From positions 2,666,001-2,730,000 of the forward strand of contig JANCIK010000007.1 in assembly GCA_028532985.1 (NCBI GenBank): a DNA stretch of 64,000 nt, given 5' to 3'. This DNA comes from Stropharia rugosoannulata (taxonomy: Eukaryota > Basidiomycota > Agaricomycetes > Agaricales > Strophariaceae). Under the pieces are notes generated by a model. That model saw only the letters and a program-made list of their open reading frames with translations, ran no database searches and was not told where the DNA came from. Positions 1-64,000 of this stretch are shown here, piece by piece (the first letter of the stretch is position 1; every line of letters starts with the position of its first letter). A program made the position numbers and the translations under genes.

Positions 1-9
1 CAGGAGCGC

Positions 10-1923
10 ATGCAGGAGCAAGAGGTTAAGGACGAGCAGGAGAAGCAGAAGGGTCGCAAGAAGCGCGTGGCGAAAGAGAACACAGAAGAAGAGGTGCACG
101 GCGCCGTCAGGGAGAGGAGGTCAAGGAGGAAGAAGCGCCGCACGAACAACGGCACCGTCGACTGCGGCGTTCAGACGCAGACTCTTTCAGAGTTAGCACG
201 GGGCTTTACACCACCCCCGCCCGACGCTGCTGAGGCCTCGACGCTGCCGCCCACTCCCCCAAAGACACCTGCTAGGAAGCAGGCTGCAGGCCAAGACGCG
301 GAACAAAGTGTCGAATGCGAAGAAATCTCGCAAGCCAAGCAGGAGATGGAAGAGGCACGCCGCGCCGCTGAAGAAGCCGCACAACACGAAGAGGCCGTGC
401 GCGCTGCCTCGGTTGCAGCACGAGCCGTCGCAAAGGCCGAGTCGCTTCGAAGGCAGGCCTCGCTCGACCTGGCATTGCGCGAACAGGAGATGCTCGAGCG
501 AGAGGCACGTGAGGCACGCGCACAGGCAGCACGCGAGGCAGAGGCCGCGAACGCTGCCCACCTTATCGCACTCGCTGAGCAGAAACTGGAGGAGGCAAAG
601 GAGGCTGAGAGGCGCGCAAAGGAGGAGGCGGAGCGCATGCGCATTGAGGAAGAAGAGCGAAGGAAGGAGTCCGAGACGCGCCGCGTCGCAGAGGAGATGG
701 CACGCTCCCTTGCTGAGAAAGCACGCCGCCGCTCTGAAGAACTACTCGCGCAGGCAGAGGAGATCGAGGCTCGCCTACGCGCTGCAGCTGAGCGCGCAGA
801 AGAAGAGGCACGCCTGCGCGAGCTCGAGGCGCGCCTTGTTGCCGCCGTGGAAGCAGCAGAGGCGCGCCTTGTCCAGCTGCGCCAGACCTTTGAAGATCAG
901 TGTACCGAACTAGGTCAAACCCTTCTTAGTCTCCAGGCGCACGAAGAAAGGGTTGCCGTCCTCGCTCGCGTGCGCGCGCTGTACGAACACTACGTGCCAC
1001 ACGTAGAGATGTACAAGGCGGAAATGGAGCGCATCGCGGTGGAGTGCGCTTCGTGGGCGCCTCCTGCTTGCTTCGAGTATGTCAAGAACACGGCTGATGC
1101 TCGCCTTGACTTGGAGACACAGTGCCGCGTTGCTTTTGAGCGCGCCTGGCTGGAACAGACTGACAATGTTTCCAAGGGAGAACCGGTGCCTGAGGAGAGC
1201 CTCGTGGACGTGCCCATGCGCGAGGCGAGTCGCGCCGACATTCCTATGCGCGACGCCAGCGGATTTATGGATCGCTCCATGGCGTCGGTAACCGACGATA
1301 CGCCCTATGCCGACGCTTCTTTCTCTGAGGACGGTGACTTCGACATCCCCCAAGCCAACTTCAACGACAGCGATGACAGTTTCCCCTCGGACACAGAGAT
1401 GGATTCGGCCGCGCCTTCGCGCTGTTCCACTCCCCGGCCACGCGCTTCTCCTTTACCGTCCTTTTCTGAACCAGCCATGAAGCCGTCTCCGCCCCCTGTG
1501 CCTGCGCCTCTGCCGCCCACGACGCTCGCAGACTTTTTCCAGGAATGGGAGACGAACTGGGAGGCGGTGATGCGCTCTGATAAGGAGAAGCTGCTCTCAA
1601 ACACCCACTTCTCGTCTCTCCCGTGGCCCGTGCTCGACGCGGCCCACCCGTGCGCCTTGCCTGTCTACGTGCAGGCAGCAGAAGATATCACCTTGACCCG
1701 CGTACAATGCTTTGTCGATGCGTATGCGGCGCACTACGGTCTTCTTGGTGGCGCGAGCACTACCATGAAGAAAAAGGTCAACGCCTGGCTGACCGCATAT
1801 CATTCTGACAAGAGTGACAGGCAGGTCGTGGACAGGCTCCACGAAGTGCATCAGGATCCGGCGAAGGAGATCTTCCAGGCATGCACGATTGAGTTGGTGA
1901 ATGTCAGGAATATGCTGGGGTAG
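10..1923 (+). CDS. Coiled-coil protein of unknown function
   Basis: An uninterrupted frame of 637 codons ending in TAG. I do not recognise the family. Residues about 100 to 330 are a long stretch rich in Glu, Ala and Arg with heptad-like spacing, as expected of a coiled coil or long single helix. Residues about 385 to 470 are acidic and low in complexity with repeated Met-Arg-Asp/Glu-Ala-Ser units, 475 to 510 are Pro-rich, and the last 125 residues look globular (Trp, Tyr and Leu appear). The frame is open to the window edge before the first ATG, so the true start may lie outside. The N-terminal 45 residues are very basic, suggesting nuclear or nucleic-acid association; this is inference. No intron is needed, unlike most neighbours. 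Confidence 0.6.
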   Translation: MQEQEVKDEQEKQKGRKKRVAKENTEEEVHGAVRERRSRRKKRRTNNGTVDCGVQTQTLSELARGFTPPPPDAAEASTLPPTPPKTPARKQAAGQDAEQSVECEEISQAKQEMEEARRAAEEAAQHEEAVRAASVAARAVAKAESLRRQASLDLALREQEMLEREAREARAQAAREAEAANAAHLIALAEQKLEEAKEAERRAKEEAERMRIEEEERRKESETRRVAEEMARSLAEKARRRSEELLAQAEEIEARLRAAAERAEEEARLRELEARLVAAVEAAEARLVQLRQTFEDQCTELGQTLLSLQAHEERVAVLARVRALYEHYVPHVEMYKAEMERIAVECASWAPPACFEYVKNTADARLDLETQCRVAFERAWLEQTDNVSKGEPVPEESLVDVPMREASRADIPMRDASGFMDRSMASVTDDTPYADASFSEDGDFDIPQANFNDSDDSFPSDTEMDSAAPSRCSTPRPRASPLPSFSEPAMKPSPPPVPAPLPPTTLADFFQEWETNWEAVMRSDKEKLLSNTHFSSLPWPVLDAAHPCALPVYVQAAEDITLTRVQCFVDAYAAHYGLLGGASTTMKKKVNAWLTAYHSDKSDRQVVDRLHEVHQDPAKEIFQACTIELVNVRNMLG

Positions 1924-2805
1924 TGTGGTGTCTTAGTTCTTTTCTCCGATTATTTCTTTCGTTTCATCTTTCTTCATTGTTCTTCCATTACATCATCAAC
2001 GCTCATTACCACTGTACAATTACATTCACCGACGTTCCTTACTGTTTATTGTATCTCCACCTTCTCTGTATATATGTCTGTCGTTATTCATGTTTACTAC
2101 TGTATCATCCGCCATAATGAAAGATCACTTCAACATTCTCGTGGTGCGGAGTATTCCATGGAAGGTGATTTATGACCGAGCAAAGCGACATCTAGTCTCC
2201 GCCTCACCTCCCTGCCCCTACAGCATAGAATACCAGTCTCATCAGATCTTTATGACGGTAAATCAGTACCTCATCCATGAGAGCACAACTATACAGCTAT
2301 CAAGCACCGTCTGTACGAGATTTGTGGTAATGATGTGATGCCACAATAATGTGGCACGCATATAAATTGCGAAAGAACAAGTATTATATGCTCCTGTGGC
2401 ATTTTGATAGCTCGATGGTTGTCTCTAGATGCTTTAGAGTCCCTGCAATGTGATTAGAATTAAGGTTTACCGTGGCGTTCTCGCGCCGCACTTCAAGGCG
2501 CGCCACTGGTTACATGACCCTCGCGCGCACACTAGGCCGTCCTATGCATACTACTTGTTAACTTTAGGTATTCCAAACAAGTGCTGGCGCGTGAGTTAGT
2601 TTCCACAAAATTGCATCTACCGCATAAATGGGAACAGTACGTTGAAGCAAATCATCCGTGTATGTATATTACAAGAGCACGTATCTACAATTACAAGTCT
2701 CCTACTGTTCACTGTTATTCATGAATACATAGACCATTGTATCCCTCACATCAGTTTCCACAAAGTATACCAGTCATTTGGCCCCAAGAGTCAGCATTCG
2801 CCCCT
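1924..2805. other. Intergenic, no gene seen
   Basis: This stretch lies between the ends of two convergent genes. It is AT-rich with only short frames lacking family features. It probably holds the 3' untranslated regions of both neighbours. Confidence 0.5.
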
Positions 2806-5000
2806 CTAGTCATTCGCCCCCTGCCGCGCCTCGACCGCCTCGCGCAGTCCGCTCATCTCTTTCCCATCCGAGACACCACCGCCTGCTACTGCCTGAACTG
2901 CCCCTGCGACGCCTACTGGCGCAGGCTCGACCTCCTCGCCAATACCCGACTCACCAGGGCCAGAGCGGTGCCGCACGGGCGGCTCAATATGGGCCTGTGC
3001 TGTCTGCGCGGGCGGAACAAACCACTCCATGTCGATTGCCACGTCCACGATAGCGTTCCCAAGGCCAAGCGGGAAGTCGATCTCTTTACGCGTCAGGGTT
3101 AACGTCGTCCTTGTCGCTGAGGATACATTGGTTGAGCCAGTGCATGCGTCGCCGGCCATCGGAGGGGGTTGGGGCATGTGGAAGGTGGGCACAAACCAGA
3201 GCCAGCCGATGAATACCTGTATGTATATCCCACCATAAATCGCTGCGGAAGTACAGACGGATGAGCACTTGCCTGGCCTATGTACAACTTGATCCTAATT
3301 TCGCGGCCCGCGTCAAGAATGATGCCTTCTCGAGACGAGGCTGGTGACGGGACTACTTGAGTTGTTATGTCGTTCATGGACTCGACATCTGATGGGGAGA
3401 TCCCAATGGCCTCTGCTTTCTCCTGAAGTTCGTGCGTAGCCTCTTGCTGAGCGCGCTTATCTCCTGCGAGCTCCTTGTTGATGTCGTGCTTCAGCCCTTC
3501 CCACCGCTTGTCAGACAGCGGTGTGAGTGTGTGCACTTCAATCTTCTCTTCCTGAAAATAATAGGGTTAAATTATACTCAGATGAAAAGATTGAATTATT
3601 CGAAAACCTGTTCGTCTGTCACACTCTCTTTCGCACTCTCCACGGCGCCTAGCCGCGCAAAGCTACGCACCATCTTCCCCTTGTCCCACTTTCCACTATC
3701 AAAAATCTTGTCTAGGACCGCCTCCTCAGTGTTTTCGCCGCTGGGCATGCGCTCTGACCCAGGCCGTCTCCGGCCCATATCACCGTCTGTGTCGCGCGTG
3801 TATGTTTCCCACTGCTCGAGCAGGTCCACGAGCCGGTCGTCGTAGCGCGCCAACGAAGCCCAGACCTGACTCGCCGACCCTTTCGAATTTCCAGCTCCTT
3901 TCTCCGTGTCCGTATTGGGCCCTTTAGCGAGGCTCGTCCGCTCAATCAGCTTGTTGGCCGCTTTCACGACGCCGAGGCGCAGCGACGACTGTTCGCGCAT
4001 GCGCAACGTCAGACCCGTCAGGCGCACCTTCGGCCGTGGGGCGGCAAGTGGCGGCGAGGGCTGGGCCCACATATGCGCCGGCGCCTCGTGGGCGAGGAGC
4101 AGGGCCCAGTACCACAGGAAGCGCCGCTGGCTAGGTATGCTCACGCCCTGCTTCACCTTCCCGTCCTCCCCCGGCGGCTTCATACGCTGTGCGGTGTGCA
4201 GATCAAGGACACCCTTCAGCGCGTCGGTGAACGACTTTTCGGGGTTGGGTGAGGATGTGGAGATGCTAGCGGGCGGACCGCCCTTGTCCCCATCCAGAAT
4301 GCCTTCGGTGTCGGAAAATGGCGCTGTGGGCCCCGCGAATGCAGGAAACGAAGGTGTCTGCGCATCCGGGTGAGGTATCGCACTGACTGCGTCGCGCATT
4401 CGCAGCTTCGCCCACGCCTTCGCGTTGTAGCTACGCTCCAACTGGGGCGCCACCGGCTCCTCCTTCAGCGAGAGCAAGTACGCACACGCCATCGTCCCTG
4501 ACCGACCCTTGCCCGCCTTGCAGTGCAGAACCGCGATGCGCTCGGGGGAGGCAGACAGCCAAGCGTGCATCTCCCGCGCGACGAGCGGCATGACTGCGAG
4601 CGGCGGTGCACTGCGAATCAGTCAACGTGTCAACTTTCATTAAACATGGTGCTCACTGGTGATCTGGGAAGGGGTACCGGCTGACTCGCCCCCCAAAGAC
4701 GGCCGCCTCGTACGCGTTCTCTTTGATTGGGCAAAAGTTGAACACCCAGTAGTTTGTGCCGTGCCGCGCCTCAAGGAAGCGCACGGCGTCCTCCCTGCGG
4801 TTGCGGTACAGCCCCTCGACGCCTGATGCTGGATAGCCCATGATAACTACTTGATCAGTTACATACACCAGATCTATGAAGAAGTCAAAAATATTTGAAA
4901 AGACGTGCAGGTCTTGACACGTACCCAGCTCAACATTGAGTTTGTGGTCCTTAAAGCGCGCTTTGTTTCCAGAGACAAGCCGTCTGATGTAGTCAGTCAT
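2806..5000 (-). CDS. PTEN: PTEN-type phosphatidylinositol-3-phosphate phosphatase
   Basis: Dual-specificity lipid phosphatase that removes the 3-phosphate of PIP3 and opposes PI3-kinase at the membrane. Five exons (5000-4925, 4873-4657, 4610-3608, 3551-3273, 3216-2806) give 661 residues. The N-terminus follows the PTEN pattern, with an Asp loop PDHHAPP near residue 96 and the P-loop HCKAGKGRSG with catalytic Cys128. A C2 domain follows, recognisable from FIGWLWFVPTFHM and RKEIDFPLG; the domains are separated by about 200 residues of Ser/Pro/Gly-rich sequence, so it is longer than human PTEN (403). Intron 4 (3272-3217) begins with GC, in the context CAG|GCAAGT; without it the C2 strand would be broken. 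The C-terminal 60 residues are Gly/Val/Glu-rich and look disordered. Identification is firm; the phosphoinositide substrate is inferred from the family and the basic P-loop (Lys at two positions). Confidence 0.9.
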
Positions 5001-5140
5001 TGTAAACAGGAGAGAGTTAAGTCAAGGTTGACTGAAGGAGCAGTTGAGGAGCAGAGAAGGAGTCGCTCGTGAATTATGTCGGCAGTGACATCACTGATTC
5101 GTGATGCTGACATATAAGCAAGCAGAGACACTGCCACATG

Positions 5141-5223
5141 TCTTTGTTAGTATATCGGTTAGTACACGCGCCTGTCAGTTTCACTGGTCGCGCGAAAGCT
5201 GGGTTCGACTCCCAGACAGAGAG
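5141..5223 (+). tRNA. trnD(GTC): tRNA-Asp (GTC) with an 11-nt intron
   Basis: A full cloverleaf can be drawn. The 7-bp acceptor stem pairs TCTTTGT with ACAGAGA (one G-U), the D arm carries TTAGTATATCGGTTAGTA (A box), and the anticodon stem pairs CGCGC with GCGCG. The anticodon loop is CTGTCA plus C once an 11-nt intron (5178-5188) is removed at the canonical position one base 3' of the anticodon. The T arm is CTGGG-TTCGACT-CCCAG and contains the B box. A T run for polymerase III termination follows near 5250. The anticodon GTC reads Asp GAY codons. Confidence 0.9.
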
Positions 5224-5824
5224 TATATATTCAGGTGTAAAGCGTAATATTTTTGCAAGCAGTAACTTAAGTCTCAGATTCTCAGAATCACATGACATTC
5301 CCAAAGCTTTTTGAGGTAAATCTTTGTATGACGCGTTGATCTCATTTGTACTTGGAAGTATGAAGGGATGGACTTTTTACGAAGCAATGACCCGCGAGAT
5401 TCAATCCCAACTTGGGAAAGGCCGACAACAGCAGAAGCCAATCAGCTATTCAAGGACTTGGTCGCTTTGCTTACTGAAGGGGATATGTCGCAACAAATCT
5501 GGACAAGTATGGACATACTCCTTGGCAGTGGCGAAAAGTATGAAAAGGCAAAGTCAAAGAAAACTTTGTTATCCCTGCTCTCCCATCTGTTCTCTTCCAG
5601 AGTCGCGGTAAAAAGTAATGATCTAACCGTTTTACTTGCTCAAGTGCCTATACACATGGCATGTCTAATTGGGAATGCTGCGACTATTGTTAACGCCGCC
5701 TTGTAAATGGACGACTTTTCCGCTGCATATATGCGCATATACTCACAATAAACTCACAAGCAGCGAAGAGCAACTTGAGTTTTTAATTAATTTTGACAAA
5801 ATGGAATACTGAGTCCGTCTTCTA
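5224..5824. other. Intergenic with one short open frame
   Basis: A 112-codon frame at 5368-5706 on the plus strand encodes a Leu/Ser/Lys-rich peptide with no family feature I recognise. It has no obvious partner exons. It could be a small gene or a remnant; I would not annotate it as coding with confidence. Confidence 0.3.
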
Positions 5825-6662
5825 TGGCGGGTCCCAGCAGACAAACCCATTAGAAATAAATACCTAACTTCACAAACAGCCTAGTAGACATATTTTGTAT
5901 TCCACATCTTTAATTGTTGTTTAAGACCTTTAACTATTATTTTGCTTTTGACTAAGGGAAAAAAACATAAACTTAGCAAGCTAAGTATAACTTTACAAAT
6001 GTAAGTTTTGAAATGACTAGACTAATAGCAATAACAATTAATTTCCCTTCGTCGAAGTTATCTTTCTATTTATAACTTTATAACTTTTAAAATTACCTGT
6101 CTAACATTTTATTCTATTTATAAACTTTATAACTTTTAAAATTAGAAGGGCTAAATATCATTGGCGGCCCGCTGCACCCTGCTGCACCTCTCTGCGTGGG
6201 TGGGTTACCTCAACGCGGAGGCACACATGTATCTTAAATCGCAACATTGATGGGGACCGTGATACTTGACAATCCACTCTTTGTTGCATTACCCACATTG
6301 TCCGTGCGGACTCGGCGGAGCGTGCCGTCGATGACGCCCCACTGATTTTGAAAGTTATAAAGCTTATAAATAGAAGAAAATGTTGGACAGGTGATTTTAA
6401 AAGTTATAAAGTTATAAATAGAAAGATAACTTCGACGAAGGGAAATTAATTGTTATTGCTATTAGTCTAGTCATTTCAAAACTTACATTTGTAAAGTTAT
6501 ACTTAGCTTGCTAAGTTTATGTTTTTTTCCCTTAGTCAAAAGCAAAATAATAGTTAAAGGTCTTAAACAACAATTAAAGATGTGGAATACAAAATATGTC
6601 TACTAGGCTGTTTGTGAAGTTAGGTATTTATTTCTAATGGTTTTGTCTGCTGGGACCCCTCA
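5825..6662. mobile_element. Foldback (MITE-like) transposon flanked by TA
   Basis: Two arms of roughly 310 to 330 bp, 5825 to about 6150 and about 6340 to 6662, are near-perfect inverted repeats. The ends read TGGCGGGTCCCAGCAG and, from the other side, TGAGGGGTCCCAGCAG. The dinucleotide TA flanks each end (5823-5824 and 6663-6664), as expected for the TA target duplication of Tc1/mariner/pogo elements. The arms are AT-rich; the roughly 190-bp core is GC-rich and unlike them. No transposase is encoded, so it must be moved in trans. Confidence 0.85.
6234..6347 (-). pseudogene. Gene scrap captured in the foldback core
   Basis: The core of the foldback element contains a 37-codon open frame ending in TAA on the minus strand. 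It starts without ATG and has balanced amino-acid use (for example GVIDGTLRRVRTDN), unlike the AT-rich arms. I read it as the last piece of a captured host gene, but I cannot name the donor. The base composition break at both edges supports capture. Confidence 0.4.
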
Positions 6663-6914
6663 TAGTCTTCTGTATTGAGATCAACACTCGCTCGTGAACT
6701 CCCGTCTCCGAGTCTTCAGAGTTCTCATACCTCTCTAGGTGTACCAGTGGATAAGACCGGTAGTGCTCTCGTATAAATTATGTATAAACTGTTAACGCAC
6801 AGATAAAGTTCATGATTACAGGACTTAATTAATTATGTAAATGTTCATTTTTTAAATCATTCAAGGCGCGCTTGGGGTTGTTCATTAACCATCATCGACA
6901 TCATCAACTGGGAC

Positions 6915-8267
6915 ATGCAGACTGCATTATGTCTACCACAGGAGATCCACGAGCTTTTTGTCGATGCCGTGGCCAACATGGATGGACATGACAAGTACGA
7001 AAATCTAAGGGCGCTTCTTCAATGTACACACGTCTCCCGCACGTACTGGGTACGCGCTCGGCGGCACATCTTTGCTCACATTGAAATTAAAGGAAGGGGC
7101 TATTCAATTTCTACTACCATTGGCAGAGTTTCAAAATTCCTCGGCATCGTCACGCGCACTGCACCAAATGGAATTCAACCGGTACTCGACCTGGTCAGAT
7201 CATGTACGATTCGAAACGACGCTGCTCCCTGTGCCGAACTATGGAATAGCAACGCGTTTAAACAACTCCTTGAGCTTCTCGTCTCCAGTGAGCCGCTGCG
7301 CTCATTAGTTATGCACGACAGATTGCGGGTAGAATGGCCCGAGATCGACCAACGAACGCGAGAGCTAATTGCGCAGATTGTCCGGACACCGCATATAAAG
7401 ACATTTGGGATGTACAACTTCACCGGAGTGCCTACCAGCCTGTTTGATGGGTCCACGGTCAAGAACTTGGTGCTTTTCTGCGGGCCTTCTGACAATCAAA
7501 CGGTCATTCCCCTAGCAGAAATCAGGTCACCACCGCAGCTGGAGGGAATCAGAACCAGTAACGAGCTGCCCGTCCTTGGTAGCAAGTGCAACCCCTTTTC
7601 GGAGCTCAAAAGTGTTGCGTCGTTCATATCGCAGCAGCAGCAGCACCTCGACATTGCTTGTAACTTGGCATGGGGTGCCTGGAACCATTTGCGTTCCCTC
7701 GAGCTCATTTTTGTACGTGAGTACATACGTCACTTGTCAAGGGATTAATGTTAATAGTTGAGAGCAGACCGCATATACTATCCCTTGTTCCCGCCACGTA
7801 CCTTCGATTTAGGCGATTTCCCCAATCTTCACGAGCTCATTCTGGGCTTCAAAACAGACCCAGGCATAATGGCCGGTGGGACCGCGTATCTCAAGGAGCT
7901 CTGTCGCTTCCTTGCCCCGCCACAGTCTGCAACCAACTCCGCTCTCCCGCTGGAAAGTATAGAGTTTCATGTCACCCTACCACACGTCATTCAGGCGGCC
8001 CCGTCCTTCGACATGGATCACTGGCGTGCGCTTGACAAGGCGGTGACTCGACCACATTTTCGCTCTGTACGGAGGGTGCGCATCGCATTACACTATCTTG
8101 TCGTGAGTAGGCTATTTGGGACTGGTTTCATGGATTCTGTCTTCCGGGAAAGCGTACAAGAACTAGCGACACCTCTTTTTGCGAGATCTAGGAGTAAGTA
8201 CGGAATGGGGTTTTCCTTGGACGTCTCGTTGGAGTTTATTTCTCGGGGTATAGTACCTGAATTTTGA
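6915..8267 (+). CDS. F-box-like / leucine-rich hypothetical protein
   Basis: Two exons (6915-7712 and 7758-8267) joined by a 45-nt intron give 435 residues. The N-terminus reads LPQEIHELFVDAVA followed by a Cys-Thr-His-Val-Ser-Arg-x-Trp stretch, the layout of the divergent F-box at the head of many agaricomycete proteins that recruit substrates to SCF ubiquitin ligases. The rest has spaced Leu/Ile segments resembling irregular leucine-rich repeats. The F-box assignment is by pattern only. The second exon begins at TTG directly after the acceptor and ends in TGA. Confidence 0.6.
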
Positions 8268-8568
8268 AGACTCTCACAGGAGACTTACTTTGAGTCTTGC
8301 TGTACTTTCATGGCTTTTACATCTTAATCTCTAGAAAATTATGTGAAAATAAACGAGAAGACCATTGGAAGACTCCAAATCAAACAAAAAATCAAGCCGC
8401 ATATTACCAACCCCATACAAAGTTAGACTACTAAATAGCAGTGGGATATCTTCAGACTCGTGCGCACATGCGCCCAGTGTGTCATTCAGGCTCATAAAAT
8501 TTTCTGAATGCATATATCATGTACATACATTTAGACCCCTTTGTTTTAGTCGCGACCCGGTAATTATA

Positions 8569-8729
8569 ACGCGTCTGCTAATATTACGCGCTGTGATGGC
8601 ACATGACTTACGCGACTGATATGTTTGTCGTTGTATTTTTCCTTCCGGATTTGACCTGTCAAATCCGACATCTGTCGCCCTTGTTCTAAAGTCAAATCCA
8701 CTCTCATCCACTCACCGTCCAAGACGCGT
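8569..8729 (+). promoter_or_regulatory. Cluster of ACGCG (MCB-like) boxes
   Basis: Four copies of the ACGCGN core occur in 160 bp upstream of the cyclin ATG: ACGCGT at 8569-8574 and 8724-8729, ACGCGC at 8586-8591, and ACGCGA at 8610-8615. In yeasts ACGCGT is the binding site of the G1/S factor MBF, which drives cyclin and replication genes. Use here is inferred from sequence and position. Confidence 0.5.
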
Positions 8730-8785
8730 TGCGACACCCAATACACGCCAATATAATCTGCCATAATCTCTAATACCAGTGGATC

Positions 8786-10587
8786 ATGTCCTCTATTCCA
8801 GTAAGTCTATCTGCTGTCGTTATTCCAAATAGCTCCACCGATGTTAACTCATCACGTAGGTGAGGAGGACGACGAGGGTGGCACGACCAGCGAAGGATAG
8901 TGAAAATGCCAATGCACGAGTAGGCACTATCCGTACGAGGTCAATGGCTGGAGACAAAGCCGCAGCCACTTCCGCGACCACCCGTGCTACCGCATCAACC
9001 GCGGCGTCGAAAGCCAAGGCTGTCGCCGTTGGGGATGGAAGCAAAAGCATTAAGAGGAAGCGCGAAGCACTCGTCGAGGTCACTGGATTAGTCACGAACA
9101 ACAATAAGACAAAAATCACTGGAAAGGACGCAGCGGTGGCACCAGCGAAGACGAAAGAAACAGTGGTTGCGAAGCCTAAGACGGTAATCAAACCACCGAC
9201 GAAGCGCCCAGCTGGTACAGCAGTCCCAAAGCGCACAGTGGCTCGTGCTGGAAGCGAAAACCGAACTGTGCAGAAGACCCATGAGCAGACGAAGGTGGCT
9301 CCTGTGCCTGCGCCTATCCCTCCAATCCCGGAGAGCATGGAGGTTGATGACGCCAAGCACGTCTCCAAGCGCAGACATACAGACGAAATTGACGAATCTC
9401 AAGTAGACGCAGACGTTGTTGCAAGTCATCTCCAGGCTGTTGAGCCCAGTGTCCAACTCGAGCCTGCGGCTCCGGCTGTTCAACTTTGGGACGACCTGGA
9501 TGCCGACGACTGGGATGACCCCGTCATGGTCAGTGAGTACGTGGCCGATGTCTGCGATTATCTCAAAGAAATTGAAGTAAGTTTTTTTCTTTTTTCTTTG
9601 AATAAGTAATGTGCTAATTTCTTTCAGTTATCGACACTTCCTAAAGCAGATTATATGAAAGAACAAAACGAAATTACTTGGGAACACAGGGGCATCCTCG
9701 TAGATTGGATCCTACAAGTACATGCACGCTTCGGACTGCAGGCAGAGTCCTTATTTCTTAGTGTCAATCTTTTGGATCGCTTCCTGGGTTCACGCCCGAT
9801 CTCAATCTCAAAGCTGCAACTCGTGGGCCTCGCTTGCTTCTTCATCGCAACGAAGTACGAAGAAACATATGCGCCATCCGTCAAAGAGATTGTATTACTT
9901 ATTGAGAACCAATACACCGCCGAAGAAATTCTTACTGCCGAGCGTTACATCCTGAGGACCCTTGAGTGGGATCTCCGTGCTCCGGGACCGATGGGCTGGC
10001 TGCGCCGCGCAAGCAAGGCAGATGACTGCGAGCTGCGTGCTCGCACCGTCGCCAAATACTTGCTTGAAATAGGCATAGTTGAGCGCCGCTTGGTTGGCAT
10101 CGTCCCATCCTTGATTGCGGCTGCCGCAATATGGCTTTCAAGGCTGGCCCTCGGTCGGGAAGAATGGGTGCGTGCTAATTATATGACATGAACTACCTTT
10201 AATTTCGATATAAAGACTGCAAACATGGAACACTACTCGACGTACAAAGAGGAAGAACTCCTCCCTATTGCAACGGTGATGTTGGAGTACATCATCACGA
10301 ATCCCGTACAGCACGAGTATCTCTTTAAGAAATACACCTCCAAGCGCTATTTCCGGGTGAGTACACAATAACGTCATCGACATGATTAGAACACTAACGA
10401 CTTACGGCATGATAATCAGTGCAGCTCAGTGATGCAGCAGTGGGCGCTTGAGCGCTGGCCGGAGAACGGAGACGTCAACCTCGTCAAGGACCTTCCATAC
10501 ATCAAGGATGAGGTGCGCCGCCACCGCGAGTACGCGGAGCGTAAAGCCGCCGCTGCAGCGCGCGAGCAGGACGAAGAAGACCTGTAG
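8786..10587 (+). CDS. B-type mitotic cyclin
   Basis: Regulatory subunit of the CDK1 kinase for S/M-phase entry, in the nucleus. Five exons (8786-8800, 8860-9576, 9628-10167, 10216-10356, 10420-10587) give 526 residues. The first exon is only 5 codons. Residues about 73 to 81 (REALVEVTG) fit a destruction box for APC/C-driven degradation. The first 210 residues are basic, Ala/Thr/Lys-rich and disordered. The cyclin box starts near residue 255 with HRGILVDWILQVH and LLDRFL, and the second cyclin fold contains MEHYSTY and YIKDEVRRHREYAE. Length is usual for fungal B-type cyclins. ACGCG boxes lie 60 to 220 bp upstream. Confidence 0.93.
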
Positions 10588-11315
10588 CTCTAGGATAACC
10601 CTGACCCAAACATCTGCGCACCCTTTCCATCCTCATCTCCGCGCGAAATCCTCGTAATCATCATCTCTCGTTATCATCCACCCTCCGTATCCCGCTTCAT
10701 CTATGCGAGTCTCGCTGACAGCCCGCCCCCCACATTCCTTCCGGTTCTTTGTATCCGTGTCCGTTGGGACCCTCCAGCCTCTCGCTCACTCCTTCCATCT
10801 TCCTCCATCTACGTTCTACTTACATATCTGCTTCTTGTCACGAATAGTACTTACTTACTCGTATGCGTCACCCACACACAGCCTCTCGCTCTGTGGACGA
10901 GGCTGTGCGCCTAATAATCCTCACGGGAGGGTTGCTGCTTTGTCTGTGCACTTGCTGTGCGCAGGCGGTCTTCTGGTTGCGGTAGAGGCGGCGGATAGAG
11001 ATGCGGAGTGAAGGATGATTGTGTTGTATTGTCTTTATAGCTCAGTTTCGTGTATGTACGCATCGTGTACTAAAGGCAGTGATGCGCTTGTCACATATAT
11101 TTTCTTTCTCTCCATCTTTCTCTCGTATTTTACGAATCTGCGTTATAGCTAAACCGGTTATGCGACAGAGGGGCCTGGCGCTAGACTGACTGCAGGTATG
11201 GGTGTTTGGCATTTATGTAACGTTTGGTACATGCTATACTCGATAGAGGCGACCAAGAGGCCACACTACATAGTAAGTTATGGTGCTGATGGCAAACATT
11301 ATTCAAGTCACTCCA
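10588..11315. other. Intergenic between convergent genes
   Basis: Pyrimidine-rich sequence after the cyclin stop, then AT-rich sequence before the end of the prenyltransferase gene. Only short frames occur. This is most likely 3' untranslated sequence of both genes. Confidence 0.5.
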
Positions 11316-12508
11316 TCAACGCTCCATATTCCATTTTACCCGTTGATAATCCAATAGAACAGTCAAAACATCCCAAAAATTCATCTCTGGCCAGAGGCGA
11401 GTGAGGAACTGGATTTGTGTATCGCGGCAGGACTGAGGATCATTTGAAAGCAGGATCGTGCATCGTAGCGTGGATGTCGATGAAGTAGTTAATTGACTGA
11501 AACATGGATACAACCTTTTAAGCTCACCTGCCACATAAGAAAGTCGCTTAAACGCTTTGTGTTGCTCGTGCGAATAAGGATTTCAACTGCTCGCGAGGTC
11601 CGCTTAGGGTCATTTGCTCTGTTGGGAGCCATAAGGTGGCGCTCGATGTCTTGAGGTGTTATTTTGCAGCTATAGAAAAGGTGCTCGATGGATACTCGGG
11701 CCCAGAGATAACATGAGTATCAATGCAATAATACTCACCAAGTTTGAGTTTGTTGCCAGTGCGTAGCACAATCATGGACACAAGATTCGACACTTCGTGT
11801 CATCTCGTCGGAGGACGTGTACGGCAAATAGAAACGCATGACGCGTCTAGTTGGGGTCGAACATTAAGAGTTTTAGCAGGCAAGTTGTTAAGATACGAGT
11901 ATCAATACATCTTACTGCGTGTAGTGTCGAGTTTCAACTTCCGCGCGTTGGATGCAATGTTGCAGAGACAAAGGCAGCATCTCTTTCCGGCCATGCACCT
12001 CGAGGCGTACTTGGTACTCGTGCACCTCAGCACTATATTCCGTTTTCAAGTTATGAAGATAAATACTAGTTAGCGTTTGAACTTGAAAAAAATAGCCCAA
12101 AACATACGTATGGAACAGTTCATCCAGCTTGTTTTCAATTAGATTCATTAAACACGCTATGTCTTTTTCATCCCTGCCGAAGTTGAGGATTGAGAATGCG
12201 TACACTGAGAGGCAGGGTATATCTGTCTGCCCGAGCCAAAGTGCCATGCACTCACAAACCACAGGGTTAGGCAGTTGTCTTGGGGTATGAAGCTAAACAC
12301 CTACATCCTGAAGGCGTGCGTGCGCTGCGATATGCTTGTCGATATCGGAGGTTAAATTATTCTGTCGAGCGTAGCGTCGATTACCATCCATGATTATGGC
12401 GACATGTTGGGGAGTAGGTCCAGCGGAAAGTACCTTCATGATAAAGGAGAAGGAAAATGAAAGCAACATGGAGTATAACCATTCAAATGGATTTCTGTCG
12501 AGAATCAT
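11316..12508 (-). CDS. RER2: Dehydrodolichyl diphosphate synthase (cis-prenyltransferase)
   Basis: Adds isopentenyl units in cis to farnesyl diphosphate to make the polyprenyl precursor of dolichol at the ER, needed for N-glycosylation. Six exons (12508-12305, 12250-12108, 12032-11916, 11846-11739, 11669-11528, 11432-11316) give 276 residues, typical of the family. Motifs in order: HVAIIMDGNRRYA (catalytic Asp), SVYAFSILNF, MRFYLPYTSSDEM, and ILIRTSNTKRLSDFLMWQ, then LWPEMNFWD. The usual IRTSGE is replaced by IRTSNT; the Arg pair binding the diphosphate is kept. Introns carry good CTAAC-like branch sites, for example in intron 1. It shares a 719-bp divergent upstream region with the MscL gene. 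Confidence 0.88.
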
Positions 12509-13227
12509 AGCTGAACAGGGTACCTACTTATCAAGGGGAGGATTACTTCAGTCAAGTCATATACCGCTTACTTAAACCTTTCCTACTAGTTCATTTTTCC
12601 TGTCTATTATCAACTTGAGCTTAGATTAAAATTTAAGTCTTACGTACAACTAATGCAAGGGAAAACATACAGGCAAAATAATTATCATGGTCATTATATT
12701 AAAGTACCGAGTCTAGTAGACCAACTTTGGACAAAAGTACTTTCACTTCAGTTCAGCCTGTCATCCAATGCATAAATATACTACCCATGTCATCAGCCTG
12801 CTGCCAGTGGCAAGGCTCACTTTGTGGGAGTTTGTTACGGCACCGAAGCTACGCTCTCATTAGTGGACAAACGATATCGAAGTTCACTAAAGATGATGTC
12901 GTCGGAGCCAAGTCGGAGCAATCAAGAAGCAATCAAGTGAAGAGTACGGTAAACGAGATGCCGGACTCGGCACATGTTGCCGTGGAGTTGTCAGGCCGAC
13001 ATTTCTCGCGGAGCAGCCGGCAACTTTACGGCAACTTGCTCCCAACACCTCCCCGTGCGGCGCACGATTGTCGTCATCGAAAGTCATCGACTCGGATCAG
13101 TTGGGATCAAGCGACAAAACGATGCTTCTCAAGTTGCACTTCTTTAAATCTAGTCAACCACATAGACACCTTGCCTAAACGCGGCTCTGAAAACCGGATA
13201 ATTTCATCATCAACATCGTGTCTACAC
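12509..13227. promoter_or_regulatory. Shared divergent promoter region
   Basis: This 719-bp gap separates the start codons of the prenyltransferase (minus) and the MscL gene (plus). A frame in phase with MscL is open from 12727, but its peptide is Ser/Arg/Cys-rich and unlike the channel, so I treat it as chance. No TATA element is convincing. Confidence 0.4.
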
Positions 13228-13984
13228 ATGTCGGAGGGTCAGCAGAACTGGTCGGCGGAAGAGACGGAGGCGCGTACCAGCTTGTTACGTGATACAGAGT
13301 CCACGGTCAAGACGAAAGTCAAGAGTGCATGGTCTGGATTCAGGGACTTCGCACTTCGCGACAACGTCCTGGAGGTTGCGGTTGGTCTGATGTTCGTTCG
13401 TGTCGAACCTATATTTATACTGGAGTGCTGAATGCAACATCATAGAATTGCAAAAGCATTTACGGCCGTCGTGAATTCGCTAGTCTCGGACATTATCCTG
13501 CCTCCCATTTCTCTATTGCCGTTCATGTCGCGTAACCTGGAAGAGAAATTCATGGTTCTTCGCAGGGGGCCCCATTTCATTCCGCCAGGCGGATACAACA
13601 CTCGGGCGCAAGCCATAGCAGACGGCGCTGTTATCCTCACATATGGGTGAGAATCATTTTTGGATTTTTGGTTATGTGAAATGCTGACCTATTCATGCTC
13701 TAGAGTGTTCATTGACTCTTTAGTGAATTTCTTTGGTATTGGCATGACTTTGTATTTTCTGGCCAACCTATACGGAGTTTTCAGCCGTGATTCCATCATA
13801 AAAAATACTGTCAAGTGCCCTTACTGCCGAAAACAGCTGAGCGAAAAGGTGAGTATCCGAGCGAGCTTGGATTTATTGAACAAAGAATCTCAAGCATATA
13901 TTGCAGGCCAAAAGATGTCCAACGTGCACAAGTTGGCAGGACGGTCGAGAAGAGAAGGAAACAAGTGCTTTGACGGCTCAGTAG
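13228..13984 (+). CDS. mscL: MscL-family mechanosensitive channel with zinc-ribbon tail
   Basis: Forms a stretch-gated pore that releases solutes under membrane tension. Four exons (13228-13391, 13446-13646, 13704-13848, 13907-13984) give 195 residues. The MscL core is clear: ALRDNVLEVAVGLIIAK leads into TM1, FTAVVNSLVSDIILPPISLL continues it, a periplasmic-type loop follows, and VFIDSLVNFFGIGMTLYFL forms TM2. Correct joining at AT|GTTCGT gives GLIIAKAF. After TM2 the tail holds two Cys pairs, CPYCRK and CPTCTSW, 14 residues apart, as in a zinc ribbon; bacterial MscL has none. The last intron falls between the two Cys pairs. Family is secure; metal binding is inference. Confidence 0.9.
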
Positions 13985-14418
13985 AACATAAAGCAATGCT
14001 ATTGTCATAACTCGGGTAAAAGGAGTCACATAAATACAACATTACATATTGCGTAATGGGAATCTCAGCTTCAAATCTGTTTTTGAGAACCAGTGAAAAT
14101 ATGGAACAGAACGAGAATTACAGTGTCTTTCTTGCCAATATGAAACGTAAACGTAAGGACCTCCCCGCTACACTGTCCGATGTGCACGAGCTATCTAAAT
14201 GGTAGGAAAGAGAGTTCAAAGGCGAGCTAATACATATGTAGCACAATGGCTCGTTGGAGTGAATAGATAGATTATTACATTTATTCAAGTAAGAAAGCAG
14301 CTGGGATGACCTATACATGCATACAATACATTAATTTATCTAAGCTGCCTATATTAACGGAGAGCCCTAATTTTGTTTTGACTGTCCAGGGCCTATCGGA
14401 TTGAACGCGTCTTTCCGC
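13985..14418. other. Intergenic between convergent genes
   Basis: AT-rich sequence with no frame of note, between the ends of the MscL and DUF6534 genes. Confidence 0.5.
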
Positions 14419-16446
14419 CTACACCATATCGCCCCCTGAGCTTGGCAATGGTAGATCGCCGTTGTCCGAGTTCTGAGTGCTATCTGAGGCAACCGTGTCC
14501 GTAAGTTTCTCTTTTATGGTGCGAATAAATGAAGGCTATTTTAACACAGGGGTCAATTGACCGGCATTCGAAAGATATATAGAAACCTACCTTTTCCGGT
14601 GAGCCATTCACTGACAATACGATTGGCTAGGATGGGTGTTAGAACGCTGAAGCATATAGCAGGGCGTGATCGTACAGGTGGTGTTGACATCATGTCGGCG
14701 AATAGAACGCTGCCGTTTACGTGGTGGAGGCCGTCGGTCCACTCAGCGCGGGCCTAAGCGTAGAACGTCAACGTTATGACTCCTCTTGGACCAGCACAGA
14801 TACTGACATTCAGAGTGGCTAATAGGAAATTCGCGTAGGTCTTCATGAGGACGACATTGAACACGAAGTTGCTAGAGTCCAAATCGACATCAGCAAGGCG
14901 GCACGAGGCGCGCAGGCACAAAAGACATACATAGAGCTACCGATCTGTGTGCGCAGAAGATGCCACATTTCAGAACACAACAGCAATATAGAAGGCGAGC
15001 GGGACGGACCGGCAGGGCAAGCAAAAGCAGAAGGTTCAGCAAGGCAGCGACAGAACTGTCAAGAGGGTTAAGTAATCAGCGGATTGGCCAAGGGAGTTCT
15101 GGTATACTCACGTCACTATTCCTGTCTGAAGAGTCACTGATCAACGAAGTTAATACCCGAGGCCTGAAGAAGATCAAATACAGGAACACCCACGTCGAAT
15201 TATCCGACTGAGGACGGCATCTGTCGTTTTCAACCCTGTCTTGCGTTTATACTTGATGGAACGGAGAACTGATTGAGATGGAAGACAAAAATTATATACT
15301 GCACAGTGGCTCACCAGCAGTAGAGAGAGCGACACCGCAATGATCAGGTCTGCGGCTGCGCCTGGACTGAGCCACAGAATCGCAGACATGGACAGCGTGC
15401 GCTTCTCCGTGAACTTTACATGGTGCTTAATCTGGTACGCGGAGAGTATGCTTCCTGCTGTTGTTACCCGTGAGTTCAAAGCAAGGGAAGGTATCGGGCC
15501 GGAGAGATGCTCACCGAAAGAGAGTGCTGCGAACACGCCGATGAAGCCTCCGATCCAGAAAGACTTCTGCAGGCGAATTATCTTCCACGAAATAAAGACC
15601 TGAGTGGGGAGAGACATGCATCCCTAAGATCAATAGAAATCAGAAATGCTTGCCAGTCTTGGAAGCTGAGGCGTACCATGAGGGCCACCACTATAATTCA
15701 GAACATAGTACGCCGGTCAGAACTCAAAGTTACCGGATGAGTGATCATCAGACGTACTCGGTGAAAGAGCTAAAGAAGGTGCCCACAGACGTCAGTTGAA
15801 TAATTAGGATCAGCAGCCGAATGAGCCGTTAGCTGACCATTTGAGTAGGTATTTAAAGCTTCAACATCGCCTGCATAACGGGGGTTATCTTCTGATTCTA
15901 TATCATGATGCTGAAGATGCCTACCGAAATCAACAACGAGCGGAACATACACCATGTACCCAGTAAGCGCAGTGTGTAGGGATTCGACCAGAAGGATGTA
16001 CACAACCTAACCAATTGGTTTGCATGTGCTTTTTGGATCCCGGCTGTACTCCGGTCAACTTACCAAGGCTTTAATCAGCTTGGAGTCGGTCCTAATTGAA
16101 AAACATGTAAGAAGGTTAAGCGCCGGGCAGTTATGAAGCTTGCGTACTTTCGATACTGCAGATAATATGTGTATATCTGCACGAATAGACCTTGAATTTA
16201 GCAGTTGCACCTCATACGCTCAAACAATGTGCAAACCTGACAGAGCAGTATCTGATAAGAATAAGTAAAGTGTTAGTTTAATCACCTCTAACAGGACACG
16301 ACACAACTCACCCCGTGCATAACCATGTTAAGACATACACCTATGAGAATAGGACCATACCTAATTTATTTTTCACTTAAGCCGCTGATACTACACCAAT
16401 ACCGAATGGAAACCTACTGAGGACTGACGGCGAACGGCTGCTGCAT
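14419..16446 (-). CDS. DUF6534 seven-helix membrane protein, many tiny exons
   Basis: Agaricomycete-expanded integral membrane family of unknown function, thought receptor-like. I built 15 exons: 16446-16418, 16360-16312, 16251-16237, 16176-16148, 16091-16064, 16006-15925, 15870-15791, 15599-15515, 15457-15315, 15251-15194, 15136-15112, 15055-15010, 14944-14931, 14871-14808, 14753-14591, with a last ex 14510-14419. They give 333 residues in one frame, the normal size. Family landmarks: YGPILIGVCLN near the start, YYLQYRKTDSKLIKALV, ESLHTALTGY, RKTGLKTTDAVLSRIIRLT, QTGIVTSVAALL, NFVFNVVLMKTYANFLLATL and NARAEW. The C-terminal tail is Ser/Thr/Asp-rich. The least certain junction is 15791 to 15599 (191-nt intron); an in-frame-shifted alternative reading, GTFFSSFTEY, lies inside that intron. 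Confidence 0.8.
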
Positions 16447-17934
16447 CGCTCCAGATAGCCCGCGTCACTATAGTGAACGCAGCTTGCACAAGGGTGGCGA
16501 TCAGAGGAACGAAAGCGAGTTCAGCGGCGCTTCGCGGCTAGGACCCACCTTTATTTTGAAACGGTAGGCCTCGAGGCCCCATATCCGTATCCGCCAGGCG
16601 CGGAGAACTTAAGTAGCTTTGAGTAACTTCTGCGAGGATGTTTTCCGTACACTAAGATGTGACAGCACCGTACAGAGTTCAAACCGAGCTCATCGGCGTG
16701 TTTTGATCACTCTTCGAGAACCAGAGCCGGGCGGACGGCCGTTCACTAAATATAAATGCAATCAGGACTAAGTATAAATGTATACTATGTTGCCACTTGC
16801 AGAGTCGTTCTGTTGTTCAACGGCGTTCTAACATATTGTTCTTGGGACAGCGTATGTATACCTGATTGCCGTAGAAGTTGGATCGTCAGAACCAGCTACT
16901 TCTCGGTGGAGTGGGAGCCTGAAGAGTAATTGGTGGCCACGAAGCGGAGGGCCGGAATCGAGGAGCACCGCATTTGTCGTAGTGGCTGAGCAAAAATGAT
17001 AAGGTCTGTCAAGCGATCTATTGATAACAGACAGATTAATGTTTCAAAGATGATCATCCACGAAAAAAAAGTGCATACCGCACAAATGATAGTGCTCATG
17101 TTCGAGAATTCTGTATTGAAAGTCTTCGGTTGGCCTTCGGCTGGGTATAATTCAAGGGTCCGGAGTCTGGAAGTGAGATACAATAGCACTATTAACCCGA
17201 AGACTATACCAATATGTCGAATTAGTGCCCATTAAGCCCGTCCACTATGCCGCTCACTTGTCTCAAATTCAACATACAGGATAGAAGGTAATCAGTTGAT
17301 AGATCATCACTAAATGGGTGGAACCGACACCGCGTTCTAGTGCCGAGTTAATTTTTTTTGTGGTGACAGTTATGTGCGAACTATATCAGGATCCGGACAG
17401 ACTTGGCCAAATGAGCAATTGCAAGAATAACAGCGGTTCATTACCTAGTTTAGGAGGAACAGATCAATGACTATTCACCTGGTCGCAGGAGACACATACC
17501 TTCAGCAGACAGCCTCTGCATACGTACCAGCAATCCGGTGAATAAAGACCAAATTTGTCGGTGTGGGTCCATAGGTTAAGTTAGTTGAGGACCATTTTAC
17601 CCTCAGGGCCTGCCAGGACGACAAATGTAAGGTGAATAGATTGATGCGACTGTACCATATCGGGCGAGCGTGGGGTGCCAATAAACTTGGTTAAAACGAG
17701 AACCAAAAGTCTATAATCGACGAGTTGCATTAAATCGGCATGTACAGCTAAAACAAAAAAATTAATACGGTACGAGGGAGGATGCTATTATGGGTCAAGT
17801 TGGAATAACACCTCAGTAACAGCTGTCGCGTGAGTTTAGATAAGTATTATGTAGAGAGCGTTGGGTGCAATGCGGTCCAAAAAGTCAAGTCCATGGTGTG
17901 TCCGAATGAATGAAACAAGAAAAAGATTGGCTCT
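16447..17934. other. No confident gene
   Basis: Several short frames with hydrophobic stretches occur on the minus strand, for example 16896-17189 with a Cys/Ile/Phe-rich helix-like segment. They could be exons of another finely split membrane gene or decayed copies of one. I could not assemble a continuous model. Confidence 0.35.
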
Positions 17935-18749
17935 CTATGCAGCTCGCGTCCTGTTGCGCAGGAGGTGAAGACCAGAAAACAGGATGATAGAGAGCGTAAC
18001 CGCCAGGCTGACAAAAGCAGGGTGCGCAACATAGGACATCGCGCTGCCACTACACATCGCACAGGTCCACCCTAGCAATCAGAGCAGCCTCAGTATGAAT
18101 ATATCTGCTCTAAACCGAGATCAACTCACCTGAAGCAAGCGGCGTATACGGCGCAGGGGTATAGAGCGCAAATTGCAGGCCGCTGTATGGCACCAGATAT
18201 CCTCCCTTCCTAACTGCATCTGGTCCCCGTTCATCCCAGATGTTGAGCGTGTACATGTCGGGCGCCAGCGGCTTGTTGGGGTTGTTGGTCTGGTACGCGT
18301 AGAGGTCCCACACGACCTCGGTCTGCGTAGCGGGTATAATTCCGTCTGTCGGCCCAACTGCGTATGTATTTCCGTTTCGACAGACGGCGGAGAGCGTCAG
18401 GTGGGTCGGCATCGCGAGAACCGATGTCATGTTCCATCCAAATGTGATAGCTTGCCCCGGGCCAATTTTAAAATAAGATGTAGCCGTTTGTTGGGGTTTG
18501 GTCATCGTGATTCCCCCAGCCGCCGCAGTCATCGGAATAGGAACATAGCTGGAGGAAGACGAGGAAGCGCTTGTCTGTGGAGCGTTTGTAGCCATGTTTC
18601 GTAGGAGTCTGCTGGCGAAGGCGCTGGGTGCGTTTGGGAACACAATGGCGGCGACCCTGGCGACCCCGACCTATTATGGAAGCGTATTACATAATCCAAT
18701 CAATGATATACCGTGAGAACCTCATGGAATGTACTTACACCGCGGACAT
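17935..18749 (-). CDS. DUF7137-type secreted/membrane protein
   Basis: Fungal family of unknown function with an all-beta domain and a C-terminal anchor. Exons 18749-18741, 18670-18130 and 18071-17935 give 228 residues. The hydrophobic VGVARVAAIVFPNAPSAFA fits a signal peptide. A Ser-rich linker follows, then ITFGWNMTSVL, YTLNIWDERG and YSGLQFALYTPAPYTPLASG. The last exon adds WTCAMCSG, with a Cys pair, and a TM helix (SLAVTLSIILFSGLHLL) before basic residues. The proposed first exon codes only Met-Ser-Ala and lies inside the terminal repeat of the large transposon; its splice donor spans the insertion boundary. An alternative start is the internal ATG that begins MATNAPQ, which would lose the signal peptide. 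Confidence 0.72.
18735..18737. repeat. Target site duplication TTA, left copy
   Basis: TTA directly precedes the CAC terminus of the large element and is repeated after the GTG terminus at 55193-55195. Three-base duplications are typical of CACTA/EnSpm insertions. Confidence 0.6.
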
Positions 18750-18790
18750 CTAGGTGTCATGTCGCCAACTGAATTGTCATGTCATGTTGT
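18738..18790 (+). repeat. Left terminal inverted repeat of the giant element
   Basis: Begins CACCGCGGACATCTAGGTGT. It matches the reverse complement of 55140-55192 with about three mismatches. TGTCATG units continue to about 18,830. Confidence 0.8.
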
Positions 18791-19357
18791 TGTCATGTAT
18801 AGTGTCATGTTAGGTGTCAAGTCTACAACTACACAAGCTGTGACCTATCCTCTCATTTTGTCACGCATTATGTTTGCATTAAGAATCTTCAAGCTTCAAG
18901 CTTCACTTCAGACATGTTAAACGGTCTAATCTGATTCAAATATTACGTAAACCATCCTGAAGACCACCAACGGTGAACCAGCGGCGAGCCGCATCTGCCG
19001 CTAAAGATAAACCGATAAGAGCTTGCATCTTATCTCAACAAGCCAGAATACTCACTCAAAGACTTGCTTTCTTGCCTTGCTCCTTCTCTGCAAGCCTTAC
19101 GTCGTCTTGCTTTCTTCAAGATATCTACGAATCACGATCGTCTCATAGAATGGCAGTAGCAAGCGCGTTTGACCAAAATATACTTAGTGGACTTTCCAGG
19201 CCACTGCGGCGGGTAGGCCCTGATGGTTGCGTTGCAAAATGTTGGTATGTAACAAGCTTTGCAGACTTATACTTACTGTAGTAACGATTCCGAAGGTATG
19301 AAATGATTATAACTTCGTTGCGACAGCAAAATAACAGATACAATACAAATTCTTGTT
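18791..19357. other. Subterminal region of the giant element
   Basis: Repeated TGTCATG/GTGTCAAG units occur to about 18,830; then nothing coding is convincing up to the first cargo gene. Confidence 0.4.
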
Positions 19358-20471
19358 TCAAGGGATCCCTATTTCCATCAAAGCTCTCTCTAACGTCAAA
19401 GGCATACCTATCCGATTTACAACATCCCGTAAACGCATCAATCCCAGTTGAATACCGTTCACGGATGCTTCTGTTATAGAGTTATCCAGGGAGTATAAGG
19501 AAGATGCCCTCTCTCGTACGTCCTCGATGTCTGAGCTTATCCCCAGTAAAGCTTGTAAAGCTCCCGCAACGTGTAAACGGGCCTGGTGCGTGCGCCCTCC
19601 TAGTTCCTGTAAACGTAACACTCGACAATGCATATTCTTTTGCATTGATTTGTTCCCGCCTAACTTCGTCCATAAGCTTTCGGTCAGCATGGCTTGATCG
19701 GCTTGAAGAAACGCCTCCTCCTGTGCTAACATGTTTTCTGCGGCTTCCAGATGTTCTTCGAGTTTATACAGATTATGCACACTGCATTCTACTTCCGAAA
19801 AGACGCGATCCATGCTAGACGATATGAATAAGACTCGATCTACAAGGACTTGTTTTGCTGCGGAGTCTGTGGTACGCATTTGAACAGATTCGCCGCGGAA
19901 ATGTCCAACGGTAAGTAAAATATCACCGTTGACTGCCAACATCCTAATCCATTAATGATTTTTTGTATCACGGAACATAAAGATATACTCACTTGTTAGC
20001 AGTCTCGCTGGCATGACTAGCCAGCTTCTGCAACTCTCTGCCAGTTTTTCTTGCATCGTAAAAAAGCTTGAACATAAGAATTGCCAGACCATCCTGAGTC
20101 TTGAAGCAGCCGGCCTTACTGGTGACGATTTCCTGGAGGTCTGAAGCAGCTGATTCTACATTTTTCACTTCTAGAGAAATACTGAATCCCCTGGCAGCTG
20201 ATTCCAACGTAGAATCAGGGAATAATCCTCTGAAAGCAAATCTATATGAATTGGGCCATTGCGACTCGGAACCAGCAGGAATGGGGGGTGCAACAGGATG
20301 GAAATATGATGTCTTCATCGCGGTGGAGACGATATGAGTAGGGTACCCACACAGGAAAACAGCCGTAAAGACGGTGATGGGGATCGCGAGGCTTAACCAG
20401 ACCAGCTTAATTTCTCCAGAACTGGACGTGTAACAAAATGGGGCAAGGAGCAATCGGAAGCCTGCTTTCAT
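19358..20471 (-). CDS. Membrane protein of unknown function, possible cargo
   Basis: Two exons (20471-19993 and 19943-19358) give 354 residues. I do not recognise the family. An N-terminal hydrophobic segment (LVWLSLAIPITVFTAVFLCG) is a signal anchor or TM helix. The rest is mostly helical and hydrophilic with Leu/Glu heptads around residues 200 to 300, suggesting a coiled coil, and no catalytic motif is visible. The exon join restores Lys-Met-Leu-Ala-Val, and the frame is intact. It sits between the left terminus and the transposase gene, in opposite orientation to the latter. It may be cargo or a passenger host gene. Confidence 0.65.
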
Positions 20472-21395
20472 AGTGAGCTAGTTGTACTATTCCGTGACTC
20501 AGACACGCTTGAATGTACCCCTGGGTTAAAGCTTTATTAACGCTTTTGACAGCTGTACGAATAGCTTAACTTTACCCAAATGCACTGGAGAAGATTCGGA
20601 AGATAAGGTGGATATTAGAGAACGTGGGTGGAGTGGCTTGATGAAGTGCGACTCGGTCTTCAGATTAGGTTGGGTTGAAATTGGGTTCGGACAACTTCAA
20701 GGACATTCATTAAAAACATAATTATCTTGGTTGGTCGTAAACGGTCAAGTGAAAATTTACATAAACGAAGAAAAGTGGACAATAACACAACAATTAAGGA
20801 AGAAGACAATGTACATAATGAGCGCCATAGCCTTCTTGCATACTTCTTTGTAACGTGCTGACGCCGGTAGATTTCAATGGTGCCGTATGCTACCCCCATT
20901 CTAACTTCAAGCTGCTTCAACAAGGCGTACAAATGTTGTCAGTTGAACGTCACTTATCGTTGGTCGGTTGCTAAGATGTAATTACATAAACGTTACGGTA
21001 CCTCCCACTTTTGTGCTTTGTATTTGTACTTTTCTTTGTATCGTGCCTTTGTACGAATAAAAACCAACTTCAAGTTCAATCCTGCTCCACCGCTATTTTG
21101 TTTAGCTGCAACGGTCGCCATCGACTGACAATGTGTAGTAGCCAGCCTGGGAGGAGGTACTTGTCTCTTTCTTTACTAGTCTGATTGTCATGGAACGCAA
21201 TAGAAATTTAGTAACGTAGGCTCAATTTACCGTCCTGTTAGATAAACAATTAACTGGTATAATTTAAAGTGAGCGTTATATCTTTCCTCTCTTGCACACA
21301 TTGCTTGCTCATCACCTATCTCGGCAACATCTCGGCTCAATCTCGGTTACTCTCGTTATTTTCAACAAATTTTCAATCCTACTTCATTGAAATAC
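20472..21395. promoter_or_regulatory. Divergent upstream region of the transposase
   Basis: AT-rich gap between the start codons of the minus-strand membrane gene and the plus-strand transposase gene. CT-rich sequence precedes the transposase ATG, as is usual for basidiomycete promoters. No gene seen. Confidence 0.35.
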
Positions 21396-24300
21396 ATGGC
21401 AAACGCTCCAAAATCTCTTAAAAGAGTGATATGCGCATGCGCGAAGTGCCGTACGGAAAACGTCATCGATGCGTTTGGTCAACTCGTAACAGGAAAATAT
21501 GTCCCTGTTTCCACGAGAAGGTATCACCTCAGAAAGGATCCGAGTCAACCGGCTGCTACGGTTCGAAGGCAAGATGTAAGCTTTTACTCCCAAATCTATG
21601 TATACACCGATTGCTGATGCTCAGTTCTTGGCCGAACATCGGGTAGTAACATTAGTGCCACCAGCTGAGCCTGAGTGCGAGGAAGGTCCACCTCTTCCCG
21701 GCCCAGGTAAATCGGTCGAAGGCGGCTCGGTCAATAACTCTGCCGTCGCGGCCGTAGTTACTAACTTTGCGATTGAAGACTCATTGGAGGATACTAACGG
21801 TAAGGTCTTATTAGACGTCACTTAGTGTTCTTTACAACTAATCTTCATTGATTTTGAACAGGAATTGGCACTATCAAGAACTTGATACACATCCTTGCAT
21901 GCTGCTTAGCGTCTTGGCTCCATCTTACATGTGGCCTTAGCTGTGCTTCGTCTTCAAAGGTTTTAAGCGTGTTAAACATCATTGTCCAGCTCGCAATAAA
22001 GCTGGGACACGTGTTTTCAATTCTTATCCATGGAAAATTGAGTCGGTAAGTTTGAGGTCGCTCTTGTTAAAGAGAAACATTGTCTTAATAGTTGGTATAA
22101 TAGCGCTACTATTGCGAAAATCTCGTTTCGCCTCCCGGGAGATGTTCGCACTGCTATGTCTGCTCTTGATCTCGAACCTCAAATAAAACGATCCGTTTGC
22201 TGTCCAAAGTGTTTCACTCGCTATAGTCTGAATGATTTGCCTCTCGTGTGCCCTTACAAGGAAACACAAAGATCAAGACCATGTAATGAACAGCTTCAGG
22301 TCAAGCGTGCTACGCAGAGCGGTATCCATCTTCTCCCCCGCAGGCTATACTCTACTCAGGACTTTGCTTCCTGGCTTGAATATTTTCTGTCAAAGCCAGA
22401 TACCGAAGATCTCATTGAGGCATCTTACAATCACATCCCAAACCCCAGAACCATGACATCGATCTATGATAGCCCTGCCTGGCATAGTCTAGGAGATAAT
22501 GGCACCTTTTCTTCCACCAGAGGCAACCTTACATTCAGTTACTACATTGACTGGTTCAATCCTTTCTACAACAAAACGGCAGGAAAAACGGTATCGTGCG
22601 GAGCTATCATGATGTTTTGTTTGAACCTTCCCTTTGATCAGCAGCATCTTCCGGAAAATACATTCTTTGCCGGGATTACTCCCCCTCCTAAAGAGCCAAC
22701 GGTTACAACAATCACACACCTGGCCGATCCGATTATTGACGATCTCAAGCCATGGTGGGAAGGGAGAATTGTTAAGACCTACAGACACCCCAACGGAATT
22801 TGGACACGGGTAGGAGTACTTGCCAGGATAGGAGACTTAGCGGCCATGAAAAAAGCAATGGGCTTCGCAGGAACCGCTTCGAAGGCGCACTTCTGTTCAT
22901 TCTGTAAGCTTTTGGCAGTTAATAAGGATGATCTTAACTATCATCTATGGGAATCACGCACTGGTCCTGAAGTTCTGGCCGCTGCTACCGAGTGGAAGAA
23001 CGCTGATACAAAGGTCAAAAGGAAGGAACTGTTCAACACACATGGTGTTCGCTGGTCATCGCTTCATGCCCTGCCCTACAGAGATCCTGTTCAGCACACC
23101 ATGCTAGGGATAATGCATAATTGGCTCGAAGGCATTTTGCAGTACCATGCGCGCGTTTTCTGGGGCATAGGCACTCCTCCGACTAAAGGGGAAATCAAGG
23201 ATATCAAGGATAGCTTGGATCAAAAACTTGCCAATGATGATGGCGCCGTGCGAGGTGGCCAGGAGACAAGCAACGAGTTGATCCGCACTGCTTCACAAGC
23301 AACCGCTTTAACATTTTCCGACGGAACCATTTCACAAGAAGAAATGGATGCGCTGTACGAAGAGAGCAGGCAGTTCAACGATGCACCATCACATTCAGGC
23401 TCTTACTTCCGGCTTCATACTCATGGTTCTATGGTGCTAGATGATAATGAAAGCTCGGGCGGCGAGGACGACGGAGATTTTGTTCCTTGTGAATATAGCG
23501 ACTCAGACCCTGATTCCGATGAAGAAATTGACGAAGACGACGATGAAAAATGGCTAACAGGATGTTTGTTTTCCGAAGACGAGCTAACTGACATTCGAAC
23601 TTGTCTGGCCGAGGCTGTCATTCCAAGCTGGATAGGAAGGCCACCCGCAAATTTTGGGTCTAAATTGCATGGTAAATTGAAGGCTGATCATTGGTTTACC
23701 CTCTTCACGATCTTTATGCCGCTGATCCTGCCGGAATTATGGAGTTCCACTCAAATGTCCAATTCGCAACGTCGACGTAACAAACTTCTCTTAGACAACT
23801 TCTACTATCTCGTTACATGTACCAACATTGTATGCACCTATTCAGTTCCAGATTCTGCTCCCGCTGTCTACCAGGATTACTATGTGAAATATCGACAATC
23901 CGCACAATCACTTTTTCCAGGCAGACGTCCTACTCCTAATCAGCATTACGCTATGCATAACACGCAGTTGATGCGATTCTGGGGTCCTTTAATGCATCTA
24001 GGTGAATTTTCAGGTGAACGACATAATGGCAATCTACAGGACATCAACACAAACAACCATTTGTGTGGGTACTAAACGAACTTCTGTCATGTACGTTGCT
24101 AACGTCAATGTATACCTACATAGGGGAGTTAGACTATACCATGCTCCGGCAAATGTGCCGCCGTGGTCGCTTAATGGGTTATCTCAGGGGTATGATTGCT
24201 ATAAGGCCTAGTTCAGACCTCGTGACAAAGGGCATAAATATTCTTCTCGGTAAACCTATCGAGAAACAGGACCCTAGCGGCGCCGGATTGAAGATGATTC

Positions 24301-24845
24301 CAGAGAATATATACCGATCCCTTCTTCTTTACTGTAATACCCATGGACCAGTACAAGTGCGACACGCCCAAGACCTACCTCATCCCAATAGCGCGCTGAT
24401 CCTTCCTAGAGCAGCCATTCCCCTCTTCCATATTTCACAAAAGGGGCGCCGCTATACAACATATGATTTACACCCAGGCAACAGCGCATTATCGTTTCAG
24501 CTGCCACACGGAAATGTTGACAGAGCGGATTCTGGTTATATTCAGTCAATGTGGAAGTTTGATAATCTATATGGTGACGGCTTCGGTACTCGTACTTTTT
24601 TTGTTATTTCACAGCACAGATGCTTATCGGGAGCTGACCTTCGCCGGGGTCCCTATGTCAGTCGACCTGGATTCCTGGCGAAGATTGTGTACTCAGAACG
24701 AACGTTTGATGCATCATCTTTGCTTATAATCGAGGCAAAGCACATTGTGGGACATGTTGCACTCTATCCTCGACCTTCTGGCACATACAGCATCAGTAAC
24801 ACTACGACTGTTGTCATTAATAGTTTACATAGGTATAGAAATTAG
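21396..24845 (+). CDS. Plavaka-type (CACTA-like) transposase
   Basis: Catalyses cut-and-paste movement of a CACTA-superfamily transposon. Five exons (21396-21575, 21625-21799, 21862-22045, 22104-24064, 24124-24845) give 1,073 residues in one frame. The N-terminus has the Cys-x-x-Cys and short basic head (CACAKCRTENV, then STRRYHLRKD) usual in Plavaka proteins. Candidate DDE residues lie in DWFNPF, in GDLAAMKKAMGFAG (followed by HFCSFC), and in FSGERHNG. Further family landmarks are PYRDPVQHTMLGIMHNWLEG and, after the last intron, ELDYTMLRQMCRRGRL. An acidic stretch (residues about 600 to 635) is probably a loop. All introns have standard borders, so the gene looks intact and possibly active. 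The DDE assignment is by analogy. Confidence 0.85.
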
Positions 24846-25271
24846 GGATTGATTCGGAGTTGTTGGGCAAAGTTTAATTACATACAGATATGACTCAAAT
24901 GATGCACTAATCTAATCCGTCGTGTGAAGTGCGCGAGAGTAGATGTAGGCTACAAAATATTCGGCAATCATCCACATTAAGCCGCGTAGTAGCAACACGC
25001 TCTGCGCAAGCCAGGACTATCTCATATCCGCACGGGTGATGGAAGTCAGAGAAAGGATATTTATTGTACATGACGCTATGGACTCGAGCTAATTACAACA
25101 TTCAAGTTGGAGCAGATGGCTTTATTCCCATTGCACGACTGGATGCAACTTGGGCTTTTCTTGATGAGGTTGATACAAAGTCATCAAGAATTCGCCTTCA
25201 ACGCAATTACACCCTCAAGGAAGAATGGGAAGAACTTTTTTGACAAAATACTCGGTTAGTGTCGTGGCGCT
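24846..25271. other. No gene seen
   Basis: Between the transposase stop and the end of the next, opposite gene. I looked here for a second inverted terminus of a smaller element and found none. Confidence 0.4.
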
Positions 25272-26998
25272 TCAGAGTGGTAAATGGACCCTACAATCAT
25301 GAGTCCTGCCATTCACTGAGTCGGGCTCGAAATCGTCTCCGCCATTCACTGAGTTTTGCTCAGAATCGTCCCTGCCATCCAGGTTCGAGGACTCTGAGTC
25401 ATCGTCAACATCGATTTCACCTTCAGAACCAACTTCCATCCTCTAGAGCAAACCGTATAATGAGTACCACCCCAGTTATTATTAGCTTTACAAAACTTAC
25501 TTCGGTAATGATAATTGCAAAGCTATAGCCCCTCCCAAGTATACCAAGGGAAACTGCCAAACGACTAATTCCATTTGAGACGCCTCCAGCCTACAATTTA
25601 GTACATGAGCAGATGTAGATGAGCACAGTTGATGCTGCTTACCATAATCGTCTTTCCTGTGACAAGAATAATGTAAATGCCCTGGCAATCAATTCAAAAA
25701 AGCATTGTGATAGGACTTACCAGTGTTTCCAACAACGTCTTCAAGCGGCCTGATGTTCAACTGGACATCATGCGAGCTTGGGCAGGTGCTGCGTGTGATA
25801 TCCCGTAAGAGTGTGATGCTCAACATTTCCCTGGCTGTGTCATCGTTGTAGCGCTCAATCACGGCAAGGGAGAAACGGTCAAAGAATGCAATGGTTTCTA
25901 TAGGTCCGATGGGTACCCCGTGATGGCATCTTGTAATTTTGCCAATAAACATTTGATTAGCAACGGAGTATATCTCAGCCTCCCCGTACTTAGTTAACCC
26001 AACAAAGGACCGTTTATCAGACGCTAGACTGGCTGCGGATCTGAAGAAAATGTGAGCAACTGATCTTGTATCAAACCAGGTGCATCTCACAGCACCCTGC
26101 ATGTCGGAATCCTCATAAGGGAAATAATCCTATGTGCGTTCAGGGCAGAAAATGTTCTGAAGCTAAGATCAGTAATCTGCATATAAATTTGGATGTTGAG
26201 TGCTGAGTACTTACATACACGCCCTTGGAAAGATGGCAAGGAAAGTGTTATCGTCTTCTGTATACTCTATCAACAACGGTGTTTCACCCTTGCTGAGGAG
26301 ATCATCTCCTATTAAATTCGAGCATGAAATTATTATATGCTCTAGGGAGCCTCCTTAAATCCAGAGTTATTTGGGAAATGATAAGTAAGGATGAAAACAC
26401 GGACCCCATACATCGCAAATAGTAAAGAGTCGGTTATGATCGAAGAAGCCAGTAATCTCACGGCCATTATGACTAGCGCAAGTCAATGTCAGAGGCTCGG
26501 CAAGCTTGTAGTCCAAGTCTCCAAAGCGCGCATAGTCTGATAGTTTTACTTCTCCTGTGACAGTCCCCTATATCTCAGAGATCAGAAACACTGTCATATC
26601 ACTGCGGATAGTACGACAACAGCAGGCTCCAACTTACCCTTCCGTTAACAATACTCGTGGCTTGAATCAAACCCGTGGTATGAGCAATGACGAGGCTGCC
26701 GAATCGGTAGGGGTGCCATGTCAAAGATGCAATGGTGCCGTATAGGTTTGGAGTGTGTGAGACCGGTGGCTTATAGCATGCAATGCGAATCCACTCCTCG
26801 TCTTCGTCTCTTTCGTGCTGTAAGCTAAAAATCTGTTTCCGAGTCAGTGAAAGAAAGGTCTTTATCTATACATAGTCATACCTCTACCTCTTGCTCATAT
26901 GTCGCTGAGGCAATTAGCTTTCCATCAGGCGAAAAAGTTAAGGCTTTCAGCGTATGGTGGGGATTAAGTCTTATGTATGATGTAGCTGGGGATTCCAT
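25272..26998 (-). CDS. WD40-like beta-propeller protein, model partly uncertain
   Basis: Early exons are clear: 26998-26882, 26832-26638, 26567-26412 and one starting at 26339. The N-terminus reads HTLKALTFSPDGKLIASATY, a WD40-type blade, followed by a second blade with SLTWHPYRFGSLVIAH. Further beta-rich segments occupy 26102-25690. The last exon encodes an acidic tail with two related units (GRDDSEQNSVNG, GGDDFEPDSVNG) ending in TGA. I could not join the exon ending near 26215 to the one starting near 26129 in a consistent phase, so the gene may be damaged or contain a missed exon. No repeat-specific partner can be named. It lies within the giant element. Confidence 0.55.
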
Positions 26999-29615
26999 GG
27001 AGAAGAGCTGCCTGGGCCCTGGGCATACAATGACGAGCTTGTATTTGTTGACTGATCAAGTATCAGCTCTGCTTTTTTATAGAATCTGAGGGAGATTATA
27101 TATAAGGAATAACACTTTGTGTGGGGCAAGATGAAAGCGCTCTAGTGCATATTATTTTGTTATTTTGTTACGCTCAATAAAGTAGCATTGCATTATTGCA
27201 ACGGCAGGCAGGCTGTGAACGAAAAACGGTGTTGTGGAGTCAGTGAGTTCTTCAGACATGATGACATGCGTGGATAAGCAAACAAGAAAATTGGTTATCG
27301 AAGAAAATTGTCGTCAATCCTTGTTCAATCCTGCAATCAGCTCTAACTATACTTGATTAAATTAACCTGGTTGAACTACTTACCAGCTGGATTAAATGAT
27401 AGTGTATGATCCGTTCAAGTTTGTCTCTCACATGCTTCCATTTGACCGCGTCGGTGACGAGATAGCTTCGTCAAGTTGTTGTTCCTATGATCAATGAGAA
27501 TCGGTCAACGGCAGTCAAGGCTATTATAATTCACATATACATGAGATTTAACTCCATTTGTAACACGATATAGTTGGAATGTTTGATTGCACGAATGCCT
27601 CAATATCAACTCTGTTTATTCCACCCTTCAATTGATATTTGGTCGCCTCGGAATATTCGGTCGCGAAATAGTCCCGTCAAAATATCAACGTGGTGGAGTT
27701 ACTTGCGCTCTCGTTTTACAGGTTTCAGTGTCCAATCGGGTCCAACGCACTCTGCCATAAATTTGTATGCTGGGGTGGGCTGGGAGAGGACCCTGAGAAA
27801 CATGACATTATGTATCCTAAAACGCTTCAACCTGTGCCATAATCGATGACGTTGCAGTAGATCAAACTTAGCCGTCCATATAAACACATTTCACGCCTAT
27901 TAGGCAGAAACTGTGGTACAAAGTGGCATTGATTTGTTATTTGTTGCTCGACTGGAACCGCTTAAGACGGTTGCAATATAGTTATAGGGCACTCAGGCTT
28001 CTTCTATCAGTCACTGGAGTGCTCAGTTCGTTCTTGCTCTAGGGCCTTGGGTTTCCTAGTTATAATATGCTTGGAGCCTTTCCACTAGACATACGAGCGA
28101 TAGGTTTCCATCCCTTTATCTTATACCGTCCATTCTCCTGGAAGCGGAACTAGACCAGGTTGATCATGAGCGCGTGGCCGGAGCGGCGCTCAGCAGATAA
28201 GGGGAGCGCATGTTGATATGTGTTTGAAGTAGTATGTATATACGACTTTTTACGACTTTACTCCATGTTACTTGGCCCAATTAAATAGAAATTGAATTTC
28301 CCGGTAGCAAACCCTTAGCCTTGATGCAATTTCTTTGGCTATATGCGGTTAAGTCAAGGCTAAGTGAGGAATAGATTTGTTTCGCTTCATCTGTCACTGC
28401 ATATTGACACCTACAACCACCTGACGTGTACATCTGATGAGAGGCCGTGACCAAATAAATATCAGCAAACTTCACCCCTGCGTAACGCTGCTGATAGTGG
28501 CGGTGTTGATTTGCCTAACATAGCCATTCTAAGATTTATATCCAAAAGAACTATCTACAGCGGATTCTATAATATTGATAGATCATTACAAAGTGTGTTA
28601 CACATCAGATGTTGAATAAGCCATTTCTATTCCATGTAAGTGAGAGGTAGTTCTATTCAGCAGTGAGGTCTACATGGACCTACAATACATTACATCATCG
28701 TAGATAAGATAATCCATGTGGGTATGATAACCTGTTGTCAAAAACGCACAGCACTTTGACGGCACCCATCACACATGGAAATGTTACTTGAACGGGACTC
28801 AGTAGCAACGTAGCAACGCTGTATGCTATCTCAGCGAGCTCCTCTGTTCCATGCAGTCGAATTTACGAGTTTGGACATGAGCTGGTCATAACTTTTGCCC
28901 TCGATTCACATTTAAAGTGAGGCTTAAAGAATCCCAGGTAAGTTTCGGTTTGATGACCTAAACATTTTATATAATATTTATATCACTGTTATCATTTAAT
29001 TGGTGCCGCCAGTGGTGTTAGGCCTTGACGCTTACTATCAATCCTGTTAAATGTATGGTAATATTCGTGGACCAGGAGAGTATTTAGCAATTTTAAAGCA
29101 GCACGGATCCTGGGTCTTTCTGTATCCTGGCGGTTAATTTTAGCTGCTATAACGGCAAAATGACTGATGTTTCACAGACTGTGTAGGTCTGTGTAATCAG
29201 TGGCTGGGCCCTCAATTGGGTAAGGTACGAAGTTAGAGCAAAATCTCACTGGCAGAACGAGAACCTCTGTAACCTAATTAAACCCTAAACCAGTGGTGAG
29301 TCTATTTATTTTCTGACTCCACTGCATGAATCGGTTATGTTTGGTTGTGCAATCAAACTTCCCTGGTACTACGGTAAGAATAGAGCAACGTCTCACTCAA
29401 AGGTGATCGAAATATGGCATAAAGAGGCGCAGGAAGCTCATCTATTCAAACTGTTAGGAAAGGTACTGAATTTAGCTTGATGCTTTTTACAAAGAATAAG
29501 CAAAAATCGACTGGATTCTGTACGTAATGACAGCATTTCGTTGTACATATACAGCTCCTACGCCTTTACTGGAACAACATTCCATTCTCACTCCCAGATC
29601 CACATATTTGACCAA
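26999..29615. other. AT-rich, no gene recognised
   Basis: A 2.6-kb stretch with only short frames on either strand. It may hold decayed transposon sequence, but I see no intact repeat ends, RNA gene or protein motif. Confidence 0.4.
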
Positions 29616-31971
29616 ATGCCCTACAGCTTCCCCCAAACACGATACCATGTATCAAAGGAATACAATAGACTTGCTTTACTGGGTCGCGAAGAACCGTGTG
29701 GTACCGTTGGAAACACTCCGTCCCGAGTAGCAGCTTCGCAGGTCATAAACCGTCCTCAAACAAAGAAGAATGTGGGTATTCTGAGAGCTTTATGACGTTT
29801 CTTATTAACGGCTCGGGTTTCAGACTGATGAACAAGGCCCAGCAAGGTTTATAGAGGACACAGTTGGCCGCCCGTCCTTTACCGCGCAACTGTTGTATCA
29901 GACGTCACCAAACCGCCAGCTACTCGGAGGTCGCAGCACCTCAGGTGCCTCATCTTACATGCAGCCTTTAGGTAGCCCAGGTATGTGTTGATACATTAAC
30001 ATTACAACATTGACCGTTGCTACTTCAGCTCTCCAGAACGGTCTAGTCGTTCGTCCATTTGGTGACCCCCGACAGGAAAAAATTGGGCGAGGTACCGCGG
30101 TTCCTGTATTTATGCTTACTCCGCTGATTATATATTGCTATAAGATCGACAATATTGCGCTCTAAATTTCTTTGCAACTCCAAGGGAGTCGGCTATGGGA
30201 TGTTCGCTCGAGGGTCCGACTATGCAGCAGCAAGATATTGCAGAAGAGTCTTGCAGCTCTGTAGGTCCAACGTCATGGAAAAATGAAGTAGATCAAGCTA
30301 ACTACGAGCTAGCTGCCTATTGTTTATTACACTCCTGCTGGATATCCAAGTCCTGATGGTAACGTCGCAACTTGACCTTGTAGCATCAACAAATCTGACT
30401 TCATACTAGTCGTGCTTCCTAATGACTTTGTTACAGCAAGTAGGCGGTTCAGGCAGTTTTTGGGCCGTCCAATACTCGACGAATTCCGCATGCATCCACA
30501 GCAATACAGAGGGTTAAAGGTCTGCACCCATTTCGCACCATCTAGCTGCGCTGATGATTCTTCATTTGACACATCAATCGATCTAGTATATATTTGGACA
30601 CATTGCAAGCTTCAGCACAGACCCCATTGGTATGAAATTCGTGGTGGATGGGATACAGAAAGGTTCCGTGCAGGACAAAGACGTGGTATTTGAAGAGATT
30701 GTGCCAGGGCACTTGTACAACTTGGCCCTCAATGCTCATGCTCATTGCGTGAGTCTCTTTCTGTGCTACAAAACTCAGCGCTCGGCATGTCCCAACTCAA
30801 GCGGCCGATTGTTTGGTGTAGGTCATTGTGTCGTTACTTCAATTTGGGAAGCCAGGGTATGCTACGAGAATGCTGGCAGTACTTTCAGAGAAGGTTGGCT
30901 CGCTTTTGCTCGACGTTTATGGTCACAGAGTTATCCAAAAGGTGTGTTGGTAGACCATTAAGAGCTACTGGGTTTCAACTAAATATTCCCTCAGTTGATT
31001 GAATTTTCTTCTATTAAGGAACAAGCGTATATCGTTATGCTTTTGAAGCCGCGTGTATATACGCTTATGCGAGACATCACGGGGTATAAAGTGAGTACGA
31101 ATGAGCTTCGTTGTTGCGCTTTGTGACTGACTCGAAGCTGCCGTGTTAGGTTATGAAAACTTTGATCGAACGCATACACCCGCAGCATTATTTTTCCATG
31201 CTGCAACCGCTCTTTTTGAAGAAACTTTTTGAGCTTTGCACGCATGACCTCGCATCTGACGTGATCAAAAGCTGTTTGAAACGCATCCCTGTTGCATTTG
31301 CTCGCCCAATGTGGAACGGCGTGCGTTCTCATCTTTTGGATCTAGCCGAAGATCCTGTTGGGGTATGATCTTATCTGTGTCATTGGCTGTTCTGACCGTT
31401 GGTACCTAGAGTCTGGTCATTAGATTCATCCTGGAAAACGGAGATCGTTTTGATAAGACGCTAGCCATCGACCTTATACAACAAAACATACTACGACTGG
31501 CTAGACATAAGTTCGGTTCAATTGTTTGTGAGACTGCCTTGAATTGTGCGGATCATGATGGTCGAGAGATTCTGATTGAAAAAATCATGATGGGGGGCCT
31601 AATCTTCCAAGGACAGCATCCGAATCACCTTATGGCCGTCGATAAATATGCAAGTAAGGGCACACAGCTTCCCTTTGAGATTGGTCACTGGTGCTGATTG
31701 CTTACCTCTAGCCTATGTTCTACAGAAAGCTTTAAACCTTTCTAATGGGCACCAAAGATTGAAATTCTTGGAGGGAATCAAGCCCATTCCAGGCGGTTCC
31801 AAGCCAAAAATGAGAATGAACGAAAGCCACACCAGAGCGATGTGTTCGGGTATGTTAATTGCTTCCTCCTTTGTCCTCCTTATCTTTATTCAATATCTTC
31901 TGCGCCAGAAAAATCGTGGCTCAAGCTCTAATACACAGATGGTCGATTGCACTAACTCTTTATGTACTTAA
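29616..31971 (+). CDS. Divergent Pumilio (PUF)-repeat RNA-binding protein
   Basis: PUF proteins bind 3' untranslated regions of mRNAs and repress them. At least nine exons are visible. Early ones are 29616-29771, 29824-29980, 30029-30091 and one from 30145; the PUF-like part runs from about 30,610. Degenerate repeats follow each other: TDPIGMKFVVDGIQ, DVYGHRVIQKLIEF, DITGYKVMKTLIERI, HDLASDVIKSCLKRI, EDPVGSLVIRFILEN, HKFGSIVCETALNCA and DKYAAYVLQKALNLS. The pattern (Gly/Ser-x-x-Val-hydrophobic then Leu/Ile) fits PUF helices, but the base-reading side chains are mostly non-canonical. The start and the junctions near 30,300-30,600 are uncertain. It lies within the giant element. Confidence 0.6.
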
Positions 31972-34327
31972 CTATGTACATATGACTAACTACTCGTACA
32001 CATGCTTCGATGTCAAAGGTTTATTCTCCATATGTACACTCTATGCTATTTGTTTAAACACCGTTGCATCTAGCCATTTTCAGTGGCTCTGCGATACACT
32101 CGGACTTGAGGCAGCACCATCAATCATTACGGCAAAGTTAACATACCGGATGACTGAATCAGTTGGAACTTCTCTCTGGAATCAGTCAGAACCTTGCCAT
32201 CATGAACACTTAGGCGAATCTATTACACCCATTTCTGTAATTGAAATACATTGCTCCAACAGCCTAAACCTTTTTTGCTCCTTTAGTCTTTCTTCTTGCA
32301 CCCAGCATGTTTATGGGTTGGTCTGTTTCAGTTGGCTTCTGTCCCGAAGTCACAGCCTATCCACCGGAGCAAGCTTCTGGAAATTCTCAGTGTATGTAAT
32401 TAAGGATCTTTGACATTCAACTGGAACATTGGAATTAGTGATCAAATGATCTTATTTACTACGGTCAACACTCTCCAAGGTGTGAACCGCTGGCATAGGC
32501 AAGGTTGAGCAAGTCTATGTTTGTATGTACTAAAGTTGGGATGGTAGAGGGAGCCTAATGAAGTGGTGTGAGTTTGGAATCATCACAGACAATCATACAA
32601 CGCACAATCCTTCCCAAGGGATGAGTGTATAATCATGATGGATTGTTGGCTCCTCCACCATGTATGCCTTGTTCACATTGTCTGTCAATTCAGGTGCGGA
32701 GCTGTGCATTCCCGCAGTGGCAGGAAGGGTGATACAGTCCAAACCTGCAGACAATGTGTAGGCGCCTTCCACGTATTGCGTCTGCACGGCAGCGGTAGGC
32801 ATATGCCCGTTGTCCGCCTTTGTCTGGCTGCGGCGGGCTATCCGACGCTGGTTGGCGGCCACAGGGACGTCCAAAAGAGGTGTCTTGAACACGACATGCG
32901 TAACTCGCGTATGCCCACGGCTCTCCGTTTGCTCAGCTTCTGGTTTCCTCGTCCTATGGCTGGGGTAAAGGTGCGGTCGTTCCCGGAGACTGTGGGCCTT
33001 TCCGCGCTGACAAGGGCCAAGGACTTCACATCCTTCACCTCCTATGCAGGCATCCAGGAGATCATCTTCAAGGCAGAAATTATCCGGGGCGCACACAAAC
33101 CGAGAGGGCACATGCTCCCGGCCAGAGCGCGTCTGTAAAGCGCCATTCAAAGAGCGTCGACCGCGCATGCCATTCGAAAAACATACCCGACGCATGTCGC
33201 CCATGCGGTGTCCGAGGCGTGCTCTTAGAAAAAAGAAAGGAGAAGAGATAAGGTGCAATGGATAAGGCGATCGGCGTGCGAGGGCCGCCACGTTCCTGGT
33301 TAGAAACGTGGGGCGTACTATGATCTACGAGGACTCGCCTTTGTGATGCGGCGGCCGGCCTTATGAATTGTCATGGCTGGGCGGCGTGATCCCACGCGCC
33401 ATATGACTTTGCCGACGCATGACTTCTACTCGCAATTGCCTTCCCTTTCTCGTCAACTTTCCAAGAACTTACTAGCTTAGTTGTGCAATACATAATGAGT
33501 ACTGTTAAAAAAATATAACACAACGGTGTTGATCAATTACTTAGGCTCCTTGCTTGCGATTTTCCCTTCCTTTCATTCAAATGTAACGATTGGAGAATCT
33601 CCGGACCCCTCTGTGGGCTTCCTCATGTGAAGGGTGAATGAGGCACGCCGTATGCCTGCAGTACCACTGCGCCGTGCTACTAGATGTAGTCAGGAAATTG
33701 TTCAGATGCACAAGAGCCTGTGCACTGCCAACGAACAGGGACAGATCGGATGGAGATGGAAAACAGGAGACTCTCACGCTCTCCATCCGTTCCGTTGCTC
33801 GACCTTCACTCTATCCGGGGCCCGGGATCCCCGCGCTACGCCCCGTTACCACCATTTGCGTTTGTGTCCAATACTGGCCCGGGTCTGGGCTCCCTCACCG
33901 CTATAGCTGTGCACTCTCTATCGTACTCTCCTTCACACCCTGAGGTATGCAAGGCAAGCGCGTCTCAGTCCCTGTGTCGCGCAAGCTAACGCAGCGAGAT
34001 GAGATGAGATGAGAGAACACCGGAGGAGCCCAATATGTGCCAATCAAGTTCGCAATATACACAAGCGACACTCCCAGAGTCCACACGAGCTTGTCTCGAT
34101 CAATCACTAATGTCCCCTCTATGGGGGAGGCACTCGCGGTGCTTCCACTGCCAAATCGTCTCGTTTATATTATAGGTTCCCTTCACTGAATATAATTATT
34201 CAAATTCAAGAGCAAGTGGATAGACATTCATTTGAAAGGTACATATGTTACAGATTATCTGCGATTGACAAAGGAGGACCTTGCATTACTTCGACAGCGA
34301 ACAGTGATGCCCATGAGGTGAGTGCAA
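31972..34327. other. No confident gene; overlapping open frames at 32.6-33.3 kb
   Basis: Two long overlapping frames exist, 32593-33291 on the minus strand (232 codons) and 32635-33138 on the plus strand (167 codons). Both proteins are rich in Arg, Cys and His without a domain pattern, which is what a GC-rich non-coding patch gives. This patch is more GC-rich than its surroundings and may be a foreign or captured fragment. Nothing else is supported here. Confidence 0.35.
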
Positions 34328-36473
34328 TTAGATGTCTTCCTCTTCGACGGCTGTATCCTCGTCTGACCCATTTCCCTCCTCTTCTGACTCGTTTCCTTCC
34401 TCTTGCTCCGGTTCCAATCCATCTTCCGACATGCTATCGTCTTCTTCTACAGCTTCCTCGCCCTCCCCTGCCCAGTCTTCGTCGCTGCTGTCATCATCGT
34501 GGGCCATGCTTGCTATATCTGCTTGCGTTATCACATTGTAATGCGACAGAATTGTAGGCAAAAACCTCCTGTTGAAAGTCTGATCGCTGAGACGTTCCTC
34601 CTTGCACCAGGTGAACGTTTGCCCCATATTGGTCAGCATGGAGGCTTTGGGGACCGTGACCTCAAGGCGAAGCTTCGGCTGAAGATTGTTATAGAAAGTA
34701 GGGTCGAAATAGTCGATGGGAAGACCCTTTGGTAGCTCCTGAAACTCGGAATATATCTGAGGCCCTGCCGGGGCCTGTCGCACGCGGTTGCGCTCCCGCC
34801 ATTTTCTCGACGACCTGCGTATGGCTGTTTCCTTTCTCTTCGCGTCTAACATGCTGAAAAACGTCTCTGCTTGTTCCGATCTCTCTCGGCGGCGGCGAAC
34901 AACGTAAACGTCACGGACTGGATCGTACTCGTCGTCAGAGGTGGCTTTAGTCTTAATCAACTTGATGTAGCGCGGAGGATAGCTGTTCTCAATAAGAAAC
35001 TTCTTCCTTGCAGCGGCCAGCTAAAAGTATCTGTTAAATCTCTGTAATCTTTCCAGCATTTAATACCAAGCTCACCCTAGCCCTTGCCACGTAATGGGGA
35101 TTGGCGTGCAAGTCCTTTCTCACACTGCCTGGACGTCTGCCTTCCTGTAAATACCTCTTCTTCATATAATGGAAGACGAAATGGTCATAAAGCTTCATGA
35201 GAAACTCGGCTTGAGAAGCATAGGCGGTATTGGGGGAAAGGTAAGCGTAAGCATGGGAGACAAGAGCTTGTTTGAACATATCCAGCGCGACGATTCTGCA
35301 CGCACTGTTGTAGATCGAATACGCTGACTGGCGCAGGTCTGGGCACCAATAAGGAAGACCGAATTTGCTCAAGCAGCCCTGCATGTAGTTCAGCATATGC
35401 TCTTCGACCGCAGCTGCCTGAATCGCAATTCGACTTGTTTGTCCTGGCGTACAGGTGTTCCCTATGCGGATGTGTTGACGGGAAATAAGATCCTGCCCCC
35501 CAGGCGCAGCTAGCAATTGTGACTCGGTAGTAAAGCGCATTTGGAATTCGGCAAGCAGCTGGGCGGGAGGATCTCCTGGAACGGCTTCGGCATCAAGAAG
35601 GCCCCATAAAATTCGAATATGCAGCGCCAGCGCTTTCTAGAATCAAGAGCACGCTGAGTATCATGACAAAGGCACGAATATGCGAAACTATGCGACGTAC
35701 ATTCAATCCCCCCATGTCGGAGGGCATATCCTTGAGGCGAAAACGATGAAGATCCCCTGCCGTTTTCTTGCGTGCATCTGTCAAAAGTGTCGGATTGGAT
35801 TGGGTCGGCCGGTTGGTTCGAGGGGGCTCAGCACCAGGCAGTATCTGCGAGCCCGCAGTAATCTGAGGAGCCGCTACGGCCTGTCTTGCTAACATACCGC
35901 GCGTTGTAACCCCCGATGCATTGGAATCGACGCTGCTCGCTGTAGACCAGGTCCTGGAGGCCGCTCTAGCAGCATTTGTCCTTCGTCGGCGTTGGGTAGC
36001 ATCTCGTTGGGTAGTATCTCTCTGTTCAGTGGCAGGACTCTGTGCTGGAACTTGTTGAGTTGCGCTTGCCATTGCTACATCATGATCACTAAACTTAACC
36101 ATTAGCTGTGGCACGTTATCGATATTAAAAAGAGAGAGAGAAAAAAAGGAAGAAAAAGAAAAAAGAAAAAAAAAACTTACAGAACGGTGTGGGCTAAGGA
36201 AGACTGGGCCAGTTGTGCAGCCAGTTCGTTTAGCTGCCTTTGCATTAAAGCATGCTCGGCAAGTAGTCGCTGCTCTTGAATGTGCCAGCTTTGAGACTGT
36301 TCAGCGGTCGCTACACGAACATGGGCGGCTATAACTTGATCAATAATTCTGCGGACCTGGGGATCCGGGACAAGGTCAAGGTCGATGGTCAAGTCGGAAT
36401 TAGAGGCTTGTATAGAAGAATCCATAGCGTCTTGCAACTGAGGTATGTCAACAGGCAATTGATTTGAAGACAT
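34328..36473 (-). CDS. 636-residue protein of unknown function, probable transposon cargo
   Basis: Four exons (36473-36181, 36064-35701, 35636-35076, 35020-34328) give 636 residues in one frame. I know no function for it. Similar-looking proteins, with a helical Ala/Leu-Trp-Gly-Leu-Leu segment (here HIRILWGLLDAE), a Tyr-rich helical middle (MKLYDHFVFHYMKKRYLQE) and a highly acidic end, are in my recollection common near repeats in agaricomycete genomes. The first 200 residues are Gln/Arg/Thr-rich and disordered, and the last 60 are almost all Asp/Glu/Ser. Intron 1 begins in a long purine/pyrimidine tract. The intact frame inside the giant element suggests selection, possibly as a transposition partner. 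Confidence 0.65.
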
Positions 36474-37036
36474 TGTTAAGAGGTGACGAGTGGATGTTGT
36501 GAGCTTGTAATAAATGTGAATTTACGATAAGTGCATAATCATGAAGATTTATACTGCAATCATGATACAGCATCGTCATGGCTCACATCCCCACTGCCTA
36601 AAGCTGAACAAAAGATACAATTAGGGAACAATTGAGATTGACCTCGTAGAACTCTTGTTCCTTCATGTTGTCACTTAGGTATCCTGAAACGCGTCCCAAC
36701 AGTGACATTTGCTAGTCAATAAGTAAACCCAACGGAACTCTGGTTGCGCCGCTGAAGTCAACAATGACGTGATTTTAAAAAACACATTAGTAGATGATTG
36801 AAAAACGCCTTTGTTCCGAATTGCGTTTTCTGTAAGTGGTTAATGGATCGATATCGTACAGCCCTGGAGATTCCTTTTGCTCTCGAGTCTTCATATATTT
36901 ATGGTCAAGTGATAGTTTCAATGAGAGATCGATTGAACGGACCACAAGTATGCATCTTTAAAAGGCTCTACAATTTCAAATTCAAGCACGAGAACCACCA
37001 ATTCAACAATTACAAGGTCGTCCACTGCTTATCCCT
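36474..37036. other. Intergenic between divergent genes
   Basis: AT-rich upstream region shared by the minus-strand 636-residue gene and the small plus-strand gene. One weak frame at 36798-37055 could be a 5' extension of the latter but lacks a consistent splice. Confidence 0.35.
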
Positions 37037-37438
37037 ATGCATAACGATCCCGTAGCCATTGATCTTGACCAAGAGACGGTCTTGGTTTATACACATGCAG
37101 CTTTATCACAGGAGATCTTAGAAAAGAAGGTAAGTATTAATTGTTCCCAATCCTGTGATTCTGAACTGAATCTTTATCTTACACGAAAATTAATGATCCA
37201 GAGACGGTCTATTGGTAACAGAGACGCTAGTACTCTCCTAGAGCATAAGGACGGCCTTATAGCATTGGGCCAATACCACGTCAATAACTTGCGCGCAGAG
37301 CGGGATGCTGCTTTAGCAGAGATACAGAAGGTGAAGAAGGTAAATTGATGGCAACCCCTATTCATCATTGTAACTGAATGCTTACTATAGAAATATAAGT
37401 TATTAAGAAAGAAATTCAGTAACAACATGTTAGATTAA
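37037..37438 (+). CDS. Small coiled-coil protein (92 residues)
   Basis: Three exons (37037-37129, 37202-37339, 37391-37438) with clean GT-AG borders join in frame. The product is highly charged and helical: LEHKDGLIALGQYHVNNLRA followed by an Ala/Glu/Lys heptad stretch and a very basic end (KVKKKYKLLRKKFSN). I do not recognise the family. It resembles small DNA- or RNA-associated coiled coils only in composition. It sits next to the 636-residue cargo gene, divergently. Confidence 0.5.
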
Positions 37439-38253
37439 GGATTAAGCAGTTGAGGCGGCTGAGTCCACTAACGGTTACATTCGCACATATATTTGGTAAC
37501 CGATCAATATCCCAACCATATCCCTAAACAATCAGCGCTTAAAGAGCCTATAAATAAATAAATGTACTTATATGGAATTAAATAAATATCTTGAATTTTA
37601 TTTGACGTTACGATCAGGGACAAAGCAAGAAAGTAACAAAGGGTAAGAATGAATAGGAAGACTTTGACCTTGGTATCATACGATGGTCAAATTTCGACTC
37701 CATAGTACAAAAGCAGCGCCAGACACAAACAATTATTGCCGTAACTTTACAACATGACATGAAGCAGTGTAGAGATGACCTTGTCGCTCTACCATCTTTA
37801 TGCTCTGACTCCATCTGGAGGCTAACACTTATTTGGCTAATTAAATGCGGTCTTGGAGTTGGCAACTGAATTAAATGTGGTTTGCATTCATTTTGTGACG
37901 AACAAATATATAGTCCGAAACCGGAAACAAAAGACCGCGCCAATAACAGCCAATAGCTCGCCGTGTCATAAAGATTGTTGTCAGATATCAGCGTGGCCTA
38001 GTTCATCCGTCTGGGCCATCTAATAGCTTGTCTATTCGCTACCTATCAAATGGCAGTGGTTGCGCCACTAGCAAGACCAAGCATGTGATCGTTCTTTCCG
38101 TCCGTAAAGTAACGTCCAAGATGATTTCGAGATCCACAAAAAATATTGCAATATTGGACCTTCGTTAATGAAATAAATAAATAAACTTCTATGCATGGCT
38201 AAGAACTGGCCATGTAGATGACTTTGCAAGAACAAATAGGAAGATTAACTTAA
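37439..38253. other. No gene seen
   Basis: AT-rich sequence with short frames only, between the small coiled-coil gene and the 3' end of the rhodopsin-like gene. Confidence 0.4.
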
Positions 38254-38895
38254 TCAAGCTTGTGTGTGATTTCCAAGTGGCTTGTGCAAGGCGATAAGAG
38301 TTGTTCGACGAACATTCTCAGCCTGCCTGCCATTAGCTATTCTGCTCAACAAGCCGGCTATAACGGGTGCATTGGATACAATGATGGAAATAGAAGACTG
38401 GGTAATAGAGTAAATGTCAAGTTGCAGGTGATTAAAGAATAAGAAAAGCTGCTTACCGAAATATGAGCAAAGCAGAAGTAAAGACTGGAGTGAGATTGGT
38501 TGGGGAACACTGAATATATAGACCAGAATACAATGTTGATGGCTAGGACTGCCACGCAACTCGAAAAGCCTAGAGTCACAATGAATTTGGTCGAAGCCCT
38601 TATATCCCTCAATCCTTGAACGGTCAAAAAGTTGCGGTAGTTGAGAGCGACGGTGACAATATCAACACATGCACTGCCTTGGATTTTGTTAGAATACGGT
38701 CTGATGAAAGTGTAGTTGAGCTTACTCGCAAGCGTAGCAATCACAAAGCCAATTGGGAGCCAGCATAATTCTTCAATATCGGGGCTTTCCTGTTCTTCGC
38801 ATAAGAAAGGTGCAATGATAGCATAACTGATTCCTAAGCCAACGAGAACGGCCATCATGACGTAGAGACGAAGACGGTAATGTGGAATAATGCGT
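38254..38895 (-). pseudogene. 3' part of a rhodopsin-like seven-helix gene, cut by an LTR element
   Basis: Exons run from the LTR boundary at 38895 to the stop at 38254: a segment starting RIIPHYRLRLYVMMAVLVGL, a second starting CVDIVTVALNYRN after a short intron, and a last with SISIIVSNAPVIAGLLSRIA. The helices, the Cys-Trp-Leu-Pro loop and the Ile/Val-Ser-Asn-Ala end fit the back half of the fungal rhodopsin-domain (PTH11-related) membrane proteins. An upstream ATG in the frame lies inside the LTR and is not natural. The missing front half is at 48.4-48.9 kb on the same strand. Confidence 0.6.
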
Positions 38896-39359
38896 TGATG
38901 AGCACGGCGCCGCGCTGTGCTCGGAAACAGCCGTTTCGGCATGTTGCGGATTAAGCGCCTGTTAAGCGCCCGCCTCGAGGAAAACGCGTGCTGCGCAGAG
39001 CCGTAGCGTTCCGTGCCACACTTTTACAGGAACAATAAGTATAGGAACATTTAGGAACTATTACAGTAAGATTACAGGGTACATACGGTATTTAAAGCAT
39101 GTAATAAGTACAGGACAGAGAATAGATCCCCCACATTCGTTTACCTTCATTTTAGCGTCCCCGTTGCGTCCTCGCTGCGTCCAGCGTCCGAGAGTGGTTC
39201 GAAGCTGTCGTAGCAGCTTACACTCTCGCGTTTTCTTCTCGCTTTTAGTTCGTTCCGGCTCGCAATTGTGAGTTGTTTTGGGGTTTGGCTAGAAGCCGTG
39301 TGAAGCGCCCTCGCATTCTGCGCATTGAGTGTGTGTGTGTGGTGTGGTTTCCGCGCCCA
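38896..39359 (+). repeat. Left LTR of the gag-only element
   Basis: 464 bp, beginning TGATGAGCACGG and ending CGCGCCCA. It preserves the uninterrupted sequence across the site where the chromovirus hit the other copy (GTTCCGGCTCGC). Confidence 0.85.
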
Positions 39360-39458
39360 TGTATCATATTGGAGCCCACCGCGAGGGGTTTGCTTCCGAT
39401 ACACTGGACTTCAGCCAAAGTCTCCTCCAGTTCGCATTTTTATTTACATTAATTACAT

Positions 39459-41381
39459 TTGATTTTCCGACACTCCCTCCCTGCTCCACACTCTTTTTCC
39501 ATCATGTCCCATCTTATGCCCGCCTTTGGAGACCGTTGCGCACCCTCTTTCGACACAGCGAAGCCCCGAGAGCTCAAGCGTTACTTTGGTGACCTCGAGT
39601 ACTTGTTCAGCACGTTTTGCATCGCCTCCATCGCTCAGCAGAAGCGCTATGCCGTCCGCTATGTAGATATCGACACCGCTGATGTCTGGGAGTCACTTCC
39701 TCAGTTTTTGGACAATAAATCGACTTTTGAAGAGTTTAAGTGCGCAGTCTTCGAGCTGTATCCCTCCGCCTGCGACGACTATAGGTTTTCTTTTGCAGAT
39801 CTCGATTCTTTGGTCCAGACGCGCTTGCGCACAGGAATACACACTCTAGACGACCTCTCTGCATACCATGCACGTTTCCTGGAGATTTCGCACTTCCTTA
39901 TCGCGAAACAACGGCTATCCGACCTCGAGCAGATGCGCATCTACCCTCGTGCCTTTTCGCCAGAGCTTTGGACGAAGATCTCGACGCGTTTAACGCTTAA
40001 GCGCCCAGATCACTTCCCTGACATGCCACACACCGTCTCAGATGTCTACGCCGCCGCCGTCTTTGTTTTGCGCGCTTCAGCATCAGTTCAGTCGCACCCC
40101 TCGTCGCCTCTACCACCCCAGTCGTCGCCTTCGAGTTCTTGTGCCGATCTCGATGAATTTCGTGCAATGCTTGCGGCATTTGCAAAGACAATCGTTCAGG
40201 CGATCACCAGCATGTCCCAGCCAGCGTCTACATCGCAACTTCGCCCCAGGAAAAAGGCTCGCGTTCTGAAGTGCAAGTTCTGCGGAGACAATCATTTTAT
40301 TTGTCAGTGCGCCTCTGTTTACGACTACGCACGCTTAGGGAAAGTTATTCGCAATGCAGAGAGCAAGGTAGTGCTCCCCACCGGCGCTTACGTTCCAGAG
40401 GACACCCCAGGTCGGTTTCTCAAGGATAAGTTCGACGAATGGTACAGAAGACATCCCCAGCAGTTGAGTACATTCGCTCTGCCTCCCCTTCCTGTCGTGA
40501 ACGCCGCCGCCACTCGTAACCTCGTCCCCTCGTCGGCTACGTCGCATAATGCGCAGTACCTCGCGGATATTGACGCTCGCATTGCGGAGATCGAGGCAGA
40601 ACTCGTCAGTCTGCGTCCCCAGCTCGTCAACGTCTTTACATCAGCCCCAGATGTGTCCAGCATGTCCCAGAAGTATACAGGAGTCGCCGCCGCCGTTGTT
40701 ACGCCACAGATTGACTTGCCGCGCTCTAGAGCGCTTGTTTACCGTCACAGTGTTGTCCCAGCGCCTCAAGAAGTTGTGCAGCCGTTATCTGTGTCTGTAT
40801 CGTCTCCAGCGCCGCTCACGTCCCCTGTCGCGCCTCGCGTATTGTCTAGAGACTCCCGCTCTTCGCAACCGTCGCTTTGCGTAACTAGCCGCGCGCTCGT
40901 CGAGTCAGAACAGGTTTTTGTTGGCCCCCAACGTCTCCAGTCGGTGCCCTCGCCACACAGCTTGTGTCTCGCGTCTAGGACACGCCGCACACCGGATAAA
41001 GTCGACCCTCATGGTTTGAGCACACTATATTTGACGCCTCCCGTCGTTTCAAGTGCTGCAGTCGCCTCTGTGTTGCCTTCGTCCTCTGATGCACAGTATC
41101 TCGTTGCCACAGACGCCAGGATTGCGGATATCGAAGCAAGGCTCGCCAGCTTGCGATCTCAGGTCATTTGTGCTACTCAGTATGCGCCACTTGATTCCAG
41201 CATCTCTCAGACCAGTCCAGAGCGCCATTGCACCGGCGTTGCGCCCCACGCTCACTTGCCGCATTCCAGAACAGCTGCGCATGGTACTAGCATTTCCTTA
41301 GCGCCTCTCGGAGTTCCCCAGGCCATGTACTCGACCTCAGCACCGTTTGCGTCGGCTTCTGTGCCTCTCACGTTTCTGTAG
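39459..41381 (+). CDS. Gag-like capsid protein of the LTR element
   Basis: One frame of 640 residues. Residues 1 to 210 form a helical capsid-type domain (YFGDLEYLFSTFCIAS, WESLPQFLDN, LDDLSAYHARFLEISHFL), like gag of basidiomycete retroelements. Residues about 265 to 285 hold a Cys/His cluster, CKFCGDNHFICQC, a non-standard zinc knuckle (spacing Cys-2-Cys-3-His-2-Cys). The C-terminal half contains two related units, ADIDARIAEIEAELVSLRPQ and VATDARIADIEARLASLRSQ, each followed by a Ser/Pro-rich linker, so this region was duplicated. Decayed similar sequence continues past the stop to 41,750. Start chosen at the first ATG; MSHLMPAFGD at 39504 is equally plausible. Confidence 0.75.
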   Translation: MIFRHSLPAPHSFSIMSHLMPAFGDRCAPSFDTAKPRELKRYFGDLEYLFSTFCIASIAQQKRYAVRYVDIDTADVWESLPQFLDNKSTFEEFKCAVFELYPSACDDYRFSFADLDSLVQTRLRTGIHTLDDLSAYHARFLEISHFLIAKQRLSDLEQMRIYPRAFSPELWTKISTRLTLKRPDHFPDMPHTVSDVYAAAVFVLRASASVQSHPSSPLPPQSSPSSSCADLDEFRAMLAAFAKTIVQAITSMSQPASTSQLRPRKKARVLKCKFCGDNHFICQCASVYDYARLGKVIRNAESKVVLPTGAYVPEDTPGRFLKDKFDEWYRRHPQQLSTFALPPLPVVNAAATRNLVPSSATSHNAQYLADIDARIAEIEAELVSLRPQLVNVFTSAPDVSSMSQKYTGVAAAVVTPQIDLPRSRALVYRHSVVPAPQEVVQPLSVSVSSPAPLTSPVAPRVLSRDSRSSQPSLCVTSRALVESEQVFVGPQRLQSVPSPHSLCLASRTRRTPDKVDPHGLSTLYLTPPVVSSAAVASVLPSSSDAQYLVATDARIADIEARLASLRSQVICATQYAPLDSSISQTSPERHCTGVAPHAHLPHSRTAAHGTSISLAPLGVPQAMYSTSAPFASASVPLTFL

Positions 41382-41758
41382 ATTTCCTATCGGCTTTGCA
41401 GTTCCCTCAGGCACCCTGCTTCGATCTAGTCAAGTCCAGATTGATTAGGACTCGGTCACATCGCTTCCTGTCGTCTCCCTTGCCACGCAGCTCGTGTTAT
41501 GCGTCTAGAACACGTCATGCTCAAGATAAAGCATTTTTAATTGGGTTTTGTGCATTTTCTTCATCTGCAGCAGTTTGCCAGAGCACCTCAGGCTTGTAGT
41601 ATTCGTTCTCGATGTCTGGAAATCCGTCTGCGTCCCGAGTACCTTGACACCGCCCCCCCTCGCTTCACGAGTCCGCTTCGCAGACTGGCACACTCCCACA
41701 GCTGTCAAGTATTGTTTACGGCTGACTGGGGACAGTCAGAAGCTAAGTTGGGAGGAGA

Positions 41759-42119
41759 TGATGAGCACGGCGCCGCACTGTGCTCGGAAACAGCCGTTTC
41801 GGCATGTTGCGGATTAAGCGCCCGTTAAGCGCCCGCCTCGAGGAAAACGCGTGCTGCGCAGAGCCGTAGCGTTCCGTGCCACACTTTTACAGGAACAATA
41901 AGTATAGGAACATTTAGGAACTATTACAGTAAGATTACAGGGTACATACGGTATTTAAAGCATGTAATAAGTACAGGACAGAGAATAGACCCCCCACATT
42001 CGTTTACCTTCAGTTTAGCGTCCCCGTTGCGTCCTCGCTGCGTCCAGCGTCTGAGAGTGGTTCGAAGCTGTCGTAGCAGCTTACACTCTCGCGTTTTCGT
42101 CTCGCTTTTAGCTCGTTCC
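41759..42119 (+). repeat. Right LTR of the gag-only element, first part
   Basis: First 361 bp of the second LTR, ending in GTTCC where the chromovirus inserted. The remaining 103 bp continue at 48317. Confidence 0.85.
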
Positions 42120-42582
42120 TGTAAGGGCGACTCTGCGCAGTGTCGAGCTCACACGAGACCTAGCAGAGGGATTCCGAAGTTTATTAAGCTGTAAACTATA
42201 AATACAATAGAAGCGCACCTAGCAGAGGGATTCCGAAGACAAAAGCCTAAGGAAACCCGCTGCTGGGCGCCACAGTACATAATAGAAGCGTTGATTGATG
42301 CGTGAGAATAAACTATACAGTTGATCCGCCACAAGAAGCCACCACATCACGTCCTCATGTGATGTGCATCATACATCATATGCACAACACATGATGGACG
42401 TGTCCCATCAGTACGTCACATGATGTAAACCGCGCGCGCCTGTGCACAGTACACACTGCAGAGCATAGTGTACACTGCACGGGCTGCGCGCGGCGTAAGA
42501 AATAAAAATAAAATAAAATAAAAGAAAGTGAAGGAAGACGAAATGAATAAAAATAAAGGGTGACGCACAGCGTCCCCTTACA
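42120..42582 (-). repeat. 3' LTR of the chromovirus
   Basis: 463 bp, same length as the other LTR and without differences that I can see. Confidence 0.9.
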
Positions 42583-42593
42583 TCACCCCCCCT

Positions 42594-45500
42594 TCAAGAC
42601 ACGGCGTCCCGGCGTGGCAAGGTGATCCACTCGCCACCATTGACTGTTCTATACCGTCCAGGCTCAATTGCCAGGGAGCCAATAACCCGCGGAGCATCAG
42701 GATGTTCCCGGTAGAACTTGGCCACCAGCTGAGGTGAGAAGACGTCTTCCGCATGCTCCCAGGAGTTCTCCTCATACCCATACCCCTTCCATTTGACGAG
42801 GAACTGAAGCCTGTTTCGATGGATGCGGCTGTTGAGGATGGCCTCAACCTCGTACTCCAGCTCGTTATCCACCAGCTCAGGTTCCGGAGGAGGCGCTGCA
42901 ATGCGGCCCGGAATAGGGTCAGGGAGACAGGGCGTGAGCTTGACAACAGGGAAGACAGGGTGGAGACGCTTGAGAGAAACTGGGAGTTTGAGACGGTAGG
43001 CATGAGATCCAACAGCAGCCTCGACCGTATACGGGCCCAGGAGACGGTGGGACAACTTCTTGGAGGGACGGGAGGTACGGATGTCTGACGCATCCAGGTA
43101 GACCTTGTCACCTGGTTTGTACACCGGGAGGGGTCACGTCGCCGGTTGTAGAAGCGAGCCATGTCATCTTTGGCCTTAGCCAGCGCTGACTTGGCTTCTT
43201 CCAATGTACTAGCCATCCGCTCCTTGAACTCATTCACAGTCTCCAGAGACGATGGAGCTTCATGAGGTTCAAAGCCCATCCGAGGGTGTCGTCCAGTGTC
43301 GAGCATGAAAGGTGTATGCTGGGTGGAGGCGTGGACATGGTTGTTGTACTGGAACTCGGCCAGAGGCAAGAGATCCTCCCAGTCGTCCTGACGCTCATTC
43401 ACGAAGGTCCGCAAGTACTGTTCCAACTCCATGTTAACGCGCTCCGTCTGACCATCAGATTGGGGTGGTAGGCAGTGGACGCCGCCAGGCGGATTCCCAA
43501 CAACCGGTAAAGCTCTCTAGTGAACTCGGCAATGAACTGAGGCCCACGATCCGAGAGGACTATCCGAGGAGACCATGGTGGCGCCAGACATAACGGAGAT
43601 AGAGCCGGGCGCTCCAAGTGCACTAACAGTGGTAGTCGTTGGGATAAAGTGACCGCGCTTGGAGACTGAGTCTATCACGTTCATGATGGCGTCATGTCCA
43701 TTGGAGAGAGGGAGTTCCACGATGAAGTCCACACTGATAACCGCCCAGCGCTGCTCAGGGATAGGGAGAGGATGAAGCTCACCAACCGGGCGGTGACGCT
43801 GGATCTTGGTGCGAATACAGAGGTCACAGGTCTTGCAGTACTGTCCAATGTACCGAGACATCTGGGGCCACCAGTAGTTGCGCGATACTAACTCCAGTGT
43901 CTTCCAACGTCCAGCATGACCAGCCACCTTGGTGTCGTGGTGTAAGGAGACAATACGGCGGCGGAGATCAGGGTCGTTGGGGACGTAGATCTTATCCCGG
44001 AAGCTGAGGAGACCATCTTGCATCCTCCACTCCGAGGATCGCACAGAACGGGCCCCACTGCTCAACAAACCCTTTGCTGCCTTCGCCACCATCTCCTCAT
44101 GTTTCCCCTGACGGTTTCCCTTCCGGATCTCGTGCAACAAGTCCTTCTCCTCGCCCACCAGCTCCACCGCCTCGAGCGCCCGGATAGCAAAGAAGGCGGG
44201 CTTGAGGAGTGTCATCTCAGCATTATCCCCAGCGCCGTCTCCATGATCAGCTCGTCGCGAGAGGGCATCAGGTTTCCCCATGGAACGGCCAGGGCGGTGG
44301 CGGAGCGTGAAGTCGAGCGGGAGAGGTAGAGGGACCAGCGGGCCTGTCTGCGGTTAAGCTTTTTGGCCGTCATGAAGTACTCCAGATTCTTGTGGTCTGT
44401 CCAGATCTCCACCGGATGAGCTGCACCTTCAAGGAAGTGTCTCCACTCCTCCAGGGCTCGAATGACCGCTAGCATCTCCTTGTCATGGATCTCGTAGTTA
44501 CGCTGTACGGGACTGAGGCTCTTGGAGTAATAGGCGACAGGGTGCCATTTCCCATCTTCACGCGACTGCTGAGAGAGCACAGCACCAGTAGCAAAGTCCG
44601 AGGAGTCTGCCTCAACGCGGTAGGGCAGGTCGTCACGAGGAAAGCCAGGATGGGAGCCGAAGTCACCGCAGTACGCAACATATCAAAGGCGGCCTGAGCA
44701 TCAGAGGACCACGACCAGGAGTATCCTTACGCGTCAGCTCAAAAGCGGACGGGCATGGTGAGAGAAGTCCTCGATGAAGCGGCGATAGAAGTTGACGAAG
44801 CCCAAGAAGCTCTGTACCTCCTTGCGTGACTTGGGAACCGGCCACTCTGCTACACCTGCAATCTTGACCGGGTCCATCTCCACCTGACCTTCCGAGATGA
44901 TGAGCCCCAGATACTCAATGCGACGCTTCTCAAACTCGCACTTCTCCGGCTTGAGATACAACCGGTGGAGTCGCAGACGCTCCATGACCAGACATGTCAC
45001 CCGACGATGTTCCTCGAGGGTCTTGGTGTAGATGAGGATATCGTCAAGGTAGACACAGACAATGCCCTCGAAAATGAGGTCGTTGAATATCTCGTTCATC
45101 ATGGTCTGGAACGTTGCAGGCGAGTTGGTGAGACCAAAGAACATAACCGTGAGCTCGAACAGACCGCGGTTTGTTCGGAACGCTGCCTTCCACTCATCTC
45201 CCTCCTTGATGCGCACATTGTTGTACCCCCACCGCACGTCAAGCTTGGTGAAGTAGCTGGCACCACGGAGTTGTTGGATGAGGTCAGAGACGAGAGGAAG
45301 CGGGTAGCGGTTCTTGATGGTCATGGCGTTCAGCACACGGTAGTCCTGGATGAGGCGCAATGACCCGTCCTTCTTCTTGATAAAGAAGACAGGAGACGCC
45401 ATCGGAGACTTAGAGGGACGAATACGGCCAGTGGCGAGGTTCTCCTGTAAGAACGCATCTAGTTCCTTCTGCTCAGGAAGCGTCATAGGATACACCTTGC

Positions 45501-47764
45501 AGTTGCTGGGTGTTGCTCCGAGTTCCAGTTCAATGGCGTGATCCCAAGGTCGACATTCTGGCAAGACATCAAAGGACTCCTTTGAGAAGACGTCCTTGAA
45601 GTCATGCAAATGGTTAGGAACGTCGTCGCGGAAGTCCTTCTGTCCAGAGTTGGACGCAAAGGCTTCTGCGAGCCGCTGGGACACGGTGGAGGTAGACTGA
45701 ATGAACTGGGACTCGGGGTAACGACGCCGCAAACAGCCGGTTGTCGTCGTCCTCCCAGACAGAGTGGAGGGCCTCTAGTAAGCTGCAAGCGTCCTTAGGA
45801 GCAGGCAGCGGTTCAACTTCCTCCAACTCCATCTCGGGACTTCGTCGTCATCGTCCTCCAGCTCCATAAGGAGGGGCATAGGGCCCTGGGTACAGGTCTC
45901 TACCGCTCTGATCTCTGCGCGAAGCTTAGACTTCTCCGCACGGATCTCATCACGGCACGTGGAGCACCGGCGTGGGCACCGTGACATCTTCACCTCTCCA
46001 GTGATCCAGTCCACTTCAGGGTTGTGTTCTCGGCCAAGTGTGGCCCAGAATCATATCCTGACGTCCGAGGTTGGTGACGGGAAGACGGCGCGTTCAGTGT
46101 GGTCCTTGTAGCGAAGGATGAGCTCCACAATGGACGTGATAGAGCCGTCTTCATTGAGTGAACCGTCAACGTTGTGGACTGGAATGGGGACCAAGAGAGG
46201 CGTTCCGTCAGCTTGTGCTGCTGGACGTACTGCGACTGATGAAGCACTGGTCAGCGCCGCAGTCAACCAGGGGCCTGAGGCGAAAACGCTGGCCCGTGTC
46301 CGTGGTCTCGATCTCCACTGGAAGGTGAAGGGAGTTGGGACTCGGAGTAGCGGCAATGGTGTAATGAGAGGAAGTGCGCGCTCCCAGCGGCGAGCACGGG
46401 CCTGGATGCGTAACGCAGCAATGGAGTGAGACTTGGGAGCAGGGGATTTAGGCGTGTCAGGCAGTCGTGAAGGTAGGTCTGGAACAGAAATAGATTCGCA
46501 GGGCTCTACCGACAGTACACTATAACGACTGCCACGCGCGAACGAGGGCACGCCGCTCACTCGTCGCGATGCACAAAATCCTCCTCCTCCTGGACATCAT
46601 CCTCCTTCCTTTCATCCACCGGCGGAATAGCATCCTCCTGGCCCTCCGCAGCGCATGTGCTCGAGTTGCTCCTGAAGCTCCGTGAGAGTCATGTGGCGAA
46701 TGTCGAAAGCCCGGGACAATCTCGAGAGATGTGACCAGGTTTACCACAGCGATAGCAGGTAGGGGGTGTCTTCCCAGCACTACGAGCACGATCAATGTCC
46801 ATGGGAGCGCCCAGAGGAAGAGCAGGGGCAGCAGGCGCGCGAGGGGCAGGAATAATGGGCAGAGAAGCACGTGGAACGGTTGCAGGGAGGCGGATGAACG
46901 CGAAGCCGCGGGGGGACCAGAAGGCGTAGGGTGTGCTGCACGGAAGAGCTGGTTGGTCTCGCGGTTGCGAGCAACCTCCACGGCGCGTTCATACCATCCC
47001 TGAAGCGAGGCGGGTCGACTCTCCGAGGGCAGGTTGGCGACTTGACTGTCCAGCGAAGGGGATAGACCACGACGGAACTTCATAATCAACGCCTTCTCGT
47101 CAATGTACCCAGACTTGAGGACAAGGTCCTTGAAGGCGTCGACGTATTCTTCAGCAGAGCGGCGGCCTTGATGTTAGGAGGTCCTCTCGAGGCGAGCTGA
47201 GCGTGCTCGGCCTCGTGCTGCTCGCAAAAATCGCGAATGAACACGGCTTCAAAGGCGTCCCAGCTACGCAGATTGAAGTCGGAAAATCCAGACATCATGG
47301 CGCGTTTCGAGAACTGGGCGGCGCGGCCCTCGCTCATGAAAGAAAGGGCCCAAAGAACTCGAGAGAATTCGTCAGGAAACTGCGAGCCAGCCAGGGCGAA
47401 ATAAATGGTGCAAGAATTAAGAAAAGAGCGCCCTTTTTCGCGTGAACCATCAAATGGTTTGGGAGACGCAGGTTTGAGGCGAGAGACAGTGGGAACTGCA
47501 GCTGCAGGAGCCGTGTGGGCGTCGAGATGAGGAGGGGATCACGAGGCGCAGGAGGGGCGGGTGCAGGTGCAGAATGCGAGCTGGCAAGTGTAGTCTCGAG
47601 GAGGGTGCGGATAGTGTGAAGGGAGCTCGAAACGTCGGCCAATTCCTTCCGAAAAATCGCGTTATTGTGGTCGACGTACTCCAGAAGCGACGTGAGGGTG
47701 AGGGCGGGTCTGGACAAGGTATTTCCGCCTCAGGGCTCGCAGAGGCGTCTGTATCCATCGACAT
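42594..47764 (-). pseudogene. Gag-pol remnants of the chromovirus, multiple frame breaks
   Basis: Successive frames carry the usual parts of the polyprotein. Gag is at 47764-46700, with a perfect knuckle CYRCGKPGHISRDC (46757-46716). A retropepsin region at 46400-46000 contains LVDCGA and MILGHTWLREHNPEVDW. Reverse transcriptase is at 45732-44734 with [10 protein letters not shown]. RNase H is at 44580-44280 with [10 protein letters not shown]. Integrase is at 44100-43200 with an HHCC finger (HHDTKVAGHAG, CKTCDLC), SVDFIVELP and LSDRGPQF. The chromodomain is at 42870-42720 with FLVKWKGYGYEENSWE. At least six switches of frame separate these, so no full polyprotein can be made. Described only; not restored. 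Confidence 0.9.
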
Positions 47765-47848
47765 CGAAGCAGGGAGGGTGTTGGAGTCCTAGGCCGTTTC
47801 CGAAGGCAGTAGGCGTCCAAAACTGGTCCCAGGCAGAGGCTTTTGTAC

Positions 47849-48311
47849 TGTAAGGGCGACTCTGCGCAGTGTCGAGCTCACACGAGACCTAGCAGAGGGA
47901 TTCCGAAGTTTATTAAGCTGTAAACTATAAATACAATAGAAGCGCACCTAGCAGAGGGATTCCGAAGACAAAAGCCTAAGGAAACCCGCTGCTGGGCGCC
48001 ACAGTACATAATAGAAGCGTTGATTGATGCGTGAGAATAAACTATACAGTTGATCCGCCACAAGAAGCCACCACATCACGTCCTCATGTGATGTGCATCA
48101 TACATCATATGCACAACACATGATGGACGTGTCCCATCAGTACGTCACATGATGTAAACCGCGCGCGCCTGTGCACAGTACACACTGCAGAGCATAGTGT
48201 ACACTGCACGGGCTGCGCGCGGCGTAAGAAATAAAAATAAAATAAAATAAAAGAAAGTGAAGGAAGACGAAATGAATAAAAATAAAGGGTGACGCACAGC
48301 GTCCCCTTACA
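47849..48311 (-). repeat. 5' LTR of the chromovirus
   Basis: 463 bp, matching the 3' LTR. It is followed at 48312-48316 by the duplicated GTTCC. Confidence 0.9.
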
Positions 48312-48316
48312 GTTCC

Positions 48317-48419
48317 GGCTCGCAATTGTGAGTTGTTTTGGGGTTTGGCTGGAAGCCGTGTGAAGCGCCCTCGCATTCAGTGCTTTCAGTGTGTGTTTGT
48401 GGTGTGGTTTCCGCGCCCA
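48317..48419 (+). repeat. Right LTR of the gag-only element, second part
   Basis: Last 103 bp of the interrupted LTR. Together with 41759-42119 it makes 464 bp, exactly the length of the left LTR. Confidence 0.85.
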
Positions 48420-48423
48420 TAGC

Positions 48424-48871
48424 ACGCACGAGCGTATCAGCGTGCACTAGCTAGTACAAACAACGCCCGGGATAGCCTTTGCAAGGTGCTCATAAGACAT
48501 GGGTAGAGTGAACACCACTGACGAATGCTGCTTACCAGGCAATGCAGAAGTAAAGCGCGAACGAAGAAAGGTAGAGGACTGGGGAAAGGCCCCGAGCAGC
48601 TGTTGCAGCGCACAATTAGGCCTAGCGTTTAAACCACAAAGTTTACTTACTGGTGATGGTGAGTATAACCAACAGCAAAAAGCCCCCCACACCAGCAATA
48701 ACCGCAAGGTAGTCGTCCATCCAAAGGTAGAGCTGGACGCATATATGAATGCGAAGGCCGAATGAGAATAGGGAGACAAAATGAAACAAAAAGAGGGTGA
48801 ACAGAACGCCTGAAGATAATGAACAGTCATAGTCCAGCTTAAAAGTAATGCTTACCCATAGAAAGAGCCAT
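48424..48871 (-). pseudogene. 5' part of the split rhodopsin-like gene
   Basis: From ATG at 48871, a very short first exon (Met-Ala-Leu-Ser-Met) joins one reading GVLFTLFLFHFVSLFSFGLR and then LYLWMDDYLAVIAGVGGFLL. The Trp-x-Asp-Asp-Tyr/Trp motif followed by a helix is the hallmark of the first third of fungal rhodopsin-domain proteins. A third exon gives LSPVLYLSSFALYFCIA. The reading then stops at the LTR boundary at 48420. The remaining helices lie on the far side of the nested retroelements at 38895. Confidence 0.55.
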
Positions 48872-51800
48872 CGGGTAGGAGAAATGTAGAGGTAAACAAA
48901 CTTTGCGCTTGGTGATGATGGTAAGATAAAGGAAAACTTATGTGACAGTTGGGTTTAAATACTAGATCAATATGTCCGGCATTTGAGTCTGAGTGAATTG
49001 ATGCAGATTGCCTATTGGTAGAGATACCTTGTCAGAGCCGAGAAAACATAGACAAATCTGCAAAACAAGGAAATAAGTTAGTGAGAAGTCGTGGAGAAGA
49101 CATCCGGCCATTTACAAAGCCCACAACCGTTGAAATTGTGACAAAAGCTGCTGTATTGGTATCTAGAGAAGCGTTACAGGTCACTGGAGGAAGAAAACGG
49201 CGAACTAATCTGTTCGCATTCCATAAACATCTCTGAATATGAGACGCTGAAAACCTTCATAACAGCCCAATTGTAAATGATTATTTCGTCGTTGGTATCT
49301 ATATGTTTCGTGAGGCGCTCAGTTGCAAGAAGAAAGACGACCTACGTATTTCTAACATGCAATTCATTTGCATAGCCGCCACATATGGGAACCACTTTAC
49401 GTTCCACAGACGCGGCTGTACAGCATACTAGCATGCATTTGAGGGAGGACATCAGGCATTGACGTCTTCGCACTTATAATAACAGGCTAAAACTTGAGAG
49501 ACAGATGGGTAGATGGATGTATCATGTGGTAGGTTTGGCTAGAGAATGCTTGAAGGCCATTCAAAGGAAATATTTGCAACAAAATGAACAGAAGATAGTC
49601 AAAGCAAATGCTTCAAATACTCTTGTTGCAAACGAGGACTTCCGTGTACATGTCATGCAAGGTGGTGGATAGGGGTCTGATGAACAGGATGCTTTGAGAT
49701 GAACGTGATGGATGCAACAACGCCGTCAAGAAATGAGAGGGAGCCGGTAGTTTCGAACGACGGCTTGACAATGTTTCCGAGAGGTACTGAAGCTTTTTCC
49801 GGGGTCGTTGGGGGAGGAGAAAAAGAACAAGACGAATGTAGCAATATCGTTGACAGGTGAGAGAGAGCTGTGGATTTCAACGATAGTTTAGCGAAACTTC
49901 ATAAGGCGTTGGGAGGTTGTGCTAGGGCTTGAGGAAGGGGGCAGACCCATGGGTGTATGCAGCAGTGATAAATGTAACAAACCCAGTTTAATACATAGCC
50001 TAGCCAGCAGGAAAGACCAGATCATGAAGAAGTACGAAGCAAGCTAGAAGAATTGTTTCGATACCTCAAGTTCCAAGTGCTACCTTCCGGAAGCCATTCT
50101 CCAACAGGATACGCGTAGGAAGCCAACGTTTCAACTGCGACAACAGCAGTTAACTGCACATTCGAATTGGGAAGTTCGTTTTGTAGTTCGTTCATGAAAG
50201 CACCAAACCAAGTAGAGAGACAAAGACAACTGAGGATACACATTCATGTGTCCATTTTCCGCTGATAAACAGGGTCTGTTTCATATAAGGTGGGGCGAAA
50301 GAAAGGGAAGGTTGGGGCGAGTGGGCCGCAGTTTATAGGCGGTGGGCAGGTTGTTGCATCATGTGATTCTACAAGCAAGCTTATCCGGACAGTGTAACTT
50401 CGTTGCTAAACCGTAGGCTAAGGCCCTCTTTTTCATTGCCTTTTGAACGACGTGTTCAATACGCATGGTGGCTCATTCACAGATTGGGTAAGTGTGCCGA
50501 CAGATACATTCAATGCTTTTTCTTAGATCTACCACAAGTGAACGAAACTAGCAAATATCAAACTGAAGACAAAGAGAATTCAGCATCCTCAAAACGATAT
50601 CCCAAACATCGAAGGCTTACTAGCGAAGACCCTGCTACTGTTTAAACGTGCGTGGTACTCATCATGAACAACTTGGTCTTGCTGACATACCACCAACATA
50701 TCGACACTTTCTCCCTGTATTACCATATGTATAGGTACCTGTACGTTGCTTTCTTGGGTTATCTTGTCCAACAGTGCTGAACGTTAGCAGCCACCTCTAT
50801 TCGAGGCAAGGAACTCTACCGAGGCAAAGCCACCCGACGTCGCCTCATTCAACCAACTACTTTTTTATGTCATCATCTGACGCAAGTTGAACGAACCCTT
50901 GCCCGCCACTCTACAACATCGTCAGACGCATCTCATTGTGGGAGAACACACATCCTCACTCACCGTATTATGAAAACTTCAGAAGGTTGGGTCGAGGCGG
51001 TTGAACCAAGGAAACGGGTTCGCGCGACGATACACAAAGTAAGTTGTTAGCCTTTTGACCACCATGTACGAACTTACTTAATTGAGGAATGACACAGCGT
51101 TAAGAGCACCGTCTTCTGTCCTCTGGTTTGTCAGGTCAAGACTGACACCGCAAGATTGCAGTTTCCCTTCTCCGTATCTTCGATGGACTGTCAACACTCC
51201 GTCCTTTTCTTTATACGCCGCCGAACTGAATCACCTAGCGTTTTAACATGCACAAATGCCTAATTTCCATGAGCAGCTACAAGTGATCAAGCGGCAATGC
51301 CACTCCAGAAAGACCTGAATGAAGTAGAATCGCAGGCCTTCGATGCCGGTGTCCCAAGGTAGTTCATCCTATCCTGCGCATGTTGATATTTCTACGCTGA
51401 TGGTTGATTATTTAGCACCGAACCCTGCTTCAATCGCTGTGTATCCCGTAACCAACTTCTGCTCTCTATTCGACCCAGAACCCGACGATTTAAGGTCAAC
51501 CGTTAAACGGAACAGATGTATCACGCTGGAAGCCACCGTGGACGGCCTGCATCGTGTCTCTGTCGAGTAAAATTGGTCCCCAACTGGCAGTATCATTCCA
51601 TACCTAGAAAGTTATATTATTTCAAGTCTTCCCCCTTCAATTTTCCTCCTACCTTCGTTATTGGTGGTTGCCATTGTCCTTTCCCCATGCCTCGTTATCG
51701 CCTCTCCATAAGGTCATCAGAAAAAGGCACCTCTTAATGGGACCACGTTATTTGAAGAATGAGCTCTATTCACCGACAGCGGCACCAGCTCATGGGTAAC

Positions 51801-54800
51801 AACAGTATTTCCCTAGTGACGAGCGGTGGCACCAATTTCACGGGTAACGGCAGTCTTCGCCCGGTGGCGAGAATCTTCAGCGATGCTTTCTTATCATCAC
51901 TGGACGAGTTTGGGCGAATCATGGCCAACTGGAGGCTCTGGGTGCGTTCAATGAACCAGTACGAGGGTATCGGGCCTGGCCCTTCTTTGCCAATTCCCTG
52001 TCGTCTGGAGAAGGCCAAACCGCAGAGCAATTTGTTCACTTCAGTGCATGAGGGCAGCGTTTCGTTGAGGACGCACTTATCCTCTCTTCGGCAGCATCTT
52101 GTTGAGCCAGCCAAATGTTGCAAGATGTAAAGCCTGGCCACTACACTTCTGTAACGACCAGCTGGCTTAAGACGTCGCCCAGACAAATCCGTCGATGCGG
52201 TTGTCGCGACTCAAAGCCGTGGCCATCCTAACGCTGACTCGTTTTTTTGGGTCGACGACTAGATGGCGAGTGACCCAGGCGTAGGCTAGCTGAGGCTGTT
52301 GAAGTCGAAGTAGCTGCTCCTATTGCGAGGTTCATGAGCGCTCGTCCCAGCTCATTGTCCTGTTGAGATGCTCAATAGGTCAGAATCTTGTGTCGTAGTC
52401 TGTGGACCCACTCATCCCAAGCTCCTGCCTTCGCCGTGTCGGTACATCCACCTCCCCACAGTACCGATGCTGGTTATGGAATGACTAGTATGTAGCTTCT
52501 GCTTGACGTATAACCTTCGTATAACCTGCTAACGCATCTACTTATCGATTGTGCTGTTTCAAGGTGGACTTTCTGTCAACATGGACCGTTTGCGGCTTCG
52601 AAATGTCTTAACAGCATCAGGGTTCCCGGTTTCTGCTTTCATCAACGACGCTGCTTACCTTTGCTTCCAGGTTTCTATCCGATTCCGCCTTTTGCATTGG
52701 TGACATGCTCGAGGAACAACAATTCTGTGGCGATATACGTACCTAGACTCTGAATTTTGCAATTTTGCGTGTTTCTCTTCGTTATTATTCTATCCGGCGC
52801 GAACTTCTCGATTTTAATCTCGTTCAAGCTTGTTGATTGAGGCAGGTTTGAGGGAATGATGCAGTGGAGTGTCAAGTGTGGTAAGTGATAGTGGCCGTAC
52901 TATTCAAAACGACTAATTTTGCCCTCAAGACTGCCTCCCCCTTGCCTCATTTAGATGTAGCATATTTGGCACTACTGGGCTGCCCTCTTCCTTTCTGAGC
53001 AGGATAAGCCAAAGAATCATTCCTTAGTTACTTTGCAGTTATAATACTTGAATATAAGCCATTTCTTCAATCCCAACTCCACCACTCCGTCCATAACTGA
53101 ATCAGAATTGAATCTTTTATACTAAACAGGCTCAGGAATGGCGTCAAATTCGGGGAGTATGCCTTCATTCACTCTCCCCCTATATGCATTTTTCTTCTGA
53201 CAGCTATAGACGTGCTGCATTGGTCCCATTTCTTGTCCACCATGGTCACTGATTCATTGTCGATCATCACTTTACAGAATGCCCATTCCGTCACGGCAAA
53301 ACTTAAGCCTTCCGACGTTCGTTATACGGTAAGCACATTCTAAACAGTCTTCACTGTTATTCGACTCGAAATTGCTTGCAGAGGAGCTAGGTTATCCCCG
53401 GGTTGTCATCATCCCCAAGCCATCCCTTTTAACCTCTTAGGAGACCAAGCCCGCCTCTTGTAGTAACAGTGTAGAACGCCATACCTTCCCGTCTCTCGCC
53501 TTTCTGCCAGTCCGCCTCTGCAAAGTGAGTAAATTCAGTTTCTTTTCGTTCCTCCAGCGTCGCGTTGCATGATCATCGTTTTTCGTCCACCTTCAGTCCA
53601 TTCCTCTACCCTTCACTGCCGCAGAATTTACTCGTTTTCCCCATGCCTCATCATTCCCCGTCAAGCCTCCACGCGTAGACTGCGGGACATCTCTTTGATG
53701 CACCACAGACCACTCACTCGGCAAATACTAGGGAAGGGTAGTCAATGTTTGAACCGTTCACCTTGGTGCAATAGTGGCCCCAGTGTCACGTATATCCCGT
53801 CCGTTCACCGCTCACCTGTACTTGATCCAAGGTCGCCATTCCCGTCCCCTACATCCCGTCCCCGTTCTCCGATGACTGTAACAACAACTCCCGTTGTTGG
53901 CTCCACTATCACCCACTTCCGCTTCCCTCCACAGCCATCCTCCGATGCTGGTTCCACCTCCATCCATCCCTGCCGTGCCAACACGGGGCTGTATATATCG
54001 TCACATAGGTGGGCTGGCCATGAAGGCGAGCGAACACCAATGCAAACACGAAAGTCTGCACTGAGAAAATGGACTTGGACGGGATGCTTTGAACCATCTG
54101 TCAGTAATGTCCCCCTAGCCATCCCCTTCGGCCCAGGGATGAGTACATAAACGGATAGTCACAGGCGTCCATCGTTTGAGAATCGAGAAACGCCTGCAGC
54201 ATATCACCCCTGGCTTTCGGCGATATGGGAGAACTCTTGTGGACGAGCGCAGAGGGCCGTAGTATGTTGACAGGCAGTTGCATATACATGGCGCAACGTA
54301 AATTGATGTGTATTCTGGTCTCGGTTAGGACGGTACATGCGCTCTACGGGCATAATCAACGAGGTGACCCTCCCCGCCCTCTTCCACGGGCACATACACT
54401 GACTCGCAGGTTCCGGTATTTGCGGCCTCAAACTATATATTTGGGATATTCACAGTTTAGTTTAAAGTCTTGAAGCGACTGATACTTTCCGAGCTGTGCT
54501 GATGATTCACGGCTGTTGCATTTCTGTTGGACCTCTCAAGGTTGGCGATGCGTAGTAGCGTAAGTGTTCATGATAAATTCACAATTTGTAGGTGGGGCCA
54601 AGACATGCATCTCGCAAGTCTACGCTCGAAGTCTAGATAATCGTGAGATGTTGACTCAATATTCTATTTACAGTTACAGCAGCATATTGCGAGGTGCGGC
54701 TCAAAATTTCGTATATCATGCACTTGCATTGCATGCCCATGTATATTTAGTACGTACATTAATTTTTTAATCCTGGCTTGGCGTACACTAATGAATATCA

Positions 54801-55139
54801 GCAACGTTGGGATTTGACAACTCTGAAGAGTATATTTTCGAGCAACTTTCGAGTTGCTTTGTTATTGCTTTGAGTTCTTTTTGTAAAATGTTTGTTGGAC
54901 ATTCGACGTTGCAGTAGTGCATTAGATAAGACTCCTAGGTATCTAATCGTATTTTATCTACACCTCTACAATTATCTCCTTTGTTATTTAATCGTAATCT
55001 CATGATCATTGCAATATCATTAGTGTTTCACATCTTATCTAGACAATCTAGAAAGCGTGACAGTTCCAAGGCTAAGTCACATACTTATATAAGCACACTT
55101 GACGGTCAATAAGACAATCGACATGATGCCGACACGTTC
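48872..55139. other. Right arm of the giant element, no confident gene
   Basis: About 6.3 kb with several weak frames: 50403-50645, 51343-51570, 51759-52130 and 53569-54150 on plus, and 49653-49880 and 50022-50243 on minus. A spliced piece may start at 50,971 (MKTSEGWVEAVEPRKRVRAT followed by GTAAGT). None has a domain pattern, and I could not join them. The stretch from about 50.9 to 54.2 kb is more GC-balanced than its flanks and could be a decayed captured gene. No tRNA or satellite repeat seen. Confidence 0.35.
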
Positions 55140-55192
55140 GTGACTTGACGTGACAATTCAGTCGGCGACATGACACCTAGATGTCCGCGGTG
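55140..55192 (-). repeat. Right terminal inverted repeat of the giant element
   Basis: Ends ATGTCCGCGGTG and is the reverse complement of the left terminus (18738-18790) with about three mismatches. Confidence 0.8.
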
Positions 55193-55195
55193 TTA
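55193..55195. repeat. Target site duplication TTA, right copy
   Basis: Directly follows the GTG terminus and matches TTA at 18735-18737. Confidence 0.6.
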
Positions 55196-55431
55196 TGCAC
55201 ATACTTAATTTTAGATTGCAACGTCTGGTATCACAGTCGCAAGAAACATGAAAAGGGTTTGATAACTTTGTATATATATACATAGCTTGACTACGTATTT
55301 AAACAGTAGTATACAGCTTCATCAATTCAATTTATATACCATTTCACTTTATTTCATTACATTCACCTTGAGATTTGCTAGGATTCACGCGCAATTCACA
55401 CGGTATGAGCACCTGTTGTGTGTTCAATCGC

Positions 55432-56152
55432 TCATACTTGGAAGACCTGAATAGCAGCGTCCAAAGCGGCATTAATGGTTTCTGCTGCCTGTAATAAAGC
55501 AGCCTGCTCCAAGATCTGAAAGCAGATTTGTAAACAGCTCGTCCAAAGAATTATAATGGACTAATACGTACTGGAACAACGTTCAATATTGCATCTTCAA
55601 ATTCCGTCACCAAGGATTGTACAAATGTAAGTACCCCAAAAACTGCCGGGGATACGAGGCTTTGAACCATTGGGACGCTATCGAACTGTGGCTTGGCTGT
55701 TCCAATTGCAGTTAAAGTAGTAGCAGCATTGGAGGCAAGAGCTGTCAAGATTGTAGCCAGGGTGGATACATCAGTCGAACTGACAGGGTCTGGAAGTGCC
55801 TAATGTATGTTTTTGTCAGTCTCAAGATGCAGAGATAATATATCATGTTTGATTGACCTGGGCGTCTGTTATAGCTTTCTGTCCAGCAGTTACAACGCCT
55901 TGGCCTGCCACGGCCAATTGCTGTCCAGGTAAACAAGATATATTAATGCCACAGTATAGACTTTATTCAATGAGAAAAACATACAACAAGGAGATTAACT
56001 GTCGGGGACGCTGTGAATGTGGAAAGTGCTCCATTGAATATAGTGATGTTTCCATTGATGTTGTTAACGTCGGCCTGTATATCCGCAACAGTTGCGGCAT
56101 AGCAGTATGTCGCTGCCAAAATGGTCGTGATTACGCTTGGGATGAACTTCAT
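55432..56152 (-). CDS. HsbA-type secreted cell-surface protein
   Basis: Small secreted proteins of this family bind hydrophobic surfaces or sit in the cell wall. Four exons (56152-55985, 55920-55858, 55799-55572, 55515-55432) give 180 residues, the usual length. A signal peptide (MKFIPSVITTILAATYCYA) is followed by ATVADIQADVNNINGNITIF and helices rich in Ala/Thr/Val, including a long helix TDVSTLATILTALASNAATT and the ending EQAALLQAAETINAALDAAI. No Cys in the mature part, which also fits. It lies just outside the giant element. Confidence 0.8.
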
Positions 56153-58405
56153 ATCCGGTAATAGATGGAATGTCGTAGAGGACTCTCTCTGGTTTTTCTA
56201 TGTTAGAGAGATTCACCTTTTATGCTGGTTCTGCGAGCTATAAACAACCTAATTCGGTTGTCCTATCAGTGGCGGAACACATGAGAGCCCAGCGGCATCG
56301 CAAACCAGACGCACAGGCATGTGCGCAAGCTCTCTGACATCTAATTTATTTCAAGTATACCGGTATCACTATTCGCGTTCCAATAGCCTTTGGATTTTCC
56401 CTTTATATATGCTCGCAAAACTTATCTGCCGGGGTTGGGACCTTTGCTTTTTTTGTCCGTTTGAACTAGTGCATACTCTTCTTATACGTCTGCCAGGTGA
56501 CCGGACAGCCATACGCAGACCCTTTCTATCTGCCAATCGCCACAGAGCTACAAAGCATCTTTGTTGGAAGAAGATCGCTGCAGCTGACCTTACCCATTCC
56601 ACTGCCCAAATGGAAATATCTAACTTCTTTCTGGCAGAACACATGAAGTCGCAGCCTTCCTGCAAATTTCACCAGATGCACATGCATCCAGGTACTCACA
56701 TGTCGAGACTGATTACATAGAAGACATGGGATTCACTGATCGAAGTTACTATTTTTCTATAGCAAGACTATAAATTGGCATTAGTATTTGCATTGTATTA
56801 GCTTTTAACATGACTTGTTATATCTGCTCGCAGAAGTTATCTGCCGGGTTGGATGTCTATCTATTATATACTCAGTTTATTCTCCTGGTCGGCGAAACGC
56901 TCTTAAACTGTCAAATTTCGATTACCATTGGCTTGTTGTAGAACTACATGGGGTGTATTTTCGAAGCACAAACTAATAGCCGCCCTATACTTACCTACTC
57001 CTGGACAGAAATTCATACCTCTTGCCTTAAATTTACTGTGCTTCAGATGATCTGTAACCTGTGATAACCCCCAAGGATGGCGTGAAAAGGGTTGGAAGAG
57101 GGTGTTTGGGTGCCAGTCCGATACTCGGGACCTCGTTATAAATCATATCAGATAAGATATTGATCTAATCATCACCACCGTCATATCCGTTTACTTATGA
57201 CAGTCGTTACTAGACAGCTGTTGGTTTAAGCTGAGTCTGCTTGAGGAGTCCATTTTAGGCGCTTCTGCCTGCTAGTGCCTCTCGACTGAGATATTTCACT
57301 CCACGTACCGGAAGGACTGGAAGCTAACTGAAGAAGTAGATGCGGGGAGCTTTCAGGAACGGCCTTCATTATACCTTTCAAATACAGTTCCAAATGGGAG
57401 ACGCGTGTGTATACCAAGGACTACATAATGCCATTGATGTTGATGATGTTTCGACGATCTCGTCATACCGTATTCTCTCGCAACCTTTATGTGCATGCGT
57501 ATGCTCATCATTTCAATAAATCCTCAGCTGTCCCAAATCTTCAAGCTTCAAGTACCTGCAAATGAGTTTTCCTGTATGTAGGACCTCAGGCAGTGTTTTC
57601 TTTTTCTTTTTCTCTTCCATATGTACAGACTGCTAACGTCTATAGCATCGTCATAAAATACGCACACATCCCTGACGTCACGAAACAGGAACGCGCGTAG
57701 TTCGCGTGGGTAATTGAATTTTATAACTTCGGCCCGGCCGCGTCGACACATCGGCTGAACTCGTACTTCTCCGAAGTGCCTGAGCGTATATCTCTCTTTA
57801 TAACTCTTTCTCAAGCCGCCCATTTGCTCTCTTTATCCTATCGGCTGTGGTTTCTTGGCTGCGACTCGCGCTAGAAATGCGTTTTAGCTTGGTTTTAGCT
57901 TCAGACCAAGTTCAGACAAACATTCTTATTTCTACTATGTAGCTCAGTTGGACAGGAACATCCGACAAATAGTGGAGTAACTTCAAGCAGATCTGCTGCG
58001 GTATTCTCTCAAGGGCGTCATGTTCTGTCTTCGACATATCTACTGCTCTACTGCGAAGTACGCTCAGTGAGGCCTAGTGAAGCTCTGCTGTGCTCACGAA
58101 GCAGTGGTCTTGGCTCATTTCACGATGTCTCCCGGGCTACCCAATTGAACAGCCTGCAGCTGCCGTACTCTGCTGAGTGAGGCACATATGGGACCAGATA
58201 GATGAAGCCATCGTTTCGGATCCGGTATGTCGCTGCCGACGTCCCTTGGTATCTACTATCTTCGCCGCGTCCTTTTGGTTTAGCCTCCCCCATGTTTTCG
58301 GCCTTGATATGAGATTTTGACAAAAGTCTCTGAAAATCATATAAATACGGGTGGCCCCGATGTCGATGAGGGTGTACACCCTCACCTGCCGCAGATCTGG
58401 TCAAC
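56153..58405. other. Intergenic, no gene recognised
   Basis: Between two divergent genes. Frames at 56319-56720 (plus), 56369-56665 and 57548-57823 (minus) are short and featureless. A decayed gene cannot be excluded. Confidence 0.4.
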
Positions 58406-60446
58406 ATGTTCGTGGCTAAGGAGATCCTGACTCTGCTTGCTCTTGCTAGCCTCGCTTTCTCCGCCACTGTCGAAGTGGAGGTCCCTGTGACCGAGTCTGA
58501 GACCTATGCAAATGCTACAGAGGTGTCGAGACTTAGCATCCTCGACCCCGTTTGCAAGACGATTAAGGGCGCTATTTCATCGGCCAGTGATGTTTATTAT
58601 TTCGGTACTTCACCATTTACCCCTCCTTGCCTAAGATCTGCTGACCTGTCCCAAAGGACATCCTCTTTATTTCAAGGGAATACACCACTGGGCGCGGTCC
58701 AGCTCTCAGATGCCTCGCTGCGTTGTAGAGCCTGGTACAGCCGCAGATGTTGGTGTCATTGTAAGCCACTCTCCAAGCACGAATACCTGTGGTTTAAGCT
58801 TACACGCGTCCGAACCTAGCTCAAAATCGTTGGAAGCACTCGCACGCCCTTTGCAGTACGTTTGCATGTATTGTTCAGAGAGATATCTCATTTAACATCT
58901 CAAACAGGTTAAAGGAGGAGGCCATACTTCCAACCCCGGATTCTCGTCGACAACTGGAGTACATATCTCTATGTACCGTTTCTCAGCAATCAACTATGAT
59001 GCCGCGTCCCAGACAGTCGAAGTCGGAGCCGGTCTAGTATGGGACGATGTGTATGCTGCACTCGAGCCCCACAACGTCAACGTCGTTGGCGGCCGCGTCA
59101 CAGGCGTCGGAGTAGCCGGCTTTACCCTCGGAGGCGGTATGTCTATCTGTTTTATGCAGAATTTTGATTGACATATTGCTGATGCGATCTCTTCTTAGGA
59201 TACTCTTGGAAGACCAATCAGTACGGTTTGACCATTGACACAGTTACCGCTTTCGAGTTGGTAAAACCCAATGGCAATGTCGTCACTGTGACCGAGGCAC
59301 TGGACGCCCCCCTCTTCTCTGCTCTCAAGGGCAGTCTGAACAACTTCGTGAGTGGAGATTGGTAGTAATTCGAAGATGGTGACTAACGACCTGTCATTCT
59401 GCAGGGTATCGTCACGAAATTCACTCTGCAAACTTTCCCTCAAACACAAGTCTGGGTAAGTGGCACGCGTCTAAGAGTGATTGCACGTTTGAAAAGCTGT
59501 TAACTTCATGCTATCGTTCAGGGTGGATTAATTACTATCACTGCTCCACATATTCCTCTTGTGGCAGCCGCAACAGCGGCCTTCCAGGAGAAAGTCAGCG
59601 ATCCCAAGGCCGGGATTATTACTACTTATAACTTCTTACTTGGACAAGTAAGTGTCATCTCCTATCAAGGATGTAAAAAGATCTCTTCTTACAACCCTTC
59701 AGCCGGGTATCTCTCAAATTCTGTTTTACGATGGTCCTAATCCCCCTGCTGGAATCTTTGACGACTTCCTCGCGATTCCCCACTTCACCAAGGACATAAA
59801 GACGCGTTCCTTCACGTCACTCGTCCTAGCTTCCCCTGCCAATGCTACAATGGGTACACGGTACGTTTGCAAGCGTCTAGTATAATCTGTATAACTTATC
59901 TTCTCACTATTCATCCTCAGGGGAATTTTCAACACCGTCTCTCTGCTCGATTATACCCCCAAACTTCTGGATGTTATTCTAAACGAGACAGTCGTAAGTC
60001 ACCGTGCATCATTCTCTCGTTTGATTAATCCTGAAGTCGTTTTCAAGTTCTGGGGAAGCAAGCTTAGCTTGAAAACCGGCGTGTTCATCTCCTACGACGT
60101 TGAGCCCTTCCTCCCCAACATCTACTCCCACAACCCGGACACCACCGCGTTCCCTCCTGTCAGATCGCTGGGCCTGTCGCCGTTCAACATCTACTACGCA
60201 TGGGTCTCTACGCTGTTCGACAAAGACTTCCAGGAAGCCATCCGTGCTAGCGCGGAGACTGTGCGCAACGCTGCCATTGCTGAAGGCCAGACCGGTCTTG
60301 CTAGTGCACCCCTATATCCCAACTATGCGATCTACGACACTCCCCTCAGTGCTATGTACGGCAGCAACCTTCCCGCCCTCAAGAGCCTCAAGGCGGCTAT
60401 TGATCCCACCAATGTGATGGCTTTGGCAGGAGGGTTTAAATTCTGA
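58406..60446 (+). CDS. Secreted FAD-linked oxidase (berberine-bridge-enzyme-like)
   Basis: Flavoprotein oxidase of the vanillyl-alcohol oxidase/PCMH fold, oxidising sugars or alcohols at the cell surface. Ten exons (58406-58604, 58657-58760, 58820-58855, 58908-59136, 59199-59347, 59405-59455, 59522-59647, 59703-59860, 59921-59993, 60048-60446) give 507 residues. A signal peptide covers about 20 residues. The FAD domain shows VVEPGTAADVGVI, VKGGGHTSNPGF (His119, the likely covalent FAD ligand) and GVGVAGFTLGGGYSWKTNQYG. No Cys accompanies that second loop, so FAD is probably bound through one residue rather than two. The C-terminal BBE domain ends YPNYAIYD...MYGSNLPALKSLKAAIDPTNV. Exon 3 is only 36 nt. 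Confidence 0.9.
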
Positions 60447-61280
60447 TAATGTGGCAAACTACAACACTTAATTTATTGTATTTAGACTCATTCGTATGTG
60501 CTTCGTAGGTAGTATATAAATAACACTGGAATAATGCCCGTGTTCACCTCGAAATTATCGCAGATAAGATAAATGCCACAGCTTTTCAATTACGTTGTCT
60601 TGATAAGCGCTGGTTCCAAAGCGTTGATGACCCTGAGTACTGAGTGTATAAAAGTACTACTTGTGGCTCTTTTCTTTCGTAGAACTACCCTCCCGTCCTC
60701 CCAGCGCAATCTTCCAGGTGCCTCGGCTGCATTCTAGATCCCTGTGTTCGCCATCAGTACGGGTGGAAAAACTGCAGAACAAATATAATAAGCCAGGTGG
60801 CCTAGTACTGCGGTTCAGCGCTTCCAAGGCACGATAGAGCACAATTCCCTTCGAACTTTAAAAGACCTGGCTCAATCGGAGAATCTGGACAACATCTGGC
60901 CGGGTCAAATCATTTTCATTTTGCGGCGGATTGCGAGCCGACTGTCCTTTCCCGGGTGCAGGCAACGGTAGTTTCCCTCTTTCCAGCTTATCCCTGCGTC
61001 GGTTATCGGCGGCGAGGGCTATCCGTATCAACGTGCGTTGCAACCTGGATCCCGCTGTCTCAAATGGACTTCAAGACCACACGAACAAGGGAAAACGACG
61101 CCCGGACGGTGCTCTCCGCAGAAGCCGGTCTCGAGCGGGGTGCGCGTAATTCACACGTGCCGTCGACGCCGATGACATATATTATCTCATTGGAACTTAT
61201 AGGGCGGCCGTGCATTTAAGTGATCTACTTCCACCCAAACTCCCTCCACCTCAGAACGCACGTAGAAAGAAACATCAAGA
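60447..61280. promoter_or_regulatory. Upstream region of the isomerase gene
   Basis: Holds the 3' end of the oxidase transcript and the promoter of the isomerase. Sequence close to the ATG is CT/CA-rich as in strongly expressed basidiomycete genes. No gene seen. Confidence 0.35.
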
Positions 61281-63351
<2,071 letters not shown>

Positions 63352-63692
63352 AGGCCATGTAGCCTGATACCCTTGAAGGTGGATTGGAAATCAAATAGAA
63401 CTGCGAGCAGATAGATTATGTATATGTATAACTTGAAATGTTTTTGTAAAGCCGATATCACTTCGGATTTGTTATCATGGAAGATGATTTGCTTAGAATT
63501 GCTACCTGGCTGGCTGGTTTGTGACTGACTTGAGGCAACCTCGAGCTTGATGTGACAATACGCCACTTGTAGGCTCGGCAAATGCAGCCGGTGTTTGGTC
63601 AATGTTGCTGTACGACTTTGCAAATTGCCAGGACTAAACAAGTTGGCTCTAACCCTCTCTAACCCCACCCCACATTTTAACAGGCTTCATCA
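63352..63692. other. Intergenic
   Basis: 3' end of the isomerase gene and promoter of the next gene. No frame of note on the plus strand; a minus-strand frame at 63327-63668 lacks domain features. Confidence 0.5.
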
Positions 63693-64000
63693 ATGAATGT
63701 GCTGGACACTGGTATCATTCATACAGCAGGTGAAAGGCCATCGTCGTCCTTTAGCTCTCAGCAAGCAGTGAAAATGAAGCAACAAGATGCCGTCGTCCAA
63801 AAACGCCTGGAAGAAGACATCGCTATGCGGATTCACAGAAACACACGGGCACCCATATCTCGCCTCCCTCCGGAAATCATGGGGAGCATCTTCCTTTTCG
63901 TCAAAGAGTTTTTCTTTTGCCGGTATTTCGCGCTAAAATGGATAAAAGTCAGCCACGTCAGTACGGTCTGGCGGAAGATTGCTATAGACTTTGCTGAACT
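63693..64000 (+). CDS. F-box-like protein, 5' part (runs off the window)
   Basis: Open from ATG to the window edge (at least 102 codons). After a helical, Gln/Lys-rich start comes PISRLPPEIMGSIFLFV and WIKVSHVSTVWRKIAI, which is the F-box pattern (Leu-Pro-x-Glu-Ile, then Val-Ser-x-Val-Cys/Ser-x-x-Trp-Arg) widespread in agaricomycetes. The substrate-binding part is not in the window. An alternative ATG four bases downstream is out of frame. Confidence 0.75.
   Translation, partial: MNVLDTGIIHTAGERPSSSFSSQQAVKMKQQDAVVQKRLEEDIAMRIHRNTRAPISRLPPEIMGSIFLFVKEFFFCRYFALKWIKVSHVSTVWRKIAIDFAE

Follow-up and report, generated by a model that had tools for sequence, protein, structure and literature searches.

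The window, a 64,000-nt stretch of Stropharia rugosoannulata DNA (C7:2666001-2730000; the genome scanned comprises 48 Mb in 20 contigs), most probably carries a giant transposon of the CACTA/EnSpm group, with a predicted RAG1-fold, cut-and-paste transposase and six further conserved putative genes that likely serve the element itself. We put the probability of this reading at roughly 85%. The case is built on the ends of the element, on three other complete elements in the same genome that are bounded in the same way, and on the recurrence of the same genes between those ends.

Ends of the element and its relatives in the genome

The element proper occupies positions 18738-55192 (36,455 bp) and has CACC...GGTG ends. 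Read base by base, the flanking DNA carries an identical TTA target site duplication at 18735..18737 on the left and 55193..55195 on the right, neither having a strand, so that both the CAC...GTG ends and the TTA duplication described in the initial annotation stand. The terminal inverted repeats, delimited by their complementarity and by the terminal pattern given below, lie at 18738..18787 (plus strand, starting CACCGCGGACATCTAGGTGTCATGTC...) and 55143..55192 (minus strand, ending ...GGTG). The matching segments, 18737-18787 and 55143-55193, are 51 nt long and 94% complementary, in agreement with the repeat of roughly 50 bp previously noted at both edges. The left subterminal region (18738..18987, plus strand) contains seven TGTCA motifs in a single orientation, where 0.31 would be expected in these 250 bp from the interior.

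A 101-bp probe from the left end found four places in the genome: both ends of the element in the window and, 28.4 kb apart on contig C13, another pair of ends. The C13 copy is 28,451 bp long, reversed, 98% identical and flanked on either side by TGA, and it carries the same genes between the same termini; copies of the element thus share their cargo, a point that the initial annotation had singled out for checking. The C13 flanks show no match to the window flanks. Over the 38 kb of C13 compared, homology covers window positions 18734-38895 and 48440-55197, plus a retrotransposon copy adjoining the element. There are 389 mismatches in 26,867 aligned bases and 35 indels, two of which fall in listed exons, versus about 12 expected if indels were spread evenly (hand arithmetic; the listed exons are mainly the conserved parts and make up about 35% of the length). 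One of the two exon indels is in-frame, and the other is the duplication from a nested insertion. At the place that corresponds to window position 34,062, C13 also holds 1,491 bp extra; two stretches of ~110 aa are open in this DNA, and it showed no signature of an insertion.

Partial copies were sought with the right 6.8 kb of the element as DNA and with protein searches using the transposase and four of the extra genes. The DNA search led, through diverged ends on contig C3, to a more distant element, C3a (3822220-3851987, 29,768 bp). Its 197-bp repeats agree at 97%, and TGA flanks it left and right. A third relative, C7b (2503844-2538413, 34,570 bp), has TCA on both sides. Both share similar ends and the same genes with the window element. 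Each of the four elements has 5'-CAC...GTG-3' termini within an inverted repeat, and the target duplications (TTA in the window, TGA in C13, TGA in C3a and TCA in C7b) are 3 bp long in 4/4 and all fit T-N-A. Across all eight 250-bp ends there are 3-7 TGTCA motifs per end, against the same expectation of 0.31, and their orientation is nearly uniform, one motif, in the C3a right end, being reversed.

From the ends of the four elements a terminal pattern was built, CACCRCGGRCA-N6-TGTCATGTC, with 20 non-N positions, two of them two-fold. Its exact matches in the whole genome number eight and are, by construction, solely the paired ends of the four elements, and the genome scan found no further place when up to 2 mismatches were allowed. 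Raising the limit to 3 added 11 places, and a reversed-pattern control gave 6 at up to 3 mismatches. Three remoter loci that carry a transposase and the gene called G4 below (C3:2722522, C2:2037312 and C14:94865) had no terminal motif in the 4.5-4.9 kb looked at on one side of each, nor did the genome scan place a match of the terminal pattern near any of them.

From these copies we infer transposition of the element. The 1-kb left flank is single-copy in the genome, and neither an empty allele nor a polymorphism between strains was seen.

Nested retrotransposons and the size of the unit

A block at 38896..48439 (strand not assigned) is absent from the C13 copy and is edged by the 4-bp direct repeat GCGT. 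It consists of nested LTR retrotransposons. The outer element has a gag-like ORF (39453-41381, called by eye), and in its second LTR sits an inner Ty3-like retrotransposon (42119..48311, minus strand) with RVT_1 and integrase zinc domains and a GTTCC duplication. The 464-bp LTRs of the inner element are 100% identical, and the inner insertion is therefore likely to be recent. Because ~9.5 kb of the window copy is made up of these retrotransposons, the transposon unit is about 26.9 kb; the span of the 36.5-kb element first described is correct, but its size was overstated. In the same way, the multiple gene models reported inside it include six conserved extra genes outside the block, while the models in 38896-48439 are retrotransposon genes.

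The same Ty3-like family has a copy ~2.2 kb beyond the C13 element. Elsewhere in the window, 5822-6151 and 6336-6665 form a 330-nt inverted repeat (97% complementary, arms 184 nt apart) that resembles a foldback element.

A recurring set of six predicted genes

All seven gene models, the transposase gene T and G1 to G6, are predictions. G1, G2, G3, G5 and G6 were recognized as conserved coding blocks, by comparing window frames with parts of C3a and C7b, and G4 was recognized by its own search. G1 (19358..20471, minus strand) has two predicted exons, encodes ~354 aa without a known domain and is kept in C7b and C3a. G2 (25215..27051, minus) is a predicted WD40-like protein, merged from two adjacent predictions, whose best Pfam match, PF24817 (E 5.6e-4), is below the cut-off. 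G3 (30222..31931, plus) matches PF00806 (E 9.1e-17) and is predicted to encode a protein of Pumilio (PUF) repeats. G4 (34328..36425, minus) is a predicted 628-aa protein whose database relatives carry a precomputed PF26792 assignment, and a structure prediction from four homologs reached a pLDDT of 39.7 and was set aside. G5 (36794..37348, plus) is a predicted small protein kept in C3a. G6 is on the minus strand and transcribed right to left; the nested block splits it into a first part at 48447..49111 and a second part at 38254..38895, the latter hydrophobic and membrane-like by eye, and the gene is unbroken in C13. G1, G4, G5 and G6 are without a convincing Pfam match. A further predicted frame of 288 aa on the minus strand (32465-33493) finds no counterpart in the compared portions of C3a and C7b, and may be due to chance.

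T and G1 are head to head in the window element, C3a and C7b, and with respect to G4 both G2 and the T-G1 pair are inverted; gene order and strand vary between subfamilies. G4 was found at seven places in the genome, one for each locus where the element's clade has a near-complete transposase (seven in all), and nowhere else. A 59-residue fragment of a same-clade transposase (56%) at C1:3753933 has no adjacent G4. The spacing of transposase and G4 is ~5-7 kb at C3:2722522 and C2:2037312 and ~25 kb at C14. In Candolleomyces efflorescens the transposase relative is g4344 and the G4 relative g4343, the contigs of the two being equally long. G3 was found in the four complete elements and as one host-type Pumilio gene (C4:2324596-2325689), G2 in the same four, besides weak relatives on C6, C1 and C3, and G1 likewise in the four, besides weak matches on C3 and C5.

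Between subfamilies, dN/dS was 0.18 for T, 0.31-0.32 for G1, 0.24-0.25 for G2, 0.30-0.32 for G3 and 0.29-0.32 for G6; of the two genes compared with C3a only, G4 had 0.15 and G5 was saturated. The corresponding dS lay at ~1.1-1.3 in most comparisons and reached 1.7 when G4 and G6 were set against C3a, values near saturation. Between the window and C13, where changes are few, the ratios were G2 0.27, G3 0.38, G1 0.62, G4 0.67, T 0.68 and G6 1.06, with five nonsynonymous and no synonymous changes in G5; on these values no recent constraint is claimed for G1, G4, G5, G6 or T.

The same gene set in three subfamilies, with dS of similar order to that of the transposase, argues that the set is ancestral and has been retained; judged by its recurrence in the relatives, the set is not random. 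The strongest competing explanation accepts the giant transposon but takes its extra genes for Starship-like passengers that are adaptive for the host, picked up from host genes and shuffled between copies. It draws on the host-type relative of the PUF gene on C4, through which at least one extra gene does look captured, and on the differences in gene order among subfamilies. We nevertheless regard it as unlikely, since three subfamilies hold the same set with similar dS for transposase and extra genes, and since G4 was not found away from transposase loci in the genome.

The weak relatives of the WD40-like gene on C6 (2901092-2901856) and C1 (2316025-2316228 and 2322248-2322436) are separated by ~6-30 kb from transposase matches that are more distant (31-34%). 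Given this proximity, other CACTA clades of the genome may be giant too.

The Pumilio protein

The recognition motif of PUF repeats closes with a glutamine. When G3 was compared by eye with the host Pumilio, repeats 4, 5 and 6 were seen to have changed this glutamine to K, K and R, respectively, in the window element, C3a and C7b, while repeat 7 keeps its E; the window model misses part of repeats 2-3. These substitutions would fit an altered RNA preference, or a different partner, for G3. A database search with G3, for which the query was the imperfect model, gave a single match, the canonical Pumilio of Mycena floridula at 29% identity, and found no element-type PUF from another species.

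The transposase and its superfamily

The transposase gene (21396..24845, plus strand, predicted exons) has a main open frame at 22042-24072 and a C-terminal exon reaching to 24845. The main frame holds D170-D265-E659, C285-x2-C288 and H635-x3-H639, and the predicted fold of the protein is RAG1/Transib-like in its catalytic part. The full transposase of the initial annotation is borne out. In CMC transposases the DDE triad is accompanied by C(2)C and H(3-4)H between the second D and the E, according to PMC12730594. All seven DDE/C(2)C/H(3)H residues are present, and the main frame is open, in the window, C13 and C7b. The C3a transposase, on the other hand, has E659K and a stop, and the C14 transposase has D170N and stops; some relatives would therefore likely depend on a transposase made elsewhere.

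Neither the window protein nor its C2 relative matches any Pfam family at E<=1. Transposase_21 was matched at E<=0.01 by 8/42 aligned relatives and the Pfam Plavaka transposase by 3/42 (best E 0.0033), and the main frames of three more distant paralogs in the same genome match Transposase_21 with E values of 3.7e-12 to 2.3e-11. The named transposase relatives among the matches listed are presumably Agaricomycetes, and one scan of viral contigs with the transposase gave no relative. Placement rests on the relatives together with the motifs, predicted fold, termini and target duplication, by which the element belongs to the CACTA/EnSpm (CMC) group.

The element had at first been called Plavaka-type, and this part of the description has to be dropped. 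Plavaka termini are given as TGT..ACA or CATCA..TGATG, for the lineages PlavakaA/B (PMC12730594), and the CACC...GGTG termini here are unlike both; the relatives, moreover, favour Transposase_21 over Plavaka in number and in strength. The terminal motif CACCR is CACCG or CACCA, versus CACTA, and because the CACTA/TAGTG pentamer is lacking the element was kept out of the plant-type CACTA subgroup as well. KDZ elements were rejected on their target duplications, which are 3 bp here and longer there, as in the 7 bp of Kyakuja (PMC12730594).

A less probable alternative than passenger cargo is that segmental duplication or gene conversion, and not transposition, produced the copies on C7 and C13 and that the element is a fossil. 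The window copy does seem to have stayed where it is for some time. It harbours the nested retrotransposons, and its CpG sites have decayed: 152 sites intact in C13 are TpG/CpA in the window and 36 show the reverse, while the other C-to-T contexts are balanced (70 vs 76), an asymmetry that would point to heavier, or longer-lasting, methylation of the window copy than of C13. One giant relative has a mutated catalytic residue besides. Against a fossil, homology stops exactly at the terminal repeats, each site has a different 3-bp duplication, and the window, C13 and C7b retain an open transposase frame with all catalytic residues. That short CACTA elements merely frame unrelated host DNA with their outer ends, by composite formation or chance pairing, is the least probable reading of all, and although CACTA elements are usually a few kb long (~7.5 kb in the basidiomycete CNIRT6; PMC12810828), two short elements are contradicted by the C13 copy, with the same interior within the same ends, and by the absence of unpaired terminal matches at 0-2 mismatches, and the single element of the initial annotation is upheld further by the two diverged giant relatives, C3a and C7b, with the same genes within their own ends, and by 3-bp duplications that agree across the whole unit in 4/4 cases.

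A model for transposition

For a giant CACTA/EnSpm transposon with its own gene set, the following scheme can be proposed. The transposase would pair both ends and cut at CAC/GTG; RAG1 and Transib cut at their ends likewise. The terminal repeat and the subterminal TGTCA motifs would be bound by the transposase, perhaps with the G4 protein, and the excised element would be joined to T-N-A targets with a 3-bp stagger. A helper that binds the ends may be looked for first in G4, whose part would correspond to that of the second ORF in plant CACTA elements; in specific families, this second ORF is described as supporting excision and transposition (PMC4158355). The PUF and WD40-like proteins would be the element's own regulators, rather than host-adaptive cargo, with a possible role in post-transcriptional control or relief from silencing.

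Relation to known elements

With CACTA/EnSpm (CMC) elements the transposon shares CAC...GTG termini, 3-bp duplications, a DDE triad accompanied by the C(2)C and H(3)H motifs, a RAG1/Transib-like predicted fold and short subterminal repeats. It differs in having seven or more genes in ~27-35 kb, where one or two ORFs are usual, and in combining CACCR termini, in place of CACTA, with PUF and WD40-like genes. Enlarged members have been described: the EnSpm elements of Chondrus crispus are 16-20 kb long with 4-5 ORFs (Kojima et al. 2013, cited in PMC6431247), and these are the EnSpm elements that a review on giant transposons picks out as enlarged (PMC6431247). They are, like the present element, oversized and endowed with extra ORFs; compared by description only, the present element is clearly longer, and it is fungal. 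CNIRT6 of Cryptococcus, at ~7.5 kb with one annotated transposase gene and CACTG ends (PMC12810828), is likewise a basidiomycete CACTA element with CAC-type ends, and differs in size, gene number and the CACTG motif. Rust EnSpm families have CAC..GTG ends and 3-bp duplications, and EnSpm and Plavaka elements of rusts and mushrooms bear a TET/JBP accessory gene (PMC12730594). These too are fungal CMC-clade elements with an accessory gene, but here PUF, WD40-like and uncharacterized genes take its place, and no TET/JBP domain was found among the longer ORFs and gene models of the element that were scanned.

Starships, which have been reported in the basidiomycete Tremella fuciformis as well (PMC13066641), are giant gene-carrying mobile elements of fungi as well. 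The present elements differ from them in their DDE transposase, terminal inverted repeats and recurring gene set. The captain of a Starship is a tyrosine recombinase (DUF3435). A search for DUF3435 captains gave no match in the genome, the control genomes being equally silent. Polintons/Mavericks encode a protein-primed DNA polymerase B and a retroviral-like integrase (PMC6431247), and no Pfam match to such genes was obtained among the longer ORFs and predicted models of the element.

Among the titles and abstracts retrieved from the open-access/PMC literature, none described a fungal CACTA transposon this large or one that carries a Pumilio gene. The initial annotation's new type of fungal giant transposon holds good as far as giant size and cargo go, in four elements, but the superfamily is already known; the novelty is the size and the gene set. 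As for a broader proposal, we consider the chances about even that these elements represent a lineage of giant, self-contained, RAG1-fold CACTA transposons of mushrooms, unrelated to Starships, with a long-kept toolkit of at least six genes, among them a captured and re-tuned Pumilio protein that regulates the element or shields it from silencing.

In fungi, the giant elements known to carry genes are for the most part Starships, and cut-and-paste DDE transposons are generally regarded as small. With four complete elements of 28-36 kb in a single genome, a RAG1-like CACTA system would be seen to span units this long, and a transposon to hold on to a set of accessory genes over long times; basidiomycetes would also have a vehicle for long DNA that is not a Starship. 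The roles of G4 and of a transposon-borne Pumilio protein become directly testable.
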